A stretch of DNA of 64,000 nt from Methylacidiphilales bacterium (GCA_021272165.1 JAJSLK010000045.1:1-64000); one strand, 5' to 3'; shown: positions 1 to 64,000, numbered from the stretch's first letter. The notes: generated by a model from the sequence alone, not told the origin. Translations and numbers: made by a program.

Positions 1-126
1 GTCGAAAATGCTTTCCTCCACCTCAAACGCTGGCGGGGTATTGCCACCCGTTACGCCAAAAGAACCGCCTCCTTCCTCGCCGCCGTTCAGATTCGCTGCA
101 TCGCTCTCTGGGCTCATATCTCGTGA
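1..126 (+). CDS. IS5-type transposase, C-terminal end (partial)
   Basis: Frame 1 is open from the window edge and ends at TGA 124-126, encoding the last 41 residues of a protein. The segment VENAFLHLKRWRGIATRYAK matches the C-terminal signature of DDE transposases of the IS5 family, where the Glu of the DDE triad lies in an ExxF..K/R..R context and is followed by R-(I/G)-A-T-R-Y. The N-terminal two DDE acidic residues lie outside the window. The protein would cut and join DNA at the ends of its own element and possibly of related MITEs. Ten bases after its stop comes a CTAG followed by a MITE-type terminal repeat (136-159), whose orientation is wrong for it to be this element's own right end. 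Family call is firm; subgroup is inference. Confidence 0.8.
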   Translation, partial: VENAFLHLKRWRGIATRYAKRTASFLAAVQIRCIALWAHIS

Positions 127-135
127 CTACACTAT

Positions 136-159
136 CTAGAACTCATTGCAAAAGTAGCC
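136..159 (+). repeat. MITE/IS terminal inverted repeat with CTAG target site
   Basis: CTAG followed by AACTCATTGCAAAAGTAGCC. The same end begins the complete MITE at 56146-56279 and occurs inverted at 39652-39682. It reads as a left end, so an element should extend to the right. No matching right end is visible before the thiolase gene, so this is either a solo or truncated element. Confidence 0.75.
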
Positions 160-282
160 AGGGGCAGTCCTCATCCGCGCCGGCCTCCTCCTCGGTTTGG
201 TCCTCTTTATTTATCGGAAACATCGCCCTTGATTTGGGGCATTCCGCAGACCAAAAAACAAAGAATTATCGGGCAAGGTACA

Positions 283-319
283 ACCGCCCAGTAAGCAGAT
301 GCCCGAGGCGGGAGTCGAA
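283..319 (+). repeat. Direct repeat copy 1, includes a tRNA-Leu 3'-end remnant
   Basis: A 37-bp stretch identical to 4220-4256. Bases 300-319 equal the last 20 nt of the tRNA-Leu on the minus strand, but after base 319 the match stops, so the T-arm cannot close and this is not a functional tRNA. Bases 283-299 match the last codons of the downstream SDR gene plus the short spacer to the tRNA. The arrangement resembles an attachment-site pair around 487-4231. Confidence 0.85.
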
Positions 320-344
320 TCCACCCCGATGAGGACTCCGCATG

Positions 345-404
345 ACTCCAGCGGACTTCTCTCTCGGAAAAGCGAGTTTTCAAGAAGGCGATGTCCGCTG
401 GAGT
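345..404. repeat. 12-bp inverted repeat
   Basis: ACTCCAGCGGAC at 345-356 is perfectly complementary to GTCCGCTGGAGT at 393-404, with a 36-base loop that contains a smaller CTCG/CGAG hairpin. There is no T-run after it, so an intrinsic terminator is unlikely. It may be another mobile-element relic or an RNA fold in the operon leader. Confidence 0.5.
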
Positions 405-486
405 TATTCCGAATCACGAAAAATTTGTCAGACGGTTGTCAGATTTTCGCTGTATCTTAACGAGGTCGAGGTTAGCGTCATTTAGC

Positions 487-1611
487 ATGAAACCTGTCTG
501 GCTCGTTTCCGCGTTTCGTACTCCGCAAGGACGCTTCCTTGGCGCGCTCGCCAAGTATTCCGCAGTCGATCTGGCCGTGGCCGCGGGCCGGGCGGCGCTG
601 GATGGCTTTGATCCCGCCCGAATCGACAGCGTAATCCTAGGCAATGTGCTCGGCGCGGGACTCGGCATGAACGTGGCGCGCCAGGTTGGCATCGGGCTTG
701 GACTGCCGGTGAGCACGCCGGCTTTCACCGTGAACATGATGTGCGCCTCGGGTATGCAGGCGGTTATTCTCGCCGCGCAGGCCATCCAGGCGGGTTCGGC
801 CCGCATGGTGTTGTGCGGCGGCACCGAATCGATGTCCAACGCCCCGTATCTTTTGGCCAGGGCGCGCTCCGGCTACAAGCTGGGCGATGGCGTGCTGATC
901 GATTCGCTGTTGCGCGACGGATTGACCGACGCCTTCAGCGGCGAACATATGGGTCTTACCGCCGAACGCGTGGCGGATCGCAAGTCCATTTCCCGGGAAG
1001 CGCAGGATCGATTTGCCGTGCGCAGTCAGGAACGCTATGCCGCGGCTCGGGCCGCGGGCCGTTTTACGGCTGAGATCGTACCGCTCGCGGAATTAAAGCA
1101 GGACGAACATCCGCGGCCCGGCACGACGCTGGAAAAATTGGCCGCGCTCAAGCCGGCTTTCAAACCCGACGGCACCGTCACAGCCGGCAATGCCGCCGGC
1201 CTGAACGATGGCGCCGCCATGCTCGTACTCTGCGAGGAAAAATTCGGTCTCGAGAACGGTCTTGAGCCTCTGACGGTAATGACCGCGAGCGCCTCCGTGG
1301 GATGCGAGCCTTCCCTCATGGGCTTGGGACCGATTTATGCCACACGACGCGTCAGCAAGGACCCGAACGAGTTCGACTGGATCGAACTGAACGAGGCGTT
1401 TGCCGCCCAAGCCGTCGCCTGCATGAACGAACTCGGGATCGCCGAAGACAGGGTCAATCCCGACGGTGGCGCCATCGCGCTGGGCCATCCCATCGGGGCC
1501 AGCGGCGCGCGGCTCCTGGTCCACCTGGCCCACCGGCGTCCGACGCGCGGACTGGCCACCTTGTGCGTCGGCGGCGGCATGGGTTGCGCCGTCGTGTTGC
1601 AGCGGCCCTGA
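487..1611 (+). CDS. Acetyl-CoA C-acetyltransferase (thiolase)
   Basis: A 374-residue thiolase that interconverts two acetyl-CoA and acetoacetyl-CoA in the cytoplasm. The nucleophilic Cys86 is in NMMCASGMQAV, GGTESMSNAPY follows, GNAAGLNDGAA marks the core, NEAFAAQ the substrate loop, and the catalytic pair is His334 (GHPIGASGAR) and Cys360 (CVGGGMG). I chose ATG 487 because MKPVWLVSAFRTP is where the family begins; the frame is open back to 391, but the extra 32 residues resemble no thiolase. It is slightly short for the family (about 390). It heads an operon with a CoA ligase and a 3-hydroxybutyrate dehydrogenase-like SDR, so it probably cleaves acetoacetyl-CoA formed by those enzymes. A biosynthetic (PHB or mevalonate) role is less likely from context. 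Confidence 0.93.
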   Translation: MKPVWLVSAFRTPQGRFLGALAKYSAVDLAVAAGRAALDGFDPARIDSVILGNVLGAGLGMNVARQVGIGLGLPVSTPAFTVNMMCASGMQAVILAAQAIQAGSARMVLCGGTESMSNAPYLLARARSGYKLGDGVLIDSLLRDGLTDAFSGEHMGLTAERVADRKSISREAQDRFAVRSQERYAAARAAGRFTAEIVPLAELKQDEHPRPGTTLEKLAALKPAFKPDGTVTAGNAAGLNDGAAMLVLCEEKFGLENGLEPLTVMTASASVGCEPSLMGLGPIYATRRVSKDPNEFDWIELNEAFAAQAVACMNELGIAEDRVNPDGGAIALGHPIGASGARLLVHLAHRRPTRGLATLCVGGGMGCAVVLQRP

Positions 1612-1622
1612 TTTCAAAACTC

Positions 1623-3470
1623 ATGACTTGTCCATCTCCGCCATCCGACTTATCACCGGCTTGGACGCCGTCGCCCGAATTCATCGCCGGTACGAATCTC
1701 GGCTGGCTGATGCGGCGGGTGGGCGTTGATTCCCACGACGCGCTGCACGCCTGGTCGGTGCAAAATCGCGAGGCCTACTGGGCGCTGGCCATTGAGCGGC
1801 TCGGCATCCGTTTCCGGCAACCGTTTTCCCGCGTGCTGGACCCGACCGGTGATGCGACCTCACCGCGCTGGCTGCCGGACGCGCGGCTCAACATCGTCGA
1901 GAGCTGTTTTGCCGCTCCCGCCGATGCGTCCGCCATCATCCACCAGACCGAAGGCGGCGACCTGGAGACGATGACCTTCGGCGAACTTGAGGGCCTCACC
2001 GACCGCGTCGCCCGGACCCTGGTGCGGCGGGGATTCGAACCCGGGAGCGCCATCGCGATCTTGATGCCGATGACCGCGGAATCGGTGGCCATCTATCTCG
2101 GCATCATCAAGGCCGGCTGCGCGGTGGTCGGCATCGCGGACAGCTTTCGCCCGAAAGAAATCGCCACGCGTCTGCGGCTCGCCCGCGCGGTGGCCATTTT
2201 CACCCAGGACGTCGCCCTGCGCGGAGGCAAGGAATTCCCGCTTTATCAAAGCATCGTTGAGATGGATCGCCCGCCTGCCATCGTCCTTCCCGCCCGCGGA
2301 CGGCTCTCTCTTGCGCTGCGGACCGGAGACTGCGCTTGGGAGCAATTTCTCGCCGAACCGGGGCCGTTCGCCGCCGTGCCGCGGGAACCGTCCGACACGG
2401 TCAACATCCTCTTTTCCTCCGGCACGACCGGCGAGCCCAAAGCGATACCCTGGACGCAACTCACTCCGATCAAAGCCGCCGCCGACGCCCACTTTCACCA
2501 AAATATCCAGGCCTGTGACGTGCTGGTCTGGCCGACGAACATCGGCTGGATGATGGGCCCGTGGCTGATCTTCGCCAGCCTGATCAACCGGGTCGCTATG
2601 GGCCTCTACTGCGGCGCGCCCAGCGGACGCGAATTCGCCCGCTTCGTCCAGGAATCCCGCGCGACGATGCTCGGGGTGATTCCGAGCCTGGTCAAAGCCT
2701 GGCGCGTCACCGATTGCCCGCGCGGTTTCGACTGGAGCGCCATCAAACTTTTCAGCTCGACCGGCGAATGCTCCAATGCCGATGATATGCGCTGGCTCAT
2801 GGCCCAGGCCGGCGGAAAGCCGGTGATCGAATATTGCGGCGGCACGGAAATCGGCGGCGCCTACCTCACCGGCACCGTCACGAAGCCGTGTGTTCCCGGC
2901 GCTTTCAACACGCCCGCCCTCGGCCTCGATTTCGTCATTCTCGACGAAACCGGTCGTCCGGCCCGAAATGGCGAGGCGTTTCTGGTGCCCCCTTCCATCG
3001 GCTTGTCCGTCAGCCTGCTCCATCGGGACCATCACCAAGTCTATTTTGCCGATGTTCCGCCCAGCCCGTGCCGTCGAACGCTGCGGCGACATGGCGACCA
3101 AATCGAAACCCTCCCCGGCGGCTACTGGCGCGCACACGGCCGCGCCGACGACACCATGAATCTCGGCGGAATCAAGGTCAGCTCCGCCGAGATCGAGCGC
3201 GTGCTGCAAAGCGTGCCTGGCGTAACGGAAACCGCGGCCATCGCAGTCTCTCCCGCCGGGGGACCGAGCCTGCTCGTGATCTACGCCGTTTGCGCCAAGC
3301 AACCGGCCGACCAGGATGATCTGGCCGCGGCCATGCAGACCGCAATCAGGCTGGATTTGAATCCGCTTTTCAAAATCCACGACCTCGTGCTGGTCGACGC
3401 CCTGCCGAGGACCCCCTCAAACAAAGTCATGCGTCGCGCGTTGCGCGAGCAATACCTTTTCAAATCATGA
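1623..3470 (+). CDS. Acyl-CoA ligase, probably acetoacetyl-CoA synthetase role
   Basis: A 615-residue ANL-superfamily adenylate-forming ligase that joins a carboxylic acid to CoA via an acyl-AMP. Visible motifs are SSGTTGEPKA (265-274, ATP loop), YCGGTEIGG (405-412), the hinge region GRADDTMNLGG and the C-terminal catalytic Lys601 in TPSNK. The N-terminal region and GTE context resemble acetyl/acetoacetyl-CoA synthetases and plant AAE17/18-type enzymes rather than long-chain ligases. ATG 1623 lies 11 bases after the thiolase stop, and the gene ends in a 4-base ATGA overlap with the SDR, so the three are translationally linked. Acetoacetate as substrate is inferred from the neighbours. Acetate or another short acid remains possible. 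Confidence 0.85.
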   Translation: MTCPSPPSDLSPAWTPSPEFIAGTNLGWLMRRVGVDSHDALHAWSVQNREAYWALAIERLGIRFRQPFSRVLDPTGDATSPRWLPDARLNIVESCFAAPADASAIIHQTEGGDLETMTFGELEGLTDRVARTLVRRGFEPGSAIAILMPMTAESVAIYLGIIKAGCAVVGIADSFRPKEIATRLRLARAVAIFTQDVALRGGKEFPLYQSIVEMDRPPAIVLPARGRLSLALRTGDCAWEQFLAEPGPFAAVPREPSDTVNILFSSGTTGEPKAIPWTQLTPIKAAADAHFHQNIQACDVLVWPTNIGWMMGPWLIFASLINRVAMGLYCGAPSGREFARFVQESRATMLGVIPSLVKAWRVTDCPRGFDWSAIKLFSSTGECSNADDMRWLMAQAGGKPVIEYCGGTEIGGAYLTGTVTKPCVPGAFNTPALGLDFVILDETGRPARNGEAFLVPPSIGLSVSLLHRDHHQVYFADVPPSPCRRTLRRHGDQIETLPGGYWRAHGRADDTMNLGGIKVSSAEIERVLQSVPGVTETAAIAVSPAGGPSLLVIYAVCAKQPADQDDLAAAMQTAIRLDLNPLFKIHDLVLVDALPRTPSNKVMRRALREQYLFKS

Positions 3471-4231
3471 AGCAGACCATTCTCATCACCGGCGCCGGCA
3501 GCGGACTCGGACGCGGACTGGGCCTTTGCCTGGCGCGAGAGGGACATGCCATCATCGCGACTGATCTCAACCGCGAAAGGGCCGAGGAAACGGCCGCACA
3601 AATCGCCGCCGCCGGGGGCGAGGCGAAGGCGGGCGCACTCGACGTCACCTCCGAAGCCGATGTCCGGCTTTTTTGGGACAAACTCGCCGAATCTCCCGTG
3701 AGCGTTCTCATCAACAACGCCGGGCTTCAGCACGTGGCGCGGGTCGAGGAGTTTCCCGTTGAACAATGGGACCTTCTCCTGGGCGTCATGATCCGGGGCC
3801 CCTTCCTCATGATCCGCGCGGCGCTGCCCGGTATGCGCGCCCGCGGCTTCGGACGCATCGTGAACATCGGCTCCATCCATTCGCACGTCGCTTCTCCCTT
3901 CAAGTCAGCCTACGTGTCGGCCAAGCACGCTCTGATTGGCTTCTCCAAAACGGTGGCGCTGGAAACCGCGGGCGCGGACATCACCTGCAACACCGTCTGC
4001 CCCGCCTATGTCCGCACGCCGCTCGTCGACGCCCAGATCCGGGACCAGGCGCTCCAGCGCGGCATTTCCGAAGACGAGGTGATCGGGCGCATCATGCTCG
4101 ACCCGATGCCGAAGAAGACCTTCATCACCATCGAGGAAATCGCCGCCGCCGCCGAGTACCTGATCAGCCCGCTGGCGCGCAATGTCACCGGGCAGACTCT
4201 CACCATCGATGGCGGCTGGACCGCCCAGTAA
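3467..4231 (+). CDS. bdhA: 3-hydroxybutyrate dehydrogenase-like SDR
   Basis: A 254-residue classical short-chain dehydrogenase. It has the nucleotide-binding GAGSGLG (9-15), NNAG (83-86), catalytic Ser136 and the Tyr149/Lys153 pair (YVSAK), and ends in IDGGWTAQ. The stretch NNAGLQHVARVEEFP is characteristic of bacterial D-3-hydroxybutyrate dehydrogenases, which oxidise 3-hydroxybutyrate to acetoacetate with NAD. With the ligase and thiolase this gives a complete route from 3-hydroxybutyrate to acetyl-CoA. Its ATG overlaps the ligase stop. The last three codons and the stop lie inside the 37-bp direct repeat shared with 283-319, so the 3' end of the gene coincides with a possible recombination site. 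Confidence 0.88.
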   Translation: MKQTILITGAGSGLGRGLGLCLAREGHAIIATDLNRERAEETAAQIAAAGGEAKAGALDVTSEADVRLFWDKLAESPVSVLINNAGLQHVARVEEFPVEQWDLLLGVMIRGPFLMIRAALPGMRARGFGRIVNIGSIHSHVASPFKSAYVSAKHALIGFSKTVALETAGADITCNTVCPAYVRTPLVDAQIRDQALQRGISEDEVIGRIMLDPMPKKTFITIEEIAAAAEYLISPLARNVTGQTLTIDGGWTAQ

Positions 4232-4256
4232 GCAGATGCCCGAGGCGGGAGTCGAA
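4220..4256 (+). repeat. Direct repeat copy 2 (SDR 3' end plus tRNA-Leu 3' end)
   Basis: Identical over 37 bp to 283-319. Here it runs from the last codons of the SDR gene across the 5-bp spacer into the 3' end of an intact tRNA-Leu. The two copies are 3,937 bp apart and enclose the ketone-body operon. tRNA 3' ends are the usual target of tyrosine integrases, but no integrase lies between the copies. Confidence 0.85.
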
Positions 4257-4321
4257 CCCGCACGGAGGTTTCCCTCCTCAGGATTTTAAGTCCTGTATGT
4301 CTGCCATTCCATCACTCGGGC
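4237..4321 (-). tRNA. tRNA-Leu (anticodon UAA)
   Basis: An 85-nt class II tRNA. The acceptor stem is GCCCGAG/CTCGGGC with discriminator A. The anticodon stem is CAGGA/TCCTG around loop CTTAAAA, with anticodon TAA at 4286-4288. The long variable arm has stem GGAGG/CCTCC, and the T-arm is GCGGG-TTCGACT-CCCGC. CCA is not encoded. It reads UUA (and possibly UUG) leucine codons. Its 3' end is part of the direct repeat described at 4220-4256. Confidence 0.96.
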
Positions 4322-4430
4322 CATGGATGAGAAAAGAGTAAGTTGCGACTTTGACGACAAGTTTAAATTGAATCAATGTTATGCTGCCTTTGCGAGGTCA
4401 CTCTGAAGATCCGAAGCCGAAGGGCGGTTC

Positions 4431-5489
4431 TCATTTGGATTCCTCCAGAATCAGCAGAGGCTGGGATGAGTCGACCTTTTCTTCTTCGTCGACGAAGCGA
4501 ACGCCGGCTCCCAGGAGGCGGATGGGCTGGGGGCTGCGGGCCCAGGCATCGGCGAGAAGCGCCCGGTAAATGTCGCGAGTGGGCCGGGGAGTGACGCATT
4601 CCCGGGTGGTGCGGCAGAAGTCGGCGAATTTCACCTTCACGAAGGCCTTATGGATCAGGCGATCCGAGGCCTTGGCGCGGAGTTCCTGCTCGAGGTCGAT
4701 CACCAGTTGATCCAATTCCTGTCGACACTGCTCCAGCGTGGTCAGGTTATCGGCGAAGGTGCATTCATTGCTGAGGCTTTTGCGAATTCGGTTAGGCTCG
4801 ACCGGGCGGTCGTCCCGCCCCCGGCAAAGATGATAAAGTTCCTGGCCCCACTTGCCATGACGGCATATCAATTCCGTTAGGAAAATCTTCTGAAGATCGC
4901 CGCAGGTTTTGATCCCCTGCCGCTCGAATTTCTCGGCGCTCTTGGGGCCGACGCCCCAGATTTTGCGCACCGGCAGATCGCGCATGAATGTGTCGATCGA
5001 ATCGGGCGTGATGGCGAACTGGCCGTTGGGCTTGCGCCAGTCGCTCGCGATCTTGGCCAGCATCTTGTTCGGGGCAATGCCCGCAGAACTAGTCAACTTG
5101 GTCTCATCGAAGATGCGCTTGCGGATTTCGCGGGCAATGTCCCAGGCATAGCGGTCTTGCCCGGTGACATCAAAATAGGCTTCGTCGAGGGAAAGGGGCT
5201 CGACCAACGGGGTGTACTCCCGAAGAATGCGTCGGATCTTGGCCGACTCAGCCCGATAAAGATCGAACCGGACCGGAAGGAAGACCAGATGGGGGCATCG
5301 TTCCCGCGCCTGGAAACCCGGCATGGCCGAGCGGACGCCATACTTGCGTGCTTCGTAGTTACAGGTGGTTACCACGCCGCGCCGTGAACCGCCACCGACG
5401 GCGACGGGCTGGCCGGCCAGCTCGGGACGCTCGCGCATTTCGACTGCGGCATAGAAGCAGTCCATGTCGAGGTGGATGATTTTGCGCAC
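4431..5489 (-). CDS. dinB: DNA polymerase IV (Y-family translesion polymerase)
   Basis: A 352-residue Y-family polymerase that copies past DNA lesions with low fidelity. Catalytic residues are visible as Asp8 in HLDMDCFYAAVE and Asp102-Glu103 in SLDEAYFD. GIAPNKMLAKIAS and the helix-hairpin-helix KIWGVGPK follow. The frame is open 30 codons further upstream to ATG 5579, but the family starts at (M/V)RKIIHxDMD, the length then equals the usual 351, and AGAGG lies 11 bases before the GTG at 5489. So I prefer GTG 5489. No LexA-like box was recognised upstream. The gene stands alone between tRNA-Leu and the TPS locus. Confidence 0.95.
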   Translation of the reverse strand: MRKIIHLDMDCFYAAVEMRERPELAGQPVAVGGGSRRGVVTTCNYEARKYGVRSAMPGFQARERCPHLVFLPVRFDLYRAESAKIRRILREYTPLVEPLSLDEAYFDVTGQDRYAWDIAREIRKRIFDETKLTSSAGIAPNKMLAKIASDWRKPNGQFAITPDSIDTFMRDLPVRKIWGVGPKSAEKFERQGIKTCGDLQKIFLTELICRHGKWGQELYHLCRGRDDRPVEPNRIRKSLSNECTFADNLTTLEQCRQELDQLVIDLEQELRAKASDRLIHKAFVKVKFADFCRTTRECVTPRPTRDIYRALLADAWARSPQPIRLLGAGVRFVDEEEKVDSSQPLLILEESK

Positions 5490-5661
5490 CGCGCAGTCTA
5501 CCTCTCTTGTGCCTGCGTGCCAAAATCGTTCTTTTGTGGACTGCCTCATCGTCATGAAGAAATACAAAATTGAGTGCATCAGCCATCTTCAAAATTGACT
5601 CGATAGATAATTGAGAATGCGAATTGAAAATTCGTCCATGAGTGAGGGGTCTTTAATTTTT

Positions 5662-5748
5662 GCGTCACGGGATTGTCACATTTGGGTCGCGCAAATGTTA
5701 CCATGAACTTCTTGGTCGACCTTTCCGCGATAACTATCCTTCCACTGA
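5662..5748 (+). promoter_or_regulatory. Regulatory leader, copy A (palindrome plus promoter-like pair) before tpsB
   Basis: This 87-bp block is 85% identical, without gaps, to 13303-13389. It contains a 27-bp imperfect palindrome at 5675-5701 (halves GTCACATTTGGG and CGCAAATGTTAC around TCG). A TTGGTC (5712-5717) - 17 bp - TATCCT (5735-5740) pair follows. The palindrome centre would lie about 60 bp upstream of the implied start, a position typical of class I activators. An ATG at 5703 opens MNFLVDLSAITIL, also conserved in copy B; this frame continues to 5915 and overlaps tpsB. Promoter and operator roles are inference. Confidence 0.6.
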
Positions 5749-5775
5749 TTTCTCACGTGCAACGCCCGATTTTGA

Positions 5776-7479
5776 ATGAAAAATTTGCCAAATCATTGCG
5801 ATCCGTTCGCCATGCACAGGTCGCACGTGTCGAGGCGGGAAGGAATACTTCTTACGCTTCTTTGGGTAATTTTAATGTGGATAGGGTGTTTGCTGGCAGC
5901 TTTTGCCACGCCTGACAGCGCGGCGGCTTCCAGTGCTCCGGCTGCGGGAACCACGCCGGCCAATGCTTCCGCCACTGCCATGTCCGTTCCCCGGTTTTAC
6001 ATTCGGCAATACGAAGTAAAAGGTGGGGGAAAATTGTTGTCGAGCGACGAGGTGGAGGAGGCGGTTTATCCCTATTTGGGGCCGTACCGGACTACGGAGG
6101 ATGTTGAAGCAGCACGGGGGGCCTTGGAAAAGGCCTACCGGGACAAAGGGTACCAGACGGTAACGGTGATGGTGCCGGCGCAGCAGATGCGCAATGGGGT
6201 GGTGAAGCTGCAGGTGATGTCGGGCCAGGTGGAGCGGTTGCGGGTGAACGGGTCACGTTATTTTTCGATCGACCAGATCCGGCGGGAGGCGCCATCGCTG
6301 CAGGAGGGGACGTCGCCGAACTTTACGCAGGTGACACACGATTTGCTGGTGTTGAATCAGATTTCAGACCGGCGAGTGACGCCATCGGTGAGTCCGGGCA
6401 GAGAGCCGGGAACGGTGGATGTGGACCTGACGGTGAAGGATACGTTTCCGATGCATGGGAGCCTGGAGATCAATAACCGGTACAGCGCGGATACGACGCC
6501 GCTGCGGCTCAACGGGTCGGTGAGTTACGATAATTTGTGGCAGCTGGAACACTCGGTGGGATTCAGCTTCCAGACGGCGCCGGAAAATCCGAGCGATGTG
6601 AAGGTGTTTTCGGGTTATTACCTGGCGCGGGTGCCGGATATGAGCTGGCTGAGCCTAATGCTGCAGGGAACCGACCAGGACAGCAATGTGAACACTCTGG
6701 GGGGGATCGGCGTGGCGGGCAAGGGTCAGGTGATCGGGGGTCGGGCGGTTTTCGCGCTGCCGTCGCGAAAGGATTTTTATCATTCGCTGAGTCTGGGGAT
6801 CGACTACAAGCACTTCGATCAGGACGTGGACATTGCCGGGACGCATTCGGTCACGCCGGTGACCTATTACCCGCTTAGCGCGGCCTATAGCAGCACATGG
6901 CAGGGAAAGGGGTATGAGACCGATTTCAATGCGAGCGTGAATCTGGCGATCCGGGAATTCGGCAGCGATGAGGCGGAGTTTCAGCAGAATCGGGTGGGAT
7001 CGAGCGGGGATTTCATTTATTTCCGGGGTGACCTGTCGCAGACGTGGGAGTTGCCGGAGGGTTGCCAGCTCTTTGCGAAAGTGCAGGGGCAGGCGTCGGA
7101 CGAACCGCTGGTCAACAGTGAACAGTTCAGCGGGGGCGGCATCGGAACAGTGCGCGGTTATCTCGAATCGGAAGAGTTGGGCGACAATGGGATTTTGGGT
7201 TCGGTGGAGATGCGGAGCCCGTCGTTGGGTGATGTGTTGGGCAAGGCGGTCAACGATTGGCGGTTTTACGTTTTTGCCGAGGGTGGCCGGCTCTCACTGG
7301 ATGAGGCGTTGGCGGACCAGCAGTCGCAATTCACGCTGGCGAGCATCGGGGCCGGGACACGGCTCCGGATCCTCGATCACCTCAATGGCTCGCTTGACCT
7401 CGGCGTGCCGATGGACAATGGCGTGCAAACCACGGCCTGGTCGCCGTTGCTGACCTTTCGGGTCTGGGCGGAGTTTTAA
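5776..7479 (+). CDS. TpsB transporter, ShlB/FhaC/HecB family
   Basis: A 567-residue outer-membrane protein of the two-partner secretion (TPS) pathway, which exports a large TpsA protein through its own beta-barrel. A hydrophobic signal core (LLTLLWVILMWIGCLLAAFA, about 25-44) is followed by an Ala/Ser/Thr linker, POTRA-like domains at roughly 73-150 and 152-222, and a C-terminal 16-strand-type barrel. The conserved L6 signature VRGY is at 459-462, and the chain ends in an aromatic residue (WAEF) as barrel proteins do. The start could be ATG 5776 or ATG 5812 (MHRSH); neither has a clear ribosome site. It is the first gene of a six-gene operon whose next members are ExbB, ExbD and TonB. The likely substrate is the giant protein at 13527. 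Confidence 0.92.
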   Translation: MKNLPNHCDPFAMHRSHVSRREGILLTLLWVILMWIGCLLAAFATPDSAAASSAPAAGTTPANASATAMSVPRFYIRQYEVKGGGKLLSSDEVEEAVYPYLGPYRTTEDVEAARGALEKAYRDKGYQTVTVMVPAQQMRNGVVKLQVMSGQVERLRVNGSRYFSIDQIRREAPSLQEGTSPNFTQVTHDLLVLNQISDRRVTPSVSPGREPGTVDVDLTVKDTFPMHGSLEINNRYSADTTPLRLNGSVSYDNLWQLEHSVGFSFQTAPENPSDVKVFSGYYLARVPDMSWLSLMLQGTDQDSNVNTLGGIGVAGKGQVIGGRAVFALPSRKDFYHSLSLGIDYKHFDQDVDIAGTHSVTPVTYYPLSAAYSSTWQGKGYETDFNASVNLAIREFGSDEAEFQQNRVGSSGDFIYFRGDLSQTWELPEGCQLFAKVQGQASDEPLVNSEQFSGGGIGTVRGYLESEELGDNGILGSVEMRSPSLGDVLGKAVNDWRFYVFAEGGRLSLDEALADQQSQFTLASIGAGTRLRILDHLNGSLDLGVPMDNGVQTTAWSPLLTFRVWAEF

Positions 7480-9308
7480 TGAATATGAAAAGAACCACGA
7501 TTATCTTTTTTAACCTGCTGCTTCTGCTGGCTGGAATGGTTTTTGCCCTGCCGGCACAAGCGTGGTGGAACACCGACTGGACACTGCGCAAGAAGATCAC
7601 CATCGATACGAGTTCCACCGGCGGGGCGATCAGCGACCCGATTGGCACCACGCAGGTTTTGGTGCGGCTGGCCGACTTTAACTTCGCGGCAGGCAAGGAC
7701 GATGGCAGCGACATCCGGATCCTATCGGCTGACGACAAGACACCGCTGCCGTTCCACATTGAAAAGTTCGATTCACTGCTGGGCGAGGCGTTTGTCTGGG
7801 TCAAGGTGCCGGATCTCAAGCCAGGCAGCCAGACCGTGTTCTGGCTCTATTACGGCAACACCGGCAGCATCACGATTCCGGGCGGAGGCGAGCCGAAGGC
7901 GACCTACGATCCCGATACGGTGCTGGTCTATCACTTTGCCGAAAGCGGCGCGCCGGCCCACGATTCGTCGGGTCAGGGTAACGATTCGACCACGCCGATT
8001 GCCTCGACCGAGTCGCTGATCGGGCCGGGGCTGCGGCTGACGGGCAAGGTGGCGGTGACCCTGCCCGGTTCGACCTCGCTGGCCTGGATTGACGGCGGCA
8101 CGATGACCTGGTCGGCCTGGATCAAGCCGGCGGCGCTCCAGCCCGGGGCGGTACTTTTCAGTCGCCGGGACGCGGGCAAGGATTTTCTGATCGGGCTCGA
8201 TAATGGCGTGCCTTTCGTCGACATCAACGGCACGCGCAGCGCCTCCGGTTCGCCCATCACGGCCAATTCGTGGCACCACCTCGCGGTGGTGGCCAGCGGC
8301 TCGACCACGACACTTTATCTCGACGGCTCTTCCTACGCCACGGTCAGCGCCGGATTACCCGGGCTGAACACAACGTCGCTGCTCGGCGGAGACAACCCGC
8401 CTGACACTACCACACCGGTGGCTGGGTTCGCCGGGGAAATGGACGAGCTCGAGATTTCGAAAACGGCGCGTACGCCGGGCCAAATTAAATTTGCGGCCGT
8501 GAGCCAGGGGGGCGATTCGGCCAAGCTGCTGACGGTGGGGCAGGACGAGTCGCCGCCAGCCAGTTGGCTCAGTGGAAGCCTGGGTCTTTTCGCCGTGATC
8601 CTCAAATCGGTCACCGTCGACGGCTGGGTGGTCATCGCGGTCCTGGGCGTCATGGGAGTGATCAGCTGGTACGTGATGATTTCAAAATTTTTCTACATCA
8701 ACCAGGTGCAGAAGGGCAATGCCCTCTTCCTTAAGGAATGGCGGCATGTGGCCCAGGACCTGACCGTGCTCGATCACACCGATTCGGAGAAGGTCAAAAA
8801 CCTCGGCGGCCGGGCGGGGCCGAAAACGCAGCGACTGATCCGCCACTCGAACCTCTACCGGATTTATCACATCGGTTCCGAGGAGATCGGCTACCGGCTT
8901 AAGAATGATCTGGTGCTCTCGGCCCGCTCGATCCAGGCGATCCGGGCCAGCCTCGACGGCGGGTTCGTGCGCGAGAACCACGCGCTCAACGACGGGCTGG
9001 TGTTTTTGACCATTTCAATCGCGGGCGGTCCGTTCATGGGGCTGCTCGGCACCTGTATCGGGGTCATGATCACTTTCGCGAATATTGCGGCGACCGGTGA
9101 AGTCAACATCAGCGCCATCGCGCCTGGTCTGGCGGCGGCCCTGGTGGCGACGGTGGCCGGTCTGCTCGTCGCGATCCCGGCGTTGCTTGGCTACAACTAC
9201 CTGATGTCGCGGCTTAAGACGACCAGCAGCGACATGCAAATCTTCATCGACGAGTTCGTCACGAAGATGGCCGAGTTCTACAGCAACATCGGCGAGGAAG
9301 TCCACTAA
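7479..9308 (+). CDS. DUF2341-LamG-ExbB/TolQ fusion (proton channel subunit)
   Basis: A 609-residue fusion. Residues 1-28 form a signal peptide. Residues 31-126 (WWNTDWTLRKKITI ... VFWLYYGN) match DUF2341. Residues 145-345 resemble a LamG/concanavalin-like sugar-binding fold (TWSAWIKP, WHHLAVVASG, LYLDG). A membrane segment at 380-403 then leads into a MotA/TolQ/ExbB domain, with TM segments near 507-530 and 546-571 and the family motif GLLGTCIGVMITF at 521-533. ExbB-type channels use proton motive force to drive TonB. Here a periplasmic, possibly glycan-binding domain is welded onto the channel. The start ATG overlaps the tpsB stop by one base (TAATG). Domain identities are firm at family level; the ligand is unknown. 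Confidence 0.88.
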   Translation: MNMKRTTIIFFNLLLLLAGMVFALPAQAWWNTDWTLRKKITIDTSSTGGAISDPIGTTQVLVRLADFNFAAGKDDGSDIRILSADDKTPLPFHIEKFDSLLGEAFVWVKVPDLKPGSQTVFWLYYGNTGSITIPGGGEPKATYDPDTVLVYHFAESGAPAHDSSGQGNDSTTPIASTESLIGPGLRLTGKVAVTLPGSTSLAWIDGGTMTWSAWIKPAALQPGAVLFSRRDAGKDFLIGLDNGVPFVDINGTRSASGSPITANSWHHLAVVASGSTTTLYLDGSSYATVSAGLPGLNTTSLLGGDNPPDTTTPVAGFAGEMDELEISKTARTPGQIKFAAVSQGGDSAKLLTVGQDESPPASWLSGSLGLFAVILKSVTVDGWVVIAVLGVMGVISWYVMISKFFYINQVQKGNALFLKEWRHVAQDLTVLDHTDSEKVKNLGGRAGPKTQRLIRHSNLYRIYHIGSEEIGYRLKNDLVLSARSIQAIRASLDGGFVRENHALNDGLVFLTISIAGGPFMGLLGTCIGVMITFANIAATGEVNISAIAPGLAAALVATVAGLLVAIPALLGYNYLMSRLKTTSSDMQIFIDEFVTKMAEFYSNIGEEVH

Positions 9309-9327
9309 CCCCCGGAGGAATGCGCGT

Positions 9328-9741
9328 ATGTCGATGAAAGCTGACAGCGAGGGCAAGGCCTACGATGACATCAATGTCACGCCGATGGTCGACCTGTACC
9401 TCGTGCTGCTGCTCATCTTCATCATCATGACCACGGCGGGGTTGCAGGGCCTCAAGGTCCACCTGCCGAAGGAAAGCGCGGCCACCAGTCAGGCTAAAAA
9501 GAAGATTCAGTCCATCACGGTTTCCAACGACGGGAAGATTTTCCTCAACACCGTGCCGGTGACGTTATCGGAACTGGAGCAGCGGCTGACCCAGCAGAAG
9601 GCCCAGACGCCCGATTTCCCGGTGGTGGTGCGCGGCGACAGCGCGGCGCAATACCAGGGGATCATGGATGTGCTCAACGTCTGCACCAAGCTCGGCATCA
9701 CCGAGGTCGCGCTGGCGACCAAGCCACTCAAGGGGAACTGA
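9328..9741 (+). CDS. exbD: ExbD/TolR biopolymer transport protein
   Basis: A 137-residue ExbD-family protein, partner of the ExbB domain encoded just upstream. It has a short cytoplasmic N-terminus, INVTPMVDLYLVLLLIFIIM with the proton-relevant Asp22 at the start of the single membrane helix (about 22-40), and a periplasmic domain with GDSAAQYQGIMDVLN and ITEVALATKP. A GGAGG-type ribosome site lies before ATG 9328, 19 bases after the ExbB stop. The next gene (TonB) starts 2 bases after its stop. The set forms an inner-membrane motor that would energise an outer-membrane or periplasmic step of the locus. Confidence 0.93.
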   Translation: MSMKADSEGKAYDDINVTPMVDLYLVLLLIFIIMTTAGLQGLKVHLPKESAATSQAKKKIQSITVSNDGKIFLNTVPVTLSELEQRLTQQKAQTPDFPVVVRGDSAAQYQGIMDVLNVCTKLGITEVALATKPLKGN

Positions 9742-9743
9742 CC

Positions 9744-10436
9744 ATGAGCGACTATAACTACGACGAGGAAGATGACCGGACATTTCTCGAGAAGTATGGA
9801 GTAATCCTCGGTCTTGCCGTGGTCGTGTTGCTCTTGGCTTCCGGCGGCATTGTGGCCTATTTCCTGACCGGGCCGGCCAAGGCGCCGAAGAAGCCGGAGG
9901 AAATCATGGTCAAGCTGTTGCCTCCACCGCTTCCGCCCCCACCCCCTCCGCCTCCGCCGAAGGTCCCCCCTCCGCCGGAACAGAAGATGGTGGAGCAGCC
10001 GAAAGTGAAGCCCGACGAGCAGAAGCCGAAGGAAGCCAAGAACGATCATCCGCCCGGACCCTCCGGTCCGAAGGCGAGCGGTCCGCCGTCGGATGAAGGC
10101 ATCGGCGGCACCGGCGGTGGCGACGGAACCATCGGCGGCGATGGCAGTGGCAGCAGCCGCTGGGGCTGGTACGCCGGTGAGGTGCAATCAGCCATCGCCG
10201 ATGCGTTGCGCAAAAACGACAAGACGCGCACGGCGGTGATCCATCTCAAGGTGCGGGTCTGGGCCGACCGCTCGGGCCGGATTACGAGGGCGAAGATTTC
10301 AGGTTCGTCGGGTGATCCGGCCGTCGACAACGCGTTGCAATCGGAAGTGCTCACCGGCCTGAGCCTGCCGGAAGCGCCGCCCACCGACATGCCGATGCCG
10401 ATCGTGCTGCGGATCAGCGCGCAGAGGCCTGATTGA
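9744..10436 (+). CDS. TonB-like energy transducer
   Basis: A 230-residue TonB-type protein. It has a cytoplasmic acidic N-terminus, one membrane helix (about 21-43), a proline-rich stretch from about 60 to 82 with runs of Pro, a Lys/Pro/Glu spacer and a Gly-rich hinge (EGIGGTGGGDGT). The C-terminal TonB fold contains VRVWADRSGRITRAKISGSSG and VLRISAQRPD. It would link the ExbB/ExbD motor to an outer-membrane partner. Possible partners in the operon are the TpsB barrel and the putative porin next to it. No TonB-dependent receptor plug is seen in either, so the partner is unknown. No TonB box was recognised. Confidence 0.88.
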   Translation: MSDYNYDEEDDRTFLEKYGVILGLAVVVLLLASGGIVAYFLTGPAKAPKKPEEIMVKLLPPPLPPPPPPPPPKVPPPPEQKMVEQPKVKPDEQKPKEAKNDHPPGPSGPKASGPPSDEGIGGTGGGDGTIGGDGSGSSRWGWYAGEVQSAIADALRKNDKTRTAVIHLKVRVWADRSGRITRAKISGSSGDPAVDNALQSEVLTGLSLPEAPPTDMPMPIVLRISAQRPD

Positions 10437-10442
10437 TTTTTC

Positions 10443-12422
10443 ATGAACATATTTTCCCTTTCCAAACCCATGACCGCGCTGCTGATCGCCGCCGCGCTGA
10501 CGCTTCCACTGCGGGCGCAGCAAAGCGCCGTGCCCGATCCATCGGCCGACCAGCCGCTGCCGGCTCCGACCCCGATTTCGCTGGCCGAGGTGGACCAGAT
10601 GGTTTCCAACCTGTCGCCGCGCGCGGAAAGTTCCGGATTGCGCGATACCGGCAATGGCGAGACGACATCCTCGGCGCGGTCGTCCGATGCGGCCCCGTCC
10701 GCTCCCGCGCCGTCCTCCGCATCGTCGGCGTCGCCCAACGCGATGGTGAACCTGGTCAACCTGCTGGTCAGCCAGCATGTGATCACGAAGGAGGCCGGCG
10801 ACGGCCTGATCAAACAGGCCGAGCAGGAGGCCGACGCGGTCCGGGCCCAGCAGGCCTCGACCGAGGCCGCCGCCGATCGGGCCCTCGCGGTGCAATCGGC
10901 TCCGGTGCCGACGCCCACGCCGGCCCCGGTGGAAAATTCCGAGGATGAGGTGAAGGTCAATTATGTTCCCGACGTGGTCAAAAACCAGATCCGCGATGAG
11001 GTGACCCAGGACGTGCTCAAGCAGACTCGCGACGAGGACTTTGTGGCGAAAGACGACATCCCCGACTGGGTGAAGCACTTGCGAATCACTGGCGACCTCC
11101 GGGTTCGTTATGAGGGCGATTTCTATCCCGACAGCAACGCGGTCGGCAGCTTCACCAATTTCAATGCGATCAACACCGGCTCGGGCTTCGTCCTCGGTAC
11201 TCTTAACCCGCCGCAATACAATGTTGACCAGGACCGCAACCGTTTCCGGTTTCGGGCCCGCTTCGGCGGCGAGATGGACCTGGGGCAGAACTTTACCCTC
11301 GGGCTGCGGGTAGGCACTGGCTCGGATGATTCGCCGGTGACTGAAAACCAGACCATTGGCGGTGCCAATTCGGCCCAGGGTGGCTATTTCGCCAAGTACG
11401 CGATCTGGCTCGATCGCGCCTTCCTCAAGTACGAGTTCAGCGCCGATGCCCTGAGCGCCGCATTCACCGTTGGGCGCTTCGATAACCCGTTCCTTCACAC
11501 CAGCATGATCTGGGCGGATGACCTTGCCTTCGACGGTCTTCTCGCCCAGGTCCGCTACAAGGTCAACGACGCGCTCACACCATTCCTGGTTGCCGGCGCC
11601 TTCCCGGTCTTCAACACCGACTTCAACTTTTCTTCCGATCAGTCGGCCAAGTTTAGCAGCGAGGATAAATATCTTTTTGCCGCCCAGGCCGGGGCCAACT
11701 GGGCCATCAACAAGGATTTTAACTTCAAGGGTGCGGTGGCCATGTACTACTTCGACAATATCGAGGGCAAGGTGTCTGATCCGATTCCGGTGGCCTCCAC
11801 CGCCGACGTCGGCAACACCGACGATTCGAGGCCTTCCTTCGCCCAGAACGGCAACACCTATATTGCCCTACGCGACTTTACCGATCCGGCCCCGCCGGCT
11901 GGCTCGGAAATTCAATATTACGGACTGGCAACGCCGTTCCACGATCTGGCTGTCACCGGCCAGCTCGATTACAGCGGCTTCGATCCATTCCACATGTGGT
12001 TGACGGGTGAGTTTGTTGAGAATCTAGCCTTTGATCGCAATGCCATCATCAACGGCGGCCCGGCCAGCAGTCCGGGCCCGGTCAACAACTTTAACGGCGG
12101 AGATCCCACGGATTTTGCCGGCGGGAATCTCGGCTGGATGATCAAGCTCAACGCCGGCAAGGTGGATCTCGAGCAATTATGGGACTGGAACGTGGCTCTG
12201 AGCTATCGCTACGTCCAGTCCGACGCGACCGTGGATGCTTTCACGGACTCCGATTTTGGCACGCCGTTGACCGGCACCAACCTCAAGGGCTACACGCTGG
12301 GCGGCAACCTTGCCCTTTCCCAGAGGGTCTGGCTCGGGCTGCGCTGGATGAGCGCCGATGCTATTGCCGGACCGACCTTCAAGAACGATCTTGTCCAGTT
12401 CGACATCAACGCCAAGTTCTGA
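10443..12422 (+). CDS. Putative porin (outer-membrane beta-barrel)
   Basis: A 659-residue exported protein. It has a signal peptide (MNIFSLSKPMTALLIAAALT, cleavage after LRAQ), then a 190-residue Ala/Ser/Pro-rich periplasmic stretch containing AMVNLVNLLVSQHVITKEAGDGLI and likely coiled coil. From about residue 210 a series of amphipathic strands follows (LRITGDLRVRYEGDF, RNRFRFRARFGGEMDLG, FTVGRFDNPF), ending in VQFDINAKF with terminal Phe. This is the pattern of the bacterial putative porin family (Porin_5-like). Start ATG 10443 is six bases after the tonB stop. Whether it transports a nutrient or serves the TPS apparatus cannot be told from sequence. Confidence 0.82.
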   Translation: MNIFSLSKPMTALLIAAALTLPLRAQQSAVPDPSADQPLPAPTPISLAEVDQMVSNLSPRAESSGLRDTGNGETTSSARSSDAAPSAPAPSSASSASPNAMVNLVNLLVSQHVITKEAGDGLIKQAEQEADAVRAQQASTEAAADRALAVQSAPVPTPTPAPVENSEDEVKVNYVPDVVKNQIRDEVTQDVLKQTRDEDFVAKDDIPDWVKHLRITGDLRVRYEGDFYPDSNAVGSFTNFNAINTGSGFVLGTLNPPQYNVDQDRNRFRFRARFGGEMDLGQNFTLGLRVGTGSDDSPVTENQTIGGANSAQGGYFAKYAIWLDRAFLKYEFSADALSAAFTVGRFDNPFLHTSMIWADDLAFDGLLAQVRYKVNDALTPFLVAGAFPVFNTDFNFSSDQSAKFSSEDKYLFAAQAGANWAINKDFNFKGAVAMYYFDNIEGKVSDPIPVASTADVGNTDDSRPSFAQNGNTYIALRDFTDPAPPAGSEIQYYGLATPFHDLAVTGQLDYSGFDPFHMWLTGEFVENLAFDRNAIINGGPASSPGPVNNFNGGDPTDFAGGNLGWMIKLNAGKVDLEQLWDWNVALSYRYVQSDATVDAFTDSDFGTPLTGTNLKGYTLGGNLALSQRVWLGLRWMSADAIAGPTFKNDLVQFDINAKF

Positions 12423-12428
12423 TCGCCT

Positions 12429-13217
12429 ATGAAAACCAAAGTCCTCCTTCTTCTGGCCGCACTGGCGGCCTTCCCCGGGCTGCGCGCCGATGACCAGGAT
12501 GCCACAACCGAATCGCGGCTGCGCGACGCCTTGCGCAATACCATGAGCCAATTGCGCGACGCCCAGAACCAACTGGTGACTCTCCAGGCCACCCAGGCCC
12601 AGAGCGACAAGGACAATGCCGACCTGAAGGCCAAGGTTGACGAACTCAACACCCAAATCACCACGCTGACCAAACAAAGCGGCGACGACAAGGCCGCCGC
12701 CGACAAGTCGATCGCCGATTTGAAGGCGCAATTGGCCGACCAGACCGCCGAGGTGGCCCGGCTCAACCAGAGCGTGGCCGAATGGAAAAACGCCTACAAC
12801 CAGACGGTGCAACTGGCCAACGCCCGCGAGCAGGCCCGCGCCCAGTTGGCCCTCCAGGCCGCGCTGCTTCAGCGCACTGTCGACGATCGCGAGATGAAAA
12901 ACCTCGAACTTTACCGCACCGCCAGCGAAATCCTCACCCGCTATGAAAAGTTCGGTCTCGGCGATGCCATCGGCGCCAAGGAACCATTTGTCGGCCTAAG
13001 CCGGGTCAAACTGGAAAACATGGTCCAGGGCTACAAGGATAAAATCCTCGACGAAACGGTTACCCCGGGCCAGCCACCCTCCGCCGCGGCCAATGAACCC
13101 TTGCCAGTTACGGTGCCCAAATCTTTGGCCGCTCCGACCAAGACCGCTTCCGCACCTGTGCCGACTCCCGTAAAAACCCCGCTGGCTTCCACGCCGGTGC
13201 CTGCAACCCAACCTTAA
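12429..13217 (+). CDS. Periplasmic coiled-coil protein of the TPS/TonB operon
   Basis: A 262-residue exported protein. The signal peptide is MKTKVLLLLAALAAFPGLRA. A long heptad-rich coiled coil runs from about 25 to 155 (QLRDAQNQLVTLQA, LKAKVDELNTQITTLTKQ, DLKAQLADQTAEVARLNQS). A compact motif ILTRYEKFGLGDAIGAKEPF and VKLENMVQGYKDKIL then follows, and the tail is rich in Pro/Thr/Ala. I recognise the C-terminal motif as recurring in proteins next to ExbB-ExbD-TonB-porin clusters, but no function is established to my knowledge. It ends the operon. A role as periplasmic spacer or adaptor between the inner-membrane motor and the outer membrane is inference. Confidence 0.75.
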   Translation: MKTKVLLLLAALAAFPGLRADDQDATTESRLRDALRNTMSQLRDAQNQLVTLQATQAQSDKDNADLKAKVDELNTQITTLTKQSGDDKAAADKSIADLKAQLADQTAEVARLNQSVAEWKNAYNQTVQLANAREQARAQLALQAALLQRTVDDREMKNLELYRTASEILTRYEKFGLGDAIGAKEPFVGLSRVKLENMVQGYKDKILDETVTPGQPPSAAANEPLPVTVPKSLAAPTKTASAPVPTPVKTPLASTPVPATQP

Positions 13218-13302
13218 AACAGGCTTGGTTCCAGCTTGACCCTCGGCCTGATTAAGCAGGCTAAGGGAGATTTCAGGGATGCAGGTGCATCCATTCATGA
13301 CG

Positions 13303-13389
13303 GCGTCGCGGAATTGTCACAATTGGGTCGCCCAAATGTTACGATGAACTTCTTGGTCGGTCTTTCGGCAGTAACTATCCTCTTACTGA
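13303..13389 (+). promoter_or_regulatory. Regulatory leader, copy B, before tpsA
   Basis: This block matches copy A at 74 of 87 positions, without gaps. The palindrome at 13316-13342 has halves GTCACAATTGGG and CCCAAATGTTAC around TCG, and TTGGTC (13353-13358) - 17 bp - TATCCT (13376-13381) is fully kept. The implied transcript would start near 13388 and carry a 5' leader of about 140 nt to ATG 13527. Having the same control block before tpsB and tpsA suggests coordinated expression of transporter and substrate from separate promoters. Confidence 0.6.
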
Positions 13390-13424
13390 GCGTCGCCGCA
13401 TCAGCTAGCTGCTCCAGCACCTGA
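13344..13424 (+). CDS. Possible 26-residue leader peptide (lipoprotein-signal-like)
   Basis: The short frame MNFLVGLSAVTILLLSVAAS plus ASCSST has a hydrophobic core and an ASC sequence resembling a lipobox. The first 15 codons are kept in copy A (MNFLVDLSAITILPL). Three of the changed codons are synonymous and three change residues (D/G, I/V, P/L), so coding constraint is not proved. It overlaps the promoter-like elements. It could be a real small peptide or simply a frame that happens to be open in a conserved promoter. Confidence 0.3.
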   Translation: MNFLVGLSAVTILLLSVAASASCSST

Positions 13425-13526
13425 AAAGCGTCCAGTGAACGCCAGAGTCAGTGCAAATTCCAGCGCCATCGTGCGCTCAGATTTTCAAAGAAATTGCTTA
13501 AATCGATTCACCAAAAGATTGATGCC

Positions 13527-16500
13527 ATGAAGCAAATCCGGCTCCCGTCAGGCCTCGCGCTCGCGGTGGTCGCGCTGCTTTGTCTCGGTGCCACCGACGC
13601 CAGTGCTGCCAACCGGCTCACCGGTTTGGGGATGAACAATACGTCGTCCAATACGACGACTAATAATTCGAGCTCCTCGACGTCCCAGACCTCTACCGCC
13701 GCCACGACTGCGACAAGCCAGTCGGCCCAGGTTTCCATTCTGGCCCAGCACGCCGCCGCTACGCTGCAAAAATCGATCCAGGCCCTTCAGGCTCAGCAGG
13801 CGGCCCAGAACGCGGCCCGGGCTGCGGCCTTGAATGCCTCAAGTTCCGTGCCCAACGGCCTTACTCCCGGCGGGTTGGTTCCCGGCATCAAGGGCGTCGA
13901 CCCGGTCGATCCCTCAACCATCGCCATCAATGCACCGGTGACGGTTAACACGGACGGCACCAGCTCGGTGACCATTGCTGCCGGCGCCGCGCTGACATTG
14001 CCACCGTCATTGTCCGGCTCGGAAAAGATCACCATTTCGGGCAGCGGCACGGTCGGCAGCATTACCACGGGTGGCACGATCACGACGCTAACCGGTGGCG
14101 TGGCCACCACAGTTGCCCCGGGCAGCACGATCAGCCTGCCGGAGGGCGGCACTGTTACTTTTGCTTCCGGTGCACCCGTGCCGAAGACGGTTTCGACTTA
14201 CAACTACGGCACCAGTTCGGCACCCGCTGCCGTGCCGGCCTCCTGGAGCGGCGTCAGTGGTCTGAGCCAATCGACTTATGTGCCTACCGGCAGCCAGACG
14301 ACCGGCCCGACCACCGTTACCATTACCCAAAGTTCCCAGCAGGCTTTGCTGACCTGGCAATCGTTCAACATTGGCAAAGATACCACGCTGGATTTCGACC
14401 AGAGCGCCGGCGGGGCGAACGTCGGACAGTGGGTGGCCATTAACAAGGTGGCGCCTTCTGTCGCTCCCTCTCAGATCCTCGGCAACCTCCAGGCTCCCGG
14501 GCAGGTCTATGTCATCAACCAGAATGGCATCATCTTCGGCGGTTCCAGCCAGGTTAACACCGGCGCTCTCGTAGCTTCGTCTCTGCCCATCAACGATAAT
14601 CTCGTCGCCCGCGGCCTGCTCAACAATCCCGATGACCAATTTCTCTTTTCGCAATTGACGGTCAATCCTATTCCCCAAGGCGCGATTATGCCGGCGTTTG
14701 TGCCGCCCGCCGGGCCCACCGCCGGAAATGGCGATACCGTGGCTCAGAGACCGAACGGACAGGTCGTGGCCGCGACGGGGCAGAATGGCGACGTTGTCGT
14801 GGAAGCCGGCGCACAGTTGAACAGCCCCACAACACCCGAACATGTCGGTGGAAAAATCGCGCTGGTCGGGCCGAATGTCTATAACAGCGGCACGATCACT
14901 TCGCCGGATGGCCAGGTCATCATGGCGGCGGGACTTCAGGTTGCTTTTACGGCGCATAATTCGAACGATCCGACGCTTCGTGGTCTCGACGTGGAAGTTG
15001 GTAAGGTTGCCAACTCGAGTTACGACGGAGGCGCCACTGGCGTGGCTGGCACCGCCACCAATCTGGGTTATATCGAAGTCCCGCGTGGCGATACCACTAT
15101 CGTCGGCATGAACGTCAATCAGGATGGCTTGATCGACAGCAGTACGTCGGTTTCTCTCAACGGCCGGATTGATCTGCTTGCTGATTATAACGCCGCCATT
15201 TCGATTCTGGTCTCGGGCGCTTCAACCGTTCCGGTCCTGACGCCAACCGCCACGGGGAATCTTACTTTTGGTCCAGGCAGCACGACGCAAATTCTTCCGG
15301 AGCTTTCCAGCACCGATGAAATCGTCGGCACCGAACTGGCTCTTTCCTCCATCGTCAATTTGCAGGGAAAAAATATTGATTTTGGCGCCAACTCGACCCT
15401 TTTGGCGCCGGGGGCATCGACGCCATCCACCTCGACGGCGGTTGATTTTTCCGGGGCGGTCCTCAGTTCCGGCGTTACCGTTGGTGCCGGGGCCTGGTTG
15501 CCTGTGGGCCAGTCTTATGGCTTCTATAACACAACGGGCCAGATCACCGTCGAGAACGGGGCCTCGATCGATGTCTCCGGTTCGCAGAACGTCAGTGCGT
15601 CGGTGGCGGAAGACATTGTTGCGGCGCAGTTGCTCGGCACGGAACTGGCCAATTCTCCTCTTCAGCAAAACGGTCCTTTGCGTGGTCAGACCGTCGACGT
15701 CAATCTGCTCGATACCGGCGTCAGTTCCGACGGCACCGCATGGATCGGCACCCCCGTCGGCGATGTCTCGGGTTATGTGAATTTGGTTGAGAGAACCGTG
15801 GGTGAATTAACCACCAACGGAGGCACGATTTCCATGAAGGCGGGGCAGGCGGTGAACCTCAATTCTGGTTCAACCATCAACGTTTCCGGCGGCTGGATCA
15901 ATTATCAAGGAGCCAATATCCAGACCACAAAGGTGGTGGAAAATGGCCAGGTAGTCGATATTTCCACCGCCTCGCCCGACCAGGTTTACGAAGGCATCTA
16001 CACCGGCTACAACAATATCTCGGCTAAATGGGGCATCACCCAAAATTATGCCAATGCATTGGCGCAAAATTCGACCTATGTCGCCGGGTACATCCAGGGC
16101 GGCAACGGCGGAACGCTTTCCATCACCGCTCCGTCCATGACGTTCAACGGCAATCTCTACGGCAACACCGTGGCTGGGGCCAATCAGCGCACGCTGGCCT
16201 CGCAACTTTCCGCCACCTATGCCGGAACCAATTTTCTGCCGACTATCCTCGCGACCCAAGCCATCCCACTTTCTGGGACTCTTTCGCTTTCCTTACTGGG
16301 CCAGAACGGCAGCCTGACCGGTTATCCCACGCAATCGCCTTCGCCGGCGCCCACTGTCGTCTTCAGTTTGACTCCCATTGCTGGGGACATGGTGCTTTCT
16401 CCTGACCTGATCAATGTGGATGGCTTTGCCAATTTTTCCCTCATTAACGAAACCGGCAATGTGACGATTCCGGCGGATGTCACCCTGCAGACCGCGGCGG

Positions 16501-19500
16501 GCGGCTCGGTCAATATCAGTGCCGGCAATCTCGACATCGAGGGCGATATCATCTCGCCCGGCGGTCAACTGAACCTCACCGCTTTCGGAAACGCTTCGTC
16601 CGGTTTGGGCGAATTCACCCTGGGCTCGTCGGCGGCGCTGAGCACGGCCGGGCTCGTGGTCGATGATCGCATCACTTCCCTCACGGCCAATCTGCTGCCC
16701 ATTGCCACGAACGGCGGTTCTATCACCATTGACGGGTACGACACCACGCTGATGTCGGGCAGCACAGTCAATGTGTCCGGCGGCCTTTATTTGTCGGCGG
16801 CCAACAAGCAGACCTTCGGCAAGGGCGGCAGCATTACCGTCGAGGGTGGGCAGGACGCCACCCTTAACTATGTGCTCGATGGCCAACTCAATCTCGGGTC
16901 CAACTATCTGGCCGGGCAAGGATTCCTGGGTTTTTCCGGCGTGGCCGGCGGCGGCGGTTCCCTCGCCATTCAGGCTCCTTTGGTTCAGCTCGGAGGCCAG
17001 AGTCTTCTCAATCCCGATTCCAATACCACCACCTTGTGGCTTAACCAGACCGATGCACAGGGAAACCTTCTCTTCTTCAGCCAGGGTGGATTTGGCAATT
17101 ATAAATTCGTCGGACTGGGCGATCCCAACGCGCAGAATGTTCCGGCGTTCCAGATCGCTCCGGGCACCGTAATCGATCCGGTCGCGCAGAGCTGGCAACC
17201 GGTCCTGGCCACTGTGGGCAATGACATTAACCTCACGCCGGTGGTCTATCCACTCGCGTCCGAGCGTTCGCCGGTCAACCTGACCTTCAGCGCTCCCGGC
17301 GTCGTCAGTTTGCTGACTTCTACTCTCACCGTCCGCGGCGATATCGTGATGGGGGAGGGCTCGTCCATCAAAACCGATCCCAAGGGAAGTGTGACCCTTT
17401 CCGGCAACACCGTGGCGGTGCTGGGCAGCATCATCGCGCCGGGAGGCAAGATTTCGATCAGCGGCGGCAAGGACTCGACTTCTCTTTTTCCTTCCGCCGG
17501 CAATGTGGCGGTGGCGACAGTTGATCTGGGGCCGGACAGCCTTCTTTCCACCGCCGGTACGTTTGAGCAGAGTCTGAACGTCTACGGCTACATGACTGGA
17601 ACGGTATTGCCGGGCGGTACCATCAGCGTGGGTGGGAACATCGTCGCGGAAGCAGGGTCGGTGCTCGACGTTTCCGGCGCTTCCCATCTTGTCGACCTGG
17701 TGCCTGCCGCAGCGGGTACGCCGAGCAACGCATCGCCCTCCGCTTACCAGATGACGCGCGCGCAACTCGACAGCAGTGGCGGCTCCATTACGCTGTCAGG
17801 CGGTCAGGAATTGTTTACCGATGCCACCCTGCTGGGTGCGGCGAGCGGACCCACGGCCCAGGGGGGCAGTCTGAGCATAACCTCGGGCCGGTTTTACGCC
17901 TCTGGAGCCGCTCTGCCCACGGATGAGACGTTGATTGTCACGCAGAGCGGGTCGACCATTCCTATGCCTGCCTTTTACCCAAGCGGTCAGACCGCCATCG
18001 GGCATGATGTCGTGGATACAAAGGGACATTATATCCAGGCCCAGGGTTACTTTGCCGCCGACAGCTTTGATTCGAGCGGGATGTCGCAGTTGACCCTCAA
18101 CGGTATCGTGCAATTCAACGGACCGGTGAATCTCGCCGCCAGTCGAAGCATCACCGTGGGGACGGAGGGCATTGTTTACGCTAACGCCGCGGTCAATTTG
18201 ATAGCGCCTTATGTCGATCTCGGACTGCCCTTCCAGGCTCCGGTTGCTTTGACGCAGCAGGATACTTCCCCCTTTCAGCAGAGCGGCTCGAATTTTCCCG
18301 TTCCTCCCACCTACGGCACGGGCAGCCTCAACGTCAGCGCAACCGATTTGATCGATGTCGGTAATCTTTCTCTGCAGGGCATCGGCCTCGTCAATTTCAA
18401 CAGCGGCCTCGCCGATGCCGGTGACGTGCGCGGTGACGGGACCCTCGACGTCTCCGGCAACATCAATATCACTGCGGCGCAGATTTATCCCACCACGGAA
18501 TCGTTCTTCAATATCATCACCTTCCAGGACAAAAACGCCGGCTCGACCCTTTCAGGGAACGTTGCGTTCTATTCTCCCGGAGGGGTTCTGCCTTCGCTGC
18601 CTCTGTCTGCCGGCGGAATTCTCAACGTCTATGCCGATAATATTGTCCAAGACGGCGTGCTGCGTGCGCCGGATGGAACGATCAATCTCGGTTCCGGCGT
18701 TACCAGCTCCACGCCGGTCGATATCATTTCGGGCCGCCATGTCGATGCGACCGCGCAGGTCACGCTCGATTCCGGCAGCATCACCTCGGTTTCCGAAATC
18801 GATCCCACGACCGGCCAGGCAGTGGAAATTCCCTACGGGATCAATATCAACGGCACCGAATGGCAGGATCCGGCGGGAAATGACATCACTGCGGCGGGCA
18901 ACAGTACCAATACCGGAGGTGTTCCCGCCAAATCGATCAATATTTCGGGTGTGAACGTCACCGACAACAAGGGCGCCACGCTCGATATCAGCGGGGGAGG
19001 GGATATGCTTTCTTACCGGTTTGTCACCGGGACCAATGGCACGAACGACATCCTGTCCTCAACCACCAGCTTCGCCGTTATCCCGAGCTACAAACTGCCC
19101 TATGCGCCGGTTTCCCTCGGCTCTGGCGGAGTTTATCAAAATTCCTCCCTCTCCGTGGGTGACCAGGTTTATCTTACCGCCAGCAGCGGCCTGCCGGCCG
19201 GAGTTTACACGCTTTTGCCCGCGCGTTACGCCCTTCTCCCCGGAGCGTTTCTGGTCACCCCGCAGAGCACGACGCCGCTGAACAAGAACACCATTCAGCC
19301 CGACGGCTCGACCATCGTCTCCGGTTATCGTTTCAATGGCACCAATCCCGCGCAGGACGGAAGCGAGCTCTACACTTCCTTTGAAGTCGCCCCGCAGTCG
19401 GTGGTGCAGACCCGGGCCGAATATGATATTTCCCTCGCCAATACCTACCTGGCGCAAAGCGCCACGGCCAATAATGTTGCCGTGCCCCGCCTGCCGATGG

Positions 19501-22500
19501 ATGCCGGCCAGATCGTTTTTGCCTCCACTTCCACCATGACGATCCAGGGTGAACTGGAAGCCCAGCCTTCGACCGGTGGACTCGGCGGCCTCGTTGACAT
19601 CGCCAGCCCGAGCAATATCTACATCGGCTCGCTGACCTCCAGTGGTGACGTTCCTTCCACGGTTCCCGCGGGCGATCTGTTCCTGGACGCCACGGCGCTT
19701 TCCAATTTCGGGGCGGATAGTCTTCTCATCGGCGGCTACCGTACTGCCGTCGACGGCGGACTCGACGTGACCGTGACCACGAGCAATCTCACACTCGACA
19801 ATGCCGGTGCGCCTTTGGAAGGTCCGGGCATCATCCTGGTCTCGAAAGCCAATCTGATCCTGGCGGCCGACTCGGAACTGGAGCAGGTCGGGACCAGCAA
19901 CGGTTCCACGCTTTACATCGGCAATGCGAGTGTGGCGGGCAGCGGCGACGGGGTGCTCGTGCGGGTTGGAAGCAGCGCCGGGCAGGTGATTCGCTACGGC
20001 GTCGATTCCTCCACCGTGCCAACGCTGACCATCGATGCGGGCGCGACTATCTCTGGAGCGAATGGCACGGCGGCAGGTAGTTTAACGCTCGATTCCACTT
20101 CAGGAACGCATCTGGATCCGGGAGCGATCCTGAACGCTGATGCGGTCTCTCTGAGCAGTGGCCAAATCAGTCTCGAGCTGACGCCGCCATCCGTCCCGCC
20201 CGTGACCAATGGCCTGATTCTTTCCAGCACGGAGCTGGCTGGACTCCAGACCTCCACTCAGGATTTGGCGCTGTTGAGTTATTCCTCCATCGATATTTAC
20301 GGGCAGGGTTCAATTGGCAGCGTTGATTCAACCGGCAAATATCAGGATGCCAGCCTGACGCTCGAATCGGCGGGCATTCGCGGATTCGACGGGGGTACTG
20401 ACGGGGTCAATATCTACGCCCAAACGGTAACGATCAACAGCATCCCCGGCGCCACCATGCCCGCCGGATCAGTCCCGCTCACGTCCGGAGCGCTGACGTT
20501 TAACGCCACTACCATCAACCTCGGCGGTGGATCCGGTGCCAGCAATTTCCAAGTCAAGGGTTATAGCGACCTGAACTTCAATGCCTCCAACGGCGTACTC
20601 ATCCAGGATACCGCCTCCATTACCAGTTCATCCGGCACGGTAACGCCCGGCGCGGCGACACTCCTTTCCAACGGCAATATCACTTTTAATACACCGGTTA
20701 TCACCGCCGCGACCGGAGCGAACGAGACGATCGACGCGGCGAATAATCTTGTGATCAATGCTCCGGCGGGAACCTCGACGCCGCAGTTAACCGGAGGATT
20801 CGGCCTCGATGCATCCCTTACACTGGAAGGCGCCAGCGTCACCACGTCGGCGGCTCCGACCAGCGGTGTAATTCTGCCGGGTAGGCAGACCGCGGTTCAA
20901 GGGGGCGTTTTCCTGCCCAGCGGTACCATCACCGTTTTGGCTAATACGGGTGACATAACCATTGGAGATAGTCTTGATGCCGGCGGCACGGCCCAGACAT
21001 TCCAGTCGACCCTGGTCAAATATACCTCAGGCGGCCAGATCACGCTCACTTCCACAGAGGGATCGGTGAATGTGCAAAGCGGCGGCAGCATCAATGTTTC
21101 CGCGCAGGCGGATGGCGGCGACGCGGGCACGCTGGCGATCAGTGCGGTGGTCGGAACGGTGACCCTGGCCAACAATACGCTCGTCGGCACGGGGGGCTCG
21201 GGCGGTCAGGACGGCACTTTCACGCTTGATGTTGGCACGCTGCCGTCTCTTTCCTCCATCGAAACGGCGCTGGCTTCAGGCAATTTTTCGGAATCGCAGG
21301 ACATCCGCGTTCGCAATAGCGGTACCGTCACGGTGGACGGCTTGGTTACCGCGCATACGTTCGACCTTTCCGCCGATAAGGGCTCCATTATCGTTTCCGG
21401 AACCGGAGAGATCGATGCCAGCGGTGCCACCGGTGGAACGATCAACCTGATGGCATCCGGTAGTGTCACCCTGCAAAATGGTTCGGTGCTGACGGTCGAG
21501 GGAGCCACCTTCGACGACGCGGGTAAAGGCGGTGCGGTATCGTTGGAGGCCGGCACATCGGTCAATGGCGTGGCGCCGAGCCTGGCGTCATCCTCGGGAA
21601 CCTATACCGCGGGCACCCCGGTGGTCGATATTCAGACCGGCTCAAAGATCATTCTTAATGTCGATACCCTGCCGATCCTGCTGCCGACCAGCGGCCAGAG
21701 CTCCATCACGCTCAATGCGCCAGGCCAGGTCGTGCTGGCCAACGGTACGCCGGGCAACGATGGCATTCTGGTCAGCAGTGCCGGAACGATCACAACGCCC
21801 GGTGGCGGGACGACTCCGTTCACGGCCGGCCAGATTCTCACCAATGTTGCGGCTGGCAGCACGATCACCCTGAACAACGCGGGCACGATCAGCTTTGCCA
21901 AGGACGGGACGGGCGGAACGATTTCGCTCGAAGTCCCGGCCTTCGCCGATTTCACCACAAACGAAGCGACCAATCCCACGGGTGGGGCGGCGCTGATGGC
22001 GGCTGCGGCTGGTGATGTTTCGGGAACGCTCTATCTCCGCGCGCCGCAAACCAGCGACAACCTCAATGTTCTGATCAACCCCATCAATGGCACAATCACC
22101 GGCGCTTCCAGCATTACGGTCGAAGGCTATGAGGTCTGGACCCCGGTGGGCGGCATCATTGATTCGGTGGAGGGGGCGATTTACAACAACGGCACTGTTT
22201 TCGTCGGCAACACGGCCGCGATGACCAGCCGTCTGCTGGCCAACAATGCCGGCCTGGCCGGACTGCTTAACATCGAAGTGGGCGCGGAAATCGACAATCC
22301 GACCGGTGACCTGACCCTCGAAAACACCTGGGACCTCTCGACCTTCCGCTTCGGGCCTTATGGTACCGCCGGCGACCTCATGCTTCGTGCCGCAGGCAAT
22401 CTTATCTTCACCGGGAACCAAGACGCCCAGCTTGAGACCAGCTCATTTGGCAACGAAGGCACCGGCGTCAATGCCAGCCTGAGCGACGGGTTCACGGGCT

Positions 22501-25500
22501 ACGACGGATCGACGCCTTACAGTCTCTGGACGGCTACACTCATGTCGGGGCAATCGTGGTCCTATCGTCTCGTGGCCGGCGCCGATTTCACTGCCGCCGA
22601 TTATCACAAGACGTCAGGCACCGGTTCGCTGCTGTTGGGCCAGGGTTCGCAAAGTCTGCCGACGGCGCTCGACAGTCAGAAGTCGGATATTATCCCGTTT
22701 TATTACCAGGTCATTCGGACGGGCACCGGCAGTATCGATATCTCGACCGGCGGCAACGTGGAACTGCTTAACAACCTGGCGACGATCTATACCGCCGGAT
22801 CGGCCGTTTCCGATCCAACCACACTTTATACCTCCAATGATTTCGCCATGCCGGTGCTCGATTATCCCGATGGCACACCCTTTCCATTCCAATACCCTGA
22901 ATACGATGCGCAATACAGCTCCGCCGGTGGGAACGTTACTATTCAGGCCGATGGCAATATCGAGCATCAGGTGCTCAATGAGGCCAATACGCTGGTGGCC
23001 GATTCGTCGCTGGAACTGCCGACGAGTTGGCTTTACCGGCGCGGCTTTGTCTACAACGGTCAGTTTGGAGTCAGCCATACTAATGCCGCTGGTTTGGGCA
23101 CGTCGCCGGGTGAGATTGAATCGACGTCCTGGTGGGTCGATTTCAGCAACTTCTTCGAAGGAGTCGGTGCTTTGGGTGGAGGAAATGTCACTCTGATTGC
23201 GGGCAAGAACATCAACAATGTCGATGCGGTCATTCCGACCAACGCGCGGATGCCGGAGGGCACTCCCGATGCGACCAAGCTGGTGGAACTCGGCGGCGGT
23301 GACTTGGTAGTCAAGGCGGGCGGCAATATCAACGGCGGCGTCTATTACGTGGAACGAGGAACGGGTAAGCTCGACGCTGGTGAAAATATCCTGACGAACA
23401 GCACCCGCGCGGCCCTGCTGGAAAGCACCATTAACGTCGATAATTCCAAGAACATTGTGCCTTCCTCGACAACCTGGCTGCCAACAACGCTTTTCCTGGG
23501 CAAGGGTAGCTTCGACGTCACCGCGGGCGACAATCTCCTGTTGGGGCCCGTGGCGAATCCCTTCCTCTTGCCTCAGGGCATCAGCAACAGTTTTCTGGAG
23601 AAAACCTATTTCTCCACTTACGCCTCCGATGATTCGGTCAACGTCTCTTCTCTGACCGGTTCTGTTACCCTGGATGACGATTCCATCGGCAGTACCTCGG
23701 GTTCACTGAACAGTTGGTATCAATCGATCTTCTCGCTCTCAGGTCAGGATACGACCCACCTCACGGCCTGGTCGGCGTTTGAGCCCTGGCTTGCCTTGGT
23801 AGAAACGGGCCCTAGTGCTTTTGCGACGGTTGCCTCGCTGATGCCTCCCATTCTGGAAGCGACCTCCTTTACCGGCGATATTAACACCATCGGCAGCCTC
23901 ACGCTTTCGCCTTCGGCCATTGGCACGGTCCAACTGGCCGCCGAAGGGTCCGTGAACGGACTCCGGCCGAACAGCGCCAACGCCAGCGGCACAGCGTGGA
24001 GCACGGGCACGATCAATCTTTCCGATGCCAACCCCGCCTCCATTCCGGGTGTGGCCGATCCTCTTTCCTACGGCGCGCCTATTGCGGCGAATACTCCCAA
24101 TGGTGCGCCCTGGAATACGACCTCCACCACCATCTTGAGCGTGATCAACAATCTTTTTGCTGAAACAGGTTCGACTGAAGGCGCCGCTGCGATATTGCAA
24201 ACCAAAGAAAATCTTCATACGCCGGGTCTGCTGCATGCGGATGATCCCAATCCTGTCCTGATCTATGCCCAGACCGGCAACATCTCGGGGCTCACGCTCT
24301 ACTCCGGCGAGGTGACCCAGGTCATCGCCGGACAGGACATCACCGACATCGCGCTCTATCTCCAGAACAACAACGCCAGTGACGTCAGCATCGTTTCCGC
24401 CGGTCGCGACATTATCGCCTATGATCCGAATTCGCCCCTGCGGATCGCCGCGCAGGAGATCGGCAACTCTCTTGAGAGTCCGAATCTGGCAGGTGACATC
24501 CAGATCAACGGTCCCGGCACGTTGGAGGTGCTCGCCGGCCGCAATCTCAATCTTGGTGTGGGTCCGCAGAATAGCGACGGGACCGGCGTCGGTATCTCCA
24601 GCATCGGCAACAGTCGCGATCCTTATCTGCCCTTCGGCGGCGCGGATGTCGTGGCGGCCGCCGGGCTGGACGGTTCGGCCAATGGCTTCAGTAACAGCAA
24701 TCTCAATTTTGCCGCCTTTAACGCCGAATTTCTCGATCCGACCACCGCCGGAACGGAAGCGGCCCGATACCTGTCCGATCTGGGCGATCTTCTGGGTCTA
24801 ACAGATGCGACCGACGACCAGATCTGGTCAACGTTCAATCAGTTGCCCCAGGAACAGCGCAATAACCTTTCCCTGCAGATTTTCTACCTCGTCCTTCGTG
24901 ATGCGGGCCGCGATCATAACAACTCAAACGCTCCGGGCGCCAGCACCTATTCGGCAGGGTACGACGCCATCAAGGATCTGTTTCCTGGCAGCAATAACTG
25001 GCAGGGTGATATTTCGCTGACCTCGCGCGAAATCAAGACGACCAACGGCGGCAACATCAGCCTTCTTGCCCCCGGCGGCGCCCTCAATGTCGGTCTTGAC
25101 ATCGCCGGCAATAACGCGGCCGACCAGGGCATCTTTACCGAGGATGGCGGCAACATCAACATCTTCACCAATGGTGACGTGAACGTCGGCACCTCCCGTA
25201 TCTTTACCCTTAACGGCGGCAACGAAATCCTCTGGTCCTCCGTTGGCGACATCGCCGCCGGCGCCTCGTCCAAGACCGTGCAGTCAGCGCCACCCACCCG
25301 GGTTCTTGTCGATCCGCAGAGCGGCGACGTGCAGACCGACCTGGCGGGTCTGGCCACTGGCGGCGGTATCGGCGTTCTGGCCACGGTGGTTGGGGCCGCT
25401 TTGTCGGATGTTGACTTGGTTGCTCCCAAAGGAACCGTGAATGCGGGCGATGCCGGTATCCGCGTGTCGGGTAATCTCAATATCGCCGCGGTCAAGGTCC

Positions 25501-25736
25501 TCAATGCGGGAAACATCCAGGTCGGAGGAAAATCGGCGGGTGTTCCCACGACCGCGGCGCCAAACATCGCCGGGCTCTCCGCTGCCGGAAGCGTGGCCGG
25601 GGCGGCCAACAGCGCGGCGAGCGATGTCAGCCACCAAAACAGCAATCAGGCCGCCGGCCAGCAGGCCGAAACACCGCCTTCAATCATTGTGGTTGAAGTG
25701 CTTGGGTATGGTGGCGGCGAATCAGATGACAACTGA
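13527..25736 (+). CDS. Giant TpsA exoprotein, filamentous haemagglutinin family (DUF3739-like C-terminus)
   Basis: About 4,069 residues. The signal peptide begins MKQIRLPSGLALAVVALLCL and is cut near ASA-ANR. A 200-residue Ser/Thr/Asn/Gln/Ala-rich low-complexity segment comes next. The TPS secretion/haemagglutination-activity domain is at roughly 230-400 (ALLTWQSFNIGKDTTLDFDQ, NQNGI at 331-335, ALVASSL). Thousands of residues of repetitive Gly/Asn/Ser/Thr beta-helix follow, with recurring GGSI, LNVSA and LTAGGNI-type units. The last 1,000 residues resemble DUF3739, with DVDLVAPKGTVNAGDAGIRV near the end. The product would be a secreted fibre or adhesin exported by the TpsB at 5776. A TTG at 13494 is also in frame, but ATG 13527 starts directly at the signal peptide. 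It is preceded by leader copy B. Confidence 0.92.
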   Translation: MKQIRLPSGLALAVVALLCLGATDASAANRLTGLGMNNTSSNTTTNNSSSSTSQTSTAATTATSQSAQVSILAQHAAATLQKSIQALQAQQAAQNAARAAALNASSSVPNGLTPGGLVPGIKGVDPVDPSTIAINAPVTVNTDGTSSVTIAAGAALTLPPSLSGSEKITISGSGTVGSITTGGTITTLTGGVATTVAPGSTISLPEGGTVTFASGAPVPKTVSTYNYGTSSAPAAVPASWSGVSGLSQSTYVPTGSQTTGPTTVTITQSSQQALLTWQSFNIGKDTTLDFDQSAGGANVGQWVAINKVAPSVAPSQILGNLQAPGQVYVINQNGIIFGGSSQVNTGALVASSLPINDNLVARGLLNNPDDQFLFSQLTVNPIPQGAIMPAFVPPAGPTAGNGDTVAQRPNGQVVAATGQNGDVVVEAGAQLNSPTTPEHVGGKIALVGPNVYNSGTITSPDGQVIMAAGLQVAFTAHNSNDPTLRGLDVEVGKVANSSYDGGATGVAGTATNLGYIEVPRGDTTIVGMNVNQDGLIDSSTSVSLNGRIDLLADYNAAISILVSGASTVPVLTPTATGNLTFGPGSTTQILPELSSTDEIVGTELALSSIVNLQGKNIDFGANSTLLAPGASTPSTSTAVDFSGAVLSSGVTVGAGAWLPVGQSYGFYNTTGQITVENGASIDVSGSQNVSASVAEDIVAAQLLGTELANSPLQQNGPLRGQTVDVNLLDTGVSSDGTAWIGTPVGDVSGYVNLVERTVGELTTNGGTISMKAGQAVNLNSGSTINVSGGWINYQGANIQTTKVVENGQVVDISTASPDQVYEGIYTGYNNISAKWGITQNYANALAQNSTYVAGYIQGGNGGTLSITAPSMTFNGNLYGNTVAGANQRTLASQLSATYAGTNFLPTILATQAIPLSGTLSLSLLGQNGSLTGYPTQSPSPAPTVVFSLTPIAGDMVLSPDLINVDGFANFSLINETGNVTIPADVTLQTAAGGSVNISAGNLDIEGDIISPGGQLNLTAFGNASSGLGEFTLGSSAALSTAGLVVDDRITSLTANLLPIATNGGSITIDGYDTTLMSGSTVNVSGGLYLSAANKQTFGKGGSITVEGGQDATLNYVLDGQLNLGSNYLAGQGFLGFSGVAGGGGSLAIQAPLVQLGGQSLLNPDSNTTTLWLNQTDAQGNLLFFSQGGFGNYKFVGLGDPNAQNVPAFQIAPGTVIDPVAQSWQPVLATVGNDINLTPVVYPLASERSPVNLTFSAPGVVSLLTSTLTVRGDIVMGEGSSIKTDPKGSVTLSGNTVAVLGSIIAPGGKISISGGKDSTSLFPSAGNVAVATVDLGPDSLLSTAGTFEQSLNVYGYMTGTVLPGGTISVGGNIVAEAGSVLDVSGASHLVDLVPAAAGTPSNASPSAYQMTRAQLDSSGGSITLSGGQELFTDATLLGAASGPTAQGGSLSITSGRFYASGAALPTDETLIVTQSGSTIPMPAFYPSGQTAIGHDVVDTKGHYIQAQGYFAADSFDSSGMSQLTLNGIVQFNGPVNLAASRSITVGTEGIVYANAAVNLIAPYVDLGLPFQAPVALTQQDTSPFQQSGSNFPVPPTYGTGSLNVSATDLIDVGNLSLQGIGLVNFNSGLADAGDVRGDGTLDVSGNINITAAQIYPTTESFFNIITFQDKNAGSTLSGNVAFYSPGGVLPSLPLSAGGILNVYADNIVQDGVLRAPDGTINLGSGVTSSTPVDIISGRHVDATAQVTLDSGSITSVSEIDPTTGQAVEIPYGININGTEWQDPAGNDITAAGNSTNTGGVPAKSINISGVNVTDNKGATLDISGGGDMLSYRFVTGTNGTNDILSSTTSFAVIPSYKLPYAPVSLGSGGVYQNSSLSVGDQVYLTASSGLPAGVYTLLPARYALLPGAFLVTPQSTTPLNKNTIQPDGSTIVSGYRFNGTNPAQDGSELYTSFEVAPQSVVQTRAEYDISLANTYLAQSATANNVAVPRLPMDAGQIVFASTSTMTIQGELEAQPSTGGLGGLVDIASPSNIYIGSLTSSGDVPSTVPAGDLFLDATALSNFGADSLLIGGYRTAVDGGLDVTVTTSNLTLDNAGAPLEGPGIILVSKANLILAADSELEQVGTSNGSTLYIGNASVAGSGDGVLVRVGSSAGQVIRYGVDSSTVPTLTIDAGATISGANGTAAGSLTLDSTSGTHLDPGAILNADAVSLSSGQISLELTPPSVPPVTNGLILSSTELAGLQTSTQDLALLSYSSIDIYGQGSIGSVDSTGKYQDASLTLESAGIRGFDGGTDGVNIYAQTVTINSIPGATMPAGSVPLTSGALTFNATTINLGGGSGASNFQVKGYSDLNFNASNGVLIQDTASITSSSGTVTPGAATLLSNGNITFNTPVITAATGANETIDAANNLVINAPAGTSTPQLTGGFGLDASLTLEGASVTTSAAPTSGVILPGRQTAVQGGVFLPSGTITVLANTGDITIGDSLDAGGTAQTFQSTLVKYTSGGQITLTSTEGSVNVQSGGSINVSAQADGGDAGTLAISAVVGTVTLANNTLVGTGGSGGQDGTFTLDVGTLPSLSSIETALASGNFSESQDIRVRNSGTVTVDGLVTAHTFDLSADKGSIIVSGTGEIDASGATGGTINLMASGSVTLQNGSVLTVEGATFDDAGKGGAVSLEAGTSVNGVAPSLASSSGTYTAGTPVVDIQTGSKIILNVDTLPILLPTSGQSSITLNAPGQVVLANGTPGNDGILVSSAGTITTPGGGTTPFTAGQILTNVAAGSTITLNNAGTISFAKDGTGGTISLEVPAFADFTTNEATNPTGGAALMAAAAGDVSGTLYLRAPQTSDNLNVLINPINGTITGASSITVEGYEVWTPVGGIIDSVEGAIYNNGTVFVGNTAAMTSRLLANNAGLAGLLNIEVGAEIDNPTGDLTLENTWDLSTFRFGPYGTAGDLMLRAAGNLIFTGNQDAQLETSSFGNEGTGVNASLSDGFTGYDGSTPYSLWTATLMSGQSWSYRLVAGADFTAADYHKTSGTGSLLLGQGSQSLPTALDSQKSDIIPFYYQVIRTGTGSIDISTGGNVELLNNLATIYTAGSAVSDPTTLYTSNDFAMPVLDYPDGTPFPFQYPEYDAQYSSAGGNVTIQADGNIEHQVLNEANTLVADSSLELPTSWLYRRGFVYNGQFGVSHTNAAGLGTSPGEIESTSWWVDFSNFFEGVGALGGGNVTLIAGKNINNVDAVIPTNARMPEGTPDATKLVELGGGDLVVKAGGNINGGVYYVERGTGKLDAGENILTNSTRAALLESTINVDNSKNIVPSSTTWLPTTLFLGKGSFDVTAGDNLLLGPVANPFLLPQGISNSFLEKTYFSTYASDDSVNVSSLTGSVTLDDDSIGSTSGSLNSWYQSIFSLSGQDTTHLTAWSAFEPWLALVETGPSAFATVASLMPPILEATSFTGDINTIGSLTLSPSAIGTVQLAAEGSVNGLRPNSANASGTAWSTGTINLSDANPASIPGVADPLSYGAPIAANTPNGAPWNTTSTTILSVINNLFAETGSTEGAAAILQTKENLHTPGLLHADDPNPVLIYAQTGNISGLTLYSGEVTQVIAGQDITDIALYLQNNNASDVSIVSAGRDIIAYDPNSPLRIAAQEIGNSLESPNLAGDIQINGPGTLEVLAGRNLNLGVGPQNSDGTGVGISSIGNSRDPYLPFGGADVVAAAGLDGSANGFSNSNLNFAAFNAEFLDPTTAGTEAARYLSDLGDLLGLTDATDDQIWSTFNQLPQEQRNNLSLQIFYLVLRDAGRDHNNSNAPGASTYSAGYDAIKDLFPGSNNWQGDISLTSREIKTTNGGNISLLAPGGALNVGLDIAGNNAADQGIFTEDGGNINIFTNGDVNVGTSRIFTLNGGNEILWSSVGDIAAGASSKTVQSAPPTRVLVDPQSGDVQTDLAGLATGGGIGVLATVVGAALSDVDLVAPKGTVNAGDAGIRVSGNLNIAAVKVLNAGNIQVGGKSAGVPTTAAPNIAGLSAAGSVAGAANSAASDVSHQNSNQAAGQQAETPPSIIVVEVLGYGGGESDDN

Positions 25737-25775
25737 TCTAAATGAGAATTGCGTCTTGTTACCTATTCGCCATCA

Positions 25776-25787
25776 AATTGTTACATT
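25776..25787 (-). promoter_or_regulatory. Half-site of the TPS-leader palindrome upstream of the PEP-CTERM gene
   Basis: On the minus strand this reads AATGTAACAATT, identical to 29473-29484 and close to the half-sites in the two TPS leaders (TGTCACAATTGGGT). A second TTGTTAC lies at 25757-25763. It sits 205 bp before the PEP-CTERM start. The rest of the 255-bp gap 25737-25991 holds no gene I can support. Confidence 0.35.
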
Positions 25788-25991
25788 AAAAAGATACGCA
25801 AAGCTCAGCTCTTTGGCTAAGGAAGACGGGGCCTTTTTCAACCCGTACAAGGAACCAAAAACACGAAACCGATGTTCACGTGAATGTTGCATGAGAACCA
25901 TGAAGCCGTCACCTGGCATCTTCATCTTCCCACCGTCACTAAGACCCTTTTTAGACATCCAAAACCAACCCAAAAAAACTAAGAGATAAAA

Positions 25992-26756
25992 ATGAAACTA
26001 AAATCCATGAAAGCCCTTCTTCTGGCTCTGGCTGGTTCGGCCCTTCTGGCCACAACCGCGAGTGCCCAGTTGACCTACAATGACGGTGACCTTCTCCTCG
26101 ATTTCCGTGCCACATCCGGCACGGGTGCCTCCACCAACTTCGAAGTCGATCTGGGTGCGGCGGATCAGGCGCAGTTTGCCTCCGGAACGGTTTATGTTCC
26201 TTCCCTCCTGACCACGGCCCAGGCGAATGAGCTTTCGAGCCTATTCAGCGGAAATTCGGCTAACGTCGTCTGGAGTGTTGGCGGCAGTAACGTTGGCACC
26301 CTTGGCGGTAACTACACAAACGGCAGCACGCTGTTCATCACCCAAGGCACTTCGGCTCCGACACCGGTGTTGAAGAGCAATGTGGCTGTCTTTGGTCAGG
26401 CTGCCCAGGCAAACGTCGGTTCGGGGGCGTCCGGTTTTACCGCCACGACGGTCGATTCCAATTCGGTGACGATCTCCCAAAGCGACTCCAATAGCTATGA
26501 TTCGCAGTTGACCGCCACGGTCGGCCAATATTTCAGCGTGCCGATCAATAATCCGGAAGCGGCCTATAACGGCGGTTCGTTGACGCTCTATGCGATCCAG
26601 CCCGACGCCGCCGTGGATGGTGCGAACGCGACGACCTATAAGCTCGCCACGTTCACCTTCTCGGCTGTTCCCGAGCCTTCGACCTACGTTCTGATGCTCG
26701 GTGGTCTGTTGGCCCTCGTCGTTCTCAAGCGTCGTTCGACCGGCTCCATTCTCTAA
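25992..26756 (+). CDS. PEP-CTERM surface protein
   Basis: A 254-residue exported protein. The N-terminal signal peptide is MKLKSMKALLLALAGSALLA with cleavage near ASAQ. The mid-region is Gly/Ser/Thr/Asn-rich and without recognisable catalytic motif. At the C-terminus comes the sorting signal VPEPSTYVLMLGGLLALVVL followed by KRRS. PEP-CTERM tails are processed by an exosortase and typify bacteria that make exopolysaccharide or biofilm matrix. No exosortase is in the window. A TAAGAG before the start may serve as ribosome site. It lies directly behind tpsA and ahead of a strong hairpin terminator, so it is probably its own transcription unit. Confidence 0.9.
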   Translation: MKLKSMKALLLALAGSALLATTASAQLTYNDGDLLLDFRATSGTGASTNFEVDLGAADQAQFASGTVYVPSLLTTAQANELSSLFSGNSANVVWSVGGSNVGTLGGNYTNGSTLFITQGTSAPTPVLKSNVAVFGQAAQANVGSGASGFTATTVDSNSVTISQSDSNSYDSQLTATVGQYFSVPINNPEAAYNGGSLTLYAIQPDAAVDGANATTYKLATFTFSAVPEPSTYVLMLGGLLALVVLKRRSTGSIL

Positions 26757-26783
26757 GTTTAGAAGATAACAAGCTCAAAAAAT

Positions 26784-26811
26784 AAGGCGGGCAGCGTGAA
26801 CTGCCCGCCTT
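26784..26811 (+). terminator. Intrinsic terminator after the PEP-CTERM gene
   Basis: A perfect 11-bp stem, AAGGCGGGCAG/CTGCCCGCCTT, with a 6-base loop, begins 27 bases after the stop and is preceded by an A-rich tract. The T-run after it is short, so it may act in both directions or be moderately efficient. Confidence 0.7.
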
Positions 26812-26873
26812 ACTTCAACGGGCTTGGATAAACCAAAAACCCCCTCGGTATAAACTACACCTCGTTAATAAAC

Positions 26874-28412
26874 ATGAACACCCTCAAAAAGCTAGTGTTA
26901 TCTGCGGGTCTGCTCGCTGTTGCCTGCGCCGGTTCGGCTCAGGCCCAGATCTCGGGTACCCCGACGTATGTCCGTATCACCGGTTCCACCGCCTATCGTG
27001 CCGCTGTGCATGAAGCCCTCTTGAACCTCCTGACCGGTATCTCCGGCACGGGCAATCCCCAAGTGGCTTATAATGGTTCCAATCTTGCCGGTGCCAATCA
27101 GGCCATTTTTTACGGAGAATATACCCCCTCAGGCGGTTCCGCTATCCCGCTGGTGGTCAAGACCTCATGGAACGGTTCCGTTGGCGGCATCAAATGCCTC
27201 ACTCAGAATGTGGTTTTGTCGCAGACCGTGAGCAGCACGGCAGTTAGTCTCTGGCTCGCCGACGGCAACATCACGGCCGGCACCGATACCGCCCAGCCTG
27301 GGCCTCAGAGTGTTGACCCCAACACCTTTCCGGGTGGCGGTGCTGGTATCCTGAATTATAAGCCCTGTACGCAGTCGAACGGCTCTGGTGGTACAATTGC
27401 CACTACTCATGCCGGCTCCGCAATTAGCGGTGCCAGCACCACGATTGGTGATTGGGAACCCCTCAATAATCAGGTGGCTGACGTTGGATTCTCCGATGCC
27501 TTCCAGAACACCACGCTCTATCCGAGCACGAACATTGGTGCCACGGCTGAAACGACGACAGGCGCGGGTGCCATCGTTGGTCTGGTTGATTTCATCTGGA
27601 TCAAGAATGCGGCCACGACGGGAGATCAGGATTATGCCGCCTGGCAGCGCCTGACGAATGTCACGCCCAACCTTCTCAAGCAGCTCTACACTATTGGACA
27701 TGCTCCAATCTCGCTCTTCACTGGCAACTCGGCCGACTATCCGGGTGCGACGGTGTATGCGATCGGTCGTGACGAAGATTCCGGAACGCGTATCAACGCT
27801 TATGCGGAAGATTATTTCGGTGTCAACGGATCTCCGAAACAGTACTACCTGTCGGCGCTCGGAACGTCTCCCAGCACTCTGGGTGGTTCCGTTACCAGCG
27901 GTAGCCTGTCTCTTTTCCCAGCCCAGACGGTGGAAGGTACTTCTGAACCGATCGGCCACTCGGGCTTCTCCAGCGGTGGCAAGGTTGGTGCTGAAATGTC
28001 CACAGTTGGCACGGACGGCGTTGGTATCTCAACCCGTGCATACTTCGTCACCTACATCGGTCTTGATGACGCCACGAGCTTCCTCAATGCCACTTCCAGT
28101 GTCACCGGTTATGTTAACGGTGCGCGCCTGACGTGGAACGGTGTCGACTTCGATGCCAATGGCCCTCAGAAAATCGAGCAGGGTGAATATAGCTTCTGGA
28201 GTTACGAGCACATGTACTACCGGACGGGTTCGATCACGGCGGGTGGCCAGACGGTTGGCGCTCTCTCCTCGGTCAATCCAAATGCGCAGACCTTGGCTGA
28301 TGCTTTGGCCACTGATCTGAACACGACCGACGAGTTGGTTGCCTCGGGCGTTCCGCTCAGCGCAATGCAGGTCAGCCGCACGGTTGAAGGTGGCCCGATC
28401 ACCCACAACTAA
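26874..28412 (+). CDS. Secreted protein, PstS/periplasmic-binding-protein-like
   Basis: A 512-residue exported protein with signal peptide MNTLKKLVLSAGLLAVACAG cut near AQAQ. The stretch YVRITGSTAYRAAVHEAL resembles the start of phosphate-binding PstS-like proteins, where a GSTA motif contacts phosphate. VGLVDFIWIKNA, GRDEDSGTRINAYAEDYF and the DDATSFLNA segment fit the same fold, the GRDEDSGTR part being like the PstS R-x-x-x-S-G-T loop. No ABC permease or ATPase is adjacent, so a transport role is uncertain. It may be a surface or matrix-associated binding protein. It is flanked by two strong hairpin terminators, so it is a single-gene unit. Confidence 0.65.
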   Translation: MNTLKKLVLSAGLLAVACAGSAQAQISGTPTYVRITGSTAYRAAVHEALLNLLTGISGTGNPQVAYNGSNLAGANQAIFYGEYTPSGGSAIPLVVKTSWNGSVGGIKCLTQNVVLSQTVSSTAVSLWLADGNITAGTDTAQPGPQSVDPNTFPGGGAGILNYKPCTQSNGSGGTIATTHAGSAISGASTTIGDWEPLNNQVADVGFSDAFQNTTLYPSTNIGATAETTTGAGAIVGLVDFIWIKNAATTGDQDYAAWQRLTNVTPNLLKQLYTIGHAPISLFTGNSADYPGATVYAIGRDEDSGTRINAYAEDYFGVNGSPKQYYLSALGTSPSTLGGSVTSGSLSLFPAQTVEGTSEPIGHSGFSSGGKVGAEMSTVGTDGVGISTRAYFVTYIGLDDATSFLNATSSVTGYVNGARLTWNGVDFDANGPQKIEQGEYSFWSYEHMYYRTGSITAGGQTVGALSSVNPNAQTLADALATDLNTTDELVASGVPLSAMQVSRTVEGGPITHN

Positions 28413-28449
28413 GCTTCATCAACAGACAGCCTGAAGATTCAGGTTCGAG

Positions 28450-28487
28450 ACCAGCGCAGGTGGCAACGCCTGCGCTGGTTTTCTTTT
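28450..28487 (+). terminator. Intrinsic terminator after the PstS-like gene
   Basis: A perfect 11-bp stem, ACCAGCGCAGG/CCTGCGCTGGT, with an 8-base loop and immediately followed by TTTTCTTTT. This is a textbook Rho-independent terminator on the plus strand, 37 bases after the stop codon. Confidence 0.9.
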
Positions 28488-28599
28488 ATACGTCGGTAGA
28501 CGACGCAGATATGATCTCAGGCCCAGGCCGATGAAATCCATGCAGGTCAAACTGGACCTAAAGGTCTCGCTATGCAGCACCTGAAATTGTGTGCTGCAC

Positions 28600-29412
28600 T
28601 CAAGGCTGATTCGTCCGGATCAGCGCATTTTGATACTGACTATAAGCGTCAGAGCCCAGCATTGTTTCCAGCCGCTCATCGTTTTGCTCTTGAGCGGTCT
28701 GCCATGTCTGCGTTGGCGCTAGATTGCCCGTCGTGTTCGTAGTCCTCTTGCCATTCGCACCTGAAGAAACAACTGAGGAAAAATCCTGGCGCAGTTGGTT
28801 GATGACTGCGACCTGCTCTTCGGTGAAGTGGACCTTGCTGGTATCGACGGGCTGAAAAACCAGGGGCAAGGTCCCACCCTCGGGCGGCACGAGAGCCGTA
28901 ACATTGGTAAAACGGCCCGGCGCAGCAATGGCATCCGGCGTGGGAGCGGTCGATGAAGCCGGGCTGAATGCCGCCAAGCCGTTCGTCTTCACTTCCATTT
29001 CCAGGCATAGCTGCCGGCCATCTTTCTCCAAGATCGCCCGGGCGGGGGAGCCTCCTCTTGGAAGCTCAACGGAAATAAGTTTCAGGCCCCGTTTCGGTTG
29101 CGTAGTGAAAAGTAGAAAGTGAGAGCCATTTTGACTGTCGATCAGGTTCGCATAGGCCACATCGTCGATCTTCGCGATGCCCACCAGTTGATATTGCGAC
29201 GATGTCTGGGATGCTTCGGGCGAAGCCACGGCAAAGGGCGATTTTGTCCAGATCGCCTCGTACCGAGAAGCATCAAAATTGTTTCCCGGAAGAACGGGAT
29301 CGAGCGCCAGGGCGTGGGGGGATCCCAAGGCCAGTCCGCCTAAAGTCAGCGCCAGAAATCTGCGGTTGGCGCGGTTCCGAAAAACATGGGCAAATCGAGA
29401 AGTCGGTTTCAT
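28600..29412 (-). CDS. Secreted protein of unknown function
   Basis: A 270-residue protein. The basic N-terminus with two Arg pairs is followed by a hydrophobic stretch (FLALTLGGLALGSPHALA), consistent with export, possibly by Tat although the exact twin-Arg motif is imperfect. The mature part begins with RYEAIWTKSPFAVASPE. A beta-rich middle (YQLVGIAKIDDVAYANLIDS, HFLLFTTQ) and a Ser/Thr/Pro-rich linker follow, then a C-terminal helical region (FTEEQVAVINQLRQDF). I do not recognise a named family. The gene faces the PstS-like gene tail to tail. Its upstream region carries a TPS-leader-like half-site at 29473-29488. Confidence 0.7.
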   Translation of the reverse strand: MKPTSRFAHVFRNRANRRFLALTLGGLALGSPHALALDPVLPGNNFDASRYEAIWTKSPFAVASPEASQTSSQYQLVGIAKIDDVAYANLIDSQNGSHFLLFTTQPKRGLKLISVELPRGGSPARAILEKDGRQLCLEMEVKTNGLAAFSPASSTAPTPDAIAAPGRFTNVTALVPPEGGTLPLVFQPVDTSKVHFTEEQVAVINQLRQDFSSVVSSGANGKRTTNTTGNLAPTQTWQTAQEQNDERLETMLGSDAYSQYQNALIRTNQP

Positions 29413-29472
29413 GAGAAAAACCTGAAGCGCCGACTATCATAAAAAGATTCGGGAACTTAGACTACGAATTCC

Positions 29473-29488
29473 AATGTAACAATTGGGT
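29473..29488 (+). promoter_or_regulatory. Half-site similar to the TPS-leader palindrome
   Basis: AATGTAACAATTGGGT matches the left half of leader B (TGTCACAATTGGGT) at 13 of 14 positions, and 12 bases are identical to the minus-strand site at 25776-25787. It lies 61 bp upstream of the divergent secreted-protein gene start at 29412. No second half or clear promoter was found beside it. Confidence 0.35.
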
Positions 29489-29591
29489 GTCAGCGCCCCC
29501 TTCTCTTTTACGGCGAATTGGTGACGGATATAATGCGGAATGCCCTCCTTTGATCTCTTTTTCGTGCCGGCCTAATCACGGTATTGCCACC

Positions 29592-29867
29592 ATGGGACTT
29601 TACCGAATTCCTATTCATCCCGAAAAGGTTGAGTCAATTCCCGGGCTTATGGAATCGATGGGTTTTCCGATCATCCGCACCGAGATTCAGGACAACGGCG
29701 TCCACTATTTTTGCGTGAATCCGAAACGGACTCGCAAGAACTGGAGCTTCTGGATCAGCCTGGAAAGCGATGGCGCACCGCGATTTTTCATGTGCGGTCT
29801 TTCCCGGCTCTCTCGGCAAATCGTCGGTTCGCTGACATTTGAAGGGGTCTTTGAAAGAAGCGATTGA
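29592..29867 (+). CDS. Small protein of unknown function
   Basis: A 91-residue protein beginning MGLYRIPIHPEKVESIPGLM. The frame is open 35 codons further upstream to 29487, but that part is Cys/Pro-rich without family character and overlaps the regulatory half-site, so ATG 29592 is preferred. It has mixed alpha/beta character (FCVNPKRTRKNWSFWISLES) and no signal peptide or membrane segment. I do not recognise the family. It converges on the glycosyltransferase-like gene with a 9-bp gap. Confidence 0.55.
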   Translation: MGLYRIPIHPEKVESIPGLMESMGFPIIRTEIQDNGVHYFCVNPKRTRKNWSFWISLESDGAPRFFMCGLSRLSRQIVGSLTFEGVFERSD

Positions 29868-29876
29868 ATATGCTGA

Positions 29877-31109
29877 CTATTCCGTTTGCGCTTTGAGAAT
29901 ATCGAGCGCCTGCAACAGCTTTGCGGGGATCGGATCGTAGACCTCGTGATCGACGAAAATTTTCAGGTAATTATCGAGCTCGAAACAGCCCACTAATACG
30001 ACGCTTAGCGAAAGGGCCATCAGTCTGTTTCGTTTCTTCTGGATATTTCGCGTCCAAAGAAAAAGCGGGATCAGGGCCAGAAAACAGAGGGGAAAATCCC
30101 ACATGTTGGCATAGCGCAGATTCATCCCATAAGTGACGTTGCACATGCCGAAGTAGCTGAAGAGCACGAAGCCGAGCAGGAACCATCCGGCTTTCTCCGT
30201 ACGATCGAGCAGGAATGCGCCGCCGATGGCCAGGATCAGCACCAGGGGATTCACCAGCAGCAGATCGCTCAGGTAGCGGAACCATGGGCCGTCGCCGGTC
30301 GCGATGGCATAAGGCGTGATGACCGACTTCGAAACGTTCAGCGAAAATACCGTGAAGAGAGGTCCAAAACCTCCCGAACCCAGAACGAGGAGAATCAGGC
30401 CAACCACAGGCCCCGCCATCGTAACGATGAGAAGATCTCGGGAAACCACACCGAATCGAACCCAGCGGTTTATGATCAATAGTCCGATGACCGCCCCGAA
30501 GACAAACGCGGCATTTTCCTTCGTCAGGACGAGCAGGGCCAGTCCCGCGCCATAAAGAAGCAGCCAGTAAATAAGCCCGGCCGAATTTTGCAGAAGCTCC
30601 CAAAGTCCCCAAAGCACCAGGAAAGTCATCAGGGTAAAAAAGCCGTCGATCAGCGCGCGATGCGACATATAGATCTGCGTGGGTGCCGGTGTCATCAGCG
30701 CCAGAACAGCCAGGGCAAAGACTTTTCCTTTCATGCGCCAGGCCATGAAGCCTGAAAGCAGTAGGAGGAGAATCGCTGCGGCGCAGGAGACGGCCCGGAC
30801 GCTTTCGACCGCTGCGCCGCCGAACATCGCATGCCACGCGCCTGCCGCCAGAATGAATGTCATCCGGGTCGGCGGTAGTTTTGCGATCGGATAATCTTTC
30901 TGGTCGTCGATGTAGGCCCCGACGATTTCGGGATAATGCAACAGGCCCTTTTGGCCGACTTCATCGGTGTAAGTCGCGTAAAGCTGCTCATCGAAACCGA
31001 CACCGTTGATCGATTCATACGAAACCACGCGCAGATAGACCCCCAGCGCAAACACGGCCAGGAAGGCCGCGACCCAAAGCCAGTTATCACGCGGGGCAGG
31101 GGAGATCAT
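29877..31109 (-). CDS. Multi-span membrane protein, GT39/ArnT-like glycosyltransferase
   Basis: A 410-residue integral membrane protein with about ten hydrophobic segments. After the first helix the periplasmic loop contains FDEQLYATYTDEVGQKG, the place where GT-C enzymes (PMT, ArnT, RgtB) carry a catalytic acidic pair, and MSHRALIDGFFTLMTFLVLW matches their next conserved helix region. Such enzymes move a sugar from a polyprenyl-phosphate donor to lipid or protein on the outer face of the inner membrane. At 410 residues it is shorter than most (about 500), so the C-terminal soluble domain is probably missing or minimal. Donor and acceptor are unknown. Confidence 0.65.
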   Translation of the reverse strand: MISPAPRDNWLWVAAFLAVFALGVYLRVVSYESINGVGFDEQLYATYTDEVGQKGLLHYPEIVGAYIDDQKDYPIAKLPPTRMTFILAAGAWHAMFGGAAVESVRAVSCAAAILLLLLSGFMAWRMKGKVFALAVLALMTPAPTQIYMSHRALIDGFFTLMTFLVLWGLWELLQNSAGLIYWLLLYGAGLALLVLTKENAAFVFGAVIGLLIINRWVRFGVVSRDLLIVTMAGPVVGLILLVLGSGGFGPLFTVFSLNVSKSVITPYAIATGDGPWFRYLSDLLLVNPLVLILAIGGAFLLDRTEKAGWFLLGFVLFSYFGMCNVTYGMNLRYANMWDFPLCFLALIPLFLWTRNIQKKRNRLMALSLSVVLVGCFELDNYLKIFVDHEVYDPIPAKLLQALDILKAQTE

Positions 31110-31199
31110 GCGGTTGATTCGATGCGGGCGGGAAATGTTCCGCCGAGACCCACGAGGAGATTACGGAACGATTCCGTCCTCACAACCCCTTTTCCGGCT

Positions 31200-31994
31200 T
31201 CAGGAAATCTTGACCGGGATGGCCTTTCGCTTCTCGAAACGCATCACCTCGGTATAGCCGACCTCGCGCACGAGTGAATAGGCGCGGTCGAACTCATACG
31301 CCACTTCCTGGGGCGCATGCGCATCGGAATTGATCACGATGGGAATATGGCGCAGACGCGCGGCGACCAGGAATTCACGACTCGGATAAATCTCATGCAC
31401 ATCCTTACGCAGGCCGGCCGTGCTTACCTCCAGGGTTACGCCGGCCTCGGCCACGGCATCGAGCATGCTGCGATAAAAGCGGCTCAAATCGCCTTCCGGC
31501 TTATGCCCGAATTTTTTCACCAGATCGGGGTGGGCCAGAAAATCGAAAAGACAGCTTTCGACCATCGTTGTGCAGGCCGCGAAATAGGCCTGCCAGATTT
31601 CCTCCACCGGTTGTTCCGTCCATTTCTTCAAGTGCTTCGGATTGTCGACGTCCCAACCTGGCGAGATGTAATGGACCGAGCCGATCAGGTAATCCCAATC
31701 GGCCTTCGCAGCCAGGTTTTCGATATGTCCCTCGAAACCCGGAATGAAATCACACTCGAGGCCGAGCCGGATCGGAAAATCGGGGAATTCGCGCCGGGTC
31801 TCCTCGATCAGCTCGACATACTGCGGCAACTGATTCGGCGCCATTCGCCAGTCGTCGAACTGCGTCGGCATCGGATTGTGATCGGAGAAGCCAATCTCGC
31901 CGAGCCCCGCCTTTTTCCCGGCCAGAACATACTCGAGCGGAGTGCCGCTCGCGTGACCGCACAGCGTCGTGTGCATATGGTAATCGGTCCGCAT
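31200..31994 (-). CDS. PHP-domain phosphatase, histidinol-phosphatase-like
   Basis: A 264-residue PHP-domain metallohydrolase. Metal ligands are seen in DYHMHTTLCGHA, GFSDHNP, GLECDF, GSVH, HPDLVKKFG and NSDAHAPQEV, the complete HisJ/HisK set. These enzymes release phosphate from L-histidinol phosphate in histidine synthesis. I prefer ATG 31994 (MRTDYHMHT) because the family begins right at this motif; the frame also has ATG 32012. No other his gene is nearby, so action on another phosphoester is possible. It is divergent from pheA. Confidence 0.85.
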   Translation of the reverse strand: MRTDYHMHTTLCGHASGTPLEYVLAGKKAGLGEIGFSDHNPMPTQFDDWRMAPNQLPQYVELIEETRREFPDFPIRLGLECDFIPGFEGHIENLAAKADWDYLIGSVHYISPGWDVDNPKHLKKWTEQPVEEIWQAYFAACTTMVESCLFDFLAHPDLVKKFGHKPEGDLSRFYRSMLDAVAEAGVTLEVSTAGLRKDVHEIYPSREFLVAARLRHIPIVINSDAHAPQEVAYEFDRAYSLVREVGYTEVMRFEKRKAIPVKIS

Positions 31995-32059
31995 GTGCAG
32001 ATGATAACGCATGAACGCGTACTTCCAAGCGCGCTGATTGTATGTTTAAAGTGGAACAC

Positions 32060-32911
32060 ATGGCTGCCAAAACTCCTCCGATCCTTCGCCTTGGTTATTT
32101 TGGGCGGGCCGGAAGTTTTTCTCATCTTGCCGCCCAGCGACGGTTTCCCAAGGCCGGGCTAAGCGAATGCCCCACGGTCGAGGAGGCCTTTGACCGCCTG
32201 CACGCCGGGGAATTTGGCCATATTCTCGTGCCGATCGAAAATGCCTCCAGCGGCATAATCACGAACACCGCGGATCAGCTCATGCGCCTGGCCAAGACCG
32301 AAGCCGGAAAAACGCTTCAGATCCGCGAAGCCCTCGCCATGCGCGTCCGCCTGGTGCTGATGGCGCGTCCGGGCACCTCGCCAATCCGGAAAATCTATTC
32401 CCATCGCGCGCCCTTCGATCACAGCCGCGACTGGCTCCGGAAACATTATCCCCAGGCCGAGCAGATCATCGTCGAAAGCACCTCCGAGGCAGCCGCGCTC
32501 GCGGCCAAGGAAGAGGGCGCGGCGGCCATCGCCGGTGAGCATATTGCCGGGCAATTTCAACTGGCGATCATCACCCGCCAGGTGGGGGCCGAGGTCGCCA
32601 ATCAGACCACCTTCATCGTCATCGGCCCGCCTCTGGCCCGCCCGGCCAGGGCGACCCATACCAGTCTTGTTTTTGAGCTGCCCCATAAATCAGGCAGCCT
32701 GGTCGCGGTGCTGCAGGTTCTTGCCCGCCGGCGGCTCAATCTCACCAAAATCCTTTCGCGGCCGATACCAGGCCGTTTTGAGGAATATCGATTCATGATT
32801 GAATTCCACGGCGCCGCTCCGAAGAAGGACGTCGTCAAGGCGCTTGTTAAGCTTGGAAAGATCACCGATTTCCTTGCCGTCATCGGCAGTTATCCTGTTC
32901 GTCGCATCTGA
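32060..32911 (+). CDS. pheA: Prephenate dehydratase with ACT domain
   Basis: About 283 residues. Prephenate dehydratase makes phenylpyruvate for phenylalanine synthesis. The catalytic part starts at GYFGRAGSFSHLAA (family GPEGTFS), continues with VPIENASSG and KIYSHRAPFDHS, and ends with NQTTFIVIG. The ACT regulatory domain follows (SLVFELPHKSGSLVAVLQVL, then ILSRPIPGRFEEYRFMIEF), which binds phenylalanine for feedback inhibition. The usual TRF catalytic motif reads TTF here, so the conserved Arg is replaced by Thr. There is no chorismate-mutase domain. Start: ATG 32060 has GTGGA upstream; ATG 32042 is also possible. Confidence 0.9.
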   Translation: MAAKTPPILRLGYFGRAGSFSHLAAQRRFPKAGLSECPTVEEAFDRLHAGEFGHILVPIENASSGIITNTADQLMRLAKTEAGKTLQIREALAMRVRLVLMARPGTSPIRKIYSHRAPFDHSRDWLRKHYPQAEQIIVESTSEAAALAAKEEGAAAIAGEHIAGQFQLAIITRQVGAEVANQTTFIVIGPPLARPARATHTSLVFELPHKSGSLVAVLQVLARRRLNLTKILSRPIPGRFEEYRFMIEFHGAAPKKDVVKALVKLGKITDFLAVIGSYPVRRI

Positions 32912-32918
32912 TTCCCCT

Positions 32919-33593
32919 ATGAAAATAAATTCTGCCACGCTTCTTCCCGTTCTCATTTTCTGTCTTGTTTCCGCTTGGGCTTGGGCCGGCACCCCCATCG
33001 ATCCCAATAAATATTCCGTGCCCGTCCGCGTCGCCTGCGTCGGTGACAGCATCACGCAGGGCGTCGGCGCGGACGACGGCAAGTCGTATCCCAGCCAGTT
33101 GCAGACGCTGCTCGGCGACAAATGGGTGGTCAAAAATTTCGGCGTGAGCGGACGGACGCTATTGAGAAAGGGCGATGCGCCTTACTGGCGCGAACAGGCC
33201 TACAAGGACGCCATCGTCTTCAAGCCCGACGTGGTCATCATCATGCTGGGCACTAATGACACCAAGCCGCAAAACTGGGTGCACCACGTTGAATTTTACA
33301 GTGACTACAAGGACCTCGTGGAATCGTTCCAGGACCTTTCCAGCAAACCGCGCATCTTCCTCTGTCGCCCCTGTCCGGTGCTAGGGCAGGGCAATTACGG
33401 CATTAACGAAACTAATCTAATGATTGAAATTCCTATCATTAACCGGCTCGCCAGTGAAGAGGGCGTCGGCATCATCGACATGTACGCCGCTCTGGCGGGG
33501 AAGCCGCAGCTTCTCCCCGACCGCGTCCATCCCAACACCGAGGGAGCTGCTTTGATGGCCCAGGCCGCCGCCAAGGCCCTTAAGAGAGAATAG
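32919..33593 (+). CDS. Secreted SGNH/GDSL hydrolase
   Basis: A 224-residue exported esterase-like protein. The signal peptide is MKINSATLLPVLIFCLVSAW, cut near AWAG. Block I is GDSITQG, followed by the Gly-containing FGVSGRTLL (block II), GTNDTKP (block III) and the catalytic Asp-His pair in DRVHPN (block V). Such enzymes remove acyl groups from carbohydrates or lipids; sialate O-acetylesterase-like activity is a common annotation for this subtype. It follows pheA by 7 bp but is functionally unrelated. Substrate unknown. Confidence 0.88.
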   Translation: MKINSATLLPVLIFCLVSAWAWAGTPIDPNKYSVPVRVACVGDSITQGVGADDGKSYPSQLQTLLGDKWVVKNFGVSGRTLLRKGDAPYWREQAYKDAIVFKPDVVIIMLGTNDTKPQNWVHHVEFYSDYKDLVESFQDLSSKPRIFLCRPCPVLGQGNYGINETNLMIEIPIINRLASEEGVGIIDMYAALAGKPQLLPDRVHPNTEGAALMAQAAAKALKRE

Positions 33594-33888
33594 GGCCTCA
33601 ATTCAAACCGGTTCGCATCGGTTGTAATTGAAGAGTTAATCTGTTGCCTCCAGATTTTGTCCGGCCAGGGAGATATCTGCGCGGAATAATGCTCGCACGG
33701 TGCCATGCGGATATAAGGGCTATTTGTGTGGCCAAAAATTTACTTATAATCCGCCTTCCAAGAGGGAAATTGTACGTTTAAGCTTGGGCCATGGCCAAGC
33801 CCTCCGGGTCTACCCTTCGGTTATTTTGGCTGGAAGCTCTCCAATCTTGGTGCGCTCCGTCGCCTGGAGGCCTAATGCAGGGGAGGAT

Positions 33889-35058
33889 ATGAATGTTGGA
33901 TTTTCGCGGCGCTCGCCCACTCTTCCCTGGTTAACGGTGCTCCGCTATCCCGCCGCTCTTTGGGTCGTCCTACTTCACGCTTGCAATGGCTGGATCACGG
34001 AAACCAATGTCGATCCCGTTCTGAAACTTTTTGTCGAGCGGGGTTATCTTGGCGTTTCCTTCTTCTTCATCCTGTCCGGATTCATCCTGGCCTACAATTA
34101 TCCGGAAGTGACCTCGCCGCGCGCCTATTACCTGGCCCGGGCGGGACGTATTCTCCCGGTCTATTATCTTTCGCTCTTGTTCAGTCTCCCGCTGTTGGCT
34201 CCTGTTCTGCAACAGAATAACGCCGCTGAGGTGACCCCGATCCTCCTGGCGATTCTGACGCTGACCCAGGCCTGGATACCTTCAATATCAAGCGCCTGGA
34301 ATGGTCCCGCCTGGACGCTTTCCTGTGAGGCTTTCTTTTATTTTACCTTTCCGATGTTGCTGGTCCCGTTGACCGAATGGTGCCGGGGAATGGGGCGTAC
34401 GCTTATGCTTCTCGCCCTTTGCCTGGGGTTGGGCCTGATTTTGCCTATCCTGTTCACCTGGACCTACGGCACCGGCTCCTATACGGAAATCGCTTACTCC
34501 GCGCAGGGCGACCAGATGCAAACAGTTAAACTGATCCTCGAACGTTTCCCCCTTGTGCGGCTCGTGGAGTTCATCGCCGGGATGGTCCTCTGCCTCGGCG
34601 TCCGGGCCCATCTGCACCGACTCTCCGAATCCGTGGCGCTTTTGATGGTGATCTTCGGGGTGGCCTGGGTCGGGAGTTCGCTCTGGATTCCGTTTATTTT
34701 CTCCATGGGCACCTTCTGCCTGCCCGGTTTTGCCCTCATCATTGTCGGGGCGGCGACGTTGCCTTTTCCGGTCGAAGGCGGAATTCGTTCCTGGTTAGGA
34801 CGGGCCGGCCTTCTCCTGGGCAATGCCAGCTATGCAGTGTACCTTTTCCATGCCCCTGTCCTGAGGTATCTGGCTATACTCGATCCGGAAGTTTTCATCC
34901 GGCCGGACAAAGTCACCGTGGGCTTTATCTGGGGCTGGTTTTTGGCGGCGGCGGTGATCATCACCTTGCTCAGCATCTCGATTCATCTTTTGTTCGAGGA
35001 ACCTGCCCGGCGTTGGATTCGTCAGGGGATTCCTGTCTTCTCTCGTCCTGTTCCATAA
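33889..35058 (+). CDS. Membrane acyltransferase (acyltransferase_3, OafA/YrhL type)
   Basis: A 389-residue polytopic protein with about ten membrane helices. The N-terminus LTVLRYPAALWVVLLHACNG matches the family start (L..LR..A...V...H), with the catalytic-type His in the first helix. FFFILSGFILAYNY, YYLARAGRILPVYYLSLLF and SWSL-like WTLSCEAFFYFTFP follow. Such proteins O-acetylate cell-surface polysaccharides or lipids. ATG 33889 follows GGGAGG closely; the frame is open to 33700, but the upstream part has no family character. The preceding 295 bp (33594-33888) hold no other gene I can support. Confidence 0.88.
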   Translation: MNVGFSRRSPTLPWLTVLRYPAALWVVLLHACNGWITETNVDPVLKLFVERGYLGVSFFFILSGFILAYNYPEVTSPRAYYLARAGRILPVYYLSLLFSLPLLAPVLQQNNAAEVTPILLAILTLTQAWIPSISSAWNGPAWTLSCEAFFYFTFPMLLVPLTEWCRGMGRTLMLLALCLGLGLILPILFTWTYGTGSYTEIAYSAQGDQMQTVKLILERFPLVRLVEFIAGMVLCLGVRAHLHRLSESVALLMVIFGVAWVGSSLWIPFIFSMGTFCLPGFALIIVGAATLPFPVEGGIRSWLGRAGLLLGNASYAVYLFHAPVLRYLAILDPEVFIRPDKVTVGFIWGWFLAAAVIITLLSISIHLLFEEPARRWIRQGIPVFSRPVP

Positions 35059-35099
35059 ATTCCCGACAAAAATCGGCCAATTCCCAGCCGCAACTCGAC

Positions 35100-35127
35100 T
35101 TGCATTCGAGACGCGCCATCGTATTCT
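35100..35127 (+). promoter_or_regulatory. Possible promoter of mcsB-clpC
   Basis: TTGCAT (35100-35105) - 16 bp - TATTCT (35122-35127), 9 bases before the GTG start, each hexamer matching the sigma-70 consensus at four of six positions. The transcript would be nearly leaderless. No CtsR or CIRCE-type repeat was recognised. Weak evidence. Confidence 0.3.
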
Positions 35128-35136
35128 AGAATTGCA

Positions 35137-36261
35137 GTGAAAATTCAGAATTTGTTAAAGACCTCGAGCGAGTGGATTCGGGGCGAGAACGGCGGCAACC
35201 GGATCGTCTTCAGCAGCCGTATCCGCCTGGCCCGCAATCTGAATCATCACCCATTCCCCGGCTGGGCCAAGAAAGCCGAGCGCGAAAAAGTCCTCGCACT
35301 GGTTCAGCCCGCCGTGGCCAACCTCCCCGAGATGAAGGACGCCATTATCAACGATTCGATGGAGCACTTCTCGCCGTTGGAAAAACAGGTCCTCGTCGAG
35401 CAGCATCTCATCAGCCGCGAACACGCCGCTAAAAACACCGGCAGCGGGCTCGTCATCAGCAAGAATCGCACCCTCAGCATCATGATTAATGAGGAGGATC
35501 ACCTTCGCATCCAGTCGCTGCGTTCCGGCCTGCAACTCAAGGCCTTGCTCAAGGCCGTCGACAAACTCGACACGGAGCTGGAGGATAAACTCGATTTTGC
35601 CTTCTCCCCCCAGATCGGCTACCTCACCGCCTGCCCGACCAACGTCGGCACCGGCATGAGGGCCTCCGCCATGATGCATCTTCCCGCGCTGGTCCTCGAC
35701 GACCAGATCACGCAGATCATCAAGGCCGTGAACAAGATCGGCTTGGCTGTCCGCGGCCTTTACGGCGAGGGGACCGAGGCGCTCGGCAACCTCTTCCAGA
35801 TTTCCAATCAAATGACCCTCGGCGAATCGGAAAGCCAGATCGTTGACAAGCTGACCAAGGTCATCGCCCAGGTCATGGAACACGAGGAAAACGCGCGCCA
35901 GAAGATGCTCGAGGACAAGGGCCGCATGATCGCCGACCAGGTCGGCCGCGCCTACGGCATCATGATGCATTCCTATTCCATTTCCTCAAAAGAGGTACTC
36001 AACCTGCTTTCCATGCTGCGGCTCGGAGTTGATCTCGGCCTGATGCCCGAGGAATACCGCGCCACCATCGATGAACTTTTTATCCGCACCCAGCCGGCCC
36101 ATTTGCAGAAGGACTTTGAGCGCAAGCTCACGACCGAGGAACGCGACGGTTTGCGGGCCGACCTCATGCGCGAGCGCCTGAAGATGGTCCCGGAACCGAA
36201 CACGAAGGCCCTGACCCTCGACAAGACGCCGGACAGCAACGGCGACAAGAAAAAATCATGA
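35137..36261 (+). CDS. mcsB: Protein arginine kinase McsB
   Basis: A 374-residue phosphagen-kinase-fold protein that phosphorylates arginine side chains on misfolded proteins, tagging them for ClpCP. Visible features are SSRIRLARN (26-34), the acidic NEEDH (118-122), Cys166 in TACPTNVGTGMRAS, VRGLYGEGTEALGNLFQISN (205-224) and the C-terminal phospho-arginine-binding RDxxRA motif as RDGLRA (336-341). The start is GTG 35137. It overlaps clpC by 4 bases (ATGA), so the pair is co-translated. No mcsA activator gene lies upstream, unlike the Firmicutes ctsR-mcsA-mcsB-clpC operon. Confidence 0.95.
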   Translation: MKIQNLLKTSSEWIRGENGGNRIVFSSRIRLARNLNHHPFPGWAKKAEREKVLALVQPAVANLPEMKDAIINDSMEHFSPLEKQVLVEQHLISREHAAKNTGSGLVISKNRTLSIMINEEDHLRIQSLRSGLQLKALLKAVDKLDTELEDKLDFAFSPQIGYLTACPTNVGTGMRASAMMHLPALVLDDQITQIIKAVNKIGLAVRGLYGEGTEALGNLFQISNQMTLGESESQIVDKLTKVIAQVMEHEENARQKMLEDKGRMIADQVGRAYGIMMHSYSISSKEVLNLLSMLRLGVDLGLMPEEYRATIDELFIRTQPAHLQKDFERKLTTEERDGLRADLMRERLKMVPEPNTKALTLDKTPDSNGDKKKS

Positions 36262-38768
36262 ATAATTTCACCCCACGCGCCCAGCAGGTGCTTGCTTTGG
36301 CCCGGAAAGAGGCCGATCGCTTCAACCACAATTATGTGGGCACCGAACATCTTTTGCTTGGTCTGATCAAGCTCGGGCAGGGGGTCGCGGTCAACGTGCT
36401 CCAGAAGCTTGGGCTCGATCTCGAGACCGTCCGCATCGAGGTGGAAAAGCAGGTCGGTTCCGGTCCCGACACCAAAATGTCGGGCAACATCCCCTATACG
36501 CCGCGGGTAAAGAAAGTCCTCGCCCTCGCCGGCAAGGAAGCCAAGGCACTCAATCACAGCTACGTCGGCACCGAGCATATCCTGCTCGGCCTCCTGCGCG
36601 AGGGTGACGGCGTCGCCGCGCGCGTGCTCAAGACCTTGGAAGTCGACATCGAACGCACCCGCAACGAAGTTCTCAAGGAACTCGATCCCAATTTTGCCTC
36701 CGGTGAAGGCGAGAGCGAGGAATCCGAATCGTCCGCTCCCGGCGCCCCGCAGGGCGAAAGCGCCGCGGGCCGCCGCGACGTCAAGACGCCCGCTCTCAAG
36801 GCCTTTGGCCGCGACCTGACCGAACTGGCCCGCAAAGGCGAGCTCGACCCCGTCATTGGCCGCAAGAGCGAAATTGAGCGCGTCATCCAGATTCTCTGCC
36901 GCCGCACCAAGAACAATCCCGTCCTCATCGGCGAGGCCGGCGTGGGCAAGACCGCCATTGCGGAAGGCCTCGCGCAGGAAATCGCCGCGGGCAACGTGCC
37001 TGAATTGCTGCGCGACAAAAAAGTCATCACCCTCGACCTCGCTCTCATGGTGGCGGGCACGAAGTACCGCGGGCAGTTCGAGGAACGGATCAAGGCCGTG
37101 ATGGAAGAAATCCGCAAGGCCAAGAACGTCATCCTCTTTATCGACGAGCTCCACACCATCGTCGGTGCCGGCTCCGCCGAAGGCGCCATGGACGCCTCCA
37201 ACATCATCAAGCCGGCCCTCTCTCGCGGCGAGCTCCAGTGCATCGGCGCCACCACGCTCAACGAATTCCGCAAGCACATTGAGAAGGACTCAGCGCTCGA
37301 ACGCCGCTTCCAGCAGGTCATGGTTGAGGCGCCCAGCGTCGACGAATCGATCGAGATCCTCAAGGGCCTCCGCCCCAAGTACGAGGCCCATCACAAGGCC
37401 AAGATGACCGACGAGGCCCTCGAGGCCGCCGCCAGGCTTTCCGACCGTTATCTCACCGGCCGTTTTCTCCCCGACAAGGCCATCGACGTCATGGACGAGG
37501 CCGGATCGCGCGCCCGTATTCAGGCCACCATGCGCCCGCCCGACGTGAAGAACATCGAGGTCGAGATCGAGGAAATCAAGGGCCGCAAGGAAGCCGCGAT
37601 CAAGGCGCAGGACTTCGAGAAAGCTGCCGCGCTGCGCGATTCCGAAAAAGAAGCCAAGGACAAGCTCGAGCGCGTCCTCACCGAATGGCGCACCCGCCGC
37701 GACGAACAGGAAGTCCTCGTCACCGACGAGGACATCCGCCATGTCGTTTCCAAATGGACCGGCGTTCCGCTCTCCCGCATGGAGCAGCAGGACATGGACC
37801 GCCTCCTGCGCGTGGCGGAGGAACTCAAGGGCAAGGTCATCGGCCAGGACGAAGCCGTCTATGCCATGGGCAAGGCGCTGCGCCGTTCCCGCGCCGACTT
37901 GAAAGACCCGAAGCGGCCCATCGGCTCGTTCATCTTCCTCGGCCCCACCGGCGTGGGCAAAACCCACCTCGCCAAAACTCTCGCCCAATACATGTTCGGC
38001 GATGAATCGGCGCTGATCCAGATCGACATGAGCGAGTACATGGACGCCCACAACGTCTCCCGCCTCGTCGGCGCGCCTCCCGGCTACGTCGGTTACGAGG
38101 AGGGCGGCCAGCTCAGCGAAAAGGTCCGCCGCCGTCCCTACAGCGTCGTCCTTTTTGACGAAATCGAGAAGGCCCATCCTGACATCTGGAACCTGCTCCT
38201 GCAGATCCTTGAGGATGGCGTCGTGACCGACAGCCTCGGCCGCAAGGTCGATTTCCGGAACACGATCATCATCATGACCTCGAACGTCGGCGCCGACCTG
38301 ATGCGCAAGAACATGGTCATGGGCTTCGGCGTCAAGAGCGACGAGCACAGCTACGACCAGATGAAGGAAAAGATGCTCGGCGAGGCCAAGCGGGTCTTCA
38401 AACCCGAGTTCCTCAACCGCCTCGACGACATCATCGTCTTCCATTCGCTCACCCGCGACGACCTCACCAAGATCGTCGACATCGAGGTGGCCAAGGTCCA
38501 TACGCGGCTCAAGCCCCGCTCGATCACCTTCCGCCTCTCGCCCGAAGCGACCGCGTTCCTCATCGAGAAAGGCTACGACCCGCAATATGGCGCGCGTCCG
38601 TTGCGCCGCGCGGTCGAACGTTATCTCGAGGACCCGATGGCCGAGGAAATCCTCAAGGGCACGATCAAGAACGGCGACTTCGTCATTGTCGGCGAAAAGG
38701 ACAAGGCGCTGACCTTCACCGTCGGTATCGATACCGCTCCCGCTCCCATCGCGCCGAAAGCCAGTTGA
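36258..38768 (+). CDS. clpC: ATP-dependent Clp protease ATPase subunit ClpC
   Basis: An 836-residue AAA+ unfoldase that feeds substrates to ClpP. Two N-domain repeats (TEHLLLGL near 29-36 and TEHILLGL near 105-112) are followed by a Ser/Glu-rich linker. The first AAA module has Walker A GEAGVGKT at 225-232 and Walker B VILFIDE at 291-297. A UVR-containing middle domain lies near 432-470, and the second AAA module has GPTGVGKT at 562-569. The UVR/M-domain identifies ClpC rather than ClpB or ClpA. Arg-phosphorylated proteins made by McsB are its expected substrates. clpP is not in the window. Confidence 0.97.
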
Positions 38769-38793
38769 CGGCTCTCGGCGGAAACGGCACAAA

Positions 38794-39585
38794 TTACTGT
38801 GCGGCCGGAGTGGGCGAGGCGTCAGTTGCTGCGGATGGAAAATACTGGTTGATGATCGGCTGGATCGCATCAGCCCAGATTGTGTAGCCCTTGGCGGTCG
38901 GATGCAGTCCGTCGCGCATCACGTCCTTGGGGATGGTATCATCGCCTTCGCTTTCCAGGAACTTCGCGCCAAAATCCCTGTAGATGATCCGCTTGTCGGA
39001 ATCGTACGTGCTGATGATCCTGTTTACGCTGGCGACCCAGGCCCGGGCCGGCGATGCCGGTGAGGGATCGCGCGGAAAAATTCCGAGCAAAAGAATGTGG
39101 GCGTTCGGACAGCGGGACTCGTACTCCCCCAGCAACAGTTTAATGCCCGCGGCCACGTCCTCCGCTTTCTGGCCAATGTTGTTCGTGCCGATCATCACCA
39201 CGATCAGCTTGGGATCCTGCCCGGCCAGCGCGCCATTTTGTGCCCGCCACAGGACATGCTGGACCTGGTCGCCCCCGATGCCGATATCGATCGCCTTCAG
39301 GTTGCCATAATGCTCATCCCAGACTTTCTTGCCTTCGCTCTGCCAGTTGTCGGTGATCGAATCGCCGTCGAAGATCAGGTCGTAGGGGCCGTTCTTCAGC
39401 TTGTCGATATTGCTTTCGAACTGTCCAATCCAGTCATAGCGCGGTTCGGGATTGCAGGCGGAAGGCTTCGTGGCCGAGGCTGGGGGCGGCGGCCAGGGCA
39501 AGGTGATCTGCCGCGTCTCGGTCTGGGCGAAACTCGAGGAGACGAGAAGGGTGAAAAGAAGAAGGCCAAGGGTGAGCGGTTTCAT
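38794..39585 (-). CDS. Secreted SGNH/GDSL hydrolase
   Basis: A 263-residue exported hydrolase with signal peptide MKPLTLGLLLFTLLVSSSFAQ. Then come a Pro-rich linker, GDSITDNW (block I), DIGIGGDQVQHVLWR (block II), GTNNIGQKAEDVAAGI (block III) and DGLHPTAKGY carrying the catalytic Asp-His. GTNNIG and IFPR are typical of PAF-acetylhydrolase-like SGNH enzymes. It probably removes acetyl or acyl groups from sugars or lipids outside the cytoplasm. It faces clpC tail to tail with 25 bp between, and upstream lies the MITE end next to rnpA. Confidence 0.9.
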   Translation of the reverse strand: MKPLTLGLLLFTLLVSSSFAQTETRQITLPWPPPPASATKPSACNPEPRYDWIGQFESNIDKLKNGPYDLIFDGDSITDNWQSEGKKVWDEHYGNLKAIDIGIGGDQVQHVLWRAQNGALAGQDPKLIVVMIGTNNIGQKAEDVAAGIKLLLGEYESRCPNAHILLLGIFPRDPSPASPARAWVASVNRIISTYDSDKRIIYRDFGAKFLESEGDDTIPKDVMRDGLHPTAKGYTIWADAIQPIINQYFPSAATDASPTPAAQ

Positions 39586-39651
39586 GGAGAATTAAATTAG
39601 GGCTAAATTTTCCGGTAGGCGAGAGCAGCTTTGTGCAAGAGAATGCATGGT

Positions 39652-39682
39652 GGCCCGTGTCTACTTTTGAAATGAGTTCTAG
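39652..39682 (+). repeat. Solo MITE end abutting the rnpA stop codon
   Basis: Thirty of 31 bases match the right end of the complete MITE (56249-56279), including the CTAG at 39679-39682. That CTAG supplies the TAG stop of rnpA on the minus strand. The opposite end (AACTCATT orientation) was not found in the preceding 70 bp, so the element is decayed or is a solo end. Confidence 0.8.
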
Positions 39683-40041
39683 TCCCGGCCCGCTTTCTTC
39701 CGCAGCTCGGTCATCAAGGCTTTCAATTCCTCGAAACTGAGATCAACCGCCGGCGGACGCGCCACCCAAACGAGATAGTTTTTCTCCACCGGCTTCCCCA
39801 GGTGGCGGCGATAAATCTCGCGCATCCGGCGGCGGAGTTGAGTTCGCTTGGTCGCGGAACCGAGACGCCGTGGCGTCAGAAAGGCCACCGTCGCGGTATC
39901 GGGCTTTTGGGGATCGACCGGCAGGAAATTGAGTGACAGGTAATGATTGCTCACCCGGCGCCCCTTCATTCGGGTCGCGTCAAAGACGGTACGCTTGCGG
40001 ATGATCCGCGCCCGGGGCAGTGATTCGGAATGGCCGGTCAT
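39679..40041 (-). CDS. rnpA: Ribonuclease P protein component
   Basis: A 120-residue basic protein, the protein cofactor of RNase P, which matures the 5' ends of tRNAs. RIIRKRTVFDATRMKGRRVS gives the N-terminal RNA-binding part, and ATKRTQLRRRMREIYRRHLG is the family signature (RNR motif region). FLTPRRLGSA precedes it as usual. It lies 42 bp downstream of rpmH in the classic rpmH-rnpA order. Its stop codon is formed by the CTAG target site of a MITE end. yidD and yidC, which often follow, are absent. Confidence 0.95.
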   Translation of the reverse strand: MTGHSESLPRARIIRKRTVFDATRMKGRRVSNHYLSLNFLPVDPQKPDTATVAFLTPRRLGSATKRTQLRRRMREIYRRHLGKPVEKNYLVWVARPPAVDLSFEELKALMTELRKKAGRD

Positions 40042-40083
40042 GCGACTTGCCTCCGTAAATGGCGGTCAGGAACCGCGCAGGTC

Positions 40084-40257
40084 TTACGCCTGGGTATGGC
40101 GGTTGAACTTGCGCGACGTCCGCGCTCCAGCGAGACGTTTCCGGCCTGCGGCCCGGCGGCGGTTCAGGATGGCGCGGCCGGCCTTCGTGCGCGTACGGGC
40201 CAGAAAGCCGAATTGACGGACGCGACGTTTTTGGGAGGGCTGGAACGTTCTTTTCAT
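40084..40257 (-). CDS. rpmH: 50S ribosomal protein L34
   Basis: A 57-residue, strongly basic protein starting [20 protein letters not shown] and containing [19 protein letters not shown], the near-universal L34 sequence. The tail [13 protein letters not shown] is longer than the usual 44-46 residue protein. It is a structural protein of the large ribosomal subunit and the first gene of the rpmH-rnpA pair. Confidence 0.97.
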
Positions 40258-40299
40258 AATGCTCGAATTAGGGAAAGGTGAGAATACGGGAAGCGTCCC

Positions 40300-41484
40300 T
40301 TATGACAAGAGGATTCTGATGACTTCATCGATCTCGGCCTCGGTATTATAGAAATGGGGCGAAAGCCGGAGGCACGAAGTTCCGGAACGGCTCTCCCGCA
40401 ACGAGATATCAACATGGTTCTCCCGCAGCTTTTTGGCTTGGGCCACGCCCTTCGCCTGGCTCGGCATGGCGATGGTAATGATTCCCGATTTCTGGGAACG
40501 GCGATTGGCAAAGCCGAGCACCTTGAACCCGGCCGAGAGGAACTTGTCCTCGGCATAGGTGCGAAGGTCGAGCAGCCGTGCCTCAATCTGCTTTACCCCC
40601 AGGGCCAGAATCATCTCCAGGCTCGCCTTCATCCCCTGCAACGCCAGCATGTTCAGCGCTCCCGGTTCGTACCGCCGGGCCGAATCCTCGAAGGCGATTT
40701 TGGGCTGCGCTACATATCCGGGCGACTGGATGTTCCATGCCCCCAGCAACGCAGGCCGCAGTAGGTCGAAATTGCGGCGCTTAACATAGAAGATTCCTGC
40801 GCCGAGCGGCCCAAGCATCCATTTATGCGAATCGGCCGCCAGGAAATCGATGTGCCGGACATCGACCGTCGTCGCACCGAGCGACTGGATCGCATCAAGG
40901 CAGAAGAGAACGCCGCGCTGGTTGAGCTCTTCGGCGATGCCCTCGTAATCGAGCCGGAAACCGCTGAGGAAATGGCACGAGGCCAGTGCCACCAGCCGCG
41001 TCCGCGGTGTCAGCGCCTTCAGCACCAGTTCGGGGGTGATCTCACCCGTCCGTTCCGGCTGAAGCGGGATCACGCGCACGCCCCGTTCAGCCAGCGCCTG
41101 CCAGCAATAAACATTGGCCGGATAATCGTCGGGATAAAAAATCACCTCGTCATCGGGCTTCCAGGCCAGGCCGTTGGCCACCAGGTTCAATCCCAGCGAC
41201 GTCGGCCCGAGCAGCGCGATCTCATCGCTGCCGGCATTGATCAGCCGTGCCGCGACGCGGCGGATGCCCTCGATTTCAATCAGGTAATCGCTTCCCTCCT
41301 GCACCACCGCGGCCCGGTCGGCCTCGCGTTTGAGCGCCTCGACCGTCGGACCGGGCAGTGGCGCCACTCCAGCATGGGCCAGAAAAACGCGCTGTGCGGT
41401 GACGGGAAAGAGGCGGTGGCGCAACGCCTCGTCAGCCAGAATATGGTCGATGTTCAAATCGACCCCACTTCCATCAGTTTTCAC
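40300..41484 (-). CDS. PLP-dependent class V aminotransferase / cysteine desulfurase-like
   Basis: A 394-residue fold-type I PLP enzyme of aminotransferase class V. Visible features are VFLAHAGVAPLPGPTVEAL at the start, LGPTSLGLNLVANGL, ASCHFLSGFRLD, the cofactor Asp in CLDAIQSLGATTVD and the Schiff-base Lys in ADSHKWMLGPLGAGI. C-terminal LRLSPHFYNTEAEID is typical of the group. Members act as cysteine desulfurases, selenocysteine lyases or epimerases. The active-site Cys loop of SufS-type enzymes is not evident (the corresponding region reads RESRSGTSCLRLSPHFYN), so the reaction remains open. No suf or isc genes are adjacent. Confidence 0.82.
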   Translation of the reverse strand: MKTDGSGVDLNIDHILADEALRHRLFPVTAQRVFLAHAGVAPLPGPTVEALKREADRAAVVQEGSDYLIEIEGIRRVAARLINAGSDEIALLGPTSLGLNLVANGLAWKPDDEVIFYPDDYPANVYCWQALAERGVRVIPLQPERTGEITPELVLKALTPRTRLVALASCHFLSGFRLDYEGIAEELNQRGVLFCLDAIQSLGATTVDVRHIDFLAADSHKWMLGPLGAGIFYVKRRNFDLLRPALLGAWNIQSPGYVAQPKIAFEDSARRYEPGALNMLALQGMKASLEMILALGVKQIEARLLDLRTYAEDKFLSAGFKVLGFANRRSQKSGIITIAMPSQAKGVAQAKKLRENHVDISLRESRSGTSCLRLSPHFYNTEAEIDEVIRILLS

Positions 41485-41541
41485 GCGACTAACTTGCCGT
41501 ACTTTCGCGAAAAAGCGAGTCTGCGAAGGAAGAGGCAGTTT

Positions 41542-42426
41542 CTACAATTGCTTGCTCTGGATTCTGGTCCAATCCTCGTCGGCGAAAAGGCTGCGCGCCT
41601 GTTTGGCTTCGGAGTTGGCCGCGGTCGGCGTCCACCACCGGATCGGGGCATACTTCGGTCCGTTGGCGGCAAATTGCTGGCCGTCGCGACTGCTCTCGAA
41701 ATAGATGTCGATGACCAGGGCGTTCCGCTCGGCGGCATTGTGGGCCGCTTCCCTGGCCGCTTCGCGGGAAATCACCGCGGAGCCGGTATCGACCGCGAGG
41801 TAGCGGCCGAGCCCCGTGATCTCAACCACGCTGCCATAGGGAATGATGGAGGGATCGACCGCGCAAAGACCATCATGGAGGCGCACGCCGGTCGCGCTCA
41901 GGCCGCGGCCGGTATAATAGTCGCCCTCACCCGACCAATAAGCCGTCAAACGGGCCAGGCGTCCGCCATCGGTATGGCTGAAAGAGCCACTGGAACGAAA
42001 GGAAGAGGCGGATGCGAGCCGGTCGGTCGAACCGAGGCCTGAAGCCCGGGCAGAGGTTGCCGTCGGTTCCGAGGAATGGGGGCCCTTGGTGCTGGCTACG
42101 GATGGGCAGGGATGGGACAGCTTGACAGCGGCTGCTTCCGGCTTGAAGGGCGCGGGCTCGGACTTCTTGTCTTTGGCTACCGATTCCGTGGAATGGGTAA
42201 CCTTGCCTGCGGCGATCTTGGCGGGAGAGCCGGTGGTTTTCGCGGCAGTTGAGGCGGTTTTCGTGTTTTTATGGTTTTTATCCTTATGCGCCGAACTCGC
42301 GGCGACCGTCTTCTTGGCCGGCATCTCGGCGTCGGTATCAACCGGGCAGTGGGGCCCCACTACCGCACGAGCCGGGACGCTCAGGCAGAGGACTATAAAA
42401 CAGATATTATAGAAATAACGTGTCAT
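41542..42426 (-). CDS. Exported 3D-domain protein (double-psi beta-barrel)
   Basis: A 294-residue protein with signal peptide MTRYFYNICFIVLCLSVPAR. A long Lys/Ala/Thr/Ser-rich linker spans about 30-135. A C-terminal domain follows with YWSGEGDYYTGRGLSATGVR, LCAVDPSIIPYGSVVEI, LAVDTGSAV and LVIDIYF, the three conserved Asp of the 3D domain found in cell-wall-active proteins such as Bacillus YuiC/YocH and MltA-like lytic enzymes. Its likely place is the periplasm, acting on peptidoglycan. The linker could span or bind the wall. Catalytic activity is inferred from the family only. Confidence 0.82.
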   Translation of the reverse strand: MTRYFYNICFIVLCLSVPARAVVGPHCPVDTDAEMPAKKTVAASSAHKDKNHKNTKTASTAAKTTGSPAKIAAGKVTHSTESVAKDKKSEPAPFKPEAAAVKLSHPCPSVASTKGPHSSEPTATSARASGLGSTDRLASASSFRSSGSFSHTDGGRLARLTAYWSGEGDYYTGRGLSATGVRLHDGLCAVDPSIIPYGSVVEITGLGRYLAVDTGSAVISREAAREAAHNAAERNALVIDIYFESSRDGQQFAANGPKYAPIRWWTPTAANSEAKQARSLFADEDWTRIQSKQL

Positions 42427-42827
42427 TTTTATTAAGTTATTATGCGCTAGTAAAATACATGCCGTGAATCCAACGCTTCAGGGGGTCTAAGACGCTTGCC
42501 TACGAAGATACTTTCGGAAAAATGAAAGCTCCGGCTCAGGGTCTGATTCTGGGGAACCGGCAAAAATAACACCGGCTGCCAAGAACATGTATCGCAAGTG
42601 GCGCGATAGGTCAAAAAGTAGGGAAACTGATTAAGTACGCAACTCTTTTTTTAAGAGTTTTTCCAAATATGTATTATCCAAACTAATTGTAATCGGTAGT
42701 TAAAATCCTTCCTTTCGCTCTTAAAACAGGACGAGCAGTCAGAATTGGGAGGATGATTAGAAAAGTTACTGGAAGGGGGTATGCCATCCCTTCTATTGGG
42801 GAAAACGGAACCGGCCAGGAAGCCGAC
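42427..42827. other. 401-bp intergenic stretch with no supported gene
   Basis: AT-richer than its surroundings. It holds the possible promoter at 42439-42468 and a low-GC hairpin AACTCTT/AAGAGTT at 42641-42659 with T-rich flanks. No open frame here has family character. Confidence 0.6.
42439..42468 (-). promoter_or_regulatory. Possible promoter of the 3D-domain gene
   Basis: On the minus strand, TTCACG (42468-42463) - 18 bp - CATAAT (42444-42439) lies 12 bases before the ATG at 42426. The -10 matches consensus at five of six positions. Weak evidence without a mapped transcript. Confidence 0.3.
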
Positions 42828-43694
42828 TCAAAGGTCTGGCGAGGGAGGCGGACCATGCAGGTGTTCAGGGGCCTCGTCCTCCTCATCCTCTTCGATTTCC
42901 TTTCGCCAAGCCCGGGACAGGAAGGGGCGCAGGAAGCCATAAAGAAGGTAGGAAACGAACATCACCGCCGGCATCCACCAGTAATAAATCACGCACAGGA
43001 GCAGCAGCAGGACCGCGCCGACGAACTTCGGCAGGGAAAACTGGGTGCGCCAGTTGAAGCCCTTGAAACTGGGGTACTCGAATTTGCTGAACATCATGCA
43101 GGAAAGAAAGACCATCAGTGCGGCCAGGGCATAGCCGCCCAGTCCGGAAGCCAGCTCCGACTCATTCTGGTAATTGGAAATGATCAACAGGGTGATCGAC
43201 GAGATAAGACCCGCCGCGGCCGGGATTGGGAAGCCGGTGAAATTTCGCGTGCCGGTGCCCAGGTTATAGGTGGCCGCGATGTTGAACCGCGCCAGTCGCA
43301 GTGCTCCGAAAAGCAGGTAGGTCCCCGCGATCAGCCAGCCGATTTGGTGGGGAATTTCGTACAGGACAATCTTGAAAACCAGCAGCGCCGGGGCAACGCC
43401 GAAGCTGACCACATCGGCCAGCGAATCAAATTCCCGGCCGAAGGGGCTTTCCTTGCCGCCCAGGCGGGCGAGCCGCCCGTCGAGCAGGTCACAGACACAG
43501 GCCGCGAGGATGCAGTAGATGCTGAAATAGTAGGAATGGGCCCAGTCGGGGCCGCCCTTCTCGCGCTCGATCGAACCTTCGAAAATCTTCAGCACGGCGA
43601 GAAAGCCGAAGATCAGGTTCCCCGCGGTCATCAAGTTCGGCAGCAGGAAAATCCGGGCCGGATTGTCGACGCGCGGGGTTGGCGGCGGGCTCAT
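42828..43694 (-). CDS. pssA: CDP-diacylglycerol-serine O-phosphatidyltransferase
   Basis: A 288-residue membrane enzyme that joins CDP-diacylglycerol and serine to make phosphatidylserine. The CDP-alcohol phosphotransferase signature D-x2-D-G-x2-A-R-x8-G-x3-D-x3-D is present as DLLDGRLARLGGKESPFGRE followed by FDSLAD. About eight hydrophobic segments are seen, with an acidic tail (EEDEEDEAPEH). I place the start at ATG 43694 (MSPPPTPRVDN); a further ATG at 43733 would overlap psd. It follows psd by 13 bp, and together they convert CDP-DAG to phosphatidylethanolamine. Confidence 0.94.
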   Translation of the reverse strand: MSPPPTPRVDNPARIFLLPNLMTAGNLIFGFLAVLKIFEGSIEREKGGPDWAHSYYFSIYCILAACVCDLLDGRLARLGGKESPFGREFDSLADVVSFGVAPALLVFKIVLYEIPHQIGWLIAGTYLLFGALRLARFNIAATYNLGTGTRNFTGFPIPAAAGLISSITLLIISNYQNESELASGLGGYALAALMVFLSCMMFSKFEYPSFKGFNWRTQFSLPKFVGAVLLLLLCVIYYWWMPAVMFVSYLLYGFLRPFLSRAWRKEIEEDEEDEAPEHLHGPPPSPDL

Positions 43695-43707
43695 GGCAAT
43701 GACCAGA

Positions 43708-44385
43708 TTACTCCCTTCCGGGCCAGCGGGCAATCGGTGTGGCGGCCCCGGCCACGCGGTCGCCGGGCTTCACCAGCACGGTGCACTCGAGCGGAACAAA
43801 AACCTCGGTGCGCGAACCGAACCGGATCATGCCGATCCGCTCGCCCCGCTTCCAACTCTTGCCCTCCGCCGACCAGGCGACGATGCGCCGCGCGACAAGT
43901 CCCGCGATCTGCCGCACCGCCATGGGGCCGCGCGGGGTCTTCACCGACCAGGAAAGGCATTCGTTGCGGGTGCTCGATTCGGGATGGCGCACGTCGAGGA
44001 ATTCGCCCGGTTTGTAGACGGTCTTTTGCACCGTGCCGTTGAAGGGCGCGCGGTTGATGTGGACATCGAAGACGGAAAGGAAAACTGCGATGCGGCGCAT
44101 CCGCCCGAGCTTGAAATCGGGCTCCTCCATTTCCTCCACGCCGACCACCAGGCCGTCCGCCGCCGAAACGACGATATTTCCATCCGCGGGAATGGAACGC
44201 TCCGGATCGCGAAAGAAATAGCAGACGAAGAGGAGTAAAAGGGCGAGCAGAATGCCCAGCCCGCAAAACGCGAGCTTCGCGATGATCCACGACGCCGGCA
44301 GAAACGGCGGAACAAAAAGGGCCACGCACGCGAGCAGTCCCAGCGGGACGGCAAAACGGGCCATTTCCTGATAAGCGGAGGGCAT
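43708..44385 (-). CDS. psd: Phosphatidylserine decarboxylase
   Basis: A 225-residue proenzyme that decarboxylates phosphatidylserine to phosphatidylethanolamine. One or two N-terminal membrane helices (about 10-55) are followed by YFFRDPERSIP, ADGNIVVSAADGLV, VFLSVFDVHINRAPFNG and the self-cleavage site GMIRFGSRTEV, where the Ser becomes the pyruvoyl group. The short length and FGS cleavage motif place it in the PSD-A-like (archaeal/Bacillus-type) subfamily. It is the promoter-proximal gene of the psd-pssA pair. Confidence 0.94.
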   Translation of the reverse strand: MPSAYQEMARFAVPLGLLACVALFVPPFLPASWIIAKLAFCGLGILLALLLLFVCYFFRDPERSIPADGNIVVSAADGLVVGVEEMEEPDFKLGRMRRIAVFLSVFDVHINRAPFNGTVQKTVYKPGEFLDVRHPESSTRNECLSWSVKTPRGPMAVRQIAGLVARRIVAWSAEGKSWKRGERIGMIRFGSRTEVFVPLECTVLVKPGDRVAGAATPIARWPGRE

Positions 44386-44493
44386 AGATAAGCCATCTTA
44401 CCATGGATGGAGACAGGAAGATGCAGAAATTTGCGCAGCCGGGCATGTCATTTTTTGATCCTCTTCAAGTTCGTTCAGGGCTAAGAGCGTATC

Positions 44494-45072
44494 GTGTCGA
44501 GAACCGAAATTATCCTGGCCAGCGCCTCGCCGCGCCGCCGTGAATTGCTGCGCCAGCTCGGCGTTCCATTCGAAGTCGTAACCGCGGATGTGCGGGAACT
44601 CGATGAGGATTCTTCATCGCTTTCCCCGGCCGACCTGGCCTGCGAGAACGCGCGGCTCAAGGCCGAGGCTGTGGCAAAATTACGGCCAGACCGGTGGGTT
44701 CTCGGCGCGGATACGGTTGTGGCCCTGGAGCAAAAATTACTGGGCAAACCGGATTCGCTCGATCAGGCGCATGATTTTCTTTGGGTCCTGAGCAGGAAAA
44801 AACATCAGGTCATCACGGGTTGCGCGTTGATCAGTCCCGAAAACGAAACGGTTCTTTTTCACGAAATCTCCTCTGTTGTTTTCAAGCCTTTGACGGAGGA
44901 GATCATTACAGACTATCTCCGCCAGGTGCATGTCCTCGACAAGGCCGGTGGTTATGCCCTGCAGGAGCAGGGCGATTTGATTATCGAATGCGTTGAAGGC
45001 TCCTCCTCCAACGTCATCGGCCTGCCGGTTGAGCTGCTCGAAAAGATTTTCAAAGCGCGCGGATTGCTCTAG
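44494..45072 (+). CDS. maf: Maf-family nucleotide pyrophosphatase
   Basis: A 192-residue cytoplasmic house-cleaning enzyme that hydrolyses non-canonical or modified nucleoside triphosphates. The signature IILASASPRRRELLRQLG is at the N-terminus. The catalytic Asp is in VLGADTVVAL, and DKAGGYALQEQG and SSSNVIGLPVELL follow. The start is GTG 44494. It is 17 bp ahead of plsC. Subfamily (dTTP/UTP versus 7-methyl-GTP) cannot be fixed with certainty, though the DKAGGYALQEQG loop favours the dTTP/UTP (YhdE) type. Confidence 0.93.
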   Translation: MSRTEIILASASPRRRELLRQLGVPFEVVTADVRELDEDSSSLSPADLACENARLKAEAVAKLRPDRWVLGADTVVALEQKLLGKPDSLDQAHDFLWVLSRKKHQVITGCALISPENETVLFHEISSVVFKPLTEEIITDYLRQVHVLDKAGGYALQEQGDLIIECVEGSSSNVIGLPVELLEKIFKARGLL

Positions 45073-45089
45073 CTAAGGGCCCGGCTCAC

Positions 45090-45797
45090 ATGAGCAATTT
45101 TTTCTATTACTTCTGTCGCGAGCTCTTCCTGCTGCCATTGCGTCCATTCGTTCGCGTCCACATCGACGGCATGGAGCGCATTCCGGCCTCCGGCCCGGCG
45201 CTGCTTCTTTGCAATCACATCAGCCATTTTGATCCTCCCTACATGACGGCAAAATTCCCCCGTGTCATCCATTTCATGGCCGATAAGCCTATGCTCGAGA
45301 TCCCCGTTATCGGGAAAATGATGCAATGGGGCCACGTCTTTCCCATCGACCGGACCAAGAACGACCGCGGCGCGCTCCGGACCGTCATGGCGCGACTTGA
45401 AGCAGGCCATATCGTCTGCATCTTTCCCGAGCGGGGCATTCGTCATGGCAAAACCTCGGTGCTGGGAGGAGCGGCATTGCCGGCCGGCACAGCGGCGCTC
45501 TGGAAAATGATGGATGTGCCGGTAATCCCGATGGTCATCATCGGCACCGACCAGCTCTACGCCCTGAAAAATTACCCGCGTTTCCCGCGCGTCTTCGTCC
45601 GCGCCGGGCCGATGCTTCCACCGGATAAAAAGGCCTCGCGCGAGGACCTTAATGACCGGATCGTGGTGGCCTGGCGGAAAATCTTCGAGACCATGAAGCA
45701 AGACTACGCCATCCTGCCGCACGAATTTCCCCAAAGCGCCCAAAAACGCTGGGGCAAGCCCGAGCCAGTTCCCGTCGCGGACGCTCCGGAGAATTGA
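45090..45797 (+). CDS. plsC: 1-acyl-sn-glycerol-3-phosphate acyltransferase
   Basis: A 235-residue acyltransferase making phosphatidic acid from lysophosphatidic acid. Block I NHISHFD holds the catalytic His-x4-Asp, block II is VFPIDRTKND, block III is FPERGIRHGK (usual FPEGTRS, with the family Thr replaced), and block IV is VPVIPMVIIGTD. An N-terminal hydrophobic helix anchors it to the membrane. It follows maf closely. The divergent block III makes a specialised acyl acceptor possible. Confidence 0.88.
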   Translation: MSNFFYYFCRELFLLPLRPFVRVHIDGMERIPASGPALLLCNHISHFDPPYMTAKFPRVIHFMADKPMLEIPVIGKMMQWGHVFPIDRTKNDRGALRTVMARLEAGHIVCIFPERGIRHGKTSVLGGAALPAGTAALWKMMDVPVIPMVIIGTDQLYALKNYPRFPRVFVRAGPMLPPDKKASREDLNDRIVVAWRKIFETMKQDYAILPHEFPQSAQKRWGKPEPVPVADAPEN

Positions 45798-45827
45798 ACC
45801 GCCGGTTGATCCTGCTAGATTGAGGAG

Positions 45828-46040
45828 ATGCAGGATTTCGGGAAAATGCTGGTTGTGCTTGGCCTCGGGGTCGCCGTCTTGGGCGCGTGGATTTGGTCGG
45901 GACGCGGTTTCGGCTGGCTTGGCCGGCTGCCGGGCGACATCTCGTACCAGAACGGCGGGTTCCGGTTCTATTTCCCCGTCATCACCTGCATCCTGGTCAG
46001 CGTGGTGCTGACGATTCTGGCCTGGTTTTTCCGGCGGTGA
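45828..46040 (+). CDS. DUF2905 small membrane protein
   Basis: A 70-residue protein with two hydrophobic segments (MLVVLGLGVAVLGAWIW and FYFPVITCILVSVVLTILAW) joined by a loop with GRLPGDI and YQNGGFRFYFPV, the conserved signature of DUF2905. Function unknown. It begins 30 bp after plsC and GAGGAG abuts the ATG. Confidence 0.88.
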   Translation: MQDFGKMLVVLGLGVAVLGAWIWSGRGFGWLGRLPGDISYQNGGFRFYFPVITCILVSVVLTILAWFFRR

Positions 46041-46099
46041 AATGCAGTGCCGGACAAAAGTTGCCCAGAGATCATGAATTTCCTTTAAAAATAGCTCGC

Positions 46100-49000
46100 G
46101 TGACTGCTAACAAGTTAAAGATTGTGAAATGGTTTTTAATCGGCTTGGCCCTTTGCTCCATGGAGATGGTCCGGGCTGACGACACTGCGGGCATTCTTTA
46201 CAAACAGGGAGCGGATGCCTTGTCCGCGGGGCAATACGCCCAGGCGGTCCAGGCCTTTGACCAGATTCTAACGGGCTATCCCAACATGCCCAACATCGAC
46301 GACGTGCGCCTGCGCGCCGGCTTCGCCTACATGCACATGGAGAAGTATGACGAGGCGGTCGACCGGCTCTCGAAGGAGATACTGCCGGTCGTCGCTCCGG
46401 CTTATCGCGGCACGGCGCTTTATTACACCGGCCTCTCTCAATTTTATAAAGGGACCAAGCTCATCGATTCCGACCCGGCCAAGGGCAAGGACGCCTTCGG
46501 CAAGGCCGCGGCCACGTTCTCCACGCTTATTGACTCGATCAATACCGCCCCTGATCCCCAGACCAAGGGCTATCTGGAGGAGGCGATCTATTTCCGCGCG
46601 CTCTCGAACTTCGAACGCGACGAGTACGATCCCGCGGAGAAAGACCTGCTGCAACTCATTCAGCAATTCAGTTCGAGTCTTCTCCTGCCTGATTATTACC
46701 TGCGCCTCGGCAGTCTCTACGCTGTGGAGACGAACAAGGCGGTCATCGACAAGAAATCGCCGGAGGAAGTGCGGGCCATGGCGCAAAAGGCGCTCGATGT
46801 CCTCGACCATGTCAGCAACGATCCCAACGCCCTGATCCAGGCCAACGAGGCCAACATGAACAAGGCGGAGATTCTGTACCTCATCGCGCAGCTTGATAAC
46901 GGCGATGCCGGTTACATGAAAGCCCTGGAAGCCTATCGTCTGGTGCGGCGCAAGGCCGATCTGATTCCACTCCAGCAGGACCGTCTCGATGAGTTGAAAA
47001 GAAATTCCGCCAATGCCCTGCAGAACGCAGGGGCGATGCTGGCCAACGAAAACAGCCGCCTCATCGACCGGGAAACCAATCGCCTCGATACGTTGAAGGA
47101 CCCGAACATGCCCGACCCGATCATCCAGGCGTTGATCCGCATGGCGGAATGTTATAACGCGATGAAGCAGGCCGACGAGGCCCGCACCATCCTGCACCGG
47201 CTCGTGGCCAAAAGCGCCCTGAACCAGGACCAGCAGCAGGAAGTTGACTTTCAGCTTCTTTATTCCTATGTCCTCGGCGGGGAAACGGACAAGGCCGACA
47301 AGGCCCTGACCGATTATCTCACCAAGCATGCAGGCGATCCACAGGCCGACAGCATCAGTTACCAGATTTCGGCCAAGCTGATGGACCGGAAGGACTATGA
47401 AGGCTCCCTGAAACAGGCCCAGCGCAGCCTGCAGGATTTCCCCAAGGGCCGGTACGTGTCCGAGGCCATCGGCCTGGAGGCACAGGCGCTGACGAGTTTG
47501 GGACGCCTGAAGGAAGCCGACGCGGTCGTAAACAACTTTCTGGCCAAGAATCCGAACAGTCCCGTCGCCAACAGCATGCTCATGACCCGCGCCCAGGGCA
47601 AAAGCGCCCGCCGGGATTACGCCGGCGCTCTCGAGGATTATCAAAAGGTCCGGGACAATCCGCAGGCCGGTGATTTGCGACCGATCGCCGCGGCCGGCTG
47701 CATTCAGGCCCTCTACTCCCTTCAACGGTTTGATGATGTTCTCAAGGAAAGCAAGGACTTCACGGCCAAATATCCGACCAATAAAACCGTCTCCACTGTC
47801 CTCCTTTTTGCCGCGCTTTCGCTGGACCAGAAGAACGATCATAACGGCGCGGTCGCCGCGCTTCAGGACATCGCCAAAAAATATCCGAAGGATGACGCCG
47901 CGCCGTTTGCGCTCTCCTACGTCGTCCATATCTACGATGTCGCGGGCAGCCTGCCGCAAATGATCCAGGCTGCGAACGATCTCCGCGCGGCCTATCCCAA
48001 TAATTATCCGATCCTCGCGCAGGCGGCGGACGAAGTCAGTGCCACGCTGGTCAAGCAGAAGCAGTACGACCAGGCCATCGCGCAATACCAGCCGCTCATC
48101 GACGTTCCCACCGCCTCGGTCGCCGCCACTTCGCGCAACAAGATCGGCGACATCTGGCTTGCCGAGGCGAAGAACATGCGCGCCTACCAGTCGATGAACG
48201 AGCAGGAACGGCCCGAGGCGGAGAAGGTCGTCGCTTCCGCCGAGGAAGCCTATCTCGGCACACTCCAGAAATTCCCCGAACAGACCAACGCGGCGGGCGA
48301 CGCCTTTGGCGGCCTCGTCGATGTCCTGAAGCAGCGCCGCTCCTGGGGCCTGTTGACCGACGCAACGATGGAAGGCTATCTGGCCAAACTCGGTTCCGTG
48401 CTGACCTTGCCCGACATGAAAGCCCGGCTCGAAATGGCCGAGGCCGGGCTTGTTTTCACCTACAAGAACGGCGTGAGCCAATATCCGGCGGCCTTGGACC
48501 GGTTCCGGAAAGTCGTCGCGGCCAATCCTTCGCTTCCGCTCACCCGGCAGGAGGCCGATCAATACGGAGAGTTATTGATCGCCGCAAAAGATTATGCCAC
48601 CGCCTTGCAGGTTTACGGTGATCTCCTCGGCCGTGCGGCGCCGAATGATATGTACGCGCAGGCCGACGGCGATTACGGCCTCGGCGCGGCTTACCTGGCC
48701 CAGGGCGACGTCGCCAATGCCGCCAGGTATTTCTCCGCAATGAAGTCGCTTCCCAATGGCGCTGCCTGGCATCCCCATATCATGGACGCCAATTACGGCC
48801 TCGCCCTGGCCGCGGAAAAAATGGGCGATCCCCATGGCGTCGCGATGCAAATTTACAGCCAGATCATCCAGTCGTCCCAGGCTCCGCCTTTGCTCATGGC
48901 CAAGTCGATGCTCGGGTATGGGCACCTGCTCGAGAAGGCGGGCCACGGTCTCAATCCGGCCGTGCCCGACAGCGGCGAAACGGCGCTCCGTTATTACATT

Positions 49001-49198
49001 CAGGCTTCGACCCAGTTCGGTCTTCCTCTGCCGCAAATCGGCGCGGAGGGGCTTTTCTCCGCCGGCCAGCTTTACGAAAAGGCCGGCGACAAGGCCAACG
49101 CCAAAAAGCAGTTCACCGACCTGATCGGTAATTATGGCGAAAGCGCGCCCGACTGGGTTGCGAAGGCCAAAGCCGAATTAGACAAACTGGGGCCGTAA
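46100..49198 (+). CDS. Exported tetratricopeptide-repeat protein
   Basis: About 1,032 residues. I place the start at GTG 46100, giving the signal peptide VTANKLKIVKWFLIGLALCS cut near VRA-DD; the frame is open further back, but that part only mirrors the DUF2905 gene. The mature protein is a long array of alpha-helical TPR-like units (YKQGADALSAGQYAQAVQAF, AIYFRALSNFERDEYDPAEK, YVSEAIGLEAQALTSLGRLK, GLFSAGQLYEKAGDKANAKK) with no catalytic domain. It resembles YbgF/CpoB-like or outer-membrane assembly TPR proteins and probably serves as a periplasmic scaffold. It ends 4 bp before nth. Confidence 0.85.
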   Translation: MTANKLKIVKWFLIGLALCSMEMVRADDTAGILYKQGADALSAGQYAQAVQAFDQILTGYPNMPNIDDVRLRAGFAYMHMEKYDEAVDRLSKEILPVVAPAYRGTALYYTGLSQFYKGTKLIDSDPAKGKDAFGKAAATFSTLIDSINTAPDPQTKGYLEEAIYFRALSNFERDEYDPAEKDLLQLIQQFSSSLLLPDYYLRLGSLYAVETNKAVIDKKSPEEVRAMAQKALDVLDHVSNDPNALIQANEANMNKAEILYLIAQLDNGDAGYMKALEAYRLVRRKADLIPLQQDRLDELKRNSANALQNAGAMLANENSRLIDRETNRLDTLKDPNMPDPIIQALIRMAECYNAMKQADEARTILHRLVAKSALNQDQQQEVDFQLLYSYVLGGETDKADKALTDYLTKHAGDPQADSISYQISAKLMDRKDYEGSLKQAQRSLQDFPKGRYVSEAIGLEAQALTSLGRLKEADAVVNNFLAKNPNSPVANSMLMTRAQGKSARRDYAGALEDYQKVRDNPQAGDLRPIAAAGCIQALYSLQRFDDVLKESKDFTAKYPTNKTVSTVLLFAALSLDQKNDHNGAVAALQDIAKKYPKDDAAPFALSYVVHIYDVAGSLPQMIQAANDLRAAYPNNYPILAQAADEVSATLVKQKQYDQAIAQYQPLIDVPTASVAATSRNKIGDIWLAEAKNMRAYQSMNEQERPEAEKVVASAEEAYLGTLQKFPEQTNAAGDAFGGLVDVLKQRRSWGLLTDATMEGYLAKLGSVLTLPDMKARLEMAEAGLVFTYKNGVSQYPAALDRFRKVVAANPSLPLTRQEADQYGELLIAAKDYATALQVYGDLLGRAAPNDMYAQADGDYGLGAAYLAQGDVANAARYFSAMKSLPNGAAWHPHIMDANYGLALAAEKMGDPHGVAMQIYSQIIQSSQAPPLLMAKSMLGYGHLLEKAGHGLNPAVPDSGETALRYYIQASTQFGLPLPQIGAEGLFSAGQLYEKAGDKANAKKQFTDLIGNYGESAPDWVAKAKAELDKLGP

Positions 49199-49202
49199 TT
49201 CC

Positions 49203-49889
49203 ATGACGCCCGCCGATCGTGCCCGGGCTCTTTGCGTGGCGCTGCCGCGTGTCTATCCCGACGCCCATTGCGAGCTGAATTTTTCCACGCCGCTGGAGCT
49301 TCTCATCGCGACGATTCTTTCCGCCCAATGCACCGACGTGCAGGTCAACAAGGTCACGCCCGGGCTCTTCAAAAAATACCGCTCCGCCGCCGACTACGCC
49401 CAGGCGGTGCCGGAGGAACTTGAACACGATCTGCGCGCCATCGGCCTCTACCGGGCCAAGGCGAAAAATATCCGCGCCTGCTGCCACATCCTCGTGGAAA
49501 AGCACGGAGGCGCAGTCCCGAGGACGATGGAGGCCTTGACCGAGCTGCCCGGCGTTGGACGCAAGACGGCCAACGTCGTCCTCGGAAACACCTTTGGGAT
49601 AAATGTCGGCGTCGTGGTCGATACCCACGTCGCCCGGCTATCCGGCCGACTCGGCCTTACCCGCCAGACTGACCCAAAGAAGATCGAGGCGGTCCTGATG
49701 AAACTCGTGCCGCAAAAGGACTGGACCCTCTTTTCCCACTGGCTGATTTTTCACGGCCGCCGCCGTTGCAAGGCACTCAATCCCGACTGTCCTCACTGCG
49801 AAATCGCCCGGCTCTGTCCGAGCTATTCCCGCTTCATGAAGCTGAAGGAGCCGAGGTCCGCCTCCGCCAAAGTGCGAAGCCCGCGATGA
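49203..49889 (+). CDS. nth: Endonuclease III (DNA glycosylase/AP lyase)
   Basis: A 228-residue base-excision-repair enzyme that removes oxidised pyrimidines. LLIATILSAQCTDVQVNKVT is the family start. The helix-hairpin-helix LPGVGRKTAN carries the catalytic Lys and VDTHVAR the catalytic Asp. The 4Fe-4S cluster loop C-x6-C-x2-C-x5-C is seen in CKALNPDCPHCEIARLC. Its last 56 bp overlap the 3' end of the convergent YfhO-like gene, so the C-terminal tail after the cluster (LKEPRSASAKVRSPR) is encoded in shared DNA. Confidence 0.96.
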   Translation: MTPADRARALCVALPRVYPDAHCELNFSTPLELLIATILSAQCTDVQVNKVTPGLFKKYRSAADYAQAVPEELEHDLRAIGLYRAKAKNIRACCHILVEKHGGAVPRTMEALTELPGVGRKTANVVLGNTFGINVGVVVDTHVARLSGRLGLTRQTDPKKIEAVLMKLVPQKDWTLFSHWLIFHGRRRCKALNPDCPHCEIARLCPSYSRFMKLKEPRSASAKVRSPR

Positions 49890-52410
49890 TCCATGCAGCG
49901 ATCATCACCCCGTCGCTAAAATTGTTCACCCACTCCACCGGCAGTCCGACCAGATTGTAGCGGGCGGCGTAATGCATGGAGATCGTGGAATGGCCCGGCT
50001 GCACCTGCACCGCGCGCATGATATAATCGGCCCGGAGGAGCTGTGCAGGTCGACCGTTCACCTCGACCTGCCAGTCGGGATTGTACTGGTCATTCACCAG
50101 AACAAAGCCGCCGGTGGACGACTGGAGATCGATGTCGATGTCGGTGGGTGTGTAGGTCTGGAGGTCGAGATGGTCGGACGCCGGATCTCCCGCGGGACTG
50201 CCGCTGGCCATTAGTTTGTGGTCCGGGCTGAGCAAGACGCTGCCGAGTGGGTTCCAGGCCGGGTCGGCCAGCCGCTTGAGCAGGGCGTCGTCCGAGGTGA
50301 AAAATTCGGCCTGCGGAACCAGGGTCGCCTTGGCCAGGTAGTCCTTGATCTGGATGAGGGCATGGGACGGCAGATCGGGCGAGCCGGTGGGCTGGAGCAC
50401 ATAGCCATCGACGTGATCCATATCGGCGGCCATGGCGGGATCGTTGTGCATCTGCGTGATGAATTGCTGCGGCACGACCACGTTCTTCACTCCGGCCAGA
50501 AGCCAGAGGCGGGGATGGTTATTGTCCAGCGTCTGGAAAAACGTGTTGATGTCGTTGGGAATGCGCGAGGCCGCCGAAATATCGAGGCACGAAATGTTCG
50601 AGGCTGAAAATTGATTGAGCAGCAGCAGGTTGAGCGCCGGATCCTCCGCGGCCACGCTGACCCGCACCGTGTCCCCTTCGCTCTTGAGCTTTTCCAGCAG
50701 CGGATTGGACATCGTCATCATCTCAAGGGAAATCGGTTCGATGAATTTGGTGACGACCCAGCCGAGTTGCAGTACAGCCAGCAACGCCGTGCTCAGCGTC
50801 AGGCTCAGGGCCAGATGCTTCGGGTCGAAGATCCTTTGCCAGAGCCGGTCGAGGAACGGATTGGGCAGCGTCGTTTTCCGCAGCCGCTCCGGCTTCCAGG
50901 CCGCGGCCAGAATCAGGCAAAGCAGTGCCACCAGCACTACCGCGAATTGGAGCGACGTATGCAACGTGCTCATGATGTTCGCGACTGCGAGCGGTTCATA
51001 TCCCTCGCGTTGCAATTTGATCGGTAGAACGAAGGCGCTGTAGGGATAGCTGGCGAGCAGGCCCAGCCCGAGCAGGGTCAGCAGAATGCCGCAGAACCAG
51101 CTCAGCCGCCGTCGGATTGTGGCCGTCAATGACTCCTCGGCCGCCAGCGAAGCCAGCAGGTGCTGCATTCCGAATGAACTCAGAGTCACGAGGGCAAAAT
51201 TCGTCATCTCCAGCCATTTCAGCGGATTGCGCCACTTGTCCATCAACGGCAGCGCATAAACGAGATGGTAGATCGACGTATGCCAACCCCACGAAAAAAT
51301 CAGGGTGATAAAACCCAATGCCAGCAGTAGCCGGCCATAGAAAATTTGTCGCGGCGACAACGGATTGGGCCCCAGCAGGCGCCCCGGCAGGAGAAGGAGC
51401 ACGCCAATCAAAGCCAGGGCCGTGGCGATGGTTCCCGTCGTGCTGATGGCGAGGTTGGAATTGCGCGTACTATTTGGATTTTGCGGCCAATCCAACGTCT
51501 GCCCGATCTGCCCCCAGTAGGGCCCCTCCACGCTGTTGATATGCCAGCCGAAAAAGCCCGGCACGAGATAGGTCACCGTTTCTGCCGGGCCCAGGCTATA
51601 TTGCGTCACCAGCTTGTAGTTCTCCTCCTCGCTCGATTGCCCGCCCAGCCTGGCTCCCTCGACGTTGCTTTGAAACAACGCGATCAACGTCGCGAGCGCG
51701 ATCAGCAATGCCGTCAACGCGCAGAGGGCCAGATGCCTCACATCGCGGAGATAGTCCGTAATTCTTTGCCGCGTGTCGGATTGGTTTCGTCCGGCCGAGG
51801 CGTAGAGCGCGGCGATGAGCAGGCTCGCAAGGGCCCCGCGATCCGTCTGCATTTCCACCATCAGCCCGCAACTGGCCCCGCTGATCAGCGCAAAGGCCCA
51901 ATGTCGGGTACGTCTCGCCCGCAACGCGCCCCACGCGGCCAATGCGAAGAATGGCCAAGTCGCGATGTAGCCGAAGTGGCCCGGAAAAACGAACGGCAGC
52001 AGGTCGCCCTGCCACGCATAAATGATTCCGCCGAAAAGCGCCGCGGGCCGCGGTACCTCCAGCTCGCGCAGAAAGGCCGCCATGGTCAGAAGCGACAGCG
52101 TGGCCATGAGGGGCGTGTAAGCGGTGAAGAACCACCATGCGGGCCAATGGGCCGCCAGGCTGTAGGGATTCAGCGCCTGAGGCAGATAGGCCACCCCCAG
52201 CCAGTTCAAGACTGAAAACAGGCCGCTGGGCGGAAAGTGATAGGCCATTTTCCAGAGGTTCGACGGATTGACGTCGATCGTGTAGGGCACCTCCTGCCCG
52301 AAAGTGAAAAACCGGCAAAGCCAGAGCTGGGCCGCCAGCGAAATCAGCGTCACGACCCAAAGCGAGGTCCAGCGCCCTTGCGGAGCGGGAGAACTGGCAG
52401 GTGAATCCAT
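49834..52410 (-). CDS. Large membrane protein, YfhO-like
   Basis: An 858-residue protein with a dozen or more hydrophobic helices through about residue 560 (LWVVTLISLAAQLWLCRFFT, FFTAYTPLMATLSLLTMAAF). A periplasmic domain follows whose GGFVLVNDQYNPDWQVEVNG and AVQVQPGHSTISMHY match the C-terminal beta-domain of YfhO/GT-C-like proteins. A last helix (VMIAAWIIAGFALW) ends it. Members of this group are linked to glycosylation of lipoteichoic acid or other envelope glycans. The donor and acceptor here are unknown. It overlaps nth tail to tail by 56 bp. Confidence 0.75.
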   Translation of the reverse strand: MDSPASSPAPQGRWTSLWVVTLISLAAQLWLCRFFTFGQEVPYTIDVNPSNLWKMAYHFPPSGLFSVLNWLGVAYLPQALNPYSLAAHWPAWWFFTAYTPLMATLSLLTMAAFLRELEVPRPAALFGGIIYAWQGDLLPFVFPGHFGYIATWPFFALAAWGALRARRTRHWAFALISGASCGLMVEMQTDRGALASLLIAALYASAGRNQSDTRQRITDYLRDVRHLALCALTALLIALATLIALFQSNVEGARLGGQSSEEENYKLVTQYSLGPAETVTYLVPGFFGWHINSVEGPYWGQIGQTLDWPQNPNSTRNSNLAISTTGTIATALALIGVLLLLPGRLLGPNPLSPRQIFYGRLLLALGFITLIFSWGWHTSIYHLVYALPLMDKWRNPLKWLEMTNFALVTLSSFGMQHLLASLAAEESLTATIRRRLSWFCGILLTLLGLGLLASYPYSAFVLPIKLQREGYEPLAVANIMSTLHTSLQFAVVLVALLCLILAAAWKPERLRKTTLPNPFLDRLWQRIFDPKHLALSLTLSTALLAVLQLGWVVTKFIEPISLEMMTMSNPLLEKLKSEGDTVRVSVAAEDPALNLLLLNQFSASNISCLDISAASRIPNDINTFFQTLDNNHPRLWLLAGVKNVVVPQQFITQMHNDPAMAADMDHVDGYVLQPTGSPDLPSHALIQIKDYLAKATLVPQAEFFTSDDALLKRLADPAWNPLGSVLLSPDHKLMASGSPAGDPASDHLDLQTYTPTDIDIDLQSSTGGFVLVNDQYNPDWQVEVNGRPAQLLRADYIMRAVQVQPGHSTISMHYAARYNLVGLPVEWVNNFSDGVMIAAWIIAGFALWRRRTSAPSAS

Positions 52411-52544
52411 TGTTGTTACATAGCGGCCATGCGCGCTTCGGAAAAGCGCGATTCGATTGCAGTTATGTTATTCCTCCCGTCCGAATGGAGAGCAGATTTG
52501 CCGGCTCGCCTCCACAATCTGAGTTCTCTACGCTCAAGGAGCCG

Positions 52545-52847
52545 ATGAAACCGCCGTCTTCCGCGCAACCCTCCGTTCCCCGCGAAGAGCTGCAGGAATT
52601 CCTCGTCGCCTTCACCCACGAAATCCGCAATCGCCTCAACGGCATCGCGCTGGAAGCAGCTGATCTGGCCGAACAGGCTGGCCCCACGGCCGATGCCTCC
52701 CGTCTGCAAAAACAGATCCAGGACTGCTCCGCCTTCCTGAAAAGCGTTCGCGAAACGCTGGCGCCCGATGATCCCCAGGCGGAAAGAATTTCACTGACCG
52801 ACTTCGTCAAAAAACTGCGCGAGGAAAAACGCGGCAGCGGGAAATAA
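52545..52847 (+). CDS. Lone HisKA-like dimerisation domain protein
   Basis: A 100-residue protein, start ATG 52545 after AAGGAG. It contains FLVAFTHEIRNRLNGIALEA, a good match to the H-box of histidine kinases with the phospho-acceptor His25 followed by E-I-R-N. Two helices then end in a basic tail. There is no ATPase (HATPase_c) domain and no membrane segment, and the downstream gene is unrelated. It could be a phosphotransfer or docking partner for another kinase, or a remnant. The upstream frame is open to 52401, but that part lacks family character. Confidence 0.6.
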   Translation: MKPPSSAQPSVPREELQEFLVAFTHEIRNRLNGIALEAADLAEQAGPTADASRLQKQIQDCSAFLKSVRETLAPDDPQAERISLTDFVKKLREEKRGSGK

Positions 52848-52930
52848 AAGCCATTTTCCGCCCGATCTCCGTCATCCCGGGCTTGTCGGAAGATCAGTTC
52901 AGCCTATCGTGAACAGGAACTGTTCTGACG

Positions 52931-53770
52931 ATGAAACTCACCCTTGGCCATTCCCCCGATCCCGACGACGCCTTCATGTTTTACGCCCTGGCCCGGCACC
53001 TCCTGCCCACGCCCGGTTACGAATTCGAGCATATTCTACAGGACATCCAGACCCTCAACGAACGCGCCACCCGCGCCGAGCTCGACATCACCGCGATCTC
53101 CATCCACGCCTACGCCTATGCCCTGCGCGATTATGCCCTTCTCCGCAGCGGCGCCAGCATGGGCGACAACTACGGCCCCATGATCGTCGGCAAACGCACT
53201 TTCACAAAGGACGAGCTGCGCACGAAGAAAATCGCTGTGCCCGGCCTCATGACCAGCGCGTTTCTTGCCCTTCAGCTTTTCCTCGGTGTGCCCAAGGAAA
53301 AAGTCAATTACGTCGTCGTTCCCTTCGACCAGATTTTCGACGTCCTGGCCCGCGGCGAGGCCGAGGCCGGCCTGATCATCCATGAAGGCCAGTTGACTTT
53401 TGCCGGCGAGGGGCTCCTCCTCAGCGCCGATCTTGGTCAATGGTGGTTTGCTGAAACCGGCGGCCTGCCGCTGCCACTGGGGGGGAACGCCGTGAAGAAA
53501 TCGCTTGGCCGAAAAGTCATCGCGGAGCTTTCCGACATCTTGTACCAGAGCATCAAGTACGGTCTCGATCACCGCTCCGCCGGAGTCGAGCACGCCCTGC
53601 CGCTGGGCCGCGGCCTCGATCTCCAGCTCGCCGATAAATTCATCGGCATGTACGTGAACGAACTCACGCTCGATTACGGCGAGCGCGGTCGGAAAGGTGT
53701 CCGCGAATTCCTGGATCGTGCCCATCATGCGGGGCTTATTCCGGCTCCGGTCGAGTTGGAGTTTGTTTAG
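52931..53770 (+). CDS. mqnD: MqnD-like 1,4-dihydroxy-6-naphthoate synthase (futalosine pathway)
   Basis: A 279-residue protein of the MqnA/MqnD periplasmic-binding-like fold, probably acting in the cytoplasm in the futalosine route to menaquinone. TLGHSPDPDDAFMFYAL matches the family start (usually SPCPNDTF). DIQTLNERATRAELDITAIS, GPMIVGKR, VPGLMTSAFLALQLFLG and EAGLIIHEGQLTFAGEGLLL follow, with the catalytic-region His in IIHEGQ. ADLGQWWFAETGGLPLPLGG is also typical. No mqnA, B or C is beside it. MqnA versus MqnD is judged from length and the HEGQ segment. Confidence 0.82.
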   Translation: MKLTLGHSPDPDDAFMFYALARHLLPTPGYEFEHILQDIQTLNERATRAELDITAISIHAYAYALRDYALLRSGASMGDNYGPMIVGKRTFTKDELRTKKIAVPGLMTSAFLALQLFLGVPKEKVNYVVVPFDQIFDVLARGEAEAGLIIHEGQLTFAGEGLLLSADLGQWWFAETGGLPLPLGGNAVKKSLGRKVIAELSDILYQSIKYGLDHRSAGVEHALPLGRGLDLQLADKFIGMYVNELTLDYGERGRKGVREFLDRAHHAGLIPAPVELEFV

Positions 53771-53972
53771 GCTTTTGGCCTCCGCCTTTTCCCGGCAGAT
53801 AGCGCCGAGCTTTCCTCAACAGGAGCCGCGCCCAGGCATATTCCAATGCCAGAATCGCCAGCCCGGCCGGAATCACCAATATCGCCGGACCCGGCAGCAC
53901 GATCATAACGATGCCGATCAATAGCACCGTGCCGCCCACCACCGAAATAATTACGCGCCGGATGAACTTCAC
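53736..53972 (-). CDS. Small PGPGW-type membrane protein
   Basis: A 78-residue protein starting at GTG 53972 (VKFIRRVIISVVGGTVLLIG). The signature IVMIVLPGPAILVIPAGLAI then LALEYAWARLLL matches the PGPGW transmembrane family (pairs of Pro-Gly in two membrane helices). The tail is Lys/Pro-rich. Function unknown in the family. The frame extends upstream antisense to thiG but has no family character there. It overlaps the 3' end of mqnD by 35 bp. Confidence 0.8.
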   Translation of the reverse strand: MKFIRRVIISVVGGTVLLIGIVMIVLPGPAILVIPAGLAILALEYAWARLLLRKARRYLPGKGGGQKPKQTPTRPEPE

Positions 53973-54035
53973 CGTCTTACCATACCTTGGTTTTCTCCAT
54001 TTGGTAATTCGCTTAATTCTGTCTAGGATAGGAGC

Positions 54036-54812
54036 ATGACCGGTCTCACTATCGCGGGACGCACCTTCCGCTCCCGTCTTCTCGTCGGTACGGGAAAATT
54101 TTCTTCCAATCAGGCCATGGCCGAATGCCTCGAAGCCAGTGGCACCGAAATCGTTACCGTCGCCTTGCGTCGCGCCGATCTCACCGGTCAGGATGATCCC
54201 TACGCCGACATCCTGAATTTCATTGATCCAAAAAAATATCTCATCCTCGCCAACACCAGTGGCGCGATGAATGCGGCCGAGGCGATCCGGCTGGCCCGGC
54301 TGGCCGCCGCTGCCGGTTTGCCCAAATGGATCAAACTTGAGATCCATCCTGATCCCCGCTACCTCCTGCCCGATCCGATTGAAACTCTCTCCGCGGCCGA
54401 AACTCTTGTGAAAGAAGGTTTCACCGTCCTCCCCTACATCAATGCCGACCCGGTTTTGGCCAAGCGATTGCAGGAAGTCGGCACCGCCACGGTCATGCCG
54501 CTTGGCTCGCCCATTGGCTCCAATCGGGGCCTTGAAACCCGGGGTCAAATCGAAATCATTATCGAGCAGGCCACGGTCCCGGTGATCGTCGATGCCGGAC
54601 TCGGGGCTCCTTCGCATGCGGCTGCGGCTCTTGAGCTTGGAGCGGATGGTGTGCTTGTCAACACGGCTCTTGCCGCTGCTCGCGACCCCTCCCGGATGGC
54701 CCGCGCCTTCCGCGATGCCGTCGAGGCGGGCCGGGCGGCTTGGGAAGTCGGTTTGGGCGCCCCCAGCCGGACCGCAAATCCGACTAGCCCTCTCACGGGC
54801 TTTCTGTCATAA
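54036..54812 (+). CDS. thiG: Thiazole synthase
   Basis: A 258-residue TIM-barrel enzyme that builds the thiazole-phosphate part of thiamine from deoxyxylulose 5-phosphate, dehydroglycine and ThiS thiocarboxylate. Family features are [12 protein letters not shown] at the start, TVALRR, the Schiff-base Lys100 in [37 protein letters not shown] and [20 protein letters not shown]. No thiS, thiF or thiH is adjacent and no TPP riboswitch was found upstream. It is divergent from the PGPGW gene. Confidence 0.96.
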
Positions 54813-54846
54813 TATTTGTTGGCGATTACGCGATCTCTTAGGAAAC

Positions 54847-55122
54847 ATGAACCGCTTTTCCAAATTCCTTGGCCTTTTGGTTCTCGCGCTTTTTCTCATT
54901 GCGTCGGGTGTCGATGCAACGCTGGATCATCTCGCCCACTCCGCCACGCAGAGCTCCTGTACGTGGTACGATGGAAGGGGCGAAATTATTGCTGCCTACA
55001 ACGGTGATCTCGCCCTCTACAAGGCCGACGCCAAGCCCAATTCGGTACCCCACTTTTTCCATCGCACGGCGGGACATGTTTCTCTTTCTTCTTCCGGTTC
55101 GGCCGCCGATCGCTGGTTCTGA
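54847..55122 (+). CDS. Small exported protein of unknown function
   Basis: A 91-residue protein. ATG 54847 follows AGGA. The signal peptide is FSKFLGLLVLALFLIASGVD. The mature part is short, with a single Cys (SSCTWYDGRGEIIAAYNGDL) and Ser-rich end. No family recognised. It follows thiG by 34 bp. Confidence 0.5.
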   Translation: MNRFSKFLGLLVLALFLIASGVDATLDHLAHSATQSSCTWYDGRGEIIAAYNGDLALYKADAKPNSVPHFFHRTAGHVSLSSSGSAADRWF

Positions 55123-55226
55123 TTTTTTTGACGGCTTGGTTTTGGGGATATTCGCGGCGGGGATTAAAAATCTGCAACGTGCCTTCCACCATTGTCATCC
55201 CTCTCCCGGAGTGCTATGGATAAGTT

Positions 55227-55721
55227 GTGAACACGGATGTCGTGCGCGTGGAAGTCTTTGGAGTTTTTCCCACGGATCAGCACACGTTGGCTATTTTTAT
55301 CGGTAACGAAGAGAAAAGCTTCGTCATCCACGTTGAACCCAGTGTCGGCCGGGCCATCGCCATGTCCATGCGCGGCGAGCATAATGAACGGCCCCTGACC
55401 CACGAATTGATCGGCTTTATTTTCAACGCCTTCGACATCAAGGTCGAGCGGGTGATCATCAACGACCTGCGCAGCAACACCTATTTTGCCCGCATTATCC
55501 TCAAGGCCCAGAATGAGGTCCATTCCAAGGTCATTGAGATTGATGCCCGGCCCAGCGATTGTATTGTCCTCGCCACCCAGGCCAAGGCGCCCATTTTTGT
55601 CAGTCAGGACGTTTGGGAAGAGACTGACGACCGGACCGAAGAGCTGGAGAAAATCCGTCAGGCTCTTCGGGAAAAAAAGGGACACCCCCCGGGGCCGTTA
55701 TTCGGTGATGATATCGCCTGA
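55227..55721 (+). CDS. Bifunctional nuclease family protein (DUF151)
   Basis: A 164-residue protein, start GTG 55227. It matches the DUF151/bifunctional-nuclease fold: VEVFGVFPTDQHTLAIFIGN, FVIHVEPSVGRAIAMSMRGE (family I..G..EA.AI...), RPLTHELIGFIFNAFDIKVE, VIINDLRSNTYFARIILK, IDARPSDCIVLATQAKAPIFV. The R-P-S-D-C/A motif is diagnostic. The C-terminus carries a charged helix (EELEKIRQALREKKG) like the UVR-type tails of some members. Nuclease activity has been reported for plant relatives; the bacterial role is unclear. Confidence 0.88.
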   Translation: MNTDVVRVEVFGVFPTDQHTLAIFIGNEEKSFVIHVEPSVGRAIAMSMRGEHNERPLTHELIGFIFNAFDIKVERVIINDLRSNTYFARIILKAQNEVHSKVIEIDARPSDCIVLATQAKAPIFVSQDVWEETDDRTEELEKIRQALREKKGHPPGPLFGDDIA

Positions 55722-55740
55722 CGAACGGAAGGAGCGGTCT

Positions 55741-55768
55741 TTGAGCACTCCCCCATAAGTGTTAGAAT
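55741..55768 (+). promoter_or_regulatory. Promoter-like pair giving a leaderless transcript
   Basis: TTGAGC (55741-55746) - 16 bp - TAGAAT (55763-55768), six bases before the GTG start at 55775. The -10 matches consensus at five of six positions. If real, transcription would start at or next to the start codon. Confidence 0.4.
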
Positions 55769-55774
55769 ATAAGA

Positions 55775-56149
55775 GTGAAAGAGTTATCGATAATAGTTTT
55801 GATCGTCACAATGTCCGTTCAAGTATTCGGAGATGATTGGACGACGACCGACGGCAAAGTCTACAACGGCGTCCAAGTCGTCAAAGTTGAAGATGATGCC
55901 GTCACCATTCTCTATGCGAATGGCGGCGCACTGATTCCTTTCGCCAAGCTCCCTCCCAATCTCCAAAAGAAATTCAATTACGACCCCGTCAAGGCCAAGG
56001 CAGCCGCCGATGCCCGCGCCAAGGCTGACGCTGTGAACGCGCTCCGGCTCCAGAAGGAGATCGATCAGGCCCAGAAATTAAAACAGGACCAGATGATCCT
56101 GGATGCCAAGCAAAAGGCGGCTCTCGACGGCACAGCCACCAAGCCCTAG
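55775..56149 (+). CDS. Small exported protein, unknown function
   Basis: A 124-residue protein, start GTG 55775, signal peptide LSIIVLIVTMSVQVFGDD. A beta-hairpin unit follows (WTTTDGKVYNGVQVVKVEDD, VTILYANGGALIPFAKLPPN). The C-terminal helix is Ala/Lys-rich and likely coiled coil (AKADAVNALRLQKEIDQAQK). This layout, DGK-Y-x-V-x-V-KVE-D then a P-F-x-L-P segment, recurs in small secreted proteins that I associate with Verrucomicrobiota. Function unknown. Its TAG stop is part of the CTAG at the left edge of the MITE. Confidence 0.7.
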   Translation: MKELSIIVLIVTMSVQVFGDDWTTTDGKVYNGVQVVKVEDDAVTILYANGGALIPFAKLPPNLQKKFNYDPVKAKAAADARAKADAVNALRLQKEIDQAQKLKQDQMILDAKQKAALDGTATKP

Positions 56150-56279
56150 AACTCATTGCAAAAGCAACCCGAAGGGCCGGGATCCTTTTGGCCGGTGGCT
56201 GTGTCGCTCGCTCGGCTCCTTGCTGTCAGCCAAAATCTCCTCCGGCGCGGCCCGTGGCTACTTTTGAAATGAGTTCTAG
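56146..56279. mobile_element. Complete MITE with CTAG target-site duplication
   Basis: A 126-bp element (56150-56275) between two CTAG copies (56146-56149 and 56276-56279). Left end AACTCATTGCAAAAGCAACC; right end, inverted, AACTCATTTCAAAAGTAGCC. The imperfect complementarity continues inward for roughly 50 bases, so the element can fold into one long hairpin. There is no transposase gene. The ends match those at 136-159 and 39652-39682. A CTAG duplication is the YTAR type used by the IS5 group, and the window starts with an IS5-type transposase, a plausible mobiliser. The two CTAGs form the stop codons of both flanking convergent genes. Confidence 0.88.
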
Positions 56280-57646
56280 ACGAATTTCCCCGGGTTCAGG
56301 ATATGCCGGGGATCGAGGGCCTTTTTCACCAGGCCGTGCAGCCTGCGCAGCTCGGGTGAAGCTGCCTGCGGCCACCAGGGCAGCTTGGCTAGGCCGATGC
56401 CGTGTTCGCCCGTGATGGCGCCACCCCAGGCAATGATCTGCCGGAACAGCTCATCCAGCGCCCGGTCAGCCCGTTTCCTGACGCCTGCCTTGGTCAAATC
56501 GGCCATGATGTTCACGTGAATATTGCCATCGCCGGCGTGGCCAAACGAGGCGATCTCGACCCGGTATTTCTTTTGCAGTCGCTCCGTGAAACGGAACAGG
56601 TCGATCAGTCGGGTACGCGGCACGCAGATGTCCTCGTTGAGCTTGGTCAGTCCCGTGGCCTTCAGAGATGCCGAAAACTCGCGGCGCAATCCCCAGAGAC
56701 TCTCGCAGGCCGCCTCGGTTGTCGCCGTGGTGATTTCAAGTGCGCCGCCCGATTGAAGCAGCCCGGCCAATATCCGGACTTCCGAACGGACCGAAGCGGG
56801 CTGGCCGTCAATCTCCACCAACAAATGTGAATTTCCTTTCGGAATACGGCCGGGGCCAAGATGGCGGCGGGCGGCATCGAGTGTAAAACGATCGGCCAGT
56901 TCCAGCGCGGAGGGAAGGAAACCTTCACGGAAAAGATGCTGCACGCACGCCGCGGCCTGACTCGCTTGGGCAAAGGAGGCGGCCAGGGCGGCCCGGGCCG
57001 GCGGCGCCGGAATCAGCCGCAGCGTAATCTCAGTCACCAGCCCGAGCAGGCCTTCCGCGCCGACAAAAATACCAACCAGGTCGAAGCCGCTTTTGTTTTT
57101 CTGTGTTCGTCCGCCGACGCGCACCAGCGTTCCGTCGGCCAGCGCCACCTGCAGTCCCAAAACATAATTGCGCGTCACGCCATATTTCAGGCAGCGCGGA
57201 CCGCCCGCATTGGTTGCCACATTGCCGCCGAGAGAACATTCCTTGAGACTTGCCGGGTCGGGTGGATAGAGCAGCCCCAGCCGCCGCGCCTGCGCCTGAA
57301 ATTCTCCGGTAATCACCCCTGGTTCCACCACGCCCACACCGTCGACCGGATTGATTTCCAGGATCCGATTCATCCGCGCGAACGAAACCACGATGCCATG
57401 CTTCTTCGGCACGCAGCCGCCGACATAGCCGCGCCCCGCGCCGCGGGCTGTGACTGGAATCCGGCGGTTATTGGCGAAACGCAGGAGCGTCGAGACCTCA
57501 TGGGCATTTCGCGGAAAAACCACCGCCTGCGGCAGCGTGCTCGCGAACCAGGCATCCCCGGCATGGGCCTGCAAGGTGTCCGCATCGGTGGCCACCACGC
57601 TCTTGGGAAAAAGCGCGGCGAGGGGACGAAGCCAGGAAATGGCCAT
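56276..57646 (-). CDS. FAD-linked oxidase, GlcD / D-lactate dehydrogenase type
   Basis: A 456-residue flavoprotein. The FAD-binding PCMH domain is seen in VVFPRNAHEVSTLLRFANNR, PVTARGAGRGYVGG, VVEPGVITGEFQAQ and LKECSLGGNVATNAGGPRCL. The C-terminal cap carries FGHAGDGNIHVNIM and GAITGEHGIGLAKL, the motifs of glycolate oxidase subunit GlcD and D-lactate dehydrogenases, ending LDPRHILNPGKFV. It oxidises a 2-hydroxy acid to the 2-keto acid. No glcE or glcF is adjacent. Its TAG stop comes from the MITE's right CTAG, so the protein is unchanged by the insertion. Confidence 0.9.
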   Translation of the reverse strand: MAISWLRPLAALFPKSVVATDADTLQAHAGDAWFASTLPQAVVFPRNAHEVSTLLRFANNRRIPVTARGAGRGYVGGCVPKKHGIVVSFARMNRILEINPVDGVGVVEPGVITGEFQAQARRLGLLYPPDPASLKECSLGGNVATNAGGPRCLKYGVTRNYVLGLQVALADGTLVRVGGRTQKNKSGFDLVGIFVGAEGLLGLVTEITLRLIPAPPARAALAASFAQASQAAACVQHLFREGFLPSALELADRFTLDAARRHLGPGRIPKGNSHLLVEIDGQPASVRSEVRILAGLLQSGGALEITTATTEAACESLWGLRREFSASLKATGLTKLNEDICVPRTRLIDLFRFTERLQKKYRVEIASFGHAGDGNIHVNIMADLTKAGVRKRADRALDELFRQIIAWGGAITGEHGIGLAKLPWWPQAASPELRRLHGLVKKALDPRHILNPGKFV

Positions 57647-57696
57647 GACAAAATTTTACGCTGACTTGGACGGAGACGACACGACTTTTATTGGTC

Positions 57697-58416
57697 TTAA
57701 TCCCGCTGTTGCACCCGCCGCCATGTCCGCCACGTGTCGCAAAAAATCTGCCATACCACCGGCAGCCCGATCCCGCCAAACTTGAATGAGTGCTGCACGA
57801 CGACCGGCGCCTCGACCATCACCGCCCCGAGCTGCACCAGTCGCACCAGCAGTTCGAGGTCAAGCGTGAAGCCGCGTCCCTCCGTTTTTTCGAGCGCCCG
57901 CAGCAGCAGGTCGCGCCGCACCAGTTTCAACCCGGTCTGGGTGTCGCGCACTGGCAGGCCGAACAGGAGCTTGACCAGGCAGAAATAGCCGAGGCTGTAG
58001 ATGCGTCGAGTCAGCGGATAATCGACCGTGCTGTCGGGATGCATCTTGCTTCCGATCACCGCGTCAGCCTTTTTCACCCGCTGGATCGCGACGAAAAAGA
58101 GGATTTGCTCCGGCGGCAGGTCAAGATCGGCATCGATGAACACGACAAATTCCCCCTGCGCCGCCAGGGCCCCGCGGCGCAGCGCTTCGCCTTTGCCGGA
58201 GCGGGGAAGCTGCAGTGGAATAATCTCGTCCGGAAATTTTTCGGCCAGCCGGGCGATCTCCTCGCCCGAGTTGTCTGAGCTGCCGTCATTGACCAGGATC
58301 ATCTCAAATGGCCCGAGCATCCGCAAAACGCTCAGGGTCTGTTCGACATTCGAGGTAATGTGCGCTCCTTCATTGTAGAGAGGCATCACGACCGAGATTT
58401 GCGGTGCGGTGCTCAC
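57697..58416 (-). CDS. Family 2 glycosyltransferase
   Basis: A 239-residue GT2 enzyme. ISVVMPLYNEGAHI starts the GT-A fold, VNDGSSDNSGE binds the nucleotide, FVVFIDADLDLPPEQ carries the metal-binding DxD-like motif, and TRRIYSLGYFCLVKLLFGLP and DTQTGLKLVRRDLL are typical of dolichol-phosphate-mannose-synthase-like enzymes. It probably transfers a sugar to a polyprenyl phosphate at the inner membrane. GTG 58416 overlaps the stop of the upstream flippase-like gene (GTGA), implying coupled translation; the frame extends further but only mirrors that gene. Confidence 0.88.
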   Translation of the reverse strand: MSTAPQISVVMPLYNEGAHITSNVEQTLSVLRMLGPFEMILVNDGSSDNSGEEIARLAEKFPDEIIPLQLPRSGKGEALRRGALAAQGEFVVFIDADLDLPPEQILFFVAIQRVKKADAVIGSKMHPDSTVDYPLTRRIYSLGYFCLVKLLFGLPVRDTQTGLKLVRRDLLLRALEKTEGRGFTLDLELLVRLVQLGAVMVEAPVVVQHSFKFGGIGLPVVWQIFCDTWRTWRRVQQRD

Positions 58417-59723
58417 GGCTGCTTGCGTCCCCAGCGTATAATACCCACCAGCATCACGATCATCAGCGCCGTCAGCCCGCCGCCGAACATATAAGCCGTT
58501 ATCAGGGCCGGCTGCCGCCCCGCCAGATAGAGCACCAGGGTGTAACCGATCGCGCATCCGCCCAGCACGAAACATTCAGTATAGCGCCGCGAAGCCAGCG
58601 CGAACATCCCCATTCCCTGGAGCAGCCCGAGAGGAAGCATCGCCGCCGCAAACCCGGGAACCACGGCGGCGGTCGATTCATCATGGTCACCGCTGAACAA
58701 CCGGCTCAGTGAGTCATCGAACATCGTCAGCAGAATGATTCCCGCGAACAAAATCCCGAGATAAATCCAGAAAAACGTCAGCGACGCGGCCGTCGTTTTG
58801 GTCAGGCGCGCGCGCTGAACGAACAGGATCCAGAGCAGCGGTTGGGTTCCCCAGAGCAGGGAGCGTCCCAACAGCCCGGCCGCGTGATAGCCATCGAATG
58901 CACCCCAGTTCACAAAACCAAGATTCTGGTCGTTCACGATGCCGAACCAGCTTTGCGCCACCAGCCGATCCGCGCTGGAAAAAAGAAAAAGGCCCAGCAC
59001 CACGCTGAACGTTGCGCCGAGATAGAGCAGAAAATCCCGGTCGCGCAGCCCGTCCCAAACCTGGCGCAGAGGCATGGAAGGTTCCTCCGGCCGCACCAGC
59101 AGCGGATAGAGCAGGACGATCCCGGAGAGTAACGTCGCGACCAGTCCCAATTCGGCCCACGGTTCAATCCCGGCGAAGGCTGCGGCGATAAGGACCCGTA
59201 TGATGCCCGCGGTAATCAAAAGCCAGCCCCAGATTCGCCATGACTTGCTCCGACACACGATTAAACCAACGAAACCGCCCAGCGAAACAAAAAGAATCAG
59301 CCAGAGCAAAAAGATAAGGGCAAGGCGCGGCAGATGAAGCAATGGATTAAGAATGGCGACGGTGATCACGATCGAAGCAACGCCCCAGATCCATGCGGCC
59401 GCTTCCATCGCCGGCAGTGTGACCGCGCGCAACATCTCGACCCGTTCGCGCCGCTCGGCCGGATGGTCCTGCGCCAGGTAACAGGCGAACGCCTGACTCA
59501 ACGCCACCACCGGCACGCTTAGAAGTCCCGCGATGCCCAGTGCCGTGTTCAGCGTTCCGAATTCTCCCGGCGCAAGGTGATGCCGGAAAATGATCTGGGC
59601 CGAAAAGTTGAGCAGGGCCACCACGGCCCACACTGCCACGGAAATACCGCCCGGTTCAGGTTGAAAAAAAAGCAGGCCGCGCAAGCGGCTGAGAAATCCG
59701 GCGCCCTTCGCCTCAGGATTCAT
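58413..59723 (-). CDS. Polysaccharide flippase-like membrane protein (Wzx/MATE type)
   Basis: A 436-residue integral membrane protein with about twelve hydrophobic helices (ISVAVWAVVALLNFSAQIIF, LALIFLLWLILFVSLGGFVG, DFLLYLGATFSVVLGLFLFS). The pattern and the segment SSADRLVAQSWFG fit MOP-superfamily polysaccharide exporters. Expected role: flipping a lipid-linked sugar across the inner membrane. ATG 59723 (MNPEAKGAGFLS) overlaps the upstream peptidase by 11 bp, and the downstream GT2 gene overlaps its stop, so all three are linked. The substrate is unknown. Confidence 0.75.
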   Translation of the reverse strand: MNPEAKGAGFLSRLRGLLFFQPEPGGISVAVWAVVALLNFSAQIIFRHHLAPGEFGTLNTALGIAGLLSVPVVALSQAFACYLAQDHPAERRERVEMLRAVTLPAMEAAAWIWGVASIVITVAILNPLLHLPRLALIFLLWLILFVSLGGFVGLIVCRSKSWRIWGWLLITAGIIRVLIAAAFAGIEPWAELGLVATLLSGIVLLYPLLVRPEEPSMPLRQVWDGLRDRDFLLYLGATFSVVLGLFLFSSADRLVAQSWFGIVNDQNLGFVNWGAFDGYHAAGLLGRSLLWGTQPLLWILFVQRARLTKTTAASLTFFWIYLGILFAGIILLTMFDDSLSRLFSGDHDESTAAVVPGFAAAMLPLGLLQGMGMFALASRRYTECFVLGGCAIGYTLVLYLAGRQPALITAYMFGGGLTALMIVMLVGIIRWGRKQP

Positions 59724-60867
59724 GTGGCCTTTCTTCACAGATGCTGATCCAGCGCCGGAAAAGCTCCGTGCCCTCCTCCAGATCACTCAGCAAAATAAAC
59801 TCATCCTTTGTGTGCGCCTGCGCGATCGATCCGGGCCCAATGCACACCGCCGGGCAATAAGGCGCGCTTAAAATCGCCGCGTCGGAGAACCACGGCGCAC
59901 CCACGAAACCCTTCGCCTGTGTGCCCAATCTCCGCACCCACGGCAGCGATTCATCCGTGCTCAGTGGCAGTGATGGACGCTGCCAGTGCACCGCGACATC
60001 AGGCACGACAGTACGCAGCTCCGCTTCGACCCAGCGGCGAAAAGCATCAACATCGATACCCGGAATGATCCGGCTGTCGACCTCGATCCGGCAGCGGTCG
60101 GGCACGATGTTCGTTTTGCTTCCGCCCCTGATGGTGCCGACATTCAGCGTGGCCGGTCCCAGCCGCGGATGGGTTTCGCCCGCTAGACCAGGAATGATTT
60201 TTTCCTCGACGGCTGCGATGATCCGCCGCATCGCGTAAATGGCGTTACGACCCTCCTCCGGGGTCGAGCTGTGACAGGCCAGTCCGGTCGTTTCCACTTC
60301 GAACCAAAACGTTCCCTTATGCGCCGTCACCACGCCAAGTTTTGTCGGTTCCAACACCAGCGTCAGATCGCTTGAAAATTTCTTGGCCGCCATGGCCAGT
60401 GCGCCACCGTTGCCCGCCTCCTCGCCCATCAGACCCAGGAACGTCCATTTCACCTGTGACCTCGCGCGGGCGGGACTTTGCGCCCACTCCCGCAACGCCC
60501 ACAGCGCCGCCGCCATCGGCCCCTTCGTGTCGGTCGAACCGCGTCCGAAAAGTTTGCCGTCACGGATCGCCGGGTCGAACGGCCCGATCGTCATTCCCGC
60601 CACGCTGACCGTATCGAGGTGTGGCGCAAAGGCGAAGTGCGGCGCGGACTTCGCCTTTTCCGGTGAAAAAGTCGCCATCACGTTTGGCCGCCCCGGTTCA
60701 ACCGGCTCCAACGCTATCTCTGCTCCCAGCGCACGAAGAAAATCGGCCACATATTCGGCGATGGCCTGTTCGCCGACATGGTCCGTCCCCGGCTGCCCCT
60801 GCGGATTCACGCTTGGAATCGCCACCAGGTCCTGCAGCAGCTCGACAACATTTTTTGGCGTGGCCAT
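59713..60867 (-). CDS. M20-family metallopeptidase (ArgE/DapE type)
   Basis: A 384-residue zinc hydrolase. Metal-binding motifs are PHLDTV (His-Asp), GRGSTDTKGPMAAALWALRE (bridging Asp), GLMGEEAGNGGA (Glu-Glu pair), LEPTKLG and the C-terminal AQAHTKDEFI His. The lid/dimerisation domain lies between (about 190-300). ArgE and DapE remove acetyl or succinyl groups in arginine and lysine synthesis; CPG2-like members are exopeptidases. No arginine or lysine genes are adjacent, so the substrate is open. It is first in an overlapping trio with the flippase-like and GT2 genes. Confidence 0.88.
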   Translation of the reverse strand: MATPKNVVELLQDLVAIPSVNPQGQPGTDHVGEQAIAEYVADFLRALGAEIALEPVEPGRPNVMATFSPEKAKSAPHFAFAPHLDTVSVAGMTIGPFDPAIRDGKLFGRGSTDTKGPMAAALWALREWAQSPARARSQVKWTFLGLMGEEAGNGGALAMAAKKFSSDLTLVLEPTKLGVVTAHKGTFWFEVETTGLACHSSTPEEGRNAIYAMRRIIAAVEEKIIPGLAGETHPRLGPATLNVGTIRGGSKTNIVPDRCRIEVDSRIIPGIDVDAFRRWVEAELRTVVPDVAVHWQRPSLPLSTDESLPWVRRLGTQAKGFVGAPWFSDAAILSAPYCPAVCIGPGSIAQAHTKDEFILLSDLEEGTELFRRWISICEERPHES

Positions 60868-60953
60868 GTTCCAGCCTAGTCAGGGCCTGGAAAGAAGGGC
60901 AAGGCCGCATCTTTTCGATGGCTTTAAACCCGGCAAAGAGGTGATAGTCGAGG

Positions 60954-62792
60954 ATGGCTGGACATCATCAGACCCGGGGCATTCTGGGCCTCGAAGGGGG
61001 CGGGACCAAAACGACCTGGGCTGTGCTTACCCCTGACGAAAAAATCATCGCGCGGGGCGAGGCCGGCCCCGGAAATACCCTCCTGCTCTCCGATCCGGCT
61101 TTCGAAAAACTTCTCCGCGCCATTCGCCGCGAGGCCGGCCCTGACCTAACCGCCATCGGCGGCGCCTTCGCCGGATGTCAGTTGCCTGACGAAAAAAAGC
61201 GCGTCGAAAAAATCGTGCGCCGTATCTGGCCCCGCGCGATGACGGTACACATCATGGAAGACACCCGCTCGGTGCTCGCCGCGGCTTTCGGCGACGGGGC
61301 TGGCATCGTCGTCATCGCGGGCACCGGCTCCAACGTCGCCGGTCAAAAATCGGCCCGGGACCCGGTTGAAAAAGCGGGCGGCTGGGGCCACCTCTTCGCC
61401 GACCGCGGCAGCGCCTACGATCTCGCCCGCCGCGGTCTCGAGTTTGTTTACGATCAATTCGACCGTGACAAAAAAATCTCCATCCTCGCCCGCGAATATC
61501 TTCATGCCGCGGGAAAAAGCTCGCTCGAGGAACTCGTCCCCTGTCTCCTGCGCGACACCAGCAAAACCGTCGTCGCGCAATGGGCCAAATGTGTCTTTAC
61601 CGCCGCGCAAAAAGGCGACCGCAATGCCCGCCGGCTGCTCGACGAGACCGCCGGAGCATTGGCTGAAAAAGTCTCCTATGTTGCGCGCCGCCTGCGCCTG
61701 GCCTCGCCGCAGGTTGCCTTGACCGGCGGCCTCTTTGAAAACCAGTCCGATTACGTCGCCTGCTTTCAACGTGCCCTCCGCCGGGCCTCCCCTCGCGGAA
61801 CATCGTTCCTGCTCACCGTTCCCGGGGTCTTCGGCGCCGCGCGGCTCGCTGGTCTTAAAAGCATTCCGCCGGAAACAAAAATTTCCGAAAAAGGGAAAAC
61901 CATTGCCGATCCCGCGCGGCTCGCCGCCTTTGCCCGCGCCGCCACGGAGCAGCGCAATCCCCGCTCGCGCGGCCTTGACCGCCGTTCCATTCCGCAGCTT
62001 GTCGACCTTTTCATCCGCGAGGAACGCCATGTCGAGGCCGCCCTTCGCGCGCAACGCCGCCCCATTGCCCGGGCGGCCGCGCTTGTGGCCAAAAAACTCA
62101 CTTCCGGCGGACGCCTCTTTTATGTTGGCGCGGGCACCAGCGGCCGGCTCGGCGTCGTCGACTCGAGCGAAATGCCGCCCACCTTCAACGCGCCGCCGGA
62201 ACAGGTCCAGGCCCTCATCGCGGGAGGACCTCCCGCCGTCTTTCGCAGTCAGGAAGGCGCGGAGGACTCGCGCGAAACCGGTGTCGCCGAACTGCGCGCG
62301 CGCGGCCTCACCAAAAAGGACATCGTCTGTGGCATCGCCGCCAGCGGCCAGACCCCCTTTGTGCTTGGCGCGCTTGTTTACGCGCGAAAAATCGGCGCGG
62401 GCACGATCCTGCTGTCCTGCAATCCGCGTCGCTCACTTCGCGTTCCCGTCGATGTTGCGATCGACTTGCCCACCGGCCCGGAAATCGTCACCGGCTCGAC
62501 CCGGCTTAAGGCTGGCACAGCCACCAAGCTTGTCCTCAACATGCTCAGCACCATCGCCATGGTCCGACTGGGCCGCGTCCGCGACAATCTCATGGTCAAT
62601 GTCCAGGCCACCAACGACAAGCTCCGCGCCCGCGCTGTCCGTCTTGTCTGTGCGCTCACCGGCCGCGGGGAGGCCGACGCGCAGGCCGCGCTCGAAGCGC
62701 AGAACTGGCGCGTCACGCTTGCAACGGAAGCTTTGAAAAAACGATCACCGCGCCCGCAACATGCGCACAAAGAACGAATCGGTCACATATAG
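60954..62792 (+). CDS. murQ: Fusion of BadF-type sugar kinase and MurNAc-6-phosphate etherase
   Basis: A 612-residue fusion. Residues 8-310 are a BadF/NagK-type kinase: EGGGTKT (14-20, phosphate 1), AGTGSN (122-127, phosphate 2), GGWGHLFADRGSAYDLA from 142, and TGGL (257-260). Residues 330-612 are MurQ: TEQRNPRSRGLDRRSIPQLV, the SIS motif VGAGTSGRLGVVDSSEMPPT with catalytic-type Glu406, SQEGAEDS (432-439), and GIAASGQTPFV. MurQ splits MurNAc-6-phosphate into GlcNAc-6-phosphate and lactate. The fused kinase would supply the phosphorylated amino sugar, so one polypeptide could carry out both first steps of cell-wall sugar recycling. It is divergent from the M20 gene with an 86-bp gap. The GlcD/lactate-type oxidase nearby might use the released D-lactate, which is inference. 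Confidence 0.93.
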   Translation: MAGHHQTRGILGLEGGGTKTTWAVLTPDEKIIARGEAGPGNTLLLSDPAFEKLLRAIRREAGPDLTAIGGAFAGCQLPDEKKRVEKIVRRIWPRAMTVHIMEDTRSVLAAAFGDGAGIVVIAGTGSNVAGQKSARDPVEKAGGWGHLFADRGSAYDLARRGLEFVYDQFDRDKKISILAREYLHAAGKSSLEELVPCLLRDTSKTVVAQWAKCVFTAAQKGDRNARRLLDETAGALAEKVSYVARRLRLASPQVALTGGLFENQSDYVACFQRALRRASPRGTSFLLTVPGVFGAARLAGLKSIPPETKISEKGKTIADPARLAAFARAATEQRNPRSRGLDRRSIPQLVDLFIREERHVEAALRAQRRPIARAAALVAKKLTSGGRLFYVGAGTSGRLGVVDSSEMPPTFNAPPEQVQALIAGGPPAVFRSQEGAEDSRETGVAELRARGLTKKDIVCGIAASGQTPFVLGALVYARKIGAGTILLSCNPRRSLRVPVDVAIDLPTGPEIVTGSTRLKAGTATKLVLNMLSTIAMVRLGRVRDNLMVNVQATNDKLRARAVRLVCALTGRGEADAQAALEAQNWRVTLATEALKKRSPRPQHAHKERIGHI

Positions 62793-62856
62793 ATAGCTGA
62801 CTTGTAATCCACGGCATGGTTGACTTTTTATCGCTAAACAAATTAAATCTCACTAC

Positions 62857-64000
62857 ATGTGTCGGCGTGTTTATTTGATTGGTGCTTTGGCATTTCTGCT
62901 GGCGACTCCGCAGCTCTCCATCCGCGCCGAACAGCCTCTCACCCAGCGGTATCTCGACATCTACCTCAAGATCAATACCGCGGAGAATCTGGAGAAGGAG
63001 GGGGATTACCGCGGCGCACTCGCTGATTTTCAGGACTGCTACGAAAAACTTCGAAGAATTCACGAGGAGGATCCCGACTGGGAATCGGCTCTCGTCGTCG
63101 CTCGCATGCAGGACTGCAACGCCAAGATCGCCGATCTTGGCCCCAAGGCCGCGGCGCAGGAGGCCTCTTCTCCCACGCCGACTCCGGAAGCGCCGCCCAG
63201 CGTCACGCCAGACGTCACCCCTTCCGGCGATAACACCAACACTGACGACATCACCACCCTCAAACAAAAGCTCCAGCAGGTTGAACAGCAACTCCGCTCC
63301 GCCCAGGACAATCTCAAGGACGCCCGCTCGCAGATTGACGCCTACCGCGCCCAGCTCCAGACCGTCAACCAGCAACTGACCGCGCTCAAAAATCAGCATT
63401 CGGACAATGACAAGGTCGACCGCCTCCTCAGCGACAACAAGGCCCTCAGCGAAAAACTTGCCGCCGCGCAAAAGGAGATCGAATCCTACAAGGCGCCCAA
63501 CTCCAAATCGAAAATCGCGCTCGTCCAGGTCCAGTTGAAGAACCTTCAGGACCAGTTTGACTCGACGCAGGAGGCCAACAAATCGCTCCAGCAGACCATC
63601 ACCACCCTCCAGGGCCAGCTCGATCGCGCTCAGTCTGATCTCGTTGCTGCCAATCAAAAGCTGGCGGCCGGCGGCGGCACGCCCGGCCCGGAATACCAGA
63701 CGCTCAAGCGCGAAAACGAACTCATGCGTGGCATCCTCACCCGTGAGATTCAGGAGCAGGCCCACCGCGATGAAGCCAAGCGCCTCATTCAGGAGGAATT
63801 CGACCGCCTGCAACTCAAATCGAAGGTCCTGCAGGAAAACCTCGACATCGCCTCCAGCGTGATGACGCCGCCCGCCTCTGACGAGGAACGCGCCCTTTAC
63901 GCCAGCCTCAAGGCTCCCAATCCCGATGTCGCCACCCCCGGCAATGGCAACACCTTTACCGCTTCGGCCTCGGGTGATGGTGGTTCCAATCCTTCGCCCG
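62857..64000 (+). CDS. Exported coiled-coil protein (3' end beyond the window)
   Basis: The frame is open from ATG 62857 to the window edge (381 codons seen). The signal peptide is MCRRVYLIGALAFLLATPQL, cut near IRAE. A TPR-like helical pair follows (YLKINTAENLEKEGDYRGAL), then a Pro/Thr-rich linker (about 100-125) and a long coiled coil (TLKQKLQQVEQQLRSAQDNL, LLSDNKALSEKLAAAQKEIE, SLQQTITTLQGQLDRAQSDL). No catalytic motif is seen in the visible part. It resembles periplasmic scaffold proteins such as the one at 12429 in style but not in motif. Confidence 0.8.
   Translation, partial: MCRRVYLIGALAFLLATPQLSIRAEQPLTQRYLDIYLKINTAENLEKEGDYRGALADFQDCYEKLRRIHEEDPDWESALVVARMQDCNAKIADLGPKAAAQEASSPTPTPEAPPSVTPDVTPSGDNTNTDDITTLKQKLQQVEQQLRSAQDNLKDARSQIDAYRAQLQTVNQQLTALKNQHSDNDKVDRLLSDNKALSEKLAAAQKEIESYKAPNSKSKIALVQVQLKNLQDQFDSTQEANKSLQQTITTLQGQLDRAQSDLVAANQKLAAGGGTPGPEYQTLKRENELMRGILTREIQEQAHRDEAKRLIQEEFDRLQLKSKVLQENLDIASSVMTPPASDEERALYASLKAPNPDVATPGNGNTFTASASGDGGSNPSP

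Follow-up and report, generated by a model that had tools for sequence, protein, structure and literature searches.

In Pseudomonas aeruginosa the genes phdA-pdtB-exbB2-exbD2-tonB4-PA0696-PA0701 form one unit with pdtA adjoining, under the control of PhoB and sigma-VreI, with PA0696 termed a putative outer-membrane porin and the Ton genes described as "still uncharacterized" (PMC7035377, PMC4971064). In low phosphate PdtA and PA0696 are strongly up-regulated, this P. aeruginosa counterpart belonging to the Pho regulon (PMC9769906). An association of two-partner secretion (TPS) genes with ExbBD and PA0696 in Pseudomonas, Burkholderia, Rhodopseudomonas and Janthinobacterium was noted by Llamas et al. 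2009, and in the zebrafish test of that study strains mutated in tpsA, tpsB, PA0696 or the tonB homologue were like wild type (PMC2729926). The link of TPS with Ton genes in proteobacteria is therefore known already, and it is unexplained. Type V translocation is described as proceeding without an electrochemical gradient, an H1 plug helix is predicted in most TpsB proteins, and in HxuABC of Haemophilus a TPS protein is coupled to a TonB-dependent receptor (PMC5422565).

The window analysed here is a stretch of 64,000 nucleotides from a Methylacidiphilales draft genome (G000; 2.87 Mb in 88 contigs) and contains at 5776-25736 a conserved module encoding TpsB, a DUF2341-LamG-ExbB fusion, ExbD, TonB, a Porin_5 porin, a coiled-coil protein and a TpsA of 4080 amino acids, all on the plus strand. 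The six genes from TpsB to the coiled-coil protein are spaced by -1, 19, 2, 6 and 6 bp, and no clear terminator is found in the ~280-310 bp between the coiled-coil gene and TpsA. The genes, their places and domains, and the tight operon followed by a giant TpsA described in the first-pass annotation are borne out by gene calls and Pfam. The same order, TpsB-ExbB-ExbD-TonB-putative porin-small protein (PA0697-like) with a large TpsA adjoining, is that of P. aeruginosa PUMA3/Pdt (PMC7035377, PMC4971064), the identity of the window block with the Pdt operon resting on gene order and published annotation. In contrast to PUMA3/Pdt, the window has TpsA downstream of the block, and no Pho or sigma-VreI regulator genes are seen near it. 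A Klebsiella plasmid bridges the two: downstream of its LamG-ExbB-type block come genes for YbjN, PpiC and LysR, in the manner of PA0698-PA0701. Gene orders that are intermediate and include YbjN and PpiC are seen on plasmids of Klebsiella, Cupriavidus and Methylosinus.

With two-partner secretion of the FhaC/FHA type (type Vb) the locus shares a ShlB-type barrel with POTRA domains and an exoprotein with a TPS domain, but it adds a Ton-type motor, a porin, a coiled-coil protein and a DUF3739 end with a tail motif, and appears to have no room for H1. A TPS pair tied to a TonB-dependent step is also the arrangement of HxuABC of Haemophilus influenzae; however, HxuC is a TonB-dependent receptor, whereas the window has in its place a porin modelled as plugless and encodes the motor within the locus. 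The transmembrane Asp of ExbD and the C-terminal domain of TonB are present as in the Ton system. Tol-Pal likewise has a motor of the TolQ/TolR/TolA kind and a coiled-coil partner in the periplasm, but the window differs from it in that its ExbB bears DUF2341-LamG and the locus is linked to TPS; neither TolB nor Pal is found among the window locus genes scanned. The porin shares with OmpM of Veillonella, an attachment porin, an outer-membrane barrel with a periplasmic stalk, but has no Pfam SLH domain and carries a VRVPYVPE motif in the stalk. Relative to the open literature searched, the new elements are the near-obligate character of the set, its reach beyond Proteobacteria and the universal ExbB fusion, together with a predicted plugless 16-stranded stalked porin, a TpsB that seems to lack room for a plug helix, and the tail and stalk motifs.

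Components of the locus

TpsB (5776..7479) is of the ShlB/FhaC type with POTRA domains (Pfam ShlB 3e-18, POTRA_2 5e-16). Only ~30 low-complexity residues separate the signal peptide from POTRA1, and the equivalent stretch in the homologues is about 8-35 residues long, suggesting from sequence length rather than structure that there is no room for the plug helix H1 and its 30-residue linker. H1 and the linker are common but dispensable in TpsB proteins and hence not strictly defining for type Vb. Comparison of the homologues shows a short, unconserved segment ahead of POTRA1, with no TonB box evident. In the window's phylum the TpsB and ExbB genes are in tight linkage; in several proteobacteria TpsB lies beyond TpsA on the far side or elsewhere.

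The DUF2341-LamG-ExbB fusion (7479..9308; Pfam DUF2341, Laminin_G_3 and MotA_ExbB) is a single open reading frame composed of a signal peptide, lectin-like domains that are probably periplasmic, and a TolQ/ExbB proton channel. In all related loci 80 of 83 ExbB reading frames are fused to DUF2341-LamG, the remaining 3 being cut by contig ends, and every complete ExbB in 38 stretches fetched around matches has the same fusion. ExbD (9328..9741; Pfam ExbD) contains the transmembrane Asp motif NVTPMVD, which is intact by a strict pattern in 115 of 117 homologues and reads DVTPMLD in the other two. The TonB/TolA-like protein (9744..10436; Pfam TonB_2 9.5e-8) has an N-terminal transmembrane helix, a proline-rich spacer and a C-terminal TonB_2 domain. 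In many Burkholderiales TpsA is ahead of the block and two ExbD genes are present. A Zorya-like anti-phage defence motor was considered for ExbB and ExbD and rejected, as PADLOC gives no match for either.

The porin (10443..12422; Pfam Porin_5 1.4e-192) is predicted by AlphaFold2 as a barrel of 16 strands with an N-terminal helical periplasmic stalk and no plug (pLDDT 78 overall, barrel mostly >90). OmpM1 of Veillonella is the closest fold match to the model in the PDB, and no sequence relatives with solved structures are found for the porin or the DUF3739 region. The stalk contains the motif VKVNYVPD (10950..10973; consensus VRVPYVPE), which precedes a helix and in which Tyr-174 and Pro-176 are nearly invariant across 75 porins. 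Directly downstream, the secreted coiled-coil protein (12429..13217) is conserved across 78 homologues, its C-terminal part having the form EILTRYEKFG...EPF...LEN.

The giant TpsA (13494..25736, with the probable ATG at 13527) matches Pfam TPS and DUF3739 and has a filamentous haemagglutinin N-terminal domain. The TPS secretion domain (residues 264-479, 14283..14930; Pfam TPS 4.8e-14) is preceded in the N-terminal alignment by an extension of ~225 residues (13608-14283), part of which looks helical and which includes a conserved VPNGLxxGGL motif common to the homologues. A TPS domain normally begins the mature protein. At the other end the DUF3739 domain (25215..25550; Pfam DUF3739 6.3e-29) forms in the model the last part of a β-solenoid, into which a helical subdomain is inserted, and a tail of low pLDDT, predicted to be disordered, follows; a fold search of the PDB with the DUF3739 end returns nothing below E 0.4. 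The tail contains the motif IVVEVLGYG (25686..25712), and a VEVLGYG-like sequence is present in all 52 DUF3739 TpsA examined, 48 by pattern and 4 by eye against a shuffled-tail expectation of 0.06 of 52, a figure that describes conservation and is no independent test, as the pattern was drawn up with the sequences in view and the 52 include many close relatives. In our reading the tail motif resembles a TonB box. The window TpsA tail has no Cys and so no HMW1-type Cys pair forming a disulfide-bonded loop. The C-terminal tail of TpsA and the porin stalk hold the best candidate docking motifs.

Co-occurrence of the block with DUF3739 exoproteins

Used as query against 84,980 species genomes, the ExbB fusion gives 46 loci spanning Verrucomicrobiota, Burkholderiales, Reyranella, Sphingomonas and others. 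Those most similar to the window are mostly from Verrucomicrobiota (Methylacidiphilales, Spartobacteria and Chthoniobacteraceae), which is accordingly taken as the window's phylum. Profiles made from the window proteins identify the block in 46/46 loci, and the TPS genes too as far as the contig extends. A second full set is present in the window genome on contig C9 in the order ShlB, DUF2341-ExbB, ExbD, TonB, porin, coiled coil and DUF3739 TpsA, and this second copy together with the recurrence of the set at all 46 genome-contig loci, to the extent of their contigs, indicates that the locus is not a chance arrangement. The short contig C84 carries a third DUF3739 TpsA end, which brings the genome to three DUF3739 TpsA for two blocks. 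Contig C1 encodes a separate TPS pair without DUF3739 and with no motor block adjoining, which is an internal control showing that TPS alone does not entail the motor.

Because the fusion itself had served as bait for the 46-locus set, a second sampling used neither TPS nor ExbB as bait and covered 658 genomes, 369 of Gammaproteobacteria and 289 of the window's phylum. Matches to Pfam Porin_5 split clearly in these two sets into full-length porins (E <1e-130) and distant porins, mostly aligned to profile positions 155-535. The full-length porin is present in 33 of the 658 genomes, DUF3739 in 32 and both in 32, which is the opposite of the pattern that the first-pass annotation had named as counting against its proposal, namely an ExbBD-TonB-porin block occurring mostly without TPS genes. 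In Gammaproteobacteria the full-length porin is found in 24 genomes and DUF3739 above the cut-off in 23, all of them among the 24; in the porin genome without DUF3739 (G171) the contig that bears the block is just 8.6 kb long, and one further gammaproteobacterial genome (G290) has a DUF3739 match below the cut-off. In the window's phylum porin and DUF3739 occur in nine genomes each, and these are identical. The corresponding Fisher p values are 1e-35 and 3e-17 for Gammaproteobacteria and the window's phylum, respectively, calculated as if genomes were independent, which related species are not. Porin and DUF3739 genes on the same contig are spaced by 3.2-18.4 kb in 27/27 pairs. Among 115 Alphaproteobacteria two genomes have the full-length porin and the same two have DUF3739, one of them being the sampling centre and known beforehand and the other having its porin cut by the contig end. 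The alphaproteobacterial genome G062 (locus L049) encodes four DUF3739 TpsA and one full-length Porin_5.

ShlB is above the cut-off in 144 of the 369 Gammaproteobacteria and is far commoner than the full-length porin (24), and the motor is therefore a mark of the DUF3739 subtype and not of TPS generally. DUF3739 TpsA, TpsB, motor, porin and coiled coil form a conserved, near-obligate set and a distinct TPS subtype. The earlier proposal of a distinct, conserved TPS subtype with its own Ton motor thus holds for the DUF3739 class in Proteobacteria and the window's phylum, but not as something previously unseen, since the Pdt/PUMA3 order and the association of Llamas et al. 2009 came before it (PMC2729926, PMC7035377). 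On the Klebsiella pneumoniae plasmid NZ_CP065459.1 (IncFIB/IncHI1B; locus L124) the ExbB/ExbD/TonB/porin block has IS elements nearby, and the adjoining TpsB and DUF3739 TpsA reading frames are short and apparently incomplete.

Possible roles of the motor

The favoured reading, to which a probability of roughly 0.4 is given, is a motor-coupled two-partner secretion module in which the target of TonB is the fibre pathway, perhaps through a grip on the TpsA tail. In its favour are the co-occurrence of full-length porin and DUF3739, the frequency of ShlB in genomes that have no block, the C1 pair with no motor adjoining, the intact ExbD motif, the tail motif of all 52 TpsA with its predicted disorder, the apparent lack of room for H1 in TpsB, the absence of a TonB-dependent receptor from the Pfam-scanned window genes, and the surplus of DUF3739 TpsA over blocks in G062 and in the window genome. 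TpsA would be exported by Sec and threaded to the surface, TPS domain first, by a TpsB without the usual plug helix, with the DUF3739 end and the flexible tail passing last and the tail being retained in the periplasm. The C termini of HMW1, HxuA and CdrA stay in the periplasm (PMC5422565), and by analogy with these the TpsA end is placed there. The ExbB-ExbD proton channel would drive TonB across the periplasm, where it may grip one or both of two motifs, the short β-like VEVLGYG of the tail and the VRVPYVPE of the porin stalk, at a site organised by this stalk together with the coiled coil. The resulting pull could complete export, keep the fibre tensioned or release it. Several fibres could share one motor, as the four DUF3739 TpsA and one full-length porin of G062 suggest that one block may serve several fibres. 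The stricter form of this reading, a machine driven by proton motive force in which TonB grips a TonB-box-like C terminus of a periplasm-retained TpsA and pulls, tensions or releases the fibre, is rather unlikely.

The near one-to-one pairing of TPS with the motor makes the statement that type V secretion has no outer-membrane energy source testable, and it suggests that the DUF3739 branch of a supposedly unpowered pathway is energised. It also gives exbB2-exbD2-tonB4 of P. aeruginosa, which are uncharacterised, a function that can be tested, and offers two short peptides, from the TpsA tail and the porin stalk, as candidates for binding. If the reading is true, this would be a type V system using an electrochemical gradient, with TonB having a secreted cargo as its target and not a receptor. 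Several points run counter to the favoured reading. Type V secretion being described as independent of an electrochemical gradient (PMC5422565), the motor could serve another purpose; the porin present in every set fits uptake equally well; and the tail motif could bind the POTRA domains of TpsB or the coiled coil rather than TonB. In addition, the gammaproteobacterial locus L096 keeps the porin, coiled coil and DUF3739 TpsA and has no ExbB-ExbD-TonB between porin and TpsA, the usual place being occupied by a TPR protein and another gene.

Import through the porin and a Tol-like tether are serious rivals to a motor acting on the fibre. In the first, which is possible if doubtful, the fibre captures a substrate, for example a phosphorus source, the porin imports it with TonB energising or gating the porin, and the LamG domain of ExbB binds glycan-like imports in the periplasm. 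The porin adjoins TonB and has a conserved stalk motif, HxuABC is a precedent for a TPS protein acting with a TonB-dependent receptor (PMC5422565), and the phosphate-starvation control of the P. aeruginosa counterpart, with PdtA and PA0696 up in low phosphate, is in keeping with nutrient uptake (PMC9769906). However, Ton receptors have 22 strands and a plug, whereas the 16-stranded porin model is plugless, is nearest to OmpM1 and offers no usual target for TonB, which speaks against the earlier suggestion that TonB opens the neighbouring porin. Phosphate genes do not recur in the scanned flanks, and import leaves the TpsA tail motif unexplained.

The tether, in which a motor related to TolQ-TolR-TolA clamps or remodels the outer membrane and cell wall at the fibre mount together with the stalked porin and coiled coil, with no direct pull on TpsA, is unlikely. 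ExbB scores higher with the TolQ model (119 bits), and ExbD with TolR (96 bits), than they do with the ExbB/ExbD models, and TonB scores slightly higher with TolA, but all these scores are under the curated cut-offs; the likeness of the porin to an attachment porin and the coiled-coil partner are consistent with a tether, and the lack of a TolB or Pal gene in the block counts against it. That TonB gates the TpsB barrel directly, an idea also put forward in the first-pass annotation and here taken to work through the POTRA or N-terminal region, is consistent with the apparent lack of room for H1 and the linkage of TpsB to ExbB in the window's phylum but appears very improbable, given the short, unconserved stretch before POTRA1 with no evident TonB box and the location of TpsB across TpsA or elsewhere in several proteobacteria.

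Flanking genes

Following TpsA (window positions 25992-28412) are genes for a PEP-CTERM protein, for which Pfam reports the PEP-CTERM motif only, and for a secreted protein with no Pfam match that resembles a substrate-binding protein by eye only. These PEP-CTERM and substrate-binding-like families recur at 8-9 such loci in the window's phylum, including that of the orphan C84 TpsA. Homology of P0009 to the PBP_like_2 protein adjoining the Methylosinus locus was rejected, the similarity not being significant. The idea that phosphate genes characterise the flanks in general was also rejected, as Pfam on 102 flanking proteins gives TPR and PpiC as the recurrent families and not phosphate genes. 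A gene for a PpiC-type peptidyl-prolyl isomerase repeatedly adjoins the block (L044, L046, L054, L114, L117, L118, L121 and L124) in the window's phylum and on the Klebsiella plasmid, similar to the placement of PA0699 in P. aeruginosa, and the isomerase may act as a chaperone of TpsA.
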